Assembly (NCBI GenBank): GCA_950295325.1
Contig: OX485804.1
Span: forward strand, 62,772,533 to 62,836,532
Length of the DNA stretch: 64,000 nucleotides
Direction: 5' to 3'
Origin: Polytrichum commune
Taxonomy: Eukaryota; Streptophyta; Polytrichopsida; Polytrichales; Polytrichaceae
This document shows, piece after piece, positions 1 to 64,000 of this stretch. The position numbers were made by a program, and so were the translations under genes. The notes below the pieces were generated by a model. That model was not told the DNA's origin, did not search any database, and was given only the letters and a program-made list of their open reading frames with translations. Every line of letters starts with the position of its first letter. The stretch's first letter is position 1.

Positions 1-414
1 TGGCTTTGGATAGTCGAGGATAGGAGGGCGGAGCAGGTGTACGAGCTTGTCCGGAAACTGCAGCCGGAGTATGCAGTCTCCAAGTCTCATTACATCGCCG
101 CACCGGCGGAGGGAACTTACACGACGTTGAGGGACAAGAAGACCAAGTTCATCAACGTCTTGTGTTTGTACTTCGTGTACAAAGCGGAGTTGCTGAAGGT
201 GCCGAACCACCCTATATCCCGGATGGACAAACTCTTCCAAGTTCCAGAAGGGTTGGGTGCCAACAAGTGCCTCTACGACGAGGCTAAATACGCGAACTAT
301 CCTTTAGATGAGCTGCGGATGGAATTTTACGTGAGAATGATGAGGACGCTGACGAGGAGAGGGGATTGCATCTTCAACGTCTTCGGAGGCTCTAAACCTA
401 TCTATGCTGCCATG
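1..414 (+). CDS. ParB/methyltransferase-like protein, 3' part of MTase-like exon (element A)
   Basis: The frame is open from base 1 (WLWIVEDRRAEQVYELV...) and stops being coding at a GTAAGC donor right after an ATG codon at 412-414. It is the homologue of the last third of the element B exon at 16631-17956: WLWIVE matches WLWIVE, LRMEFYVRMM matches LRLEFYVSVL, and FNVFGGSKPIYAAM matches YNVCGGSKFMYVAM. The glycine-rich segment followed in the next exon by GLSIYSYIED resembles motif I and the following acidic motif of beta-class N6-adenine/N4-cytosine DNA methyltransferases (usual form D-P-F-x-G-S-G-T-T). The catalytic part is outside the window, so activity cannot be judged. The 5' end is missing because the window starts inside the exon. 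Splicing to the exon at 679 is in phase 0. Confidence 0.7.
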
Positions 415-441
415 GTAAGCGACTTTCTATAACTCGTGCGC

Positions 442-608
442 AGTTTGGGTCGATCGACCCAAACTAGGCTCTGTGTTGGTTTGGGTCGATCGACCCAAAC
501 TAGGCTCTTTGTTGGTTTGGGTCGATCGACCCAAACTAGTCTCTTTGTTGGTTTGGGTCGATCGACCCAAACTAGGCTCTTTGTTGGTTTGGGTCGATCG
601 ACCCAAAC
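442..608. repeat. Array of five 22-bp palindromes, 36-bp period (element A intron)
   Basis: Five copies of the palindrome with arms GTTTGGGTCG and CGACCCAAAC and central AT start at 443, 479, 515, 551 and 587, exactly 36 bp apart. They are separated by near-identical 14-bp linkers (TAGGCTCTTTGTTG type). The whole array sits inside the predicted intron 415-678 (donor GTAAGC at 415, acceptor TTGTGTAG ending 678). In element B the corresponding intron also carries palindromes, but of the other family. Confidence 0.95.
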
Positions 609-678
609 TACACATTGTACTTGGTCTTGTTTATGTCCCTCGCCTAATTCTAATGTCTATATAACTTGGATTGTGTAG

Positions 679-2163
679 ATGTCGGGGCTGAGTATATACT
701 CCTACATAGAGGATGGCGATCTGCCATTTTACAGGACGCAGAGATCGTTGGCGAAGAAGATGGACATCCTCGATTGGATCCCGGGTAGCTACGTCGACGA
801 GGTTGTTCAGGGGGGCGAAAACCCTCTTGATAGGGTGAGGCGGATCAACCCGGAAGAAATGGCCATGAGGGCCACAACCCAAGAACCCGAACCTCTTGTC
901 GGGTTGCATCTGGGCAATCCGTCCCGCACAGAAGGTGGCGATGTCGAGGAGGAGGAGGAAGAAGAGGAGCACGAGGAGGCGGAGAAGGAAGGCGACGTGG
1001 AGGAAGGGGCAACGGGCTTCACGCAAGAATCCGAAGCCCCTCAACGGAAGAAGGCGATGCGGGCGGCAACCCCACAGAGTAAGCTCGTGCCCGTCCTGAC
1101 GGTGGACGATGCACGGGACATGTACTCCAGGGACGCGACCGCCACGTTCAGGGAGAGGAGGAAGATGAAGGGGAAGAAGCTGTATGGCGACTACTCCGTG
1201 GAGGAGACCATTGCCATAAGCAGCGAGGACGACGATGACATTGAGCTCGCCAAACGGCTAAGATCAGATCCCCGGTCCCCGACAGCGTTCGATGGCATGG
1301 TTAGGGTGAAGCCCGAGGTCCTGACTGTGGAGGAGGCGAACGAGAAGATGAGGAGGGACGAGGAGCAGCGAGTTCGCCTGCAGAAGGCTGCCGCGGAAGA
1401 ACCCTCAATGCGGAACGAGGTAGCAGAGCTAAGGGCTCTCCTGTTGGAGCAGGAACGACAGAGGGCGATGGCCCAACCTCCGTCCCACGCCGAATTGATA
1501 TCACAAGTGATACAAGGAATGTGGGCGCAAGGTTTGGTGGTGGCTCCCTCCAGCTCCTTCCCGCACTTGCCCCCCGGCTTCCCTCCGCAGAGCATCCCTC
1601 AGCAGCCTGTGCCGCAATCGTCTTTCAGCTTCCAGCACTTGATTCGGCCCCACCAAGTTCCGTACGCGCCGGTCCAGCAAGTGGATGACCCCAACATCTG
1701 GCGCGTCTCTGGAGCCTCCTCCCCTTTGGGCCCTCCACCACTTCGGCCCCCGATAGTCATGGCGCCCCCTCACCAATCGGACGACCCCAGGATGTTTGGG
1801 TCGACCGACCCAAACCCACCATCCACTGGAGTGTCCGAAGGGCCCTCTCCAGATGCAGGACAGTTTGGGTCGCCCGACCCAAACCCCGTTGCAGCGCAGT
1901 CCTCCCTTGACCAACATGGGTGTCAACTAGACACGGCCATGCTAGATGTTGAAGGCTTGCAAGGGCCTGGTGATACCTCTACTCCTAACCAAATCGATGA
2001 ACCCATGCATGATGCAAATGCGGAGATTGGTTTAGGACAAGGGCCTGATGCCGATCGTTTGCAGGAGAAGGTTCCTGACGTCGTCGGAGAAGGCGGTGGC
2101 GAGAGAGGCGGGGCAGCGGGGACGGTGGAGGCTTCCACATCGTCGAGACATGACCAGGGCGAG
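679..2163 (+). CDS. Acidic/coiled-coil exon with SUMO-interaction-like motif (element A)
   Basis: The exon begins at ATG 679, directly after an acceptor AG. It ends at a GAG|GTAATA donor at 2163/2164 (a TGA would follow at 2173-2175 if unspliced). It is homologous to element B 18098-19531. In order: the N-terminal GLSIYSYIED end of the methyltransferase-like fold; a Glu-rich tract (about residues 90-110); a hydrophobic/acidic SUMO-interaction-like motif TIAISSEDDDD (about 175-186); the sumoylation-type consensus RVKPEVLTVEEAN (about 209-221); a Glu/Arg/Lys-rich predicted coiled coil (about 222-265); and a Pro/Gln/Ser-rich tail. Two element-specific palindromes are translated in the tail as FGSTDPN and FGSPDPN. 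No function is established. It is probably one exon of a larger fusion protein starting upstream, because the ATG is also a phase-0 join. Confidence 0.65.
1794..1815. repeat. 22-bp palindrome inside coding sequence (element A)
   Basis: GTTTGGGTCG, central AC, CGACCCAAAC. It is perfect in both arms although it lies in the open reading frame of the acidic exon, where it is read as FGSTDPN. Confidence 0.95.
1863..1884. repeat. 22-bp palindrome inside coding sequence (element A)
   Basis: GTTTGGGTCG, central CC, CGACCCAAAC. Both arms are perfect and it is read as FGSPDPN. It lies 69 bp from the previous coding palindrome. Confidence 0.95.
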
Positions 2164-2185
2164 GTAATACACTGAGCCCTCCCCA

Positions 2186-2207
2186 GTTTGGGTCGACCGA
2201 CCCAAAC
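2186..2207. repeat. 22-bp palindrome in intron (element A)
   Basis: GTTTGGGTCG, central AC, CGACCCAAAC. It lies 22 bp into the predicted intron 2164-2659. Element B has a palindrome of its own family at the equivalent place (19559-19580). The rest of the intron (2208-2659) holds C-rich runs and no other clear feature. Confidence 0.9.
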
Positions 2208-2659
2208 TTGCTGGGTCATTGTCTTGTTGGCGTGGTCGTGTCCCCCTTGCTAGGAGGAAATGCACACCCCCTGCCCCCCATGCTCTACACTTGCTCCCCC
2301 TCCCCCCAACGTGCCCCCCCGCGATCCCCTTCGTCTCACCTGCACTCGACTATGCTCGACCTTGGCGGCGCGCAACCAATTTTGTAGATGTAGAATTAGG
2401 ATAGTGTGAATGCCCTCGTTCACCGCGGTCCCCCCCCCCCCCCCCAATGAAATTGTACATAGAGATTTGTAAAAATAAAATTATTATTTTTGGCGCCCAT
2501 ATGTTTGCATCCGTGTCCCAATGTATGTTGTTCCCCTTGTATGTTTTTGTTGCCACCAATGGTCCAATTCTTCTTGTGTTTGCACAAAATTTCCGTTCTG
2601 CTTGAGATGGACATAGCATAACATAGTCCTCGTCCGCCTTCTCTCGCTCGTCGCCACAG

Positions 2660-3472
2660 GGTTCGGAGCATAGCGTCGCAGCTCCCCACCGATCCTCTCC
2701 GAGGAGTGTGGAGGACAGCGCGGTGGTCCCCCCGATTTTGCCCTCGCCACCTTCGCCTCCCAAGACCCGGTTCCTGGTGCTAGACCTCAACGGGGTCCTT
2801 GTCCAGTGCGTGCATTGTCCGAGGGTCCCCACGGTGCCTTTCTGCAAGCCCGAGGACGCCAACTACGATGGTCCCCCCGCGTACATCAAAAGCAAGCTAG
2901 TGTACCTCCGCCCGTGGCTTCGGCGCTTCCTGCAGGTCGCCCTATCCAAATGGTGGGTGATCGTGTGGAGCTCCATGAAGTCCGAGAACACCCAGGCCGT
3001 CGTGGAGTTCATCTTCAAGGGATTCCAACCCCCGTGCTTGGTCCTAGGACAGGACTCTTGTAGAACGTTATACACCCCCGAGGGCAGGGTTGTGAAAAAG
3101 CCCAACAACCCCGCCGTAAACCAATTTCTTAAGGTCTTGAAGCCAGTCGTATGGGACCAGCGTCCGACCATGGTCGGCTGTCCCTACGACGTTCGCCCCA
3201 CCCGTGACAACACGTTGATGGTGGACGACAGCGCTTCCAAAAACATTTTGAACCCGACCTCGAACTTCATAGTTTGCCCCACGTGGACGGTCGACAAGGT
3301 CCGAGACCGCTTTTTGTTAGACCTACTTAAGTACATTCAAACGCTCGTGGGGAGCGGACTACCCGTGCCCCGGTTCCTTAGTTGTAATCCGATAGGCGAA
3401 AGATACATGGATCCGAAGGACTATATGTACAGAGAGTTGTACGCTCACGCGAAATATAATAAACTCATTTGA
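2660..3472 (+). CDS. HAD/FCP1 (NIF)-like phosphatase-fold exon, DxN type (element A)
   Basis: The frame opens at a CGCCACAG acceptor (ends 2659) and ends in a TGA at 3470-3472 after the C-terminus KYNKLI, conserved in element B. The motif order is that of plant NIF/FCP1-like HAD proteins: FLVLDLNGVLV (motif I, about residue 37), IVWSSMKSENT (motif II region, W-S-S), and TLMVDDSASKNILNP (motif III/IV DD). Motif I is D-L-N, not the D-x-D needed for classical aspartate-based phosphatase chemistry. The same D-L-N occurs in element B, and a DxN form is known in a plant HAD subgroup (recalled, not searched). It may therefore be a binding module rather than an active enzyme. No in-frame ATG fits the conserved start, so it is probably spliced in phase 0 to the exon ending at 2163. 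Confidence 0.75.
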   Translation, partial: GSEHSVAAPHRSSPRSVEDSAVVPPILPSPPSPPKTRFLVLDLNGVLVQCVHCPRVPTVPFCKPEDANYDGPPAYIKSKLVYLRPWLRRFLQVALSKWWVIVWSSMKSENTQAVVEFIFKGFQPPCLVLGQDSCRTLYTPEGRVVKKPNNPAVNQFLKVLKPVVWDQRPTMVGCPYDVRPTRDNTLMVDDSASKNILNPTSNFIVCPTWTVDKVRDRFLLDLLKYIQTLVGSGLPVPRFLSCNPIGERYMDPKDYMYRELYAHAKYNKLI

Positions 3473-3591
3473 GATACTACATGGTGTGCCATTGTGTGTG
3501 ATATATTATGCCTCAATTGTATATCGATTTTCACATGCTCCCCCCTCCCCCCCTCCCCTTGGGTTTTGTTTTGTTTCCTTTTTTGCGCCAG

Positions 3592-4391
3592 CGTTTGGAG
3601 CCCTCGATTGAGATCGTCAGCGAATCAAACTTGGGGAGCTTCTTCTACGAGACCGTCTACGATGCCGCGTCCACCATCGACTACTCCAAGGAGCCTATCG
3701 ACGCCGGCGTCGTCGATAGCCCCCCACCCAAGCAAATCTTCCGGCCATCTCCGTCCCCGTCGCCGCTCAAGGGCATAAATCGCAAATGCGTCCGGACGTC
3801 CCCGTCTCGGCCCGGCGGCAGTAGTACACCTCAACGGCGGCTGCGGATGGACGCTCGGCCTACGAAGAGTGGCACCCTTCCTATTCCTTTGCGGGACGCA
3901 TTGCCCCTCCTCGCCGACTCCGACGGGAACGCCCCCGGTGACAAGGTGAACCCCCCCCCCCCCAAACATGGTTAACCGCGCATTACAATCATCCGGCACT
4001 TAAAAAATGAACGTGTGACACGTTTGGGTCTTCCTCCCTAAACTAACACGTGTGTTCTTGCATTGACGCGTTGCAGGTTGCTCCCACCCGTAAACCTATG
4101 CGGGCTAGTGCGTCCGTCGAGTTGGAGCGTTTCTACTCCATGACCAGAAATGCAAGACAGTCCACTTCATCGTATTCGAATTCTTCATCGTATAATTCGG
4201 GCGGCCGACGGAATCCAAAATGTGTTTTTGATGGCGGTCACCCCAAGAATGGCTATAGTCGCGGGGCGGAGATTTTCAGGAATGTTGAAGCAATGCGAGC
4301 AAAAGAAGCCGCAGCAAAAGAAAAAGAGGCAAAAGAAAAAGAGGCAAAAGAAAAAAAAAGCAAAAGAAAAAGAGGTAGTCTCCGAGGCTAG
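3592..4391 (+). CDS. Ser/Pro-rich basic protein, two exons (element A)
   Basis: Predicted exons are 3592-3945 (acceptor TTTTGCGCCAG, donor AAG|GTGAAC) and 4077-4391 (acceptor GCGTTGCAG, stop TAG), all in phase 0. Element B has the same pair at 21029-21553 and 21706-22026. Conserved blocks are VYDAASTIDYS...IDAGVVDSPPP, a PSPSPSPLK tract, QRRLRMD, SSYNSG and NGYSRGAEIFR, followed by a Lys/Glu-rich tail with repeated AKEKE. This looks like a disordered, basic and possibly nuclear protein. I do not recognise a family. An ATG at 3508 would give a start in A but has no counterpart in B, so the first exon may be elsewhere, or the unit may be an alternative 3' end of the upstream gene. Intron 3946-4076 contains a degraded palindrome at about 4022-4044. 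Confidence 0.6.
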
Positions 4392-4544
4392 ATAGGCCAT
4401 AGTAGGCGTAGGGTTGTGGGCCATAGGCAAGAACATTTTGGGTCGCACTATCCAATGGATGTGTGGTGTTAGCATGCTATGCATTTTACATGCCACACTT
4501 TGTATGTTTTTTTTGCAATAATATAAGTGTCACATGATTTCCCC

Positions 4545-4772
4545 TTCCATATGGTCTAAGGTTTGGATTGCCCTACCTAAACCATCACAAATATGAGTTT
4601 GGAATATTTTGTATGTTATATTATATTGGTTCACATATTTCCCCTTCAATATGATCTATGGTTTGGATTGCCCTACCTAAACCATATTCATACAAGTTTT
4701 TGTGCGATAATATGAATGTTTTAAGATTTCCCCTTCAACTTGGCCTAAGGTTTGGATTGCCCACCCTAAACA
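4545..4772. repeat. Subterminal repeats near right end of element A
   Basis: Three units about 90-95 bp apart each contain TTTCCCCTTC(C/A)A followed by GGTTTGGATTGCCC..CCTAAAC (near 4560, 4652 and 4749). Each core is an imperfect inverted repeat, GTTTGG...CC(T)AAAC, that recalls the outer arms of element A's palindrome. Clustered subterminal repeats next to a TIR commonly bind transposase in CACTA and hAT elements; that role here is inferred. The rest of 4392-4892 shows nothing else. Confidence 0.6.
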
Positions 4773-4892
4773 ATCCCAAATATGAGTTATTAATGGGGAT
4801 CTTGTTCTAAACACCCGCTTCAAAGTGTTCGCATCTTACAACTTTCTCCAATATGTGTTCCATTTATCCTTGTTCTTATTTTTGTGAATGTC

Positions 4893-4933
4893 TCAAAATG
4901 CCCAAAAAGTCTCAATTTAACGAATATAGTGTT
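4893..4933. mobile_element. Right terminal inverted repeat of element A
   Basis: Read on the minus strand from 4933 it is AACACTATATTCGTTAA, then ATTGAGACTTTTTGG. It shares the first 17 bases with the left TIR of element B (6368). Confidence 0.85.
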
Positions 4934-6367
4934 ACATGCTCATTGTGGGTACTTCCACTTCCACCTCCACAGATCAGTCTGACCATTGGATTAAGGAGTT
5001 GAAGAACTTGTTCATTTCGTGGATTTGAGTAAGGAAGAGGGCCCATGAAAAAATTGCAATCACAGTTCATATGCTCTTAAGATCTTCCGTCAAAGTGCAA
5101 AGTGCATGATTTGTGAAGCCATCAAGTAAGGGGACCAATTTTGAAGGTCACATGTGATTAGAATGTCTCATATATGTGCCTATTCATGTGCCACCGTGTG
5201 GAAAAGAACATTCTACCACAATCAAACCACATATTTTGCATTTGAATTTTGACTTGACCAGATTGTAGAATGAAATTGGCCTTTAAAACTTGGATGAAAT
5301 TTTTGAGTTGAAATGTCTATTTTTGTCGTTTGCAAAATTATAGGAAAAAGATTCCACCACATAATAAATACAATTTTCTACCACATAGAATTTTCACAAG
5401 GTTTACCATGTAACACATCTTTTCATGTTTCTTGATATCAATGATAAATAAGGGGATCAGAAGTACCCACTCAAGTCATTTTGGTTTTCTACCATATTTG
5501 AGTGCCACCGAAAGGATGGAACTGATTGGCTAGAACATTGTAGTGAGGACTCAATGAACTATCCATTGAGTAAAAGAGGGCCAGGGCTAATCAAAAAAAT
5601 ATTGCTTGCCCCGTCCCACTACAAAAAATAATTGCCCATGCATTCATCAAGGCCATTTTTTCCATAATACCATATTGAGTGCACCTCATTTTCCAATCCC
5701 AAAATCCAACATTTATGTTCACTTCCACTTAGTAAATGAGAAAATAATTGGGATATCATTACCAAAGTCACAATGAGAGTTTGACACGAAGACTTAACAA
5801 ATAGTGACTCTATCAAATGAGATTTGTAAATAAAATTGGATATCTTTCTCAAAGCAGCTAATCAAAGGTTGTTATAGAACTCCAAATCTTTCCATAAGTT
5901 CAAGAAATTGTTTAGTACACTGAGGATTTTCCGAAGAATAGGTCGAGCTTTGTGTTTATCGATACTGAACCTAAAGTTTGATCATTTGAATAGACCTTTT
6001 ATGTTGTCAATCTCCACCTTGTAATACAACAATATGAAAGTCAATAATACTCTCAATGGATTGAACTGGATACCAATACACTGATTCAAATCTACCTCTC
6101 AAGTTACCACCAAATTATTGCATCTACTCATGTGAGGCTTGGCATGTATGCCTATTTTAACCTTAATACAAGTCCGTGTAAGGCAATCAAATATTGAGTA
6201 ATTTGATTAGGTCCAAGTAGCCACAAATAGCCTCCAGAGTCTAGGCTTTGGGATTTTGGCCTTGACCCTCCATAACATAGATTGGTTTATTTAAATGGGG
6301 CTAGTTTGGGCCTAGTTTGGTCATTTATTTTAAATGGATGCCTAGAATTTCAATCTTGGCTAGTCAT
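4934..6367. repeat. Duplicated host block Y, copy 1
   Basis: Non-coding AT-rich DNA collinear and nearly identical by eye with 55864-57292; its first and last parts also match 43011-43340 and 44640-45419. It is bounded exactly by the right end of element A and the left end of element B, so both elements inserted about 1.4 kb apart in the same duplicated block. No convincing gene is visible. Confidence 0.85.
6364..6367. other. Target-site duplication TCAT, left of element B
   Basis: TCAT also follows the right TIR at 22419-22422. The paralogous unoccupied site at 57289-57292 has a single TCAT in the context TTGGCTAGTCATGTGTGG. Confidence 0.8.
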
Positions 6368-6396
6368 AACACTATATTCGTTAATCGGAGACTTTT
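6368..6396. mobile_element. Left terminal inverted repeat of element B
   Basis: AACACTATATTCG, then TTAATC, then GGAGACTTTT. It pairs with 22390-22418. Confidence 0.9.
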
Positions 6397-6423
6397 GAAA
6401 GTCTCAAAATAAAATATGCCCAT

Positions 6424-6672
6424 AGTTTGGGATGCCAATATTGTGGGCATATGGAATGTTGGGAACATCAAGAACATGACAATTTAAAATTTTGCACGTA
6501 AAGAATATTCCTAATACTAAAAATAGAAAATTGCAATTATAATGAAAACGTGAACTCCATGTGGAAAATAACAAGCGAATCTAAAAAACAAATGGTTTAT
6601 GTCATTATAGAGTTTGGGGTGCGCATCCCATAAGTAAGGTTCTTATGGTTTTGGATGGCACATCCCAAACGT
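6424..6672. repeat. Left subterminal motifs of element B
   Basis: Three related motifs of the type GTTTGGGATG / CATCCCAAAC occur: at about 6424-6436, at 6612-6632 (a near-palindrome TGGGGTGCGCATCCCA), and at 6649-6670 (TTTTGGATG..CATCCCAAAC). They differ from the internal TTTACGAACG family. By position they could be transposase-binding subterminal repeats; that is inference. Confidence 0.5.
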
Positions 6673-6763
6673 ATACCACAATTGAGTGTGACAAGTCTAT
6701 TAAAAACCAAGACTACTAAACACTAATGTTTTTTTCCGCCGTTAACTTTCACCTATGTTATGT

Positions 6764-9700
6764 TTACCCATCTCCATCTTCCGCTTCATATCCATTCTCG
6801 GCGTCATTTTCCGCAGCTGCAATACGTGCCAAGTTGTCTTTGGCAAAATCTATATGTTTTTGGGAGATGGTCATTGTTTCTGTGTTGGAACCTTTGCGCG
6901 GCTTCCAAGCACAAAGTATAGTATCCGTGTTTATCCAAACCGGTGTGTACGCTGAGTCCACTGTCCACTTAAAATTCTTTTTGGTGTCCCAACCTAAATA
7001 AGTGCGGAGCACGTTGTGGTCTTTAGTGCTTGGACGATAATATTCCACCTCAATTTGACGAAAGTTGGGGCTAGTTCGAACAAAATTGGGTGAAGACAAT
7101 GCTTTTACCAACCAAATTGGCTTGGGATGCTCCTCATCCCCTGCTCGTACGAGGACCAAATACCCTTCATGGCAATCAACACCTACACGAAACGACGGTG
7201 CCGGTCGATTACGGGCAGGGCCAACGTAATGCTCGTCCATTGCGAACTCTTCATGAACGTCTCCATTGCTGAAAAACATAGTATCGGACTCGACAACCGT
7301 CAAACGACTTTGTGGCCAAAATCCTTGTGTCAAAGTCGTACGGGTGTCGCCACCAAGTGTCATCAAGGCTGAGCGAATGCGATCCCAATACGCGATCAAC
7401 GGTTCATGGGTATCTCTAACACGTCTTGTGATGTCCTCCTCGCACAACTCTTTCCAATATTCAATGAATCCGGATATGCCTTTGATGATTTCCGGCCCAT
7501 TCCTCATGGGTTCGGGTTTGCAAGGCTTTGGTTCCCCATCCGGGACCAAACATTTCCCATCATTGTCTTGACGCCATACGAGTATACCATCATCCGGGCC
7601 CCAATTAGGTGATGTGCACAAAAGCTTGAATTGCATGGCCGGGAGACCATCGTCCCTCATATAAAATCGGAATTGCTGTGCTTTGGTATGCCCCACCAAA
7701 CGGTCCCCTCCCTTCAACATGTATGGCTTGATGAAGGCCTTGAAATCTGGTACTTCCTCAATCAAGTGCGGAATTACTGGCATATGGTCCAAATCCATAT
7801 ACGATTTCATAAGAAGAGGTATGGTTGGAAAATCTTCTTCATGCAACTTCATGCTCCACCGTCCGAATGATGCATCAATGTCGTCGTGTGTATGTCCCAC
7901 CATCAAGAAAGACACAAACACCTCCTTGAAGATTCCTTTCGCCACGAACAATGACCAAAAACAAAATACGTATCGACATTTGTTGTCCTTCGTACAATTA
8001 TCAAGTTGAACGTGGAGAGTTGGAGGCAATGGTTTTGCACAAATGGGCTCTCCGGGTGGTTTTGGCAATGACGACATACAAACCTCCTTCCCCGCAAGCA
8101 CTGCCTCATAAAGGGATGTGGTTCCACAACCATCAAAAAGTGCACGGGAAGAATGTACCGGTGGCTTCTCAAGATCGCGCAACAGTTTTGCAAATGAACC
8201 CACCATGTGGTTAGCATCCCCAGGGTAAAAATCCAAACCATAATGGGCAAACTTTACGTCCCCATGGCCGTGGGCAATCATACCTGGAAAAAACAAACGA
8301 TGCGTGACCAAAATAATCAAATAACCACTAAACGGATGTATGGAGTTGGACATTTGCCAAACACACCCAAGAAAATTGGATAGACTTTAAACACGTAGTT
8401 GTGATTTCATACAAACCTGTGACAGCTACGGGCAACTTGAAGAGACCATCCGTGGCCTTTATTTTGCGTGCATAACAAGGGCATGCGGTTTTGGCGTGGT
8501 CCATTTTATCATGGATGACTGTTAGAACCTCTGTGGGCCTCATTATGGATAGAGCACGATTCTTATAGTAATCTTGACGGTGTGCCTCTTGATTGTTGAC
8601 ATGTTCAATATATTTTTTCTGGTGTCTGGAATGAGATTCAGTGCCTATGGGGTGGGCGTCTCGAAGACCTTTGTATTTTTCACACGTCGTACATCTAGCG
8701 AACTTGTCCCCGGGTCTTTTCAGAATGTATTCCGCAAACTGCTGGTTTTTAATCACACTCAACTTGGACAAAGAAATGGGCCCACATCCCACTATGCGAC
8801 CCACTTCATTGATGTCCGTTAAGATGTTCTTCCATTTTGTACCCGTGGGCAACACCATTTGAACAACCTTCTCCCCTGACGACAATGTCCTCGTCTTGTG
8901 GGGCATTGCATCGGCCAATGGCACTATGATGGTGGATAGTGTCGCGGACGCTTGCAGTGTAGCTTCCCTAGGTTTCTTTGTGCCCGAGTTGCCATGAAAT
9001 CGAGAGCGGCGACCCAACGATGAATACTTTCGAAACCTATAAAAGTCAACCTTGGAGACGGCATGGATGGTATACCACGCTGTACAACACACATCAACAT
9101 TCTCAAGTGTCACCACCTTATGCCCATGGGTATCAAGGTGCAAATTTCTGTGGACCTCGAGTTTCTTAGCCGACCTCATACGAAAATCCGCAAGCCACAT
9201 CTCTTGACGCAGAGATCTAATTTTCTCCCGCGGGAAAATTGGCAACATTTCCTCGCGCAACAATCCTTGCCGGACACTAGACGGATAGATTCGTCCCCCA
9301 AAAGCCGATCCCGTCGACGCTCCTTATCTCCGCGAGGCACACGGTTTGAATCATATCTATGGAGGCCTTTGCGAGGACGTGTTGTGGCCAACAAAGCTAA
9401 TTGTGTTTGCTTATGCCGCCGCTCATGATCCCACAAACTCACTTCCTCATGTAGAACTTGACGAAGCGGCCATCGACGCAAGGAAAATCTCCATGTCACC
9501 GGGACCTCTACCGGAAGCAAAGAGTTCAAGATGCACACGCCAACATTATCGAGACCTAGGGCATTGGCATCGACACAATCACGGGGATTGGAGTTTCTAC
9601 ATATGCCATCTGCCACCGGGACACCAACCTCGTTGAGTAGAACGACATCAAGGCCAACCCATTGCTCCCTCCCGAAACCGGCACACAACGGAATGTCATC

Positions 9701-9892
9701 GTGGTCATCTCCGGAATGCAGAGATTGTTCGTAGACTTCCAAATATTCATGGGAGGATGTATCCACAAACACCCCCCTCACGTTTGGCACACCATTACTA
9801 TCTGCCGACGGGGAAGACAGTTCACATTCAGCATCGGATGACGATGCATACGTCGACAACTCCAATGAACTATCACCCACATGCAACGCCAT
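6764..9892 (-). CDS. DUF7869-type protein, putative transposase (element B)
   Basis: Minus-strand gene of at least three exons. The start ATG is at 9892-9890 (MALHVGDSSLELSTYASSSD, acidic N-terminus). Exon 2 ends at 8417 and exon 3 is 8283-6764; the intron 8284-8416 has a GTTTGT donor and a TTTTTTCCAG acceptor, and restores LPVAVTGMIAHGHGD. The frame changes between about 9442 (GTGAGT donor candidate) and about 9251, so another intron is likely there. Conserved stretches are CTAWYTIHAVSKVDFYRF, FARCTTCEKYKGLRDA, MIAHGHGDVKFAHYGLD, VQLDNCTKDNKCRYV and MVGHTHDDIDASFGRWS. The three Asp-bearing segments are compatible with an RNase H-like DDE core. DUF7869 proteins are multi-copy in non-seed plants. 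Being the only such gene between the TIRs, it is the best transposase candidate; activity is inferred. It ends in the acidic tail YEAEDGDG. Confidence 0.75.
8284..8416 (-). other. Intron of the DUF7869 gene
   Basis: On the minus strand it starts GTTTGTATG and ends TTTTTTCCAG; removing it joins GTCACAG to GTATGATT in frame. Confidence 0.8.
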
Positions 9893-10109
9893 ACAGCCTA
9901 GACCAACCACCAGGAAATGATCAACCCAACCACCACCGCAATGCATACAAGAGAGGATAGAATATATGTGGAGATAAATGGTCCAAAATTGACAAACAAA
10001 TTTTGGTGCACCATTGGAGAACCTCACGCACGAAGACGAACGCGCGTCCCAAAAAAACGTTTTAAGCATACGTCTAGGTTGTTCACTAATGTAAACAATA
10101 CATGGACAA

Positions 10110-10590
10110 AGAGGAGAACACTCGTTAGTCGTCCAGGAGGGCCCTGCTGTTTGGACCAGCGCCTGTCCCCATACAACCGACGACGAAATCAGAAATCCGA
10201 GAACGCCACATGCATTTACGAACGCGCGTTCGTGACCTCAGTAACTTCTCCATGTACATCCGGCGGCCTTCGAGATCCCTCAAATGAGAGCACCCTGAGG
10301 AATATCGGTTTTGTAGGTCAAAGTACCATGTTGACTTAGGAACCTGCGCGATATACTATCATAAGAGAACACTTGTCTATACGCACAAAATTAGCAAATC
10401 TGCATATGATGCCTGAATCAACTCCAACAATATTTTGAACACTGAGCACCTCCATATTGTGAATTTGATTATGTTGACTTTTGCGTACCTACCCATTTAC
10501 GAACGGACGTTCGTAAATGGGTGCGACCCCGTGTTCACATCCTTCATGGACGAGCGATGAGCATATTTTTCTTGCTATTCTGTGTTCGTA
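10110..10590 (+). pseudogene. Relic of the 3' part of an acidic-exon gene
   Basis: Collinear with 19460-20060. CAGGAGGGCCCTGCTGTTTGGACCAG matches the coding stretch near 19487, then GGTTTTGTAGGTCAAAG matches near 19668, TGACTTAGGAACC near 19694, and TTATGTTGACTTTTGCGTACC near 19835. Palindromes stand at matching places (10215-10236 with 19559-19580; 10496-10517 with 19862-19883). There is no intact frame. It is a degraded partial duplicate of the element's own plus-strand gene lying next to the DUF7869 start. Confidence 0.6.
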
Positions 10591-10639
10591 AATTACTACC
10601 ATACTGATGTGCATGAATGAAGATGTGTTGCTGGATGCG

Positions 10640-11289
10640 TAGACAATAATGACATGTATTTACGAACGAACGTTTGTAAATTCCCGACCATTAGGTATCA
10701 ATAGATACGTGTCAAATAAGTATGTATGATCCTCGAAGGCATATTTACGAACGCACGTTCGTAAATGACTGTCATGGATTAAGTGCATGTGACTAACCAT
10801 ATGAGTACCTCAATCCAGAACATGCTCTCATGTGGGATTTACGAACGCACGTTCGTAAATTACCGACCATCAGGTACCAATAGATACGGGTCAAATATGT
10901 CTGCATGGTCCTCGAAGGCATATTTACGAACGCACGTTCGTAAATAATTGCCATGGATTATGTGCATGTGACTATCCATGAGTAGCTCAATCCAAAGCAT
11001 GCTCTCAGGTGGGATTTACGAACGCACGTTCGTAAATTACCGACCATCAGGTACCAATAGATAAGGGTCAAATATGTCTGCATGGTCCTCGAAGGCATAT
11101 TTACGAACGCACGTTCGTAAATAACTGAGATGGATTACGTGCATGTGACTATCCATATGAGTAGCTCAATCCAGAACATGCTCTCATGTGGAATTTACGA
11201 ACGCGCGTTCGTAAATCCTTGCCATGTCCAGGTCCGAATCGTTTGTCTAAACCTGAAGCTCTTCATCTTTACGAACGTGCGTTCGTAAA
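10640..11289. repeat. Tandem ~178-bp repeat carrying two palindromes per unit
   Basis: Palindromes start at 10659, 10744, 10838, 10923, 11015, 11100, 11194 and 11268. Those at 10659/10838/11015/11194 and at 10744/10923/11100 form two series with 177-179 bp steps. Between them recur two linkers, one with ACCATCAGGTACCAATAGATA and one with GTGCATGTGACTATCCAT. The unit length is close to a nucleosome repeat. Most arms are perfect (TTTACGAACG..CGTTCGTAAA, centre usually CA). Confidence 0.9.
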
Positions 11290-11671
11290 GTTCCGGTATT
11301 TACGGCGGTATATGCGGTAGGTACAGCCTGTACTGTACCTGGGTGGTGTAGGGTTGGCGCACACGAAATGGCTTGAGCGCGTTCGGTGAGGTCTGTAGAG
11401 CGCACACTTGCATGTGCCGCTGAAAAGAGCTTTGTTGTGGGGGGAAGAGCTTTAAGTACTTCACCCCGCTGGTTCAAAATCCCTTGGATGCTCTTTAAAA
11501 AGCGGATTCCCGCCGCCTTCTTTGACCTAACAATCTCCCATTCCATCCATGCGGAATTATATAAATAGCACTGTCATGTATGGAACATGCCTTGCATGCA
11601 CGCCAACATATTGAAAATATATAAATCGGTTGCACAACTTAGTTGTGACCAAGGTCTCATCGAAATATATG

Positions 11672-11703
<32 letters not shown>

Positions 11704-11818
11704 ATGTCTAAATATGGAGATGGTTAATATTGAATATTTAATGATTTGCGACTAAGGTATGAAGTCCAAGTTAATTGACAATTGATGCCTAATAAAGTTA
11801 TGAATGTCGAAGTCATAG

Positions 11819-11861
<43 letters not shown>

Positions 11862-13440
11862 CAATGAGGTCAGAGTGGCTAAGAAACATGTTGCGGACGC
11901 CCCTAAAATTATAGGTATCATATGTTTCACATCAAAACATGACCGTAATATGGTCACCAAGTGCATGAATACAACTAAAAAATCGGGTTAATCCATAATG
12001 GCTTGCACTATGATAGATTGAGGACACTATGAACTAATTATACCTAATAATATATGTAAGTTAGGTCTTCTTTCAAATGGTATCTAGGTGTGAAAATAAG
12101 GAATTAAAATGGCATGAGTAGGAAAGATTAATCAATTTTTAATGCTGCATAGTATGATAGCGTAATGATCATTGAGACTTGAAACCATACTAGCTACCGT
12201 AACGTTGAATCATAGTTACAATTATTATGTGTTTGACGTCCTATTGGAAATTGAATTTTCGTCCACTTGTTGTAAGGGTACGGATACACATTGGTTAAAT
12301 GTTTATTAGATCATTGGTGATATTTATAGTTGAATGCATTGTTCGATTGTTAGTTTAAGTTGACACATGATTAAATGAGTTGAGGTCCTATTGGAAATAG
12401 ACTTTTAGGGTTTGGGGAAATGCAATATTAATTTGGAATGGTGCATACAATAGTATGTACTTACAATTAATATATGTTTTGCATCCTATGAGAAGGATGT
12501 GCATCATCATAGCTTAAAGTGTTGATATAAATTGAAGTCTTAAGACATGCATGTTATTATAATAAGATCGTGGATTGTGTGATGAAATTTCACTCATAAC
12601 TATTAAGGTGAAAGTGGGAATATTTGAAATTTCACTTATCACCTAAACCAAAGTTTTATCTCAAATCTATTAATTTGGAATGTGAAAATGACAATTGGCA
12701 TCATTATCAATTATTATAGTTGTTATGAACGGAATTAAGCATTCTCCATCCAACCAACATTGGTAGACCAATTTGACCTGCCCTCAGAAAATAACATGGC
12801 CACATATAAGAAAAGTTGGTAAGATAAAAAGATGCAGGGATGTAGGGTTTAGGGTTTAGGGTTAGGGTTTCGGGGTAGGGTTTAGGGGTAGGGTTTAGGG
12901 GTTTAGGGTTTGTGAAAGTTGTGTATGTGGTATTTGGGTTTAGGTTTTAGATTGTTACTAGGATACATTACACACACAAACAATATTGACTCCTAAAAAA
13001 CCCTTGTAATTGCACTAACTTTATTCATCGCAAGCTCGTAGTTGATGCTAGGAAAATAGTTGACCACTCCATAAATGCATTAGTTCAAGCTAACACCTAA
13101 TATTGGAATTTGAATTGACATCCTATCGTATAGCAACTCTGCGCAATCTCATATTATTATGAATTCTTTTTTGCATGTAATATTTATTTGAGGAACCATC
13201 GAATTAATTGAAAGATATCTAGCTCTTACATAAACTATATTTTAAAACACCATATACATATCTTTGGGGGTGGATTCTACATTGACAACCTAGGAAATGA
13301 CATGCATTGTTTATTACGAATTAACTGAGCATATTTTCCTAAAATATGTTTACAAGGAATCCAAATGTAGAGGTACTAAGGAAATAAAACGAGTAAAATT
13401 CATGTATTTGAACTAAGCTTTTCAAGTTAATGCCCTAAAC
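11290..13440. other. AT-rich spacer inside element B
   Basis: No convincing gene on either strand; only short ORFs. It contains TA-rich microsatellites at 11665-11702 and 11817-11864 (TA then CA repeats) and a block of telomere-type repeats at 12842-12912. Confidence 0.6.
12842..12912 (+). repeat. Interstitial plant telomere-type repeats (TTTAGGG)n
   Basis: About nine imperfect copies of TTTAGGG and its variants TTAGGG and TTTAGGGG run in one direction. They lie in the middle of element B, not at a chromosome end. Confidence 0.9.
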
Positions 13441-13446
13441 GCGTCC

Positions 13447-13570
13447 ATTACATATAAATATGTCAAAGCATGAGAATAACATGAAGGGTTCCAATATACA
13501 ACCATCTCCCATCTCCCTCCCAGCCCTAGCCAGTGGAGTTGTGCCACGTGGCAGGTGCTGGGAAACCCTA
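13447..13570 (+). promoter_or_regulatory. Promoter-like region for the plus-strand gene array (element B)
   Basis: TACATATAAATATG at 13448-13461 is TATA-like. Downstream, GCCACGTGGCA at 13542-13552 is a perfect G-box, and AAACCCTAG at 13563-13571 is a telo-box type motif, both common in plant promoters and leaders. The location, upstream of a long leader ending at ATG 15190, fits. It is inferred from motifs only. Confidence 0.4.
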
Positions 13571-13684
13571 GCGGCGCACCTACCTCCCCGCGCCCCTTCC
13601 TCTTCTCCTCATTTGTCATTTCGAGGAGAGGAGGAGCGGAGCGCTTAGAGAGCGAAGCTCTTGCTTTTTTTAGTCTTGAAGTTT

Positions 13685-14080
13685 TAAATTAGTTTTGTTG
13701 CAAGTTTTGAGAGATTTCAGATTGAGAGCTTGTGTGAAAGCTTTTGAGTTTGTGAAAGCTTTCATTGTGAAAGCTTGTGAGTTTGTGAAAGCTTTCAGTG
13801 TGAGAGTTTGTGAGTTTCAAAAGCTTGAGAGCTTGAGTAGGAAAGCTTCAGAGTTTCGGATTGAGAGCTTGAGGGTGATCTTTAGAAGCTTGAGAGTTTA
13901 AGGAAGCTTCAGAGTTGAAGCTTGAGAGTTTAGGGAAGCTTCAGAAGTGAAGCTTGAGAGTTTAGGGAAGCTTCAGAAGTGAAGCTTGAGAGTTTAGGGA
14001 AGCTTGAGAGTTAAGGGTTTGCTTAAGAGTTCAGAAGCTTGAGAGCTACAAGGTTGAGTTTTGTATACATAGGAGTATAC
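13685..14080. repeat. Degenerate AAGCTT-rich tandem repeats in leader region
   Basis: Repeating units of the type GAAGCTTGAGAGTTTAGGG alternate with TTGTGAAAGCTTTC; three units near 13915-14000 are about 34 bp apart and nearly identical. They lie between the promoter-like region and the 5' intron. Confidence 0.75.
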
Positions 14081-14440
14081 TAGGGTTTGTATATAAGCTG
14101 TGAAGGCTTGAGGTCTGCATTAGAGAGTTATCTGAGTGTGCATTTGAAAGGCAATTGAGTGTGCAGTTGTGAGGATTTCTGGGATTTCAGAAAGAGAAGA
14201 AGCAGGGTTTGAAGTGTGCAGCATTTCAATGTAATTTGTTATCCTTTCCAACTCCTCTCACATTCTGAAAATGTTGCTTCTTGAATTCAATTTCTTTTGT
14301 TACATGCAATGTGAATTATCACTCTCTTCTTCATGTTTCATTCTGCATCTCAATCTGCATCTCAATTGCTTTATGATTGAAGATTTGCATCATTCTGACC
14401 AAAATTTTGCAGGCACGGCTGCAAGCAGAGTAGCTAATAA

Positions 14441-15189
14441 GTGAGTTATATACATATACGTATACGTATTCATATTCGTATATATACGAATACATATATG
14501 TACGGACAGGGGATCCCAAAACCATCACATTTACGAACGCTCGTTCGTAAATGGACATACACTGCATACCCACCTCCATTTACGAACGCTCGTTCGTAAA
14601 TGGACATACACTGCATACCGAACCTCCATTTATGAACGTGCGTTCGTAAATACGCACTCCACGTTCTTTGAAATGATCTATATTTACGAACGCACGTTCG
14701 TAAATATATTCAAAATATCACTCAGAAGGAACCTTAACTTTAATATGAACCTCTATGAATATCTAAAGAACAAATATAATTTTGCGAACACCAATAAGAC
14801 AAATCACATGTACTTACGAAAGATAAATCAACCAAATGTCTGAAAAGATAGACCAAATGGACATATTTACGAACGCACGTTCGTAAATGAATCCAAATCT
14901 ATAAAACCAATATCTTTTACAAACGATCGTTCGTAAAAATAACCAAATATATTACAAACACAATCATGACGACTAGTCTTTTTGATCTTCATATCTTTTA
15001 CGAACGCTCGTTCGTAAACTCAATACTAAAAAATTATATGTTCTTGCAACCCCTCATTTACGAACGAACGTTCGTAAATATAATTACATCAATTGCAAAG
15101 ACGCATTAACACTGCGTTGTCTGTGGGATATGCATGTCACTTACGAACGTTCGTTCGTAAAGTCACTAATTGTTTATATTTTGTTGCAG
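14441..15189 (+). other. Predicted 5' leader intron packed with palindromes
   Basis: Donor AATAA|GTGAGT at 14440/14441; acceptor TTTTGTTGCAG ends at 15189, directly before ATG 15190. The intron holds nine palindromes of the element B family, at 14530, 14579, 14629, 14683, 14866, 14916, 14997, 15057 and 15140. A small leader exon 14413-14440 follows a TTTTGCAG acceptor. The first palindromes are 49-54 bp apart. Confidence 0.6.
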
Positions 15190-16485
15190 ATGGCAAGATC
15201 AAGCAGAAGCGCCATTGAGATGTTCGCGGTGAAGGTCGATGGCCTCCCAGAGTCGGTGTTAGACGATAACGGCAACGACAACTATGTCCCTAAGGAAGAC
15301 TTCATGGAGAAGTGGACGGCACTGCCAGAGAAGATCGGGGACGGCCTCTTCTGCATGCGCTTCACATACGAGCTGGAGACAAGACCGGACCAGCCCGAAC
15401 AGTGGGTTCAAATGAAGACGTGGGAGATAGAGTCCATAGAGGCCCAGGGGGAGTATGTAATTCTGGACATGAAGAACAAGAAGGATCATATCAACCTCTT
15501 GTTGCATTTTCAGAAAAATACCTTCTCCTACCAATACGCCACCAATAACGTAGCGGAAGATGCCAAGCACTTCGACCTGGACGGCCTCTTCTCCAAATAT
15601 GCGTTAAGCCCATACTGGACGGCAAGGAAATTGGCCGCCCTTGCATTGAACATCTCCAAATACAACAGTGTGGTCACTGAGGCAAACAAGAAGAAGAAGA
15701 GCCCCAGGAAACCATCCACATCAAGGGCAGGAGGATCTAGAAGTGCACCCAGGCCTGTGCCTTCCGCTAGCAGGGCGACGGAGGGCCCCAGTAGACACTC
15801 CACGCCATCGAAGAGGATAAGGGAGGAGATGGAGAAATCGGGAGTAACGGAGACCGCAGAGGTGACCTCGCCTGTCGTAATGCCCACCCCCTTGAAAAAG
15901 GGTGAGAACCCTGACGCTGTGAAGGCCACGAGGATCCTTTGAGACTTCAACAACTACTCGAAGGATTGCTGGCCCATGGGACGCCACTTCACATTCAACG
16001 TGGACTGCTTCAAGTGCGAGATGTCCCCCAACAAATGGGTGGTTCGCTCTCGCGAAAGCGGTGGTGTGAAGTGGCAGATAAGTAATCTAATGAACAACGT
16101 CAAGTGGGACAGGCAGACCGTCTGCGTGATGCCGAAAGGGCTGACATCCCGTCCGACGGAGAAGGACTGGCCACGGATCCAGAATGGAGAGTTCTGGATC
16201 ATAGACGGCCAACACAGCTTGGAGGCGTCCCAGATAATTCTCAAGGACGACAACTTCCAGCATGAGCTGAAGGAGGACTTTCGCTACTGGAAGGCGTTCT
16301 TGGTGTAGTCGGATGATTGGGACAAGCTGCGGAAGATATCCACCTTCCTCAACTCCGGCAACAAGATCAAGGCCTTTGAGGCGTCGTGGGCAGCCAACAT
16401 AGTGGCTGTAAGGGACGTCTGGGTCGCCCACGGGTGCCCCCCTAAAGAAAGGGAGAACGCGAAGACGCCGTCTCCACAATGGAAG
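15190..16485 (+). pseudogene. ParB-like (DGQHR) exon with two in-frame stops (element B)
   Basis: ATG at 15190 follows an acceptor; the exon ends AAG|GTGAGT at 16485/16486 in phase 0. The frame is the same throughout but is broken by TGA (15940-15942) and TAG (16306-16308). Both could come from single C-to-T changes (CGA and CAG). The N-terminal 150 residues are of unknown type. Then comes a Lys/Ser/Pro-rich linker (about 165-245), then a ParB/sulfiredoxin-like module: an NVDCFKCEMSPNKWVVR strand, VKWQISNLMNNVKWDRQTVCV, and FWIIDGQHSLEASQII (compare the ParB-type G-x-H-R-x-x-A box). Such domains precede DNA methylases in phage and bacterial proteins, which fits the next exon. The copy is probably inactive unless the stops are read through or the assembly is wrong. 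Confidence 0.6.
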
Positions 16486-16490
16486 GTGAG

Positions 16491-16599
16491 TTTACGAACG
16501 AACGTTCGTAAATATCTTTGACATTCAAAATTTCAAGTTCTTTGACATTCAAAATTTCAAGTTCTTTGACATTCAAACTTACGAACGTGCGTTCGTATT
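16491..16599. repeat. Two palindromes in the intron 16486-16630
   Basis: 16491-16512 has perfect arms with centre AA. 16578-16599 has centre TG and altered outer bases. Between them, CTTTGACATTCAAAATTTCAAGTT is tandemly repeated (about 25 bp, 2.5 copies). The acceptor is CTTGCTGCAG, ending 16630. Confidence 0.9.
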
Positions 16600-16630
16600 T
16601 TGTGCGCTACTGATGTCTTTCTTGCTGCAG

Positions 16631-17956
16631 GCATTCTGCGACGCGATGGTGGACAAGTTCTCCTCCATCGACATGAAGTCTACAACAACCAAGTTTGTCC
16701 TGGAGCTCAAGGGTGAGCTCCGCCTCATCTGTTGCAACAGGGACACTTGGGAGTTGTGGACACAATTTTTTGATGCGCACAGCTCGGGCGATCTGGTCAA
16801 CCCCGACACCGAGGAGAAGTACAGCGCGGAGAAGACCGGGGAGGCCCCTCCACTACTGAGGGAGTTCTTCAGGTCCCTTCAAGGGTTAACAGAGTCCGAG
16901 TTGCAGAGGTGCGCGGTGCATCTTCTTGGGAACACAGTGGGAAGAACCATCCCATACCCGAAGATATTTTTGAAGAGGCCAAGACACAAGCCCGGCACGT
17001 ATTCCATCAAGGAATGGTGCGAACACCGCAAGCTGAAGACTGCTGCAATGAGGGAGTTGAGCGCCCTAATACCAGAGTACGCACTCATCCTAGCCGACGG
17101 GGACATTAATTGGGCCAGCTGGAAGATGTTCAAGGTCGACTACAACATCTCCGGACCCTCAATGCGTTGTCTTGTCAAGGAGCACGCCTCCATTTTGAAG
17201 CAGAAGGGGAACAAGAGGACAAAGAAAACCGAGACGGATCCCCAGGAGGTGGAGCAATACAGAAGCTTTTTGGCGCGGAAGAGGTTGGCCACATTCAAAG
17301 GAGTGGCCAGATTTTGTCTGGTGACAACCGGAGTGGAGAGGGTGACATTCTCCAAGTGGGACCGGACCATGAGCAGGGCCGAGGTGAGGGAGGATCGACG
17401 AGGGTGCCCATTTGCCCTGATCGATTTCAGGGGGATCCCCGGTGCGTCGAGGCAGGGGGGGAAGGACATACCTTTCTACGACCCCTTCATGGCCAAGTTC
17501 AAGGAGTACAAGTCTCCGGACATGAGGGAGCCTCACGTTTGGCTGTGGATAGTGGAGCAGGAAAAACTCTCTGCTGTAGTCGACCTGTACGAGAAGATGA
17601 TCAAATTCGAGTACAGCATCTTCCACAGCACTTACGTGCCCGCCAAGACGGAAGGGATCGTGGCCATCAACGAGGCCAGGGGAAACAAACAGGTGGGGGC
17701 GGTCAGCCTCGTCTTCTTGACGTACAACGCGCTTCGGAATGGGCAAGCCCCTGTCAAGGCGAACACTACGTTCAAGAAGATCTACAGCATCCCCCATCCC
17801 CCTCCCAAGGATCTGCTGCAGGAGACCTTGTACACTGTCTTCCCGGCGATGGAACTCAGGTTGGAGTTCTACGTCTCCGTTTTGCAGAGCGTGGCAATAA
17901 GCGGAGAGACCGTGTACAACGTTTGTGGCGGCAGCAAGTTCATGTACGTTGCGATG
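16631..17956 (+). CDS. Degenerate beta-class DNA aminomethyltransferase-like exon (element B)
   Basis: An open phase-0 exon of 442 codons from AFCDAMVDKF to YVAM, donor GTAAGC. The layout resembles beta-class N6-A/N4-C methyltransferases, in which the catalytic motif precedes the SAM motif: CPFALIDFRG (about residue 256) stands where D-P-P-Y is expected, WLWIVEQEKLSAVVDLYEKM follows, and SGETVYNVCGGSKFMYVAM, continuing in the next exon with GLVVNSFIEA, matches the G-D-x-V-x-D-P-F-x-G-S-G region and the acidic residue after it. D-P-P-Y is absent and the SAM loop is altered, so I expect a non-catalytic or changed fold. The family call is by motif order only and needs a profile search. The following intron 17957-18097 corresponds to the element A intron 415-678. 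Confidence 0.55.
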
Positions 17957-17975
17957 GTAAGCTCTCCAACTAATA

Positions 17976-18071
17976 TTTACGAACGCTCGTTCGTAAAGTT
18001 CACCTCAACTTGTCTTGGAGTTTGATGACATTGTTTCTCGTCGTTGATGTTTACGAACGCACGTTCGTATA
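17976..18071. repeat. Two palindromes in the intron 17957-18097
   Basis: 17976-17997 (centre CT) and 18050-18071 (centre CA). This is the same intron that carries the five-palindrome array in element A. Confidence 0.9.
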
Positions 18072-18097
18072 TTCTAACGTATTTGCTTGAATTTCAG

Positions 18098-19531
18098 ATG
18101 CTGGGGCTGGTCGTCAACAGCTTCATTGAAGCCATCGACGAGGAGGACTTCCACGTGCACAGGGCGAAGGCCTCCACGATGGACCTGGAGGACATGTCCC
18201 TCCCGAGGATGGACATCAACATGCCCGTCGACGAAGGCATGCCCGCCATGGAGACGGACGACGACGAGTCCGCGCCCTCCTACAACGTCGAGGCGATCCT
18301 CCGATCTTTGGACGTCACTCCTCTCCGCATTTTGGCGCCGTCGGGAAATCCATCCGACGTGCAAGGGACTCCGGGTGGATACACGGGGTCGTCGGCGGGG
18401 ACAACCCAAGATGTCCTCCCCGCGAGAACGTCTGGAGCGGAGGCATTCGGCACTCCCGGGGGATGCTCGACATCCGTGTCGCCCAGGCCAGTCGTGGTTC
18501 CCAAGATGGAGAACCTCGACCTTCTGGACCAACGGTCCCGACCGACGTTGGACCAGTACCGCAACACGAGGCGGAGGATGAAGAAGACCCCCTACGTGGA
18601 GCTGCCTCCGGGGGAAATCATCGAGGTCTCCGATGAGGACGAGGGCGACATGGAGATCATGGTCGAGCTGGGGGTAGACTTTGACAAAAACAAGAGGGTC
18701 AAAGAGGAGGCGTTGTCCGTCGCCGAGCTTAACGCCAAGCTCGAGCAAAAGATGAAGGAGGACATGGCAAAGGCGGCAGAGGAGAATGCCAAGAAAATGT
18801 TCGCAATTCAGGAGGAGCTGAGGCAGTCAAACGAGAAGACGGACGCCATCCTCGCCATGCTCCAGTGTATGCAGAGCTTCTCGGCGCCCCCCCAGCCGGC
18901 CTACCCCTTCCCTGGAGGATACCCCTCCCAATCCCCTCCACCGGGCATGTTCACCGGAGGGCCTTCCCGCCAGCAGGCGCCCCACCCGACGCCTGTTGGC
19001 ACTCCTCCGCCACCAGAGGTTCCCTCGACCACCTCCCACGATGCTGTGGCGGCGGCCATCCAGGAGGACGAGGATTTACGAACGCGCGCTCGTGAATCTT
19101 CAGGTCCTCCAGTCCTCAACCCTCCCCCTTCAAGGGTAGGACTGCCCTCATACACCGATGCGTCGTCTTTCACCGTCGTCCCCAGGGTAGTAGACAGACA
19201 TGGCGATGACTCTGCGCGACACACTGACATGGTCATTGTGGAGGACACGCAGGGGAGCCCCAATGACGCACCAGGGGTGCATGGGATGGACGTGGAAGAA
19301 ACCCATGCGGCGTGGATGGAGGATGTCAGGATGGACGCGCTCGACCTGGGCGCCGAGGAAGAAGACGCGCTGCGCATCCAAGCGACACAGGCGTCTCAAC
19401 CGGAGCGTGAGGCAGAGGCCATGGAGACAGAGGCGGATGCAGCTGTGGAGGTTACGAACGCGCGTTCGTTAATCGTTGAGGAGGGACCTGCTGCTCGGTC
19501 CAGCGCCGCTACCCCTCCCCCCGATGACGAG
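18098..19531 (+). CDS. Acidic/coiled-coil exon with SUMO-interaction-like motif (element B)
   Basis: Starts with ATG after TTTCAG and ends GAG|GTAACT at 19531/19532 (a TGA follows at 19544-19546 if unspliced). It matches element A 679-2163. Features: GLVVNSFIEA (end of the MTase-like fold), GEIIEVSDEDEGD (about residues 169-181, a strong SUMO-interaction-type sequence), RVKEEALSVAELN (about 200-212, with a sumoylation-type VKEE), a Lys/Glu/Ala-rich predicted coiled coil (about 213-255), then a Pro-rich segment and an acidic tail. Two palindromes of the element B family are translated, at 19075-19096 (LRTRARES) and 19451-19472 (VTNARSLI). The role is unknown. Conservation of the SIM, the VKxE site and the coiled coil between otherwise diverged copies suggests constraint. 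Confidence 0.65.
19075..19096. repeat. Palindrome inside coding sequence (element B)
   Basis: TTTACGAACG, centre CG, CGCTCGTGAA. It is slightly degenerate on the right arm and lies in the open frame of the acidic exon. Confidence 0.85.
19451..19472. repeat. Palindrome inside coding sequence (element B)
   Basis: GTTACGAACG, centre CG, CGTTCGTTAA. It is in frame in the acidic tail, at the position corresponding to the C-terminal coding palindromes of element A. Confidence 0.85.
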
Positions 19532-20149
19532 GTAACTCTCCTCTGAGAATACCATTTTTTTATGAACGCGCGTTCGTAACCTCTCTAACATCGCGATGTT
19601 TTTCTCTTCATCGACATCCAGTGGCCTTGCAAGAGCCCTCTTCAGCGGTCCCCCTTAGGGCCGAACAATTTTGTAGGACACGGCATCATTTTGCCTTAGG
19701 AAAATGTGATAGACTATCACGTGAGAAATGTAAATATTCAACGGATTAATATATGAGCCTATGTTATCTGCATCGCGTTGCTTCAAATTCTCTGCCCTCG
19801 ACCCCTTCTCGTATGTTGTATATGTTGATGAGATTATGTTGATTCTTGCATACCCACCTCATTCGCGAACGCTCGTTCGTGAAAGGCTGCGACCCACTGT
19901 CCACCTCATTCGCGAACGACTGCTCGTAAATGTACGTGTAGCCGCGCTCACGAACGAGCGCTCGTAAATGATGCGCACCGCCCCCGCAGCCTTCATTCAC
20001 GAACGCTCGTTTGCAAGTGTGCCCTTGAGCACATTTTCCTTGCACTCTCCTCACTTCCCCGTCTTTCCCCATAATGCACCGTCTTCATTTTCTACGCAAA
20101 GTTTCATTATTGGATCATAGAATTAAACTAGTTGAGTTGTTCATCACAG
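19532..20149 (+). other. Predicted intron before the HAD-like exon, with degenerate palindromes
   Basis: Donor GAG|GTAACT, acceptor TTCATCACAG (ends 20149), phase 0 on both sides. Palindrome copies are at 19559-19580, 19862-19883 and, more decayed, near 19909-19932, 19946-19969 and 19996-20017. A possible small exon after CATCGACATCCAG (19621 onward, WPCKSPLQRS) cannot be excluded. Confidence 0.5.
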
Positions 20150-20917
20150 GACCCCCCAGAGATAGGTCGCAACCCCTCGACCAGTGGACCTCCCACCCGG
20201 CACAAACCTTTCACCGTTTTTGACCTCAACGGGGTGTTGTGTCACACCCAACACATCCCAAGGGTCCCCACGCGTCCCTTCCGTCACCCCGACGAAAGGG
20301 ACTACGACGGCGAGCTCGACACCCTCATTAACCGCAAGGCTGTCCGCGCCCGTCCCGGCTTGCGTGACTTCCTTCGCGAGGTGGTCGAGTTCGCTCACGT
20401 CATTGTGTGGAGCTCCATGGTCATGGAGAACACCGAGCCCATCGTGCACTTCTTGTTCCGCGATCTCCCGAGCCCTTGCCTCGTCCTCGGCCAAGAGGAC
20501 TGCGACGAGCTGCTCGACGAGAAAGGTCAACCGGTGCCCAAGTTTGGCGGTCGGGGCGGAGGACAACAGTTCGTCAAGGTCCTCCGCTCGAGACTCTGGC
20601 GAGGCGTCCCCCGTCTGCAAGGGACGCCGCACGGGTGGTGGCCGACTCCAGAGAACACCGTCCTCATCGACGACAGCCCCACCAAGAGCGTCTTGAACCC
20701 CCCGGGCAACGTCATCTTCCCGGACACTTGGACCGGTGATAGGCAAGACACATTTTTGGTCGATAGGCTAGCCCCCTACCTTAGAAGGCTCGTGCTCCAC
20801 GCCGGTAGTATACCATTTTTTGTTAGGTCCAACCCCTTCGGCAATGCGGCGCTAAGCCCCCGCGATAATGTATTCAAGAGCATCATGAGGCTCGCCAAAT
20901 TCAATAAATTGATTTGA
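20150..20917 (+). CDS. HAD/FCP1 (NIF)-like phosphatase-fold exon, DxN type (element B)
   Basis: Opens at acceptor TCATCACAG with DPPEIGRNPST and ends KFNKLI-TGA, the same C-terminus as element A (2660-3472). Motif I is FTVFDLNGVLCH (about residue 25), motif II region is VIVWSSMVMENTE, and the acidic motif is TVLIDDSPTKSVLNPPGN, followed by FPDTWTG. The second Asp of the classical D-x-D is Asn in both elements. By recalled family knowledge it belongs to the plant HAD/NIF-like group, so it may be a captured host gene. It is predicted to be joined in phase 0 to the acidic exon, giving a ParB-MTase-acidic-HAD fusion. Against fusion: a separate promoter in the 618-bp intron is possible. Confidence 0.75.
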   Translation, partial: DPPEIGRNPSTSGPPTRHKPFTVFDLNGVLCHTQHIPRVPTRPFRHPDERDYDGELDTLINRKAVRARPGLRDFLREVVEFAHVIVWSSMVMENTEPIVHFLFRDLPSPCLVLGQEDCDELLDEKGQPVPKFGGRGGGQQFVKVLRSRLWRGVPRLQGTPHGWWPTPENTVLIDDSPTKSVLNPPGNVIFPDTWTGDRQDTFLVDRLAPYLRRLVLHAGSIPFFVRSNPFGNAALSPRDNVFKSIMRLAKFNKLI

Positions 20918-21028
20918 AATGCCTCCATGTCTTTGCTTGTATCATGTGGTTCACATTTACTAATGCTTGCTTCGTTTTTGGATGTCTTTTGTTGTTGTGA
21001 TTGTTGTTGTTGTTGTTTTTGCCCATAG

Positions 21029-22026
21029 TCTGCCCCCATATGCGACGCCCCTGTGGTCGACGGCCCTTCCCGTCCCCTCTCGCCCCCTGCCTCCCCTTCC
21101 CGCGACGTCACGGACTTCCAAATGCCATCCCTCTACCAGTTCTCGGCGGTGGATGCGGCCTCGGCCGTGGATTACTCCCGCGACATCGGCATCGACGACG
21201 GCGTCGTCAACAGCCCGCCCCCCGCACTTGTCGCCCGCGCCTACGCCCCGTCGCCCTCCCCCCTCTCCAAGGAGAAACGGACGCTCGTTCGTTTGGGGCA
21301 CCTCTCGCCCTCTAAGGACGACGCCGTCGCTCGTCGCGGGCCGAGCCGGCGTCTCCGCATGGAAGGCCCCCGTTGCCACACCTCCCCCGCCGACTCCGTT
21401 CCTCCCTGCGCAACGTCCTCCGCCATCGTGAGCCCCCCACGCCTCGACTCCCCCCTGCCACTCACCAATACAATAGTTCCATCGGCTCCGGATGCTCCCG
21501 TCGACGCCCCCCTCGTTCCCACCGTTCCCCGCATGGACGTCCCCAAAGCCAAGGTGCCCTCCTCAACCCTAAACCCCTTTCCCGCTTTTGCTTCCCTTGT
21601 CTTCCGTTTGCGTGCCGTTCTCTTTACGAGCGTCCATCCCAAACCGCCCTCATTATTTTCCCCACTCCATTCCTATTCTTATCTTCCTATGACGTTGTTT
21701 CGCAGGTGGTTACCCGCTCGCTTGGTGCCCGGCCCTCCTCCACGTCCTCCTTGGATAGGCACGCCCTCAAGGCCGCATCTTCCGAGTCCGATCGTTGTCT
21801 GGCCCTCCGGAGAAACGCAAGACGTTCCCTTTCGCAAACACCCTCGCATTCTACTTATAATACCACCTCTTACAATTCGGGAGCGCGTCCTGAAACATGC
21901 AAGAACGACACATATTCCTGTCCAGGCAACACGCAAGGATACAGTCGTGGGCCTGAGATTTTTAGAGCCATGGAGGCCGCCAAAAAAAAGGGCTTAGCCG
22001 CAAAAAAAAATAGTGGGTCGGACTAG
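21029..22026 (+). CDS. Ser/Pro-rich basic protein, two exons (element B)
   Basis: Exons 21029-21553 (acceptor TTTTTGCCCATAG, donor AAG|GTGCCC) and 21706-22026 (acceptor TTGTTTCGCAG, stop TAG), all in phase 0 as in element A 3592-4391. Conserved with A: VDAASAVDYSRD...IDDGVVNSPPP, PSPSPLSK, RRLRME, SYNSG and GYSRGPEIFRAMEAAKKK. Exon 1 contains a half-decayed palindrome near 21275-21295 read as KRTLVRLG. The protein is Ser/Pro-rich with a short Lys-rich end. There is no recognised domain, and no start codon conserved with A. It could be a separate gene or alternative 3' exons of the preceding one. Confidence 0.55.
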
Positions 22027-22389
22027 TGTGACGTCTAGAAGCGTACTAGTGGGACGGACTCCCTAAATGGGCTTAGGTGTAGAACATATTTAAGTGCTTA
22101 CTTTCTATGCTATTCCAAGTTACTCAAGACATTGATGGTATTTCCATTATAATTGTATTTCAATCCCAATTAATTCATTCAACTTCCATTCATTCTTCGC
22201 ACCTTCCCTTCCATTCATAACGAGTTGTGATTTCATACACAACTATTTTCATGTATGCCTCACATTTTTGTTCACTTCCATGCCTTTATGTATAATAATA
22301 GTAGCATACCATTATACATATGGGATTTTTAGTCGTCATTACTGGTCCAATTTTGAAAGGTGCATCCTTATATAGTCTCATAATCAACA
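22027..22389. other. 3' spacer of element B
   Basis: AT-rich, no gene or clear repeat seen. It separates the last stop codon from the right TIR, as 4392-4892 does in element A. Confidence 0.5.
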
Positions 22390-22418
22390 AAAAGTCTCCA
22401 AATACCGAATATAGTGTT
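22390..22418. mobile_element. Right terminal inverted repeat of element B
   Basis: Read on the minus strand: AACACTATATTCG, then GTATTT, then GGAGACTTTT. TCAT follows at 22419-22422. Confidence 0.9.
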
Positions 22419-22810
22419 TCATGTGTAGATGGATAAGAACAAAGACCCCCCCGCCAAAAAAAATGTCTAAACGAGATTGGACTTTGTGTTCAAATTTTGT
22501 CAACCATTCTAAACTCAATGGTCGACATAAATAAAGGATGCGGGGATAGGGGGTGAGGGAGGTTATGTGACCAAGTTAACTTTGGTTCCTTGGCCCTTGG
22601 TGGGCTGTCAAAAAGTCATATTAATTCAAATTTCAAGATGGGCTCCAAATTTTTGAACAATCGGACGAGCATCGAACATCCACATTCATGCATCAAATAA
22701 CATTTAGACTTCAAGTATCAGAGTTGTATTTCATAGCAAGCAAGGGATGATAAGTAACCATGTGAGACATGTCTACAAGACCAATGTTGGTCCAATATCG
22801 TCTTTTTTTT

Positions 22811-23458
22811 GGTACCATCAGGGTTGTCTATTGTGTCGTGACGGAGGCTAATCTCGGCATAATGTCGTGCCGTCACGACACGTATCCGTCACGACATTAT
22901 GCCAGATGTTGTCTTTATCCTGACGCACTTGAATTTTACCGAATTCTGTGTGTAATTACATTACCTCATTTCGGACACGTAGGATGTAAGATGTCCACGT
23001 GTGATGACATGTCAGCAAAGTAGAGGTAAAGTGGGGAAAAAATTACTAGCCCCCGTCCGCCCCCGCTCCCACCCCGTTCCCCCCCCCCTCCATCCTTTCC
23101 CCCTCCCCCCCCCCCCGTCCGCCCCACCCTCGTCCCCCGACCGCCCCACCCTCGTCCCCCGACCGCCCCACCCTCGTCCCCCGTCCGCCCCATACACTCC
23201 TTAGTCATATTTTACTACTTTGATTTTAACAGAATGATAACAGAATGGCAAAATGGTTTACCTGCCGCTAGGCATATCCACGTTCACGTCGGCCTTTTCT
23301 GCCACATAGGACGCCACCTTGGCAAGAAGGTAAGTATTTTACCCACCCTACTAGCTGCCCCCTAGGTTGACCCTACGTGGACCCTATTGTGTCGTGACGG
23401 AGGGGTCCGTCACGACACGACACGTCATGACGTCAGGATAGACAACCCTGGGTACCAT
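22811..23458. mobile_element. Non-autonomous hAT-type element, copy 1 (22819-23450) with 8-bp TSDs
   Basis: The target duplication GGTACCAT stands at 22811-22818 and 23451-23458. The unoccupied site with one GGTACCAT is preserved near 57570. TIRs are CAGGGTTGTCTAT and its inverse ATAGACAACCCTG. An 8-bp TSD with a CAGGG end is typical of hAT. Subterminal GTCGTGACGG/CCGTCACGAC motifs occur in both orientations at each side. The centre is a C-rich CCGTCCGCCCC-type tract (23044-23195); there is no transposase gene. Confidence 0.92.
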
Positions 23459-25439
23459 TGGGGTATCTATAATGAGGATTTCACAATTCTTGATACCCGC
23501 ATGGTATGGGTGTATGATAATTTATTTTTATTTTTTTGTATACCATTCAGGTCAATCAGGTCTATATAGCATGCACGAACCTTCATACCTAGATAATATC
23601 ACCCTAGTATCAATATGGCTTAAAGTGATTCCAACCCAAATACTAACTCGGGCATACAAAGACTCTCTCATAGTGAGATTCCCACCAAGTATCAATATTT
23701 TACTGGTGTTACAACCTTGATACCCACGGGTATGTTCTTCGACACCATTGTTGAGGTTGAGTATCGATACCATTCACTCAGCCATATACCAAACCAACAC
23801 TGGTCTACACAAGGGCCATGGAGCCTAAGGTTAGACTCCCGTGAAACTCACAATGCAACTGGTGAATGCTTCTGCTTTTGGAAGAGCTTCGTCTTGCATT
23901 GTTTCATGGCGCCTGGCCACTGCACAATCAAGAAAGAGGACACAATGCTTGTCGTTCATTAATCAACAGGTGAACTGTTTGAGTTATTTCATTGTTCATG
24001 GGTGAGACCCGGCTTTCAATGACCCTCTCATCAATGCTTGCATCCCATATTTGGCGTGAGAATCTCCTCTATGGGTGGTTACAGTAGCATGCAGTTGGGA
24101 ATAACTTAGTTGGAGAACCCACCACCAGTTCCGGATGAACTGGTGGAGTTGGGAAACAATCACTTGAACTTCAAGACTTCAGAAAAATTACTGATCATTT
24201 TAAAGGAATCTAGGGAGTATGCCTCAAATCAATAAAGGGAAACCAAAAGATCATACCATGAAACCACTCCTAGAATCCAGTGGATTTAATGTCATATTCG
24301 TTTTCAACTGTGTGATATTCTTAGTTTCAACACAGTGAAACTGTCTTATTTGTGGCGTTATTGTGCTCATGAAGTTGACACTAACGCAGTCAGAATGCAT
24401 TAGTGAACTGATTTGAAACGCTAGGATTTTGACCCATTATGTCCCAAAAATCTCTCCAGGAAACTGGCATGTGCGATTCAAGCATAGAATCTTGAGAGGT
24501 TCTTGCCAGTGTTGGCTGATGGATTTGGGTAATTGAACCCATGCAACTGATACTCTCAGAAGTTCAAGGCCATCCCTTGTATGTACCCTTGACAACATGT
24601 ATTAGGATTTGCATGGAGTTGGTCATGCGCACTTTGAAATGTTGAATTTCATGAGTTTCGTCAGTGACTGTTTCAAGAGCGAGTGTCCCACAACTGGAGG
24701 ATCATCATACAGTGGAAGTCAAGGATTATGACATTCAATCCCACTGGGGAGCTGGAAAGGTGTTGAGGAAAAGGAATGGCCTCATCATCCTTCACTTTGG
24801 CTCAAGTTGAGCTAACTTAGTACCTGATGCAGAAGAATACTCTAGGGTTGCCTGGTTCAGAGTCAACTAGAAACTAGGATTGAGTTTAGAAATATACTCA
24901 TTTAATGGCCAGAATGTTGTATAATCTTTCCTGGGTGGATACGAGAGTGATGTGCTCTGACGTTCTTGAAGCTCGAAGGATTGAGGTGAGGAATGAACGA
25001 CTCACAAGATCTTCTTGAACTCGTGTTTGCAAGTACATCCTTGAGGCCTCTTGAATTCTTTGCAAATTTCGACATCCTATTCTTCCATATTTTTGACGTA
25101 CAGGGGGAGCCACCAATACATCACCAATTTTCAAAATCAGGGTAATTATCATTCTGCTGGGAGAAAATAAAACTCCAAGGTAATCCCTCCATACATTATG
25201 CCTTGGATTGATGGTGGTTTTTCTCTAAATTGTTTGAAGCAACCTAGAAGCCCAAGTTCATATTGAGACCAACTTAGACATATTGCAAGGCAAGGACAAC
25301 TTGAACATGTGATGTTCAATGAATTCTAAGCCTAATTTCCCACTCAAGCTATTATGCCAAACCCTCACCACTACATTATACACAATGTTTTAAATACCAC
25401 ATAATTTACTGCACATGTTTCCATGCATTTAAACTTATA

Positions 25440-27264
25440 GAATTCAATGTGCTATGTAATCTTGATTCCTCTTCGCGCTTAAAATCTAATCCAAGTACCC
25501 ACCATTTATTCCGTGCTTGGTGCAATACATCTGAGAGTTTAAATGCAAAATGGTTATTACAATTTATTTTATTACAATTTATTCAAATTGTCTTGTTCTT
25601 GACTGGCCTATGCAAATATGTAAGTTGTTTATGATGAGTTATAATTGTATGGGGGTTATACATGACTAATGAGGGCAATGCCACGGCCTAGAGCATCTTG
25701 ATCTTTTAAAGTTAAGTAAACCACCATGCTAATTTGCTAGTTGTAAAAGCTTGTCTTAACAAGGGTCCACTTAATGTAGAGAACCAAAAACACATCAGTG
25801 CATGACTTTGACCCCATAAATTTAGCAAACACGATTGATATAGAAAAAAACATGAAAATGTAATATACATGTTAAGAAATTGTACAAATTGTATGTGGTA
25901 AAAAATGTATTCATCATGTGTTGTCATTTATAATTTGTATTTGTTCAAAACATTTGAGTTCAAATATGTCACGCAAGTTTTGAAGACCACAATTTATATT
26001 GATTTTTTTTTCTCATCAAATGAAACAATTGTGAGTGAATTATGAGATAATATCCAACAATAATTGAACCCTAAAAAATATCATGGTAAATGTACATATG
26101 GAGGTATTATCATATTATCACATTCATGTGCTTTTGGTTCTCTAAACTGGAACCCCCCCCCCTCCCCCAAAACCACAAATTAAATTAAATTAAAATAAAA
26201 TAAAAGAAGAGGTTTCTCATGATCTTTCCCCCAAGTAGACTATTTCTGATAATAACATGCGCAAAACTTTTCATTAAGTTGTTTCATTTGCAACTTCTTT
26301 TCATTTTTACAACATCATTGGTCGTGTGAATCCTTGTAATGATGAAGCACAGATCCATACTGATCAGAATGAAGTTTGATGAAGATGCTCAAGATGCTAT
26401 ACCAAAATCGGAAGTTTAGGGCCACTTCACACACGAGCCAAGAGCCGTGACCATGAAATTGGTGGAGCCCAAAAGAAAGTGTCCAAAGGCTGTCCCAATC
26501 CACCTCCAAAATCATGTAGTGTGGTCACAGACCCTCAAGTGTAGTGTGAAACCATATGTGACCGGGCCCTCAACCACATGCTATTTCAATGAATTTCTAT
26601 TCATGCGGGGTCCTCACACATGATGAAACAGAATAAATCAATGGTTGTGAGGGTTCGGAGTCCATGGTCTCCCAGTTTTGTGTTAGGCCTACCTCCAAGA
26701 GATGATTTTTTAAAATAATTCAAGTGACCATGAAACATGATCCATTTGGTGCCACATAGGAATCCACATGGACTTTACAAAAAGGGTGGTATGTCAGTGA
26801 TGTTGTGGCACCAGTAAATTTCTCTGCAAGCCTAATTGAGAAGCGGGTATGGTAAGGGCCATTTTTACACACATGCCCAAGGTCCGTGAGAAAAAATGAT
26901 GCAAGATTTCCCTTGGACTTGGTCGGCGGTCCGAAGACCATGATGAGCAAGAGAAATCCACATCACCTTTTTGAAAGACTTGGTAAGGAACATGGTGTGG
27001 AGCGGACAAGTTCGATCGGGACACAATGTTTCTAATGAAAATAAAACATATAATAACACTAAACACAAAGATTTGTTAAACATTGTGGTGTTAAAATTAG
27101 ACATTCAAAATTTATTTTTCTAACATGATCACCCATGGTCACAAGTAATGTCACCCTAACTTGCTTTTAGTTTATCCATTATTGGTATATTCTACGTCCT
27201 AACATTTCTATGATGAGAGATTGTCATGGACAATCAAAACTTGGATGAAAAAACGCTTAGTAAG
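25440..27264. other. Spacer of block Z without identifiable gene
   Basis: AT-rich, with a C-run and A/T-rich simple sequence at 26151-26205. Short ORFs only; nothing recognised on either strand. Confidence 0.5.
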
Positions 27265-27438
27265 TGCTGATAATTGCAACATTGTAAATCTATGATTCCC
27301 AAAAGTAATTTACAAGGAATGACAAAGAATGCTAGGCTTCGAATGTTAGTGTTAATGAGACTACACGGGCAGTTTCCAAGATTTGTATCGAACACGACAA
27401 ATAGAATTGGTGCCACTAACTAAATACAACAGTTAGGG
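27265..27438. repeat. Arm of a long-inverted-repeat DNA element family (block Z, copy 1)
   Basis: Read on the minus strand it resembles the arm of the MITE at 50869-51115: TTAGTGGCACCAATTCTATTTGTC..GATACAAAT, ending in TACAATGTTGCAATTATCA. The equivalent in the other copy is 61372-61545. Confidence 0.6.
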
Positions 27439-27792
27439 TAGTGTCCACTAGAGGCCCTAAGTTAGTGGGTACTGTGTGCTCCACTACCTATATAATTCTC
27501 TTGGGTCGATTCCTCACTCCATTGCCTTGCGAAGTTCGTTAGCAGCCGGCGCCTGTGATGCGGCCCTCGTCGCTCGCTCGCTCGCTGAGTGTAGTTCGGC
27601 GGCTCATAGATGGTTGCCAGAGGATTTCGTAGTAGATTGGTGTGTTCGGAGACGATGCTTCTTAGTCTTCACTCTACTTTGGCGATGTCCTCGTCGGCAA
27701 ATGTTTGGATTGGCAGCAACGTAGTCGGCGAGCAGACCGAGCTACTCCACCGAGCAGAGGACGATCACCTCAACCCCCGCAACGCTCCGCTT

Positions 27793-28560
27793 GGGAAATG
27801 GACGCCAACCACGACAGTCCTGATGCGGAGGTTGTCGCACAACGATTACACCCCGCTGGTGCCGCAGTAGCCTTGTGCGTCAATCTTGGAGTCCGATACT
27901 GCGACTGCAGGGGGCAGCGGATTGCACCCTGTCACTGGTGGTGCACGGTGAAGAAGTAACGCTCCGCCTTGGAAATGGATGCCAACCACGACAGTCCTGA
28001 TGCGGAGGTTGTCGCACAACGATTACACCCCGCTGGTGCCGCAATAGCCTTGTGCGTCAATCTCAGCATCAGAGCTGCCGTGGTTGGAGTCCGATACTGC
28101 GACTGCAGGGGGCGGCTGATTGCACCCTGTCACTGGTGGTGCACGGTGAAGAAGTAACGCTCCGCCTTGGAAATGGATGCCAACCACGACAGTCCTGATG
28201 CGGAGGTTGTCGCACAACGATTACACCCCGCTGGTGCCGCAATAGCCTTGTGCGTCAATCTCAACATCAGAGCTACCGTGGTTGGAGTCCGATACTACCA
28301 CTGCAGGGGGCGGCAGATTGCACCCTGTCACTGGTGGTGCACGGTGAAGAAGCAACGCTCCGCCTTGGAAATGGACGCCAACCACGACAGTCCTGATGCG
28401 GAGGTTGTCGCACAACGATTACACCCCCCTGGTGCCGCAGTAGCCTTGTGCGTCAATCTCAGCATCAGAGCTGCCGTGGTTGGAGTCCGATACTACGACT
28501 GCAGAGGGCGGCAGATTGCACCGTGTCACTGGTGGTGCACGACGAAGAAGCCATGCGGGT
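27793..28560 (+). repeat. 198-bp minisatellite, four units (block Z, copy 1)
   Basis: Units start with GGAAATGGA(T/C)GCCAACC at 27793, 27971, 28169 and 28367. Two steps are 198 bp and the first is 178 bp owing to a 20-bp deletion. 198 is divisible by three, so frames stay open across units, but TAA occurs between units in this copy (GAAGTAACGC) where the other copy has CAA. Confidence 0.9.
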
Positions 28561-29627
28561 CTTTTCAGTTGATGTAGACTAACCCCCTGCAGTTCAATGT
28601 CTCCTGGATGGTAGAGATTTGTATGGCTTGTTCGCACACATCTCTGTTTTGAGAGTTCTGAAATTGTCGAGATTTTACTTCCCTTTTATCTGGACCAGTT
28701 TTGCATCTAAAAAGTCGAGAACAGAGATAACTCTTATTAGGATTCTTGAACATCAGGTCGTCGATGAGGATGGCAGATCATACCCGTGTACACATGACGC
28801 AAAATGGTGTTATCGACAATGCCGAGCTTCATGTGCGCTCCAACGCCAAGGATGACTCTGCAGGAGTAACTCATCAAGTTTCTACCAGAATGTTCTGGAA
28901 TGATGATATGTTAGCTCTAACCTTAAATTTCTGGCTGCTTCTTCAAACCATACCTCCTCGCCGTGCTTTTGAGTGTCGAAATGGAATCTGAAGAAGGTTG
29001 GGATGCACTCTTTTCACACTCTTGTCTACAATAACCCCTTTACTCTTTGGTAGTGGAATTTTCCCCGCTAGCAATTTTTGATGCATGATTCTGGGGATTG
29101 ATCAAGCTACTGGTTGTACTCATCTTGTATTTTTGGTAGTATGGAGATACAATGAGCATTGTGTACAGATAAGGAGCTGGGGGAGATTATCGACCTAGGC
29201 GGGAGCTTGCAACCTAAAAGGGCAGGCTCTTCATCAATCCGCCGCCGAATGTGAGGAATGTAACAACCTGCATTATGCACAGATAGACTAGTTAGTTCCA
29301 GGTAGATTGACAATAAGTTCTGGAATAAACCTGTTGATTATTGGATTTAATATTGTTCCCGCATCTCTCTCTCTCTCTCAATAAGTTGAGAGAGACAAGC
29401 GATGGACTCATATCCAGTTAGCTCGGAGGTTGCAGGCTAGGTCATCGGTAGAACCTTAGGAGATGGCTGAATGTTCAACTATGTATAGACAGGTTGACTG
29501 TGCAACAGACTACACTTTCGTTTCATTCCGCATTGTTATGGAATTGCCTATGTCTACAATATAGGTACCAAGCAATCATGACAGAGAATCTGATGAAACT
29601 GTGCGGTTATTCTGAACTGATACAATA

Positions 29628-30820
29628 TCAAGTGCTGCCCTACCTGCTCGTCGCGCTTCTGAGGGTCTAAATGGAATCTCCACATTTAGTGGCAATTTTC
29701 GATGCATGATCATGGGGCTTGATCAAGCTACTGTTTGTATTCATGTGGTGTGTTTTTCTGAAGCTTAGTATTGACATTATCAACTCAACATGATACAGAA
29801 ATTTCCGAATACATCGTGCCTGCTCTCGGTTGAGGCCATGCACAAATGCTATATAGATAGGCTGGGCGGAAATTATGTAGGAGTATTTTGTGCATGACCT
29901 CCCCAGTGCATCAGTGGCTGTAATTATACTGGTTCATATTGTGAATATGGATAATAAAATTGAATGTCAGGCTCGCAAACATTGCAGGACTTTTGGATGC
30001 ACCAAATGTCCACATATTTAGCTTATAAGGCTGTTTCAGCAGTATGTTCACCACAGTACTATTCTCATGAAGTAAAACAAGATACTTGAGAATTCAGTAC
30101 TAAAATGCATGAGAAGCATCAACTAATTTATGCACATTCTGCTGCCATGTGGTATCCACATAATCAAGTTGATTTTATCAATCCTCTGGAGGAGCCAGTG
30201 AAAGGTATGCTCGCGTAAAACAAAGTTTATTCAGTAGTGTGCTCTCCCTAATTTATTTCAAATGGTGTGCATTAGAGGGCAGTTTCTCGTGCTCCACAGC
30301 AATTCGGAAATCCTTCTACAAACTCCCCCCTCTCTCTAACTGAATTTTCTTGCTGGCGGGATTGACCTATGCATATGGCGATTTATTGACTTCTACTTTG
30401 GATGATGCAATCAATATCTCCAATTTGAAGGATCCGTCCTCCTACTCAAGGATTGCAGAACTATGCCTCTTCGAAATGTTTTCCTGAATTTTCATGTAGG
30501 TATTTTCCTAGATGCTTTTTGGTAGTGTCGACATGACAGATTAATGCCTAGCAAATATGGAGGTTGAAACACTCGGGACCGTCAAAGAATGAAAAACAAT
30601 AGCAATCAAGTAGAAAAGAGACTGAAGATAACACAAACCGTCTCCCTACCAGTGCAAGATGTCAGAAAATGACACAAGATCTTACTTTTGATGATTCTAT
30701 CAAGGAAAGTGTGAAGTGCTGCAACTCAACAAAATGACGCAACCACACCTAGACCATGGGCACAAGTGCTGCAACTCAACAAAGTGAGACTGAACATGGG
30801 CACAAGTGCTGCAATTCACC
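29628..30820. other. Spacer without identifiable gene
   Basis: Mixed low-complexity and unique sequence. The start repeats part of block Z (28957-29130). Near 30715-30815 the phrase ACAAGTGCTGCAA(C/T)TCA is repeated three times. No ORF worth calling. Confidence 0.5.
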
Positions 30821-30827
30821 CAAAAGG

Positions 30828-30901
30828 TGCTTTCATTGAGAGTTGGACTCAGGACCTCCTACTTACTAAACGGGTGCTCTAGCCAACTGAGCTATAGAAG
30901 T
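30828..30901 (-). pseudogene. tRNA-Thr(AGU)-like pseudogene 1
   Basis: Read on the minus strand: D arm AGCTCAGTTGGCTAGAGC, anticodon loop TTAGTAA (anticodon AGU), T arm TGAGTCCAACTCTCA, then TGAAAGCA. The 5' acceptor strand ACTTCTA mismatches the 3' strand TGAAAGC at two positions, the anticodon stem is imperfect, and the T loop is TCC instead of TTC. I therefore read it as a degenerate copy. Confidence 0.75.
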
Positions 30902-30905
30902 GGAA

Positions 30906-30978
30906 TGGAGATGCACGGTATCAATCCCCGTACCTCTCGCATGCTAAGCGAGGACTCTACCATTTGAGCTACATCCTT
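30906..30978 (-). pseudogene. tRNA-Ala(AGC)-like pseudogene
   Basis: Read on the minus strand: AAGGATGTAGCTCAAATGG, anticodon stem-loop CTCGCTTAGCATGCGAG (anticodon AGC, perfect stem), GGGGATTGATACC and CATCTCCA. The first two acceptor bases and part of the T stem no longer pair. It starts four bases from tRNA-Thr-like copy 1. Confidence 0.75.
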
Positions 30979-31085
30979 GCGGACTCCCAGGTACACTTTG
31001 AATCCTAAGATGTACAATCTATAGGAAAAACCCCATCACAATTGAGCTACAACAATTCATTGAAAAACGGAGCTTGCAAAAATAT

Positions 31086-31159
31086 TGATTCCACTAAGAG
31101 TTCAACTGAAGACCTCCTACTTACTAAATAGGTGCTCTAGCCAACTGAGCTATAGAAGT
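31086..31159 (-). pseudogene. tRNA-Thr(AGU)-like pseudogene 2
   Basis: Same D arm and anticodon loop (TTAGTAA) as copy 1, with an intact anticodon stem CCTAT/GTAGG. The T arm (CTTCAGTTGAACTCTTAG) and acceptor strands mismatch. Confidence 0.72.
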
Positions 31160-31195
31160 GGAGAGTGAAGATAAGGGGTATCGATAATTTTTAAC

Positions 31196-31391
31196 AATAA
31201 TGCGACTATCAATGAGGCAATACCAACCAACCACTAGATTTGAACATCCCATAGATTATTCCATCATCAAGTTTTCAGACCTTGATCTCAACAGTCAAAA
31301 TACTCTCAAATAATCTGCTAGGAACAAGATATCGGGATCCTCAATACTACTATATCTAATCCATCAGCATGGTTTGGAAAAACAAATCCTA
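31196..31391. repeat. Dispersed repeat shared with 48754-48945
   Basis: Begins ATGCGACTATCAATGAGGCA and runs to GGTTTGGAAAAACAAATCCTA, with only scattered differences from 48754-48945. No coding content. 31392-32191 shows nothing else, apart from a C/A run at 31480-31498. Confidence 0.85.
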
Positions 31392-32191
31392 GGCAAAATT
31401 CCAGCGCGATGTTTGAATTGCAATCTTCTTTCCAATTTTCTTTGGCTGTATAAGTAAAATAGGGTATTTGTAAATGATTCCCCCCCCAAAAAAAAATTAT
31501 GATTATAGATAGAATTTATTACAATACAAGCATTTACCTTTATTTTGAGAAATACCATACCTTATAATATATTCTACAAGATAAATAACCCTCAGATCAA
31601 TAAGTCTTGAGCACACGTGTATGCATTAATATAAGAGGGAGTGACCTCTGCCAAGCCCATAATCGATTATAAAATATTTAAAGTTATCCATATAGTCCAG
31701 ATTTTGTTAACCGAGTTTCCAAACCATATGATATTAATGAACAATGTTAAGGTAGAATTTAGTACTGTGTTTTAAGTTGTCAAAAATTGACTAGTTGGTC
31801 ACAAATTGTCAAAAGGGCAAAAAATGCTAGTTTACTAGTTGACGTCAAATTTGCCCTTGATGCAAAATTGTTAGAACGTCCACTAGTTGGTTTTTAGTAT
31901 TTTACTACTAAATTGTCTATTGAATAGTAGTAAGTATTTGGGATTAGTAACTTAGGTGATCAGAAAATGACTTGTAGGTCCAAAGTTATTAAAATGGCAT
32001 TGGGAGTCTTTTACTAGTTAATTGTTTTTTATGACCTCAGTGTGCCAGCTGGTCATGAACTGGATAGAGGGCAGGAACGCATCAGGACAGCTAGTTGCAG
32101 TGTTTTGACAGGGTGGCAACCTACCAAGTTGATCCACCTAGTGGTAGTTGTTTTGAAGTATATAATGATTGTCCTAGAGCCTTTTGGCTCT

Positions 32192-33467
32192 CTTAGTACC
32201 AGGGTTGTCTATTGTGTCGTGATGGAGGGTAATCCCGGCATAATGTCGTGCCGTCACGACACGTATCCGTCACAACATTATGCCGGATGCTGTCTTTATC
32301 CTGACGGACTTGAATTTTACCGATTTTTTTGTGTAATTACATTAACCCAATTCAGACACGTAGGATTTACAATGTCCACGTGTGATGACATGCCAGCAAA
32401 GTAAAGGTAAAGTGGGGAAAAATTTACTAGAGCCCGTCCGCCCCCCCGTCCGCCCCTGTTCCCGACCCCGTCCGCTCCGTTCCCAACCCCGTACGCCCCG
32501 TTCCCCCCCGTCCGCGCCCCGTTCCCCCCCGTCCGCGCCCCGTTCCCCCCCGTCCGCGCCCCGTTCCCCCCCGTCCGCGCCCCGTCCGCCCCTCCGTCCG
32601 CTCCCCCGTCCGCTCCCCCGTCCGCCCCCCCGTCCGCTCCCCCGTCCGCCCCTCCGTCCGCTCCCCCGTCCGCCCCATGTGTTTTTTTTTTTTTTTTTTT
32701 TTTCCCTTCCCCGTCCGCCCCATTTTTTTAAAAAAAATTTCCCCCCCCTCCGTCCGCCCCCGTTCCCGACCCCGTCCGCCCTGTTCCCAACCCCGTCCGC
32801 CCCGTTCCCCCCCCGTCCGCGCCCCGTTCCCCCCCCCGTCCGCGCCCCGTTCCCCCCCGTCCGCGCCCCGTTCCCCCCCCCCCCGTCCGCGCCCCGTTCC
32901 CCCCCGTCCGCGCCCCGTTCCCCCCCGTCCGCGCCCCGTCCGCGCCCCGTTCCCCCCCGTCCGCGCCCCGTCCGCGCCCCGTTCCCCCCCCGTCCGCGCC
33001 CCGTTCCCCCCCGTCCGCGCCCCGTTCCCCCCCCCGTCCGCGCCCCGTTCCCGACCCCATCCGCTCCGTTCCCCCCCCCCGTCCGCCCCCGTTCCCAACC
33101 CCGTCCGCTCCGTTCCCGCCCCCGTTCCCGACCCCGTCCGCTCCGTTCCCCCCCCCACCCCCGTCCGCCCCACCCTCGTCCCCCGTCCGCCCCACACCCT
33201 CCTTAGTCGTTTTTTACTACTTTGATTTTAACAAAATGGTAAACAAAATGGCAAAATGATTTACCTGGCGCTAGGCATATCCACGACCACGTCGGCGTTT
33301 TCTGCCACATAGGACGCCACCTTGGCAAGAAGGTAAGTATTTTACCCACCCTAGTCCGTTCCCCCTATGTTGACCCTACGTGGACCCTATTGTGTCGTGA
33401 CGGAGGGGTCCGTCACGACACGACACGACACCGTCATGACGTCGCGATAGACAACCCTGCTTAGTAC
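32192..33467. mobile_element. Non-autonomous hAT-type element, copy 2 (32200-33459) with 8-bp TSDs
   Basis: The target duplication CTTAGTAC is at 32192-32199 and 33460-33467. TIRs CAGGGTTGTCTAT/ATAGACAACCCTG and the subterminal GTCGTGA(C/T)GG motifs are as in copy 1. It is about twice as long because the internal C-rich tandem tract is expanded (32430-33190). There is no transposase. Confidence 0.95.
32430..33192 (+). repeat. C-rich tandem tract CCGTCCGC(G)CCC inside hAT copy 2
   Basis: Dozens of irregular 11-22 bp units of CCCGTTCCCCCCCGTCCGCG type, interrupted by poly-T (32681-32703). One strand is almost free of G outside CG. The long Pro/Arg ORFs here are by-products of composition. Confidence 0.95.
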
Positions 33468-33728
33468 ACATATGCGGAGAGGACTTAGACCCTTAGAGAA
33501 GATATGTATGCTTGTGAGTTTTTAGATCTGGACGGGTGGCAATCTGGAGGTGTATTGCAGTCCGAACAAAACCACAGTCCTGGAAAAACAAGCAATAAAG
33601 TGTTGAAGGAGGGATTTGAAGAGTAGATTCATTGTTGGTGTTCTCCTATCACTACCCTTCTTGGAAGCTAACATAGTCTTAGTGTTGACAAGACAAAGAA
33701 GTTGAATGTGTTATTGAAAATGTGCATC

Positions 33729-34040
33729 GGCCAACTTAGTTGTAGAACTAGTCAAGGCGGCTAAGTTCACGTCCACCTATTACCGATTATACCCACCGTC
33801 CCAAAAGTCAATCCGGTTGCCGATCCCGGCCAACTTAGTTGTAAAATTAGTCAAGGCGGCTAAGTTCACATCCACTTATAACCTATTATACCCACCGTCC
33901 CAAAAGTCAATCCGATGGCCGCTCCTGGCCAACTTGGTTGTGGAACTCCGAACTGGTCAAGGCGGCTAAGTCCACGTCCACCTACTATTTATTAAACCCA
34001 CCGTCCAAAAAGTCAAACCGGTTGCCACTCTCGGCCACAT
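33729..34040 (+). repeat. 99-bp tandem repeat, three units
   Basis: Units beginning GGCCAACTTAGTTGT(A/G)(G/A)AA start at 33729, 33828 and 33927. The third has a short insertion. Each contains AAGGCGGCTAAGT and CCCACCGTCCCAAAAGTCAA. Confidence 0.85.
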
Positions 34041-34274
34041 TGGTCTTGGAACCAATCGGCCTAATCCGGACCTCTTCACATAGACTTGGATGTTTCCAAC
34101 TCCACTCCGCTCTTGATGACCCCCCGGCCCCGGCTTGAGAACCAAGAGGATTATTTTTTCTTGCACCAACTTTCTTTGGAGATACCAAACTCACGATCAG
34201 AGACATTGTTGGTTGAGAGAGGAGGAGTGCGAAGCGGAGATGACGGTTGGGAGTGGTGGAGCGATTTGAATGCG

Positions 34275-34442
34275 GTGAGGACGAGAACGATTCTGGATGT
34301 GGAGGACGTGGTGAGGACGAGGACGCTTCTGAATGTGGAGGACGTGGTGAGGACGGGGACGATTCTGGATGTAAAGGACGTGGTGAGGACGAGGACAATC
34401 CTGGATGTGAAGGACGTTGTAAGAACATGGATAATTCTAGAG
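34275..34442 (+). repeat. 36-bp tandem repeat, about 4.5 units
   Basis: Units of the type GGTGAGGACGAGGACG..TCTGGATGTGGAGGAC recur at a 36-bp step. This is 12 codons, so frames stay open on both strands. Confidence 0.85.
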
Positions 34443-34899
34443 GTGGAAAGGTAGAACAATAGCTTCAACGAAGTTTGGACATATTGTTCACCACAACTTG
34501 AGACAAACTGGTCATTTGGTTCTCCTCTCAATCATTTTCAGAGGTTTCTCACCTCAATTATTAAGAGTAGTCTACAACTTTCTATACCAAATGTTCTTTG
34601 TAGTTTCATGCGTATCACATCCCGTCTAGTTCACCCTAGAAAGAATAAGGACGGATTACAAGAACCACAAGGAGGTACAGTAGCCATTCCTAGGCCTTCA
34701 GGCTCAAGAATGGTGAGATGCAAGCACACATGCGGTGACAGAATGCGGTAACAAGTTGGACGTACCAGTCCACCTCGAGACCCTCTCGGAGGAAACACAT
34801 GGATGGTTATTCCAACCTGGAAGTGTTTTACGTCAATATTCAAGTGGCAGGACCTTGATGATATAGAGTGGGCGAACAAAGTTGGACTTCAACCCATCT

Positions 34900-35671
34900 T
34901 CTCCACAAACTGGATTCGTTTGGTGCCGCGGAAAAAATTATTGGAGGAGTTTGTTGTTAACTTAGTGTCCGCGTGTTGGGTCCAGAGCGTATTGTCGTGC
35001 TCATTCGCGGACGAGAGCTAATTTACACCGCCGAAAACATCGCGTATATTCTCAAGTTTCCCCATATCTCCCCTAATGCTACTCCTACACATATGGTTAA
35101 CCTCTCACAATAGGAATGGGACATAAAAATTTCTAAATATTTTTCACCAGATGAGTGGAATGAAGATCAGTACGGATATCCAATTAGAGACGCTCCTGGA
35201 CGTTGGTCATCCATGTTTAGATCAATTAATAAAGTGATCCGAATGCGTAAAAAAATTTCCTACATTGGGCGTCAACTCCTTGCGGAAACATTGACGTCGC
35301 ATTACAAACCACCTTTCAATTGGGTGGCAACATTGTTAGCATATATTGAAGAAAAAAAATTAAACAATATTAAAAAATGACGCATAAAATATTCTTTTCT
35401 AGGGCAATGGATTGAACTCTTGCTCCGCAATGTTTTTCCACCAACTGAAGATGATGATGACGATGAACTGGTGGACGTCTCTGACCAGGAATGTCCGTCC
35501 AGTGCCGCCGCATCTGATCAACTTCGAGACGAGCACGCTCAGTCTAATGCTAATAAGCAGCAGGTGTCGACGATACAGAGGGCTCAACGACATAGAGATC
35601 TAAAAAGGGCACAAGAAGATGGAGAAGTACGGTCGCAACCACCCAATCGACGTAGGTTGGTGCAACTGTGA
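34900..35671 (+). pseudogene. Decayed coding sequence of plant transposon-protein type
   Basis: Three plus-strand frame segments follow each other. The first, near 34905-35000, reads NWIRLVPRKKLLEEFVVNLV. The next reads VLIRGRELIYTAENIAYIL then EWDIKISKYFSPDEWNEDQYG and INKVIRMRKKISYIGRQLL (about 34990-35380, broken by a stop). The last reads NVFPPTEDDDDDELVDVSDQ to RRRLVQL (35420-35671). The FVVNLV / RGRELIYTAENIA pattern recalls the putative plant transposon domain found in plant retroelement proteins. I am not certain of the family; the frame breaks make it a relic. Confidence 0.4.
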
Positions 35672-36189
35672 GGCCAAATCCACCACCCTTAAGCGTCCTA
35701 GTCCGGGTGATGGCTTTGCGAGTCACATGTATCTCTTACAACTTGAACCATGTGCAAAGTAATTTTTATGTCCAAAAGAACACATATTGTTTCCACTCAT
35801 TGTATTTTATTAATGTTAGCCTCTTGGCTTGTGGTAGAGTTGGCTTTCTCAAGCGTCCAACCCGTGGCTTTAGCCATACATGCCCTTAAGGACATTCCCC
35901 TCGCTCGTTTAATCTTCACTTCCTTTTTCTTGCCATTGCAAGAATCTTCCACATTCTCCATTAATAATGCAAGTGAGTTATTTTAACCAAGAGGTGCAAG
36001 TGTTGAAAAACACTTTTCTCAATGATTAAACACACTCATACAAACCCACACGTGGCACCAACTAGCCTAAATGAATATAACTTCTTAGCTACCACTAAAG
36101 ATGGCCTAATGTGATCTAGTTTTTTATGTGCTAATACTTACTACTTGAGCTAGCCTTGCTAACCCCTAGATAGTCTAAATGAATTGTTG

Positions 36190-36721
36190 CTAGGCAACCC
36201 AGCTGCCTTCTGATTCCAGTCCCGGGTGTGGTCTAACCTCCAAGCCCAGCTGCCTTCTGATTACAGTCGCGGTGTGGCCTAACTTACCAAGCCCAGCTGC
36301 CTTTTGATTACAGTCGCGGTGTGGCCTAACTTACCGAGCCCAACTGCCTTCTGTTCCAGTCCCGGGTGGTCTAACCTCCAAGCCCAGCTGCCTTCTGTTC
36401 CAGTCCCGGGTGGTCTAACCTCCAAGCCCAGCTGCCTTCTGATTACAGTCGCGGTGTGGCCTAACTTACCGAGCCCAGCTGCCTTCTGTTCCAGTCCCGG
36501 GTGGTCTAACTTACCAAGCCCAACTGCCTTTGATTCCAGTTGCGGTGTGGCCTAACTTACCGAGCCCAGCTGCCTTCTGTTCCAGTCCCGGGTGGTCTAA
36601 CTTACCAAGCCCAACTGCCTTTGATTCCAGTTGCGGTGTGGCCTAACTTACCAAGCCCAGTTGCCTTCTGTTCCAGTCCCGGGTGGTCTAACCTCCAAGC
36701 CCAGGTGCCTTCTGATTTCAG
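36190..36721 (+). repeat. ~45-bp minisatellite, about 11 units
   Basis: Units CCCAGCTGCCTTCTG..CCAGT alternate between two types: one with CCCGGGTGGTCTAACCTCC and one with (C/T)GCGGTGTGGCCTAACTTACC. The alternation suggests a dimeric higher-order unit of about 90 bp. Confidence 0.9.
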
Positions 36722-37440
36722 TATATGAAGTTATAATACCCGAATGGGTATCCCAACCACTACTTGCACCCTAATCCAAACTCTCTCCTTCCCTAATCAC
36801 ATGTTTTCTAAGTTTTTCTTCTTCTTTTTTTTTCCTTGCTCCTAAATAATAAACTAATCTAACACACTAATTCCACTAACTACTAATTAATCAACACGTG
36901 CAACTTTAAACTCTAAGAGCTCCCTCAATTGGGAGGCATTGAGAGAGAGAGCTTAACTAATTAACTTCACTAAGAACTAATGTCTCACACACGTGGCTCA
37001 AGCTCTTTAAGAGCTTGCTCTCTTGGGAGCGCTTGATGGAGAGAGAGGAAAATGAGAGAGAAACCACCTTAAGTAGCAAAGAGGGAGAGAGGCAGAGAGG
37101 GAGAGAGAGGTGAGGATAGGGTGAGAGGATTAGCACCTCCAATCACAATCCCTTAACCTTTACCTTCAAAGTAGGGACTAATCCCCTTCCACCAAGCTTC
37201 CTTCTTCCTAAACTACCAAGGTGGATCCAAAAGTGGGCATTTAACCCGCGGAGCTCACCTTGCTTCACCTTACCCCCTACTCACAATATCAAGGCATACT
37301 CTTATTGAATTCAACCTTGAAATAATCACACAACACATTCTAAAGCCTAAACTTAAATCCAAACCACACTTCACTCTTTTTATGTTTTGTGAATAATCAT
37401 AACACATCAAAGTCAAACTAAAATTGGTTTCGAAGAGTTA
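36722..37440. other. Spacer, purine-rich, no gene seen
   Basis: Contains GAGA-rich low-complexity sequence at 36935-36955 and 37036-37115; nothing recognisable otherwise. Confidence 0.5.
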
Positions 37441-37450
37441 ATTACCACAT

Positions 37451-38130
37451 GTGGGCACCATTTTGGGCTCACAGCAACTTAGCCAACTACCCGTCCACCT
37501 CCAAGTACCACATCGGATATTCACGCATCAAGCAGCTCGTACGGAGATCCCACAGAGGCCACCGATTCATTATCTTATGTTTTCACCATCGTTGGAGCAT
37601 TCCGATGAACAGGCCGTAGCAATGCCAACAGGAGTCGTACGTACTACCTCATGTATGGTCCTTTCAACCAACCCACCAGAGGACGAAATGGCCCCATCTT
37701 CTCTTGGCCAACCTAATGTGCAACAAGATGATCATGAATTTATAGTTCAACCTGGTTAAGATAGGATATGGATAGCCCCAGACCCTCACATAGATCGGGC
37801 TATATCACCGTCTCACGATGTAGAGGCAGGGCCCAGGATCACTCATCTAGAATCGAGCAGTCCCCAACCAGTTGCACCGGATGACCCAGTGGTTGGACAT
37901 AACTCACGCTCTAGTAGCAACCCAATGGAAGAATCGATATTGCGCAGCTCTCCACCAAAAATATTCAACCCTTGGCCACATCCGACGTACAATTTGCAAG
38001 CCTTAGTTGCTGCAGTGTCACAAGCTGCAGGTAACACAGAGCAAAATCTTGGGATGGGCAAGCAATGGAAATGGTATGTTGACCTCACTCAACAAGAACT
38101 TACTCATCGTAATCAATGTTTGCGGTGAGA
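37451..38130 (+). pseudogene. Decayed ORF, unknown family
   Basis: One frame runs 37451-38128 with a single TAA near 37757. It reads ...LSTNPPEDEMAPSSLGQPNV, then after the stop DRIWIAPDPHIDRAIS and NPMEESILRSSPPKIFNPWP. Composition is protein-like (Pro/Ser/acidic) and there is no repeat explanation. I do not recognise the family. It lies downstream of the other decayed coding relic and could be the same element. Confidence 0.3.
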
Positions 38131-38384
38131 GAGAGATGGCAAATCTAAACTTATATTGTGGAAACGACCTCCGTAAGTTAGCTGATTCGGCTAAAAACGT
38201 GAGCTGGTAGGTAGTGTCCAGGACATGTTTCAAGCCTTAAACGGAATTTGTAGGGGATTGTACGTCAAAGGAGATGTCTAGGAATAAGGAACTAATTTGG
38301 GAGGTGTTTATGCAAGGCTTGTACGTGACTAGCGGCGAACTAGTTAATGGAGCAAGGAAGGAGTGCAAAAATCCATTAACAAAC

Positions 38385-41300
38385 AACTTTCAACCAGAGA
38401 AATAATTTTGAAATGATTCGATTCTTTGGAGTGCAGGCTTTTGGATTACCATACACCATTTCAATCGTCACTCGTTTATGATCCTTTAGTAGTGGAGGTT
38501 AAATGTTGGCGTCATGTGGTCACTCTTTTTTATCAGACACCTATTTTTGAATGATGTATCTAATTACAGATAATATTCTAGGTTTGAAGACTATCAAAAT
38601 TGAGAAGGTTTATGTGGTCATTCAAAAAGGAAGAGAATTTTCACTTTGATTTCTTATAAATAATGCATCTCAACTCTCATGATACTGAATCTTGGGATCA
38701 CAATTGTTTATAGAGCATTTTTTGGAGTCCAATGGCAATTTCCATCCAACAAAAATGGCACCTCACAAAGTAACTCTTTAATCTCAAGCCAAGCCCAAGA
38801 GAGCAACAAGGAGAAGACCCCCAACATGACTGAACTTAATGTACGCATTGTCATACAAACAACACACAGCAAAGGCCAAGAGTCGCCATCTCCACCTCAA
38901 CACAATTGGAGAGACAAATCATAAAGTTAATCTTATTTACATCATGTCACTCCACACCATGACTAGTCTACGACAATTTTTACACCTCATAATTAATAAC
39001 CGTATGATAAAATTCCTAAACTTATCCAACGTACATAATTATCCATGCAGGTTGGAAGGGCCCACCCCACAAATAAGGGTGTGTCTTACACCGAAGGCAT
39101 TAGGCTATGGCCCTTAAATAATCATGGTAACCCCACTTTTTGGATGACATCCTAGAGAAGCAATTATTTTCGAGGGCACAAGCCCTTAGTGTAAACCCGA
39201 ATTCCCACCACAAATTTCATCAAGCCTACCTTCATGAACCATCGCAAAAACAATAGACCCTACAATCCTGGCCAACAATATCCACACTTATCATGTCGAA
39301 ATCCATGTAGATTTTTCATCCACTGAAGATGTTATGGGTTGTGGTCCAAAACTACCCTCATGTAAACCTAAAGTGGATAGCCTGCGACGCTCTCAACCAA
39401 TGAAGATTCAAGAACTCTTCATAGCCATGGCCTAATGACTTTCGTGTAAACAGGCCCTACGGCTACTTAAACTTAACTTACCTTACACCTTGCATCTCAA
39501 ACTGGACAGAGACCAGGTCTTAAAAACCATCACTTCTGTAACTTCATCTTCACCTGACTCAAGATCAGTTAAAATCACGAGCTCTCACACTTCAGAGAAT
39601 CAACACTTTACGAGAAAAATAACCAATGAAGGTAACTCCAACTAAGTCAGCCAGCCTGTATATAACTGAGGAGTGAGCTGCGAGACTCCATAGCTCATCT
39701 TTGCCTTCTGCACGCTCTTTGTGCTCCTCTCCTACTCTCCATTCCTCAACACCTCTCACTCGCTGACTCAGAATAGAATTCCTTTAGACCTAGACTTCTT
39801 GTGCAGGATAGATTCATGTTTGAAGTTTCAACAAATCTCATATCTCAGCTGGTCCTTTAGTTCCTTACACAGTAGAAGAGAACTTGTCCATTACAAGCAT
39901 CCTTTGCAGTTTGTCTATTGAAAACTCATATTGAGAATATGCATAAACAAATGTATTCCGTTGTCAAGCTGAGGTTGTTGGTTCCATGTTTTGGATAACT
40001 GGCAACTGAAGACCTCTTGCTGACAACCACAATGATGAATTTATGCATTTTCTCATCATGAGATGTGATGTACGAATTGCAATGGACAAGATGTTTCCAC
40101 CTTCCTTCAATCCATACTCTTCGCTTTCCTCCCTCTTGGTGCAAGATGAGCTCCCTATGATATTCAGCTGAAGGAGACTTTGTTTTTTTTTAAATTAGCA
40201 TTTTGTCACTACAAGGAGCATGTAGTCCACAAATGTCACTGGTTCATTGCCATCAGGATTTAGATTGTTGGTCTCAAAATCAACTGGACAAATAGATCTG
40301 GATACCAAAAACCTACCAGTGTGGCAAAGACCCAGCGAAGAATCAACGATACATGATCCCTGCAGTGAGTGGAAAAAACATTGTCCATTCACTTGGTAGG
40401 GAATAGCTGTTGCCTCACCAATGATCACACTCGTGCAATACATTCTGAGAGTATGATCGATAAGCAAGCAACTACTTGTACCAGGTAACTTGTACGTTCC
40501 ACAACTCTATATATGTCTCAACAGTCAGTCTTTGGAGTTCGAAAGATTGAGGTAAAACTAAAGATTAAGAGCAAGGTGCAGTAGTTTTGAAATCTAAATT
40601 ATCAGTACTAGGCCTTGGTATACATCACAAGTTAGAAGATAGGTGAACTTGTTGAAATGTGGCGTCAGGGAAGCGTTCTGGTTTCTGTGCATTTATGATA
40701 GATAGGCCTTGCTCAGATGTTCACTACTGGCCATCATGGATCTTATTTAGAAATCATCCTTTGCAAGATAATATTGCACTGTATAATGTGGATTAACTTC
40801 GTGTGTTCCTAAGGAGCTTAACAATGCTAGAGGGCCCTCTGCGACTCTCATACATTTCCACTAAATCCCCTTGCTCTTGCACCCAGTTGCAGTGGAAGGC
40901 AAGTGATGGAGATGAGAGAGAAGGAACTGAATGTCTCTGAAATAGTCCTTCTCAAAGTTTTAAGTTGAGAATGTTCACATTTCTTGATGTAATACTTCTG
41001 ACAATTTTATTTGAACCAGAGGTGTGGAGGGCGCGATTTTAAGATCTCAACTTCATACAACTACTTTGATGTTTAGGGTGGTGGGAGCCGGAAATGCAAC
41101 TGTGGTTTCTTGTTTGCTTCTTGTGGTTGAGGAGCGTAAAGTAGACAGGTGAGAAGCCAATTCCTCATTTCTGAATTGTTGTATGACAAGCTTTCACTAA
41201 GCATTCATGGCCTTCTTCTTCGCGTTTATTACTCTCGATATTTTGAGATAGATTGTAGATCCCTTATCTTGATATGAGAACTACACTAAATATGATATTA

Positions 41301-43010
41301 AGTGTCACCAACCTTAGAAGATAACCCAACATTATTTGTTTTTCCTTATAAGAATTTGAAGTGATGATCTAAAGTGGTGCAATTACTAACACTTACCAGG
41401 TGAATTTTCATAAACTACCATATGACACCATTTATCATATTTAGTATAGTAAGATCTTAGTGTGAATTTTGGTACATGTGAAGCCTCTTGTGGTGAGTGC
41501 GTTTTTGACGGAGTGAATGTCACCAAACTGCACACCATAATGCCACAAAGTGGGCATTCTAAGCTTCTGTTGAGAGAGAACATCCACTTTTTGACATTGT
41601 CATGTGGAGTAAGGTGACAATCAATTTAGTCAAGATGCATTTAAAGTGTGCCCAGTTCAATTCCTACAAGCCACTGTCTTGCAGGTCAGTCTGTCGACTT
41701 TTACTAGATTTCTTGATGTTGAGGCGGAGATGCACAAATTCATGGCGTGATCCAGTTAGTGTCATGGAAGGCTTCGAATTGCGATACTAGAAATTGGTTT
41801 TGTTGTCCAACTGAGAGGGAAGTCCATCGGTTTTGTCAACAACAATATCACATTTAATTCATTGCATTTTACCAACAGTTTCTTCAACCTGGCCCTTGAG
41901 ATGTTGCAATGCTTGTATACATGTTGTCCATAGAATCTAGTGTACTTTTATTATTCCCAAATTAGTAGTCAATCCTTGACCAAAGTGTTTGTTGATTCCT
42001 GACATTTGCAGGTCTAACGCCAAAGAAGGGGGGCGCTAATGGAAATTGCAGAAGATGAATGTTGGTTTTGTGAAGGTTTTGCACATTGTGCATGGAGTAT
42101 TATTTCCCAATTCTTTCTTCATTTGAATTTATCATTAAAGTTATCCTTTGATTCAACCGGGAGTTTTGGTCAGGTGTTGGTTGCTTTGCATTCAAAACTT
42201 TCCATGTTGCAGTAAGTTGGTGCATGATCAAATTTGGTGCGGAGGTTTGAACATTGAGCATTCTATATTGATTCATTGGGGTTGAACTCATTTTGGCATG
42301 GCAAGAGGTTGTAAAACGAGTTCGGCCCCCAGTGAGTTAATATAGGATGTCCTTTGTTCATACCTCTACATCGAACATGGACCCAAAACTCACCGAACAT
42401 GGAAAGTTTCGCTTGCAGATCAATCGACTCCAAACCGAAACTCCCGTTGAAGCAAATGATAAGTCTATTTGGCAGCACGAATCTATGGCACGACTTCTTC
42501 TCCAAACATAAATAGTAAAATATTTGGATTGACACTCTTAATTAAACTAGTGTTGATGTAGTTGTACAATCATCTACATGAAACTTGAATCGGGTTGTGA
42601 CCCACTGAATGTTTTTGCTCAGTGTTTGAGATGTTTTCATGTTACATGTAACGGCATTGCTAGAACGATGTTTTGCCTTAAAAGTGTATGCAATCAAACC
42701 ATTAAAAATTGTGCTATCAAGGGTCACATCCATTTAAAATGTTTTGTTTTTGAAGATGTTGATTTCATTTAATTTACACCTTAGAGCTTTGAAAGGAGGG
42801 TCACTGTGTCTTTCTAGATGGATGGATGCATGCTTTGTGCGTAGTTAGATTTCACTCGAAATTAATTGAGTGGTTGTCATAAGGACTTGGGCCTCTTTAT
42901 CAGTCAAAAAAGGTTGTAGTAACCTAATGTATGTATGTATGTATAAGTGGAAATTGCAATCTCTATGTGGGGATCATTTTAATTCCAATAGAGATACCAT
43001 GAGGTATGTG
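38385..43010. repeat. Duplicated host block X, copy 1
   Basis: Collinear with about 51150-55863, ending at GAGGTATGTG just before ACATGCTCATTG. No protein gene recognised. Promoter-like sequence lies at about 39650-39790, and an inverted-repeat arm of the 50869-51115 family starts at 41284. Confidence 0.85.
39650..39800 (+). promoter_or_regulatory. TATA-containing promoter-like stretch (block X, copy 1)
   Basis: CCTGTATATAACTGAGGAG at 39655-39673 is followed by a CT-rich leader (CTCCTCTCCTACTCTCC). It is preserved at 52466-52484 in the other copy. Which product it would drive is unclear, since no long ORF follows. Confidence 0.35.
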
Positions 43011-45419
43011 ACATGCTCATTGTGGGTACTTCCACTTCCACTCCACAAACCAATGTGATCGTTAGATCAAGCAGTTGAAGAACTCGTTCATTTAGTAAAT
43101 TCGAGTGAGGGAGAGGGCCAGTGAGAAATTTGCAATCGTAGTTCATATGCTCTTAGGATCTCCGGTCAAAGTGCAAAGTCCATGATTTGTGAAGCGATCG
43201 TGTAAGGGGAGGAATCGTGAGGGTCACATGTGATTAGAATGTCACTTACATGTGCCTATTCATGTGTCATCATGTGTAAAAGAACAATCTACCACAATCA
43301 AACAACATGTTTTGCATTTGAAATTTTGTGAATGAGACACCTATGCAATGTATGGAATTGGTGTCAAAGTGGTCACAAAATAAGATTTTGTTCCTTTGTC
43401 AATTAAGAGCGGTCCCTAAGGGGGATGTCAAACCTCCCCCTACGAGCTTTTCGGGGGAGATAGATACGGGCACGGGTAGCTCCGAAAAAGAAATCAAGAT
43501 GTTTTGGACCTGACTAAAAACTTATGCCGGCCCATCCAACTTCAAAAAAACCATTGCCTTTTCATTTTTGAAAGCCACTTATCCACAAAGCCCATGTTGA
43601 GTGCACTTCAACTTCAAGGTCCAAAATCATATATATGTGTGTGTGTGTGTGTGTGTACTTCCACTTAGTAAATAAGCAATTGATTGGAATTTTAGCCCTG
43701 AAGTGACATAATTGTCAAGTAAGCACGTAATTAACACGGAAGTCACAAACATTACCAAGTCCTCATTAACATCGAGGTTTTAACTTAACAGTTGAAAGGG
43801 TCTTCGTCATTCAAATATAAAACTTAAGCTAACAGGTAACATGTGGATTTCTATTCTTGAGGTTGGGCAAATATGCTTAAAACAACACGATCAGAATTGA
43901 TATACATACAATATATCAATCTAACCATTTTATATGTGTACATGCTTAAACCCTACTTCAAACCTAATTTAATTAGGTATCCACTTAAGCAAAATGACCA
44001 CTTAAGACAAGCATAAGGCACACTTATCTTGCAATGAATCAGTTACAATAAGAGTAAACTTGTCATAAGCGACAAACGATTAGACATTTTAGCATATATT
44101 CATGACAATAGTTTTTTTTAAATTGTTATTATTGTTATTTTTTTAGTAGAGTGACGCCTTAATTTATTATTTTAAAATGATTGATTTGTAATCAAATTTA
44201 ATAATGATAAGCTTATGTAAACCAAGCACTCTTTAAGTAACCGCTCCTTTGCAATGCTAGTGAATGCATGGGAGTATATTAACTATGTGTATCTAACAAT
44301 TAGCAAGCCGAAGGAAATGAAGGAAATGAGACATGTAGACAAGTCCATCATATGTAGTAAGAGTATTTTGAGGAGACTCTCCATTTATCCTTGCTTCCAC
44401 GGGAAGCCAGTGTTTCTATCATTATCAAACTAAAAGTGTAGAGGTGTATATTTGAACAATGAAATGAGGATATTGTCACCTAGCATACATTAGGATTGTG
44501 GTCCGGGAATGCAATCAATGTAGAGATTCAAAATGATGTGTGTAGGAAACAATCCTACCAATCCCCTATTTATATTTACCATGATCATTCTAAGGGTGAT
44601 TATTTTTTAATATTACCTCACTAATTGCAATTCATTCACTTGAAAAAACAAATTTGACCAAATCATAGAATGAAATCGGCCTTCAAAACTTGCATAAAAG
44701 TCTTGAGTTGAAATGTTTGGTTTTTTCCTTTGAGGAATTATTGAAGAAAATAATGACAACACATATTTACTACAGTTTTCTACCACATAGAATTTGCACA
44801 AGGTTTACCATGTAACCATCTTTTCATGTTTCTTAATGTCAATGATAAATAAGGGGATTAAAAGTACCAACTCGAGTCATTTTGGTTTTCTACCATATTG
44901 AGTGCCACCCCTGGGATGGAACCCATTGGCTAGAACATCATAGTGAGGACTCAATGAACTATCCCTTGAGCAAAAGAGGGGGTTGATCAAAAAAACATTG
45001 CTTGCCCCTTCCCACTTCGAAAAAAAGTTGCCCATGCATTCATCAAGGCCACTTTGTCCATAAAACCATATTGAGTGCACCTCATTTTCCAAGCCCAAAA
45101 TCCAATATTTATGTTCACTTCCACTTAGTAAAAGAGAAATTAATTGGGATATTGTTCCCAAAGTCACAACACGAGTTGACGCGAAGACTTAACAAATAGT
45201 GACTCTATTAAATGAGATTTATAAGTAAAGTTGGATATCTTTCTCAACGCAGTTAAATCAAAGTTGGTTACTGAATACCAAATCTTCTAGTAAGTTCGCG
45301 CGATTGTTTAGTGCACTGAAGATTTTCCGAAGAATAGGTCGGGCTTCGTGTGTATTGATGCTGAACCTAAAGTTTGATCATTTCAAATGGCCTTTTATGT
45401 TGTCAATCCTAATGGAGCA
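43011..45419. repeat. Duplicated host block Y, rearranged copy 2
   Basis: 43011-43340 and 44640-45419 match the two halves of block Y (4934-6000). The 1.3 kb between (43341-44639) is absent from the other copies and contains a shorter Y-like stretch near 43545-43690 with a (GT)n run at 43637-43658. The junction GTG|ACAT at 43010/43011 is the uninterrupted form of element A's target. Confidence 0.75.
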
Positions 45420-45972
45420 TGTCACCGGGTTCAATATTACAACACAAAAATGAGAGAAAGGGGTTGAAGCTACTGTCGCAATTAGTTTTGAGCTCATTTG
45501 TGGAGTTCAAGTGAGCTCAAAGTTGGTTCCCATAATGATGTACCAGTTTTGAGCTCATTTGAAGAGCTCAAGTGTACTACAAAATGATTCCCACATGATC
45601 ATTTGTGATAACACAAACATAATCTACATTATGTTTGAATTGTTGTGCTACCTTTGTTATAAAAGAGCATCGAACTTTGCTTCCTGTGTTATCTCTTTTG
45701 GAAAGGTAGCTCGAGGGTCGAATTTGTGTATTATGATGTTTGTTCCAATTGATTTAGACATAAGAAAAATGGACTATTTTACAACATGGGTCAAAGCACA
45801 AACAAAAATATAGAGATGCATAGGCATCTAATTGATGTTCGCTCCAATATCAACATCAATCTCACTTTGCTTCAAAGTCATCCAAACCTTACAATTGGCA
45901 TACCTAGAAAAATCATCTCCCAAACTCTTTCATTATTGCCATCTTTCACAAATTATCTTGATGTACCTTAAT
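45420..45972. other. Spacer without identifiable gene
   Basis: GAGCTCATTTG(T/A)(G/A)GAGCTCAAGTG-type inverted motifs near 45488-45575; otherwise nothing seen. Confidence 0.4.
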
Positions 45973-47755
45973 TGACATGACATGATAGGGCATGTCTTTG
46001 GACGGTGCATGACCTCAATTTATCAATGTCATTTTCTATGACGTGGTCATACGTACATGGATAGCAATAATGCAAGCAACAGTTGTCATGTGCAAGGTTC
46101 AAGGACAAGCCCATGTGTCCTCTCACATCAACAATTTACTTGTAACCCATCGTTATAATCTCATGTGAGACTCTTGTCATGCTTGAAATTTAAGCTATCT
46201 CTCTTCATGAAAAATATGAAATGACATGACATAGCTATGGACGGTGCATGAGCTCAATTTATCAATGTCATTTTCTATGACGTGGTCATACGTACATGGA
46301 TAGCAATAATGCAAGCAACAGTTGTCATGTGCAAGGTTCAAGGACAAGCCCATGTGTCATCTCACATCAACAGTTTACTTGTTACCCATTGTTATAATCT
46401 CAGTAAGGATCTTGTCATACTTAAAATTAAAGTTATCTTTCTTCATGAAAACTATGACATGACATGACATGACATAGGATGGTGCATGTCCTCAATTTAT
46501 CAATGTCATTCTCTATGACTCGGTCATACGTACATGGATAGCTATAATGACCTCAATTTATCAATGTCATTCTCTATGACTCGGTCATACGTACATGGAT
46601 AGCTATAATGACCTCAATTTATCAATGTTGCTCTCAACGACTTAGTCATTAAAGTTGGCAAGTGGAAGAATTTAAGGACAAGTGGAGAGTTAAATTTCTC
46701 ACTTGTTCTTAAGGTTCATACTACTCATAGATCCTTGCTCTCATTGCTTGTTGTAAATAAGATTCTAAATATTCATGCCCCCCCCCCCCAACATCTAATC
46801 ATCCAAATGGAATAAGACCCATATTAAGAGACATTGAGTTGTAATTTACTTTCTCCACTCAACAAAACAATAGCGTCAACCTCCCCCCCCCAAGGACTTC
46901 AATTTTTTGTTGCGAAGGATTGGAAATACATAGAAATGGTTTTTGTGAAGTGAAAATAGCATCTCAATGCTAAGTGGGTGCATGTGCATAGAATGAGATT
47001 CAAATCCACATCCTTCCATCTTAAAAGTTATCTTGCTATGCCACGTGCTATGCTCACTAATTCTTCAAGGCGATGTGGTAAACCACTTCATAAAGGAAAC
47101 CTTGATAGAAAATAAAGAAGGCAAAAATCTTTGGGACCACAAAACAATATTACCGTGGAATATTGCAACATTGGATCATTACTACAATGTATCATTGTAA
47201 CAATGATGTAACGATTAAACATTGCCAACATAATATTTAATGAAGAGATGGAATCACCCGAATAATAACATGTGTTAAAATCTTGAAGCAGCATGGGTAG
47301 GCATGGTAGATAATGAAAGAATTATGGGGTTAGGCACACAATAGATGTTGCTTCTAATTATCAACATCATTTTCAAAGTCATCCAAATCTTACTTGCAAA
47401 GTTGGCAAATCTAGAAAAATCTTCTCCAAATCTCTTTCATTATTGCCATCTTTCACAAATTATCATAATGTACATGACTGACACGACCCCAATTTATCAA
47501 TGTCATTCTCAATGACTCGGTCATATGTATGGATGGCAATAATGCAAGCAACAGTCATCATGTGCAAGGTTCAAGGACAAGCCCAAGTGTCACCTCATAT
47601 CAACATTTTACTTATTACCTAATGTTATAATCTCTTGTGAGGCTCTTGACATGCTTGAAATCATAATTATTTCTCGTCATGAAGAACATGACATGACATG
47701 ACATGCTTATGGACGGTGCATGGCCTCAAATTATCAATGTCACTCTCCACTATAA
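45973..47755. repeat. Array of irregular repeats with TGACATGACATG and CTCAATTTATCAATGTCATT
   Basis: A 150-250 bp unit (GACGGTGCATG..CTCAATTTATCAATGTCATT..ACGTACATGGATAGCAATAATGCAAGCAACAG) recurs at 45995, 46240, 46480 and 47480, with a truncated form near 47700. Two near-identical 63-bp units lie at 46488-46615. Short simple CATGA runs mark the starts. Confidence 0.8.
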
Positions 47756-50700
47756 TAATGCAAGCAATAAGTAGTATGTGCAAGAACCAAAGTTAGACAA
47801 GTCCATGCGTTGCCTCCAAAGATCACTATCCTTATTACCCATTTTTGCAATGCCCAATAAATATGATGACTTGCTCCAATTCATTTTAATTTTGCTCCAA
47901 GTAATGGATCCCCTTAAAATATGTCCCACATCATTCTATTGTTCTAAAGAGGACATCACAACAGTCTCATAAAAAAAACAATGAACTTAATGTAAATAAC
48001 AAAAGTCCAAATGGTGCTTGCACTTTGGTTTGTGATTGCCTCCCCTTCCCTCCAAAATTAATGTTGTTGTCCATTTCATTTTGTCATACCCTGCATGCAT
48101 AAAAGAGAAAAGGGAAATCCTCATTATAGATACCGGCCCAAACAAGATCCAAAAAAGGACAATGACATACAAACATTGTTCTTAAACTACTGGCCTCCAC
48201 TTAATCCCTAAAGGACCATATTAGAGCCAAATTTGGCTTCTTGCACCATTTTTATTTGGTCCATAAACTTTGTCTCCCCATTGTCAAAGAGCCACATGCA
48301 CATTTACTTACATACATCAGGGAGTCAATCTTGCAAGGCTTTCTCTTTTAGCCAAAAACAAAAGTCATTTGTAAATGATTTGCTCATTTTCATCAAGAAC
48401 ATGGTGACATTTGGGTTTTTGTGGACATGTTTTTGGACATTTTGGAGGCGTTTTGGTATTGAGTCAAGTAAACGTGGATAGCTCCAATTAAATTTAAAAT
48501 GGGCTCAATTTTTTAGAAAAAAACATTGCTTGTTTCTAAATATGTGCATTGTCTTATCTAACCCTTGGATTTGAGTACTTGGGAAATGTGTTTTCTGTGG
48601 AATAAATATCTCAAGTCAACCCATATTTGATATTTGCCCGAAAGCAAGCATAGGGAACCACATTAAACAATTCCAAAAGTAACTCTTTCCTTCTTGTAGA
48701 TGGGCTAAACTCACATGTGGAGGTCTAGATGGAGAAAAATCACCTCGAAAACAATAATGCGACTATCAATGAGGCAATACCAACCAACCACTAGATTTGA
48801 ACATCACATAAATTATTCCATCAGTGAGTTTTCACACCCTGATCTCAACAGTCAAAATACTCTCAAACAATTTAGGAATAAGATATTAGCGCCCTCAATA
48901 CTACTATATCTAATCCATGAGAATAGTTTGGAAAAACAATCCTAAACTAACACCAACTTTAACGTCCATAATTTAAAACATAAAAATTGTTGTAAATTCA
49001 ACTTCGCTCTAAACATGGTCCTCAAAGGGTTAATCAATAAGTTCACTCCAAAATATCTAAGACAAGCCCACAGTATATGCCCTCTTATATACTTGGTGAC
49101 TCATTAAAGGAATTTCCTACTAGGAGTTCATTGGAGGTTCTTGTGTTGGTGCCTAATTTTGAAAAATGGGTGAATCTCCTTGGACATATTTGAGGGTAGC
49201 CATCATATAGCTAGTTTAAGTAGAAACTTCCATGGAAACCTTTTAAGTCTCAAAATGTTTTCCATGTGTTTTAGCACATTCAACCCCCGAATTAGAGGAA
49301 TAAGCATGCCATACCAACATACACATTTATGTTATATATCCTCATATGTGGGACACTTGGATGGTTGAAATTTTATATGAACAATCCTAACCATGTGAAG
49401 ATTCTCTCCGTACAGTCAAATCTATCATTAGAGGTACAAATCTTCTTGAATGAGCTAATGTATTGGAATAGATTGTTTTAGAAAAACTTGGGTAGATTTC
49501 ACTTCAACATTTAGAGGTTAAGTTGGGATGAATCTACCATTAACATGTTATGGGTAGGATTTTAGTGAACCCTCTAACAAGCCACCACATAACCTCGACA
49601 CAGCATGTCCATTACATATACTATGAGATGGTGCTCAAGGAGCATTTCAAGGTACATTGTGGGCCTACTCTGATTGCTCTTCTAAATTTGACACGTAAAT
49701 TTGGATGGTACATGGTAACGCGCGTAGTTAAGAATGCACACTAACTTAATGAACAATATGCACAATCTGATATGAAGAGGCATACTTAGCAAAAGGAAAA
49801 AAAGAAAATTCTACATGTACTAGTTATTGAAATTTCTTGTGCCTAACATTATTTAGTTGAGTCGGTATGTTGGGCGGGGCCGAGAATATTAAGCTAGATT
49901 CTATACATAATTATACTATGTTTATTCTCACAACAAAGCATTGCACTAGTAGATTCAGGTTGAAAAAACTCAGGTGAAACAATGTATTGATATGATTAGA
50001 ATGGGACGGTTGATAGCAATCAAATAATGTTATGTGGCCTCCAAAATTTTGATAAAACCAGTTCATGAATGGTAATTATCCTCTTTAAATGTCATGATGG
50101 TGTAAATCCTCAATTGATTCAAGAATTGGTTTCCAATTAGGTTTCCCCTAATCCATAACAATGCCACTCTAACAACTACACTAATTATTTGTATTTAATG
50201 TCACTTGCTATTTGAAGTTACACAACGCTATATCTTTTGTAAATTTTTACCAAGTAAAGATGTTAATGTTCTATAATGTCCAAACAACCAATTTGACATT
50301 TTGTTAACAAAAAATGAGATATATAATAAAAAGTTATAGGATTGTGTAATTCCAAATAGTAAGTAACACTAAATACAATATTTAGTACTAATGAATTGAA
50401 GCATGTTATGTCATATTGTTTCGAATCTGCCCTTGATCTACATTTTGCCCCTGGCCATTGAATCCACACATGCTTGAGAAATTGCAATCTACAATCTTAT
50501 CAAACCCTCTATTCACACGTGGCATTGTCATACGTTACATGCATATATTTCGGTGAAATGTACACAAAACGGTCCAAGTTGTTGCAATCTGGCATTCAAA
50601 ATGGGCTTTCATGATTGATGAACTTTAAGGATTGGTCTGAGAGGGCCTAATTGAGATTAACAAACTACAAATCCACATATAGTAATGTCATAATTAAGTT

Positions 50701-50868
50701 CGCACCCCTTTAAGGATGCATCCCGGTTAAGTGTGCAATTTTTTTGACAAGAATTAGGGTTCATATGAATAAATTACACACCTACCAATTAAGTGCACAC
50801 CAACGGTTCCAGTTTAAAGTGCATACTTAAAAAGAAAATTATTGTAGTTGATCATAAGGAAAGAGGTA
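47756..50868. other. Spacer without identifiable gene
   Basis: AT-rich with short ORFs only on both strands. It includes the dispersed repeat at 48754-48945 (pair of 31196-31391). No RNA gene recognised. Confidence 0.5.
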
Positions 50869-51115
50869 CACTAAATATTGTATTTAGTGTCACCAATTCT
50901 ATTTGTCTTGCTAGATACCAATTGTAAACCGCATGTGTAGTGTCATTAACACTAAATGTAAATCTATTTGTCAATTTTGTGTAAGAAGATTTGGGCATTA
51001 TAGATCTACAATGTTGCAATTATTACATGTAGTGTAGCTGACACTACACAGATGGTCTACAATTAGTATTGAGCAAGATAAATAGAATCGGTGACACTAT
51101 ATACAATATTCAGTG
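50869..51115. mobile_element. 247-bp MITE with long inverted arms
   Basis: The left arm CACTAAATATTGTATTTAGTG, then TCACCAATTCTATTTGTCTTGCT, pairs over roughly 100 bp with the right arm (inverse CACTGAATATTGTATATAGTG, then TCACCGATTCTATTTATCTTGCT). TA flanks both sides (50867-50868, 51116-51117). The termini start CACT(A/G), as in CACTA elements, but the two-base TA flank also allows other superfamilies. Confidence 0.75.
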
Positions 51116-54097
51116 TACCATTGCCACTAATTAGGATCTTAAAATCCCTTTTCAACCTAAGAAATAAGTTTTAAACGATTCAATTCTTAAAAGTGCAGGC
51201 TTGTGGATTACCATAGACCATTTCACTTGTCACTCGTTTATGATCTTTTAGGAGTTGAGGTGTTTGCTAACACTAGATTAATATATACAGTTAAATGTTG
51301 GCGTCATGTGGTCACTCTTTTTTATCAGACACCTATGTTTGAATGATGTATCAAATTACAAACATAATTCTAGGTTTAATAGCTATCAGAATTGACAAGG
51401 TTTATGTGGTCATTCAAAGAGAAAGAGAACCGTCACTTTAATCTCTTATAATTTTTGCATCTCAACTCCAACGATACCAAACCTTGGGATCACAATTGCT
51501 TATAAAATCATTTTTGGGAATCTAATGGTTTTTTCCATCTTAAAAAAAAATAACACCTCACAAAGCAACACATTAAACTCAAAACAAGCTCAAGAGAGCA
51601 ACAAGTAGAAGACCCACAACATGACTGAACCTAATGTACACGTTGTCACACAAAGAACACAAACCAAACGCCAAGAGTCGCTAACTCTATCTCAACACAG
51701 TTGGAGAGGCACAAATCATAAATTTCATCTTGTTTACATCATGTCACTCCACACCATGACTAGTCTATGACAATTTTTGCACCTCATAATTGCTAATTGT
51801 ATGACAAAACTTCCAATCTTATCCAACATACATAATTATTTGTGCGGATGGAAGGGCAAATAAGGGTGTGTTTTACACATAAGGCATTAGGCCATGGCTC
51901 TTAAACAATCATGGTAACCCCACTTTTTGGATGAAATCATAGAGAAGACAATGGACAATAGCCCAAAGTCTTTTGGCGGACAAAAGACCTTAGTGTAATT
52001 CCCGAATTCCCACCGCAACTTTCATCAAGCCTACCTTCATGAACCGTCCAAAAAAAATACCCTACAATTCCTACCAACATTTTCCACAGTTGGCATGTGG
52101 AAATCCGTGTAGATTTCTCATTCATTGAAGGTGTTATGGGTTGTTGTTCAAAACTACCCTCATGTAAACCTAAAGTAGACAGCATGCGACACTCTCAACC
52201 AATGAAGATTCAAGGATTCTTAAGAGCCATGACCTAATGGCTTCCGTGTAAATTGACCCTACAACTACTTAAACTTAACTTACCTCAGAAAAACAACTTG
52301 CATCTCAAACTGGTCAGAGACCAGGTCTTAAAAACCATCACTTCTGTAACTTCATCTTCACCTGACTCGAGATCAGTTAAAATCACGAGCTCTCACACTT
52401 CAGAGAATCAACACTTTACGAGGGAAATAACCAATGAAGGTAACTCCAACCAAGTGATCAGCCAGCCTGTATATAACTGAGGAGTGAGCTGCCAGACTCC
52501 ATAGCTCATCTTCGCCTTCTGCACGCTCTTTGTGCTCCTCTCCTACTCTCCATTCCTCAACATCTCTCACTCGCTGACTCAGAATAGAATTCCTTTAGAC
52601 CTAGACTTCTTGTGCAGGATAGATTTCTGTTTTGAAGTTTCGACAAATCTTATATCTCAGCTGGTTCTTTAGTTCCTTACACAGTAGAACAGAACTTGTC
52701 CATTACAACTTGTCCATGGCAAACTCATATTGAGAATATGCATGAACAAATGTATTCCATTGTCAAGCTGAGGTTTTTGGTTACATGTTTTGGGTAACCT
52801 TCAACTGAAGACCTCTTGTTGACAACCACAACGATGAATTTATGCATTTTCTCATCATGAGCTGCGATGTACGAATTGCAATGGTTGGTGACTTGATAAT
52901 GGACAAGATCGTTCCACCTTCCTTCAATGCACACTCTTCACTTTCCTCCCTCTTGGTGCAAGATGAGCTCCCTTTGATATTCAGTTGAAGGAGACTTTGA
53001 TTTTCTTTTCAAATTAGCATTTTGTCACTACAAGGAGCGTGTAGCCCACAAATGTCACTGGTTCGTTACCAATAGGAATTAGATTGTTGGTCTCAAAATC
53101 AACTGGACAAATAGATCTAGATACCAAAAAACTACCTGTGTGGCGAAGAATCAACAATACATGATCCTTGCAGTGAGTGGAAGAGTAAAAAACATTGTCC
53201 ATTTACTTGGTAGGGAATAGCTGTTGCCTCACCAATGACCACACTCTTGCAAAACATTCTGAGAGTATGCTTTGTAAGCAAGCAACTACTTGTATCAGGT
53301 ACTTGTACGTTCCACAACTCTATGTCTCAACAGTCAGTCTTTGAAGTATGAAAAATTGAGGTGAAACTAAAGATTAAGAGCAAGGTGCTGTAGTTTTGAA
53401 TCTTAATTATCAGTATTAGGCCTTGTTATACCTCACAAGTTAGAACATAGGTGAACTTGTTGAAATGTCGTGTCAAGGAAGCGTTCTGGTTTCTGTGCAT
53501 TTAAATCAGTAATAGATAGGCCTTGCTCAGATGTTTGCTACTGGGCCATCATAGATCTTGTTTAGAAATCTAACTCTGCAAGATAATATTCCACTGTAGA
53601 ATGTGCATTAACTAAGTGTACATGCTCCTAAGGAGCTTAACAATGCTAGAGAATCCTCTGTGACTCTCATATATCTTCACTTAATCCCCTTGCTCTTGCA
53701 CCCAGTTGCAGTGGAAGGCAAGTGATGGAGATGAGAGAGAAGGAACTCAATGTTTTGAAATAGTCCTTCTCAAAGTTTTAAGTTGAAGATGTTCACATTT
53801 CTTGATGTAATATTTCTGACAATTTTATTTGAACCAGAGGTGTGGAGTGCGCGATTTCAAGATCTCAACTTCATACAACTACTTTGATGTTTAGGGTGGT
53901 GAGAGCCGGAAATGCAACTGTGGTTTCTTGTTTGCTTCTTGTGGTTGAGGAGCGTAAAGTAGACAGGTGAGAGCCAATTCCTCATTTCTGATTTGTTGTA
54001 TGACAAGCTTCCACTAAGTGTTCATGGCCTTCTTCTCGCGTTTATTACTCTCGCAATTTTGATAGATTGTAGATCCCTTATCTTGATATGAGAACTA

Positions 54098-54265
54098 CAC
54101 TAAATATGATATGAAGTGTCACCAGTTCTATTTGTCTTGCTCAATACTAATTGTAAACCGCAGTGTAGTGTCACCAACACTAGAAGATAACCCAACGTTA
54201 TTTGTTTTTCCTTATAAGAATTTGAAGTGGTGATCTAAAGTGGTGCAATTACTAACACTTACCAG
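54098..54265. repeat. Arm of the long-inverted-repeat family (block X, copy 2)
   Basis: CACTAAATATGATATGAAGTG, then TCACCAGTTCTATTTGTCTTGCT and on to GGTGCAATTACTAACAC. It is in direct orientation, facing the inverted arm at 61372-61545. Confidence 0.65.
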
Positions 54266-55148
54266 GTGACTTTTCATAAACTACCATATGACACCATTTA
54301 TCATATTTAGTGTAGTAAGATCTTAGTGTGAACTTTGGTACATGTGAAGCCTCTTGTGGTTAGTGCGTTTTTGACGGAGTGAATTCCACCTTACTGCACA
54401 CCATAATGCCACAAAGTGGGCATTCTAAGCTTCTGTTGAGAGAGAACATCCACTTTTTGACATTCTAATGTGGAGTAAGGTGACAATCAATTCAGTGAAA
54501 ACGCATTTGAAGTGTGCCCAGTTAAGTTCTTGTGAGCCATTTGCCTTCAGTTCAGTTTGTACTCTTTTGAGAGATTTCTTGATGTTGAGGCAAGACCGAC
54601 AAATTCATGGGGTGATCCACTTAGTGTCATGGAAGGCCGGGTTTCCAATTGCGATATTGGGAAATTGTTTCACTGTCCAACTAAGAGAGGGAAGTCCATC
54701 GATTTCGTCAATAGTAATATCGCATTTAATTCATTGCATTTACCAACAGTTTCTTCAACCTGGCCCTTGAGATGTTGCAATGCTTGTATACATGTTGTCC
54801 ATAGAATCTAGTGTACTTTTATTATTCCCAAATTAGTAGTCAATCCTTGACCAAATTGTTTGTTGATTCCTGGCATTTGCAGGTCTAATGCCAAAGAAGG
54901 GGGGCGCTAATGGAAACTGCAGAAGATGAATGTTGGTTTTGTGAAGGTTTTGCACATTGTGCATGGAGTATTATTTCCTAGTTCTTTCTTCATTTGAATT
55001 TGTCATTAAAGTTATCCTTTGATTCAACCGGGAGTTTTGGTCGGCCGTTGGTTGCTTTGCATTCAAAACTTTCCATGTTGCAGTAAGTTGGTGCATGATC
55101 AAATTTGGTGCGGAGGTTTGAACATTGAGCATTCTATATTGATTCATT

Positions 55149-55200
55149 GGGGCCGAACTCATTTTGGCATGGCAAGAGGTTGTAAAACGAGTTCGGCCCC
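55149..55200. other. Strong hairpin
   Basis: GGGGCCGAACTC(A)TTTT pairs with AAAA(C)GAGTTCGGCCCC, leaving a loop of about 18 bases. In the paralogue at 42287-42337 the left arm is mutated (GGGGTTGAACTC). Confidence 0.7.
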
Positions 55201-55863
55201 CAGTGAGTTAATATAGGATGTCCTTTGTTCATACCTCTACATCGAACATGGACCCAAAACTCACCGAACATGGAAAGTTTCGCTTGCAGATCAATCGACT
55301 CCAAACCGAAACTCCCGTTGAAGCAAACGATAAGTCTATTTGGCAGCACGAATGTATGGCACGACTTCTTCTCCAAACATAAATAGTAAAATATTTGGAT
55401 TGACACTCTAGTGTTGATGTAGTTGTACAATCATCTACATGAAACTTGAAACGGGTTATGATGCACTGAATGTATTAACTCAGTGTTTAAGATTCTTTGA
55501 TGTTACATGTTGTGACATTGCTAGAACGATGTTTTGCCTTAAAAACGTATGCAATCAAACCATGAAAAATTGTGCTATCCAGGGTCACATCCATTTGGAG
55601 TGTTTTTTTTGAAGACGTCTATTTCATTCAGTATACACCTTAAAGCTTTGAACGGAGGTTCACCATGTCTTTCTGGATGGATGCATGCTTCATGCGTAAT
55701 TATAGTTCACTCTAAATTAATTGGGTATTTGTTATAAGGACTTGGGCCTCTTTATGGGTCAAAAGAGGCTGCAGTAATTTAATGTATGTGTGGATATACA
55801 TGAAAATTGTAAACTCTATGTGGGGATTATTTTAATTCGAATAGAGATACCATGAGGTATGTG

Positions 55864-57292
55864 ACATGCTCATTGTGGGTACTTCCACTTCCACCTCCAC
55901 AGATCAGTCTGACCATTGGATTAAGGAGTTGAAGAACTTGTTCATTTCGTGGATTTGAGTAAGGAAGAGGGCCCATGAAAAAATTGCAATCACAGTTCAT
56001 ATGCTCTTAAGATCTTCCGTTAAAGTGCAAAGTGCATGATTTGTGAAGCCATCAAGTAAGGGGACCAATTTTGAAGGTCACATGTGATTAGAATGTCTCA
56101 TATATGTGCCTATTCATGTGTCACTCTGTGGAAAGCAAGACCACAATCAAACAACATGTTTTGCATCTCAAATTTGAGTTGACAAAACAAAATTTGGCCA
56201 AATTATAGAATTAAATTGGCCTTCAAAACTTGGATGAAATTTTTGAGTTGAAATGTCTAGTTTTGTCCATTGCAAAATTATAGGAAAAATATGACACCAC
56301 ATGATAAATACATTTTTCTATCACATAGAATTTTCACAAGGTTTACCATGCAAAAAATCTTTTCATGTTTCTTGATATCAATGATAAATAAGGGGATCAG
56401 ACGTACCCACTCAAGTCATTTTGGTTTTTCACCATAGTTGAGGGCCACCCCCAGGGTGGGAAACGGTTGGCTAGAACGTCGTAGTGAGGACTCAATGAAC
56501 TATCCCTTGAACAGAAGAGGGGGCTAATCAAAAAAACATTACTTGCCCCGTCCCACTTGCCCATGCATTCATCAAGGCCACTTTGTCCATAAACCCATAT
56601 TGAGTGCACCTCATTTTCCAAGCCCAAAATCCAATATTTAAGTTCACTTCCACTTAGTAAATGAGAAATTAGTTGGGACATCATTCCCAAAATCACAACG
56701 AGAGTTTGACGCGGAGACTTAACAAATAGTGACTCTATCAGATGAGATTTGTAAATAAAATTGGATGTCTTTCTCAAAGCAGTTAATCAAAGGTTGTTAT
56801 AGAACTCCAAATCTTCCAATAAGTTCAGGCGATAGTTTAATGCACTGAAGATTTTCTGAAGAATAGGTTGGGCTTCATGTGTATTGATGTTGAAAATAAA
56901 GCTTGATCATTTGAAATGACCTTTTATGTTGTCAATCTCCACCTTGTAATACAACAATATGAGAGTCAATAATACTCTCAATGGATTGAACAGGGTACCA
57001 ATACATTGTTTCAAATCTGCCTCTCAAGTTACCACCAAATTATTGCATCTGCTCATGTGAGGCTTGGCATGTATGCCTATTTTAATGTCAATACAAGTCC
57101 GTGTAAGGCAATTAAATATTGAGTAATTTCATTAGGTCCGAGTAGCCACAAATAGCCTCCAGAGTCCAGGCTTCGGGATTTTGGCCTTGACCCTCCATAA
57201 CTTAGATTGGTTTATTTAAATGGGGCTAGTTTGGGCCTAGTTTGGTCATTTATTTTAAATGGATGCCTAGAATTTCAATCTTGGCTAGTCAT
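55864..57292. repeat. Duplicated host block Y, copy 3 (both transposon sites empty)
   Basis: Continuous with X on the left (GTG|ACATGCTC) and Z on the right (TAGTCAT|GTGTGG). It therefore records the pre-insertion states of both element A's right junction and element B. Confidence 0.88.
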
Positions 57293-60200
57293 GTGTGGAT
57301 GGATAAGAACAAATACCCCCTCCAAAAAGAACGTCTAAATGTGAGGGAGGTTATGTGACCAAGTTTGGTTCCTTGGCCCTTGGTTGGCCGTCAAAATTCA
57401 TATTAATTCAAATTTCAAGATGGACTCCAAATTTTTGAACAATTGGACGAGCATCGAACATCCACATTCATGCATCAAATAACATTTAGACTTCAAGTAT
57501 CAGAGTTCTATTTCATAGCAAGCAAAGGACGATAAGTAACCATGTTGGTTCAATATCGTCTTTTTTTTGGTACCATAGGGGTATTGATAATGAGGATCTC
57601 ATAATTTTTGATACCCACATGGTATGAGTGTATGAAGATTTTTTATTCTTTTTGGGATACCATTCAAGTCTATATAACATGCAAGAACCTTCATACCTAG
57701 ATAATATCACCCTAGTCTCGATATGGTTTAAAGTGATTCCGACCCAAATACTAACTCAAGCATACAAAGACTCTCTCATAGTGAGATTCCCACCAAGTAT
57801 CAACTTGTGTGACAACCTTGATACCCACGGGTATGAGCTTCGACACCATTGTTGAGGTTGAGTATCGATACCATTCACTCAGCCATATACCAAACCAACA
57901 CTGGTCTACACAAGGGCCATGGAGCCTAAGGTTAGACTCCCGTGAAACTCACAATGCAACTGGTGAATGCTTCTGCTTTTGGAAGAGCTACGTCTTGCAT
58001 TGTTTCATGGCGCCTGGCCACTGCACAATCAAGAACGAGGACACAATGCTTGTCGTTCATTAATCAACAGGTGAACTGTTTGAGTTATTTCATTGTTCAT
58101 GGGTGAGACCCGGCTTTCAATGACCCTCTCATCAATGCTTGCATCCCATATTTGGCATGAGAATCTCCTCTATGGGTGGTTACAGTAGCATGCAGTTGGG
58201 AATAACTTAGTTGGAGAACCCACCACTAGTTCCAGATGAACTGGTGGAGTTGGGGAACAATCACTTGAACTTCAAGACTTCAGAAAAATTACTGATCATT
58301 TTAGAGGAATCTAGGAAGTATGCCTCAAATCAATAAAGGAAAACCAAAAGATCACAACATGTAGCCAATCCTAGAATCCAATGGATTTAATGTCATATTT
58401 GTTTGTCAACTACGTGACATTCTTAATTTCCACACGGAGAACGTGTCCTATTTGTGACGTTCTTATTCTCAAGAAGTTGGCATTAATGCATTAGTGAACC
58501 GGTTTGAAATGCATGGATTTCAACCCATTATGTCCAAAACTCTCCCCATGACACTGGCATGTGCGATTCAAACATAGAATCTTAAGAAGTTCTCGCCAGT
58601 GTTGGCTGATGGATTTGGGTAATTGAACCCATGCAACTGATACTTTCAGAAGTTCAAGGCCATCCGTCGTATGTACCCTTGACAACATGTATTAGGATTT
58701 GCACGGAGTTGGTCATGCGCACTTTGAAATGTTGAATTTCATGAGTTTCGTCAGTGACTGTGTTTGAAGAGCAAGTGTCCCACAACTGGAGGATCATCAT
58801 ACAGTGGAAGTCAAGGATTATGACATTCAATCCCACTGGGGAGCTGGAAAGGTGTTGAGGAAAAGGAATGGCCTCATCATCCTTCACTTTGGCTCAAGTT
58901 GAGCTAACTTAGTACCTGATGCAGAAGAATACTCTTGGGTTGCCTGGTTCAGAGTCAACTAGAAACTAGGATTGATATTAGAAATATACTCATTTAATGG
59001 CCAGAATGTTGTATATTAATCTTTCCTGGGTGGATACGAGAGTGATGTGCTCTGACGTTCTTGAAGCTCGAAGGATTGAGGTGAGGAATGAATGACTCAC
59101 AAGATCTTCTTGAACTCGTGTTTGCAAGTACATCCTCAAGGCCTCCTAAATTCTTTGCAAATTTCGACATCCTATTCTTCATTATCTTTGACATACGGGT
59201 GGATCACCAATGCAGGACCGATTCTCAAAATCAAGGTAATTATCATTCTGCTGGGAGAAAATCAAACTCCAAGGTAATCCCTCCATACATTATGCCTTGG
59301 ATTGATGGTGGTTTTCTCTAAATTGTTTCAAGCAACCTAGAAGCCCAAGTTCAGGTGTTCATATGTTAGTGAACCCAGGTAATGTTCACTGGATTCTAAG
59401 CCCAAGTTCCCACTTAAGCTATTATGCCAAACCCTCACCACTACATTATACACAATCTTTTGAATACCACATAATTTACTGCACATGTTTCCATGCATTT
59501 AAACTTATAGAATTCAATGTGCTATGTAATCTTGATTCCTCTTCGCGCTTAAAATCTAATCCAAGTACCCACCGGTTATCCCTTGCTTGGTGCAATACAT
59601 CTGAGAGTTTAAATGCAAAATGGTTATTCCAAATTATATTTTTACACTTTATCCAAATTGCCTTGTTCATGATTGGCCTATGCAAATATGTAAGTTGTTT
59701 ATGATGAGTTATAATCGTATGGGGGTTATACATGACTAATGAGGGCAATGCCACGGCCTAGAGCATCTTGATCTTTTAAAGTTAAGTAAACCATCATGCT
59801 AATTTGTTAGTTGTAAAAGCTTGTCTTGACAAGGGTCCAGTTAATGTTGAGAATTTATGGGGTTATGACTTTGACCCCATAAATTTAGCAAGCACGATTG
59901 ATTTAGAAAAGAAAAAAAAAACATGAAAATGTGCTAAAAATTTGTGCAAATTCTATGTGATAAAAAGTGTGTTCATGATGTGTTGTCATTTATAATTTGT
60001 ATTTGTTCAAAACATTTCAGTTCAAAGTTTTCACCCAAGTTTTGAAGACCACATTTTATATGATGCTTTCTCTCACCAAATGAAACAGTTGTTATTGAAT
60101 TATGAGATAACATTCAACAAAAATTGGACCCTACATATGGAGGTATTACCATATTTTCACATTCACGTGCTTCTGGTTCTCTAAACTGGAACCTAACCCC

Positions 60201-61811
60201 CCCCCCCCCCCCCCCCTCTCTTGTGAAGATGAAGCACGGATCCATACTGGTCCAATTGAAGTTTGAAGAAGATGCTCAAGGTGCTATACCAAAATCGGAA
60301 GCTTAGGGCCACTTCACACACCAGCCAAGACCTGTGACCATTAAATTGTGAGAGCCCAAAAGAAAGTGTCCAAAGGCTGTCCCAAGCCACCTCCAAAATC
60401 ATACAGTGTGGTCACGGATCCTCAAGTGGTACTATGAAGTCATATGTGACCGGGCCCTCAACCAAATGATATTTCAATGAATTCCTATTCATACGGGTCC
60501 TCACACATGATAAAATAAAACAAATCAACGGTTGTGAGCATTCGGAGTGCCATGGTCTCCCGGTTTTGTGTTAGGCTTACTTCCAAGAGATGATTTTTGA
60601 AAATAGTCCAAGTAACCATGAAACATGATCCATTTGATGCCACGTGGGAATCCATTTGGACTTTACATCCATCTTGCATTCACTTACTCAATTGGTCCCT
60701 CAAGCGTAGTAGTGTGAAGCGAACTTGGACCGGCTCCACCTTTTTCCACTAATGAGAGTGCTTGAAGTGAAATGGTCACGGGCTCTCAGTCTCGTGTGTG
60801 AAGTGACCCTTAATTTTCTTTCCAACCAAGTCATAATTATTATTGGTCAAAACTAATGTCAATGTAAACCCTGCAACATGCTTCTATAAAGATTTGTTGT
60901 TTCTATAAAGCGCAATTTAACACCACCTAGACCAACCAATGGGTGACATGTCAGTGATGTTGTGGCACCAGTAAATTTCTATGCAAGCCTAATTGAGAAG
61001 CGGGTATGGTAAGGGCCATTTTTACACACATGCCCAAGGTCCGAAGACCATGAGCAAGAGAAATCCACATCACCTTTTTGAAAGACTTGCTCAAGAACAT
61101 GGTGTGAAGCGGACAAGTTAGATCGGGACATAGTGTTTAAATTGAAAATTAAACATATAATAACACTAAAAACAAAGATTTGTTAAACATTGTGGTGTTA
61201 AAATTAGACATTCAAATTTTCTTTTTCTAACATGATCACCCATGGTCACAAGTAATGTCACCCTAACTTGCTTTTAGTTTATCCATTATTGGTATATTCT
61301 ACGTCCTAACATTTCTATGATGAGAGATTGTCATGGACAATCAAAACTTGGATGAAAAAACGCTTAGTAAGTGCTGATAATTGCAACATTGTAAATCTAT
61401 AATTCCCAAAAGTAATTTACAAGGAATGACAAAGAATGTTAGGCTTAGAATGTTGGTGTCGGTGAGACTACACGGGCAGTTTCCAAAATTTGTATCGAAC
61501 ACAACAAATAGAATTGGTGCCACTAACTAAATACAACATTTAGTGTAGTGTCCACTAGAGGCCCTAAGTTAGTGGGTACTGTGTGCTCCACTACCTATAT
61601 AGTTCTCTTGGGTCCATTCCTCACTCCATTGCCTTGCGAAGTTAGTGAGCAGCCGGCGCCTGTGATGCGGCCCTCGTCGCTCGCTCGCTCGCTGAGTGTA
61701 GTTCGGCGGCTCATAGATGGTCGCCAGAGGATTTCGCAGCAGATTGGTGTCTTCGGAGACGATGCTTCTTAGTCTTCACTCTACTTTGGCGATGTTCTCG
61801 TTGGCAAATGT

Positions 61812-62507
61812 TTGGATTGGCAGCAACGTAGTCGGCGAGCAGACCGAGCTACTCCACCGACCAGAGGACGATCACCTCAACTCCCGCAACGCTCCGCCTG
61901 GGAAATGGACGCCAACCACGACAGTCCTGATGCGGAGGTTGTCGCACAACGATTACACCCCGCTGGTGCCGCAGTAGCCTTGTGCGTCAATCTCAGCATC
62001 AGAGCTGCCGTGGTTGGAGTCCGATACTACGACTGCAGAGGGCGGCGGATTGCACCCTGTCACTGGTGGTGCACGGTGAAGAAGCAACGCTCCGCCTTGG
62101 AAATGGATGCCAACCACGACAGTCCTGATGCGGAGGTTGTCGCACAACGAGTGCACCCCGCTGGTGCCGCAGTAGCCTTGTGCGTCAATCTCAGCATCAG
62201 AGCTGCCGTGGTTGGAGTCCGATACTGCGACTGCAGAGGGCAGTGGATTGCACCCTGTCACTGGTGGTGCACGGTGAAGAAGCAACGCTCCGCCTTGGAA
62301 ATGGATGCCATCCACGACAGTCCTGATGCGGAGGTTGTCGCACAACGAGTGCACCCCGCTGGTGCCCCAGTAGCCTTGTGCGTCAATCTCAGCATCAGAG
62401 CTGCCGTGGTTGGAGTCCGATACTACAACTGCAGAGGGCGGCAGATTGCACCCTGTCACTGGTGGTGCACGATGAAGAAGCCATGCGGGTCTTTTCAGTT
62501 GATGTAG
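61812..62507 (+). CDS. Repeat-derived ORF of 231 codons (doubtful gene)
   Basis: An open frame runs through three 198-bp (66-codon) units at 61901, 62099 and 62297. It reads MDANHDSPDAEVVAQR, LHPAGAAVALCVNLSIRAAV and CHWWCTVKKQRSALE in each unit. It starts from ATG 61812 and is preceded at 61588-61602 by a TATA-like box. Against it: the opposite strand is open over nearly the same length (62603-61953), and the paralogue at 27705-28577 is broken by TAA between units. I recognise no domain. It may be a transcribed minisatellite rather than a protein gene. Confidence 0.25.
   Translation: MDWQQRSRRADRATPPTRGRSPQLPQRSAWEMDANHDSPDAEVVAQRLHPAGAAVALCVNLSIRAAVVGVRYYDCRGRRIAPCHWWCTVKKQRSALEMDANHDSPDAEVVAQRVHPAGAAVALCVNLSIRAAVVGVRYCDCRGQWIAPCHWWCTVKKQRSALEMDAIHDSPDAEVVAQRVHPAGAPVALCVNLSIRAAVVGVRYYNCRGRQIAPCHWWCTMKKPCGSFQLM
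61901..62480 (+). repeat. 198-bp minisatellite, three units (block Z, copy 2)
   Basis: Units start at 61901, 62099 and 62297, exactly 198 bp apart. Copy 1 of the block has four units. Confidence 0.92.
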
Positions 62508-63348
62508 ACTAACCCCCTGCAGTTCAATGTCTCCTGGATGGTAGAGATTTGTATGGCTTGTTCGCACACATCTCTGTTTTGAGAGTTCTGAAATTGTCGA
62601 CATTTTACTTCCCTTTCATCTGGACCAGTTTTGCATCTAGAAAGTCCAGAACAGAGATAGCTCTTATTAGGATTCTTGAACATCAGGTCGTCGATGAGGA
62701 GGGCAGATCATACCCCTGTACACATGACGCAAAATGGTGTTAGCGTCAATGCAGAGCTTCATGTCCGCTCCAATGCCAAGGACGACTCTGCAGGAGTAAC
62801 TCATCAAGTTTCTACCAGAATGTTCTGGAGTGATGATATGTAAGCTCTAACCTTAAATTTCTGGCTGCTTCTTCAAACCTTACCTCCTCGCCGTGCTTTT
62901 CAGTGTCGAAATGGAACCTGAAGAAGGTGGGATGCACTCTTTTAACACTCTTGTCTACAATAACTCCTTTACTCTTTGGTAGTGGAATTTCCCCGCTGGC
63001 AATTTTTGATGCATGATTCCGGGGATTGATCAAGCTACTGGTTGTACTCATCTTGTATTTCTGGTAGTATGGAGATACTATGAGCATTGTGTACAGATAA
63101 AGAACTGGGGGAGATCATCGACCTACAGTAGGCGGGAGCTTGCAACTTAAAAGGGCAGGCTCTTCATCGACCCGCCGCCGAATTTGAGGAATGCAACAAC
63201 CTGCATTATGCACAGATACATCATACAGTCAATATATAGTAGTAGAATGCTTACTGGAATGACACCTAGATACTTGCAATGTTCCACGTAGACTAGTTAG
63301 TTCCAGGTAGATTGACAATAAGTTCTGGAATAAGTTTGTTGATTATTG

Positions 63349-63350
<2 letters not shown>

Positions 63351-63381
<31 letters not shown>
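63351..63381 (+). repeat. (CT)n microsatellite
   Basis: About 15 CT dinucleotides. The paralogous site at 29366-29380 has a much shorter run. Confidence 0.95.
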
Positions 63382-63384
<3 letters not shown>

Positions 63385-63625
63385 AAGTTGAGAGGCAAGC
63401 GATAAACTCATTTTCAGTTAGCTCGGAGGTTGCAGGCTAGCTCGGAGGTAGAACCTTAGGAGATGGCTGAATGTTCAACTATGTATAAATAGTTTGACTG
63501 TGCAACAGACTACACTTACATTTCATTCCGCATTGTTATGAAATTGCCTATGTCTGCAATATAGGTACCAAGCAATCTTGACAGAAAACTTGATGAAATT
63601 TTGCGATTATTCTGAAGTGATACAA

Positions 63626-64000
63626 GCAATGGTTTTTTTCTTGGATTGGATGTTTGGCAATGCATTGAGGCCACAGCAGCTAAATATATTCGTCCCCCAA
63701 TGTATCTTCAATGACTGGCTGTGGGACCCCGATACCAACCTACAGAGTTCGTCAATGGGGCATATTTATGCAGGCCTAGCCTTCGAGCGTATTAAATCAG
63801 GACAAGCCTACTTGTCACACAACCATCCTTTTTAAGCTCTGAGATCTACACTCACCACAATTGGTCCGACATTCGAAACGTAGTGATTGTATACCTCATA
63901 GCTTTCTCCTATATATCCGACTCATCAATTGTATGCAAGACTCCACCTAATGCAGCTATTTCTGAGGGCATTATCGAGCTCCGGTATGGCCATAGAGTAT
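63626..64000. other. Unique end of window
   Basis: Sequence after the end of block Z homology. A plus-strand frame 63578-63835 (FLDWMFGNALRPQQL..CIFNDWLWDPDTN) ends in TAA at 63833-63835. It is too short to call and I do not recognise it. Confidence 0.3.

Follow-up and report, generated by a model that had tools for sequence, protein, structure and literature searches.

Three sister transposon families of Polytrichum commune each carry their own palindromic word, which suggests family-specific recognition codes, and a rapidly diverging gene for a protein possibly akin to bacterial ParB

The En/Spm transposon encodes TnpA, a protein with a repeated binding motif. The VANC proteins of Arabidopsis VANDAL transposons are also transposon-encoded and are more variable than the transposase; their motifs are short, lie in introns, upstream regions, and tandem repeats, and form sets that differ between related families (PMC5735166, PMC10398659). 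ParB-methyltransferase accessory proteins of algal transposons are known in print, as in the large Ectocarpus transposon Sola1-1_Ec32 (PMC12477816, which cites Iyer 2011 and Petroll 2025). In bacteria, the ParB relative VirB acts in anti-silencing against H-NS (PMC10653881).

We analyzed a window of 64,000 nucleotides from the moss Polytrichum commune (GCA_950295325.1, contig OX485804.1, positions 62,772,533 to 62,836,532 of the forward strand) and related loci in the same genome. Elements A, B, and C are three sister transposon families, each with its own palindromic word; clade-specific palindrome words in transposons were not recognized in our searches of the open-licence literature. As in VANDAL transposons, clade-specific non-coding motifs, often in tandem, accompany a fast-evolving element protein. 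However, the VANC21 motif is a 9-base word, whereas the words here are dyads of 20-22 bp, and VANC proteins have DUF1985/DUF287 domains (PMC5735166), whereas a ParB-like domain is predicted here and anti-silencing is suggested by analogy. Sola1-1_Ec32 resembles these elements in its large size and in an accessory gene that encodes a ParB-like domain, and exon 2 of the gene described below may correspond to its methyltransferase-like part. The words, their clade specificity, and the existence of three sister families set our case apart, and "palindrom" does not occur in the available text of PMC12477816. Predicted fold and palindromic sites are shared with bacterial ParB/parS, Noc, KorB, and VirB, the last a precedent for anti-silencing, but here the setting is eukaryotic transposons, the sites are many and dispersed, the Box II arginines were not seen, and helix-turn-helix matches are weak. 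Unlike the sites of TnpA, those described here are dyads across the element and do not follow the transposase. VANC and ParB/parS, the analogies offered in an earlier note on this DNA, proved good leads.

The features of the window are as follows, with strand where one applies:
1-4933, plus strand: right part of element A; the whole element is -12025 to 4933 (G000:C2:62760507-62777465)
1-414, plus strand: 3' portion of exon 2 from the A ParB-like gene, whose exon 1 and remaining exon 2 sequence lie in locus L001
443-608: array of five exact A palindromes repeating every 36 bp, in the intron that follows exon 2 of the A ParB-like gene
679-2175, plus strand: ORF3 of A, probably another exon of the ParB-like gene
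1794-2207: three further exact A palindromes (1794, 1863, 2186), within or just past the ORF3 frame
2627-3472, plus strand: NIF-like phosphatase gene of A (Pfam PF03031, E 3.9e-14)
4921-4933: right TIR of element A, with target duplication ACAT at 4934-4937
6368-22418, plus strand: element B, complete, with TIRs at 6368-6380 and 22406-22418 and a TCAT target duplication on both sides
6764-10069, minus strand: B transposase gene of the DUF7869 type (Pfam PF25273), present as several pieces, with relatives in A and C
10215-11289: B palindrome array of 10 sites, adjoining the 5' end of the transposase gene
14530-15161: B palindrome array of 9 sites, upstream of the ParB-like gene
15190-16485, plus strand: exon 1 of the B ParB-like gene, PH-like in its N-terminal part (low score) and, by prediction, ParB/sulfiredoxin-like in its C-terminal part, which has a DGQHS motif
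16491-16599: two B palindromes in intron 1, the first beginning 5 nt into the intron
16631-17956, plus strand: exon 2 of the B ParB-like gene, with an N-terminal half that is helical in the model and a C-terminal half that is methyltransferase-like by motif alone
17976-18071: two B palindromes in intron 2
18098-19546, plus strand: ORF3 of B, a probable third exon, after TTTCAG
19075-20017: seven B-like palindromes at 2-4 mismatches from the word, located within ORF3 and ahead of the phosphatase gene
20132-20917, plus strand: NIF-like phosphatase gene of B (Pfam PF03031, E 8.3e-16)

The left end of element A, at -12025, lies upstream of the window (in locus L063), and the earlier reader had the right part alone. 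Comparison of whole elements nevertheless bears out that reader's view of A and B as sister transposons with common TIRs and gene order. The TIRs of element B are AACACTATATTCG/CGAATATAGTGTT, element A has the same, and the right TIR is common to A, B, and C. An empty site matching the B insertion lies near 57290, in duplicated DNA. The B transposase belongs to the DUF7869 family (PF25273): its piece at 6767-8386 on the minus strand scores 132.9 bits (E 1.4e-38) against a curated cut-off of 26. DUF7869 is not mentioned in the open-licence literature searched.

The A word is GTTTGGGTCG-NN-CGACCCAAAC and the B word is TTTACGAACG-NN-CGTTCGTAAA, both of 22 bp, and the layout first described for them (10-bp arms around a 2-nt centre, with CG-NN-CG at the core) is seen in both. 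The C word, TTTACGGACG, has 1,147 copies genome-wide and is one base per arm apart from the B word. Our scan of the window gave 8 exact A copies (443-2207) and 30 B copies at up to 4 mismatches, 16 of them exact (10215-20017), matching the claimed counts of about 8 and about 30. Neither word had been reported in the other's element, and at up to 5 mismatches in the window this stands except for one A-like match inside B (6649, 5 mismatches), among six extra A-like matches at 4022-6670 with 4-5 mismatches. Sites per element number 43 in A (up to 3 mismatches, whole element), 30 in B, and 24 in C. Exact copies genome-wide number 9,231 for the A word and 2,909 for the B word, and none for reversed-word controls; by arithmetic, about 4e-4 exact copies per such word are expected by chance in 408 Mb of random bases.

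Three sister clades thus have three words, and the genes of these elements diverge at different rates. Between A and B, the transposase pieces are 65, 67, and 57% identical and the ParB-like exons 36 and 36%; between B and C, the values are 85, 87, and 62% versus 43 and 53%. In both comparisons it is the ParB-like gene, not the transposase, that diverges faster, which upholds the suggestion in the earlier note that word and an element protein have co-diverged. We sampled 40 loci, one for each of 35 motif variants picked by eye among 100 of 523 places plus 5 repeats, so they are diverse rather than random, and drew 14 further loci from 92 ORF2 matches among those listed. The word of its own clade is present in 55 of 56 sampled copies, and one copy is without any word. 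The palindromes were compared with the tree of the encoded protein, as the note had proposed, and 41 of the 42 sequences in the tree carry the word of their clade, as do all 14 of the further loci, which 73-77% identity places in C; an exact site is lacking from L009, L014, and L039 among the 42. Copies with protein identity as low as 76% still have the word, and clades that are 35-54% identical have different ones. Such tree-following is weak evidence, since word and gene are inherited together and co-inheritance alone predicts it. Stronger points are the dozens of one-word sites per element and the clade-different word at a corresponding intron site. A gene of matching type lies within 8 kb of 2/6 A, 4/7 B, and 6/7 C clusters, where clusters and genes were sampled from those listed and gene finding was partly motif-dependent. 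An A-type gene lies near one B cluster (2485595), which was not counted as a match.

In the arms, most positions carry 1.7-2.0 bits across 307 A, 216 B, and 147 C sites, with minima at the outermost bases and some others (down to 1.5 in A, 0.9 in B, and 1.3 in C); these arm values are raised by selection of the sites for likeness to the word (up to 4 mismatches; 213 A, 81 B, and 82 C sites are exact). The centre carries 0.4-0.6 bits in A and B and 1.2-1.4 in C, and the flanks mostly less than 0.5, with exceptions up to 1.4 in C. At the corresponding intron-1 site, where each clade has a different word, the arms have a mean pairwise identity of 0.95-0.99, against 0.52-0.74 for the centre and 0.40-0.59 for the 30 nt that follow (17 A, 15 B, and 12 C sequences, sites selected by the same likeness rule). 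These 44 are from 56 sequences, the others being missed by the splice-like pattern or having no site in the first 45 nt. Among 293 imperfect sites the change is confined to one arm in 204, and 23 changes keep the pair; such changes are relatively many in C (13 in 65 imperfect sites). The sequence of the word, not its pairing, is what is kept. A hairpin function is disfavoured by the mostly one-arm changes, least clearly for C.

The likely reader of the words is the product of the gene with the predicted ParB/sulfiredoxin-like domain. The exon 1 model, itself weak (mean pLDDT 53.9), gave its best VIA match to 6sdk (Z 9.1, rmsd 2.4, 95 residues), a Z little above the 7-8 typical of this tool for models without a clear match, and the top 19 rows were all ParB-type (ParB, Noc, KorB, PadC) or sulfiredoxin. 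Foldseek with this model placed no ParB among its best 50 rows, and searches of PDB, Pfam, and NCBIfam with exon 1 and exon 2 members gave no significant match. For exon 1 members, the best Pfam match was YEATS (E 0.018, 4/19 members) and the best PHROG match a family of unknown function (E 0.0073, 8/19), with ParB behind it (E 0.019, 7/19). No Pfam match to the VANC domains DUF1985/DUF287 appeared among the families listed for exon 1 (A1) or exon 2 (A2) members. In all three families exon 1 has the motif DGQHS or DGQHT, with D339, G340, Q341, and H342 invariant in the exon 1 alignment (A1). Box II of VirB has the glycine G91 and the arginines R93 and R94 (PMC10653881); the two Box II arginines of CTP-binding ParB were not seen in our motif, whose correspondence with Box II was judged by eye. 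The helical model of the N-terminal half of exon 2 is of low confidence, helix-turn-helix matches are weak, and no DNA-binding domain was identified with confidence. In the B copy of exon 1, in-frame stops occur at 15940 and 16306. No viral relatives emerged when viral contigs were scanned with alignment patterns of exons 1 and 2.

The A palindrome had been taken as private to element A, a claim that fails at genome scale because A arrays also occur in an unrelated, MULE-like transposon type, whose sampled close copies carry them. The note's further idea, that each element recognises itself alone, was not supported. This type has its own ParB-like gene (DGNHR motif) and its own 22-bp word, unlike those of A, B, and C. 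Of the clusters of this word listed on C1, 10/11 lie within 8 kb of a DGNHR-motif gene, compared with 0.5% expected for random points (calculated with 9 kb). Five relatives of this gene share 41-43% identity with it; an exact copy of a further word occurs within 1 kb upstream of three of them, and near copies occur at a fourth. For the second MULE-like word, a gene of matching type lies within 8 kb of 2/6 clusters among those listed; the cluster at 468608 has a first-type gene nearby and was not scored as matching. Five words thus accompany five element clades. Homology between the MULE-like ParB-like gene and the A/B/C gene was not detected (hhalign aligned only 21 columns around DGQH/DGNH at probability 1.2), and further comparison of the two gave nothing.

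We consider it probable that the palindromes are dyad sites for a self-encoded, homodimeric ParB-like protein, with VANC-like anti-silencing as its most likely output. The binder would most likely be encoded by the spliced gene in which the predicted ParB/sulfiredoxin-like domain forms the end of exon 1. The sites adjoin the transposase gene, precede the ParB-like gene, occupy its introns, and surround ORF3, so the protein would coat or mark control regions of its own element. The output would most likely be family-specific shielding from host silencing, as with VANC and VirB; the same binding could alternatively serve coordinated control of the element's own genes. Joint divergence of protein and sites would explain why the words differ between clades, and the pattern suggests a separate recognition code for each family.

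Output as gene control is also the core of an unlikely but serious alternative, in which a KorB-like transcription regulator coordinates or limits the element's genes with no anti-silencing. KorB is among the fold matches, and sites adjoin genes and occupy introns, but 24-43 sites per element are more than simple operators need, as are the palindrome arrays of the derivative L060, in 6.2 kb of which no element protein was found.

It is unlikely that the mark itself is the output, with a working methyltransferase in the protein modifying element DNA (N6-adenine or N4-cytosine) at or near the palindromes, as proposed for ParB-like plus methyltransferase proteins of algal transposons (PMC12477816). 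In the MULE-like gene there are a DLTCSTGAS motif and a weak match to DpnA (E 0.43), but the pieces of this gene, like exon 2, match no methyltransferase family in Pfam. Exon 2 ends in GGSK/GGTK, presumably where such methyltransferases have their glycine-rich motif, but no catalytic DPPY/DPPW motif was seen. Its fold was uninformative: the matches from Foldseek and VIA were PII-like or a weak mixture (Z up to 6.0; absence from the VIA listing does not rule a family out), and exon 2 may be methyltransferase-like, by its motif.

That a host factor reads the palindromes and is exploited by the elements would account for an A word in two unrelated transposon types, but there are five different words in five element clades, the spacers of A arrays differ between the two types, and an A site is missing from the 1 kb upstream in 9/10 sampled MULE-like gene relatives, those below 97% identity; we regard this as very unlikely. 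More improbable still are internal transposition sites like those of TnpA: one array adjoins the transposase gene in A, B, and C, but sites also lie in introns and by other genes, and the words differ though two of the B and C transposase pieces are 85-87% alike and the right TIR is common to all three. A neutral or structural origin by tandem duplication, gene conversion, or hairpins, with no sequence-specific reading, is the least probable account, since many sites do form tandem arrays with near-identical spacers but the arms are better kept than centre and flanks at the corresponding intron site and imperfect sites mostly change in one arm.

Binding by self-encoded ParB-like proteins, the reading we prefer, leads to a broader one that we hold tentatively, at slightly less than even chances. 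Transposons of at least two unrelated transposase types would use a password system, a eukaryotic self-recognition code akin to ParB/parS: a ParB-like protein would load on clade-owned dyads of 20-22 bp and protect its kin, and the words would change in concert and be taken up by other transposons. Such transposons, which sometimes carry another family's sites, may do so to use that family's protein.

If these readings are true, transposon-encoded ParB-like proteins would have a visible DNA target, and the suggestion from Ectocarpus that accessory proteins bind their own transposon would become a directly testable pairing of protein and word. The palindromes would also represent an independent case of VANC-like sequence-specific self-recognition, with the code of one transposon type apparently borrowed by another. 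Several site sets within one genome would also make it possible to follow concerted shifts in DNA-binding specificity across dozens of sites.

The window covers G000:C2:62772533-62836532 in a genome of 408 Mb. Two full-length transposons, A and B, lie at its left end:

Element B: window 6368-22418; TIRs AACACTATATTCG / CGAATATAGTGTT; duplication TCAT
Element A: window -12025 to 4933, starting 12 kb before the window; TIR as in B; duplication ACAT

As claimed in the earlier note, they are sisters sharing TIRs and gene order. In both, the order from left to right is a transposase gene of DUF7869 type on the minus strand, two successive palindrome arrays, a ParB-like gene with two or more exons, then ORF3, a NIF-like phosphatase and a short ORF5. 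The phosphatase gene (PF03031; window 2627-3472 and 20132-20917) is unusual transposon cargo. An empty site for B is found near 57290, inside duplicated DNA. Large duplications in the window pair 22553-29625 with 57341-63625 and 38388-43326 with 51150-56175; tandem repeats occur close to 27779-28551 and 61886-62481. A third sister, C, has the same order and right TIR, read in three adjoining loci (L061, L017 and L062), a stretch that stops short of the left TIR. Directly beyond the right end of C (L062, about 3586-4866), GTGTTTCGG-NN-CCGAAACAC-like palindromes recur roughly every 250 bp in an array; this palindrome has 52 exact copies genome-wide. At another locus (L060, G000:C1:640400-646600), B palindrome arrays occur in a stretch resembling non-coding sequence of B (window 11268-13700), and no B proteins were detectable in the 6.2 kb read; this is a probable non-autonomous copy.

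Searching for exact 10-2-10 dyads in 54 sampled loci and the two window copies identified one 22-bp word for each clade, listed with exact copies genome-wide:

A word: GTTTGGGTCG; 9,231 copies
B word: TTTACGAACG; 2,909 copies
C word: TTTACGGACG; 1,147 copies

The reversed words, the sole genome-wide control for these counts, have no exact copies in the whole genome. By nearest word (up to 4 mismatches), 42 sequences divide into 23 A, 16 B, 2 C and one with none (L009). Exact sites of different words are mixed in no locus of this set; lone sites closer to another clade's word comprise one in L017, one in L034 and the intron site of L045. The C word is also present in all 14 later loci, which were assigned to C by identity. 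The earlier note had asked whether the palindromes follow the tree of one encoded protein. They appear to follow that of exon 1 of the ParB-like gene: in a midpoint-rooted FastTree phylogeny of the 42 sequences, A, B and C form separate clades, each with its own word, an association in which word and gene are inherited as one unit and few word changes are sampled.

Several features point to constraint on the word itself. Information profiles of A and B are high in the arms and low in the adjoining flanks; the C profile also rises to 1.2-1.4 bits at two positions of the flanks, and CG predominates in its centre. Arm values are inflated because sites were picked by likeness to the word, and the safer evidence is the contrast of arms with centre and flanks, together with the proportion of sites that are exact (213 of 307 in A, 81 of 216 in B, 82 of 147 in C). 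Near the 5' splice site of intron 1 is a site whose word differs clade by clade; its arms are 95-99% identical among copies and the next 30 nt 40-59%. It starts 8-9 nt into the intron in A, 5 nt in B (14 of 15) and 17-18 nt in C. Most imperfect sites are altered in one arm only (A 72/94, B 91/134, C 41/65). Pair-keeping changes number 3, 7 and 13, respectively, and the signal for word over pairing is least clear for C.

The candidate reader is the ParB-like gene, with ORF1 and ORF2 apparently two of its exons. The last residues of exon 1 are KW(E/K/Q), after which comes GTGAGT, GTGAGC, GTAAGT or GTATGT; exon 2 is usually preceded by CAG, and GT follows its end in 26 of 27 listed ends, counts biased upward since the search patterns themselves partly require such sequences. 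In the window, the reading frame of the B copy is broken by stop codons at 15940 and 16306, and copies with open frames are present elsewhere in the genome. Among pairs compared, exon identity falls as low as 76% within a clade with the word unchanged, and is 35-54% between clades. For A-B and B-C the transposase is more conserved than the ParB-like gene, the difference being smallest in the third transposase piece. Sequence searches with exon 1 gave no significant match. Its predicted model is poor (mean pLDDT 53.9); residues 265-393 match the structures of ParB, Noc, KorB, PadC and sulfiredoxin (best Z 9.1 over 95 residues), and a ParB fold is likely. Likeness of the N-terminal part to PTB, FERM and PH folds (Z about 6) may reflect just a common arrangement. 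Structure prediction and comparison for exon 2 gave no usable fold. At the DGQHS motif we saw none of the Box II arginines described for VirB and ParB (PMC10653881), which makes a canonical CTP switch doubtful.

A words lacking a nearby A gene led to a different element on contig C1 (2149800-2164300; L064, L059, L065). Its minus-strand frames are taken for a MULE-like transposase from a weak SWIM match (E 0.076) and otherwise by eye; the plus strand carries a gene with DGNHR (ParB-like) and DLTCSTGAS (methyltransferase-like) motifs. Two A arrays are present (18 sites, up to 4 mismatches). The earlier proposal that each element has a private palindrome family thus stands for exact sites in the 42 sequences and gives way here. 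This type also has its own 22-bp word, CCCTGTGCGT-NN-ACGCACAGGG, with 461 exact copies genome-wide; among the clusters listed on C1, 10 of 11 have a gene of the MULE-like type no more than 8 kb away, and the figure for a random point is 0.5% for 9 kb.

For ten relatives of this gene, we scanned the upstream 1 kb. A 97% relative has 10 A sites there. A sites are absent from that interval in the relatives at 80, 72, 70 and 65%, and three of these four have close forms of the type's own word. Five at 41-43% likewise have no A site in the upstream 1 kb; another word, GTGTCTCGG-NN-CCGAGACAC, of which the whole genome has 997 exact copies, occurs exactly in three and with 1-2 mismatches in a fourth (L070, L072, L073 and L074, 42-43% identical), and neither was found in the same interval of the fifth (L071). 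With a TA centre, the GTGTCTCGG word occurs thirteen times in G000:C1:468608-471946, several of the copies at about 138-bp spacing. Array spacers of the MULE-like type are unlike those of the A copy compared. The pattern suggests that this type acquired its A arrays recently. Among the clusters listed, a matching-type gene was found nearby for at least 2 of 6 A, 4 of 7 B, 6 of 7 C and 2 of 6 GTGTCTCGG-type clusters, low counts because the gene scan demands an exact motif, with gene matches taken from those listed; several of the clusters belong to partial elements, or no gene of the matching type turned up near them.

In the literature searched, we found no report of clade-specific palindrome words in such transposons. 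In Arabidopsis VANDAL elements (PMC5735166; PMC10398659), VANC motifs lie in introns and upstream regions, in tandem arrays, and VANC varies more than the VANDAL transposase. The elements described here have the same pattern, with comparative sequence as the evidence throughout, and the link between word and gene clade repeats in the other transposase background, that of the MULE-like type.
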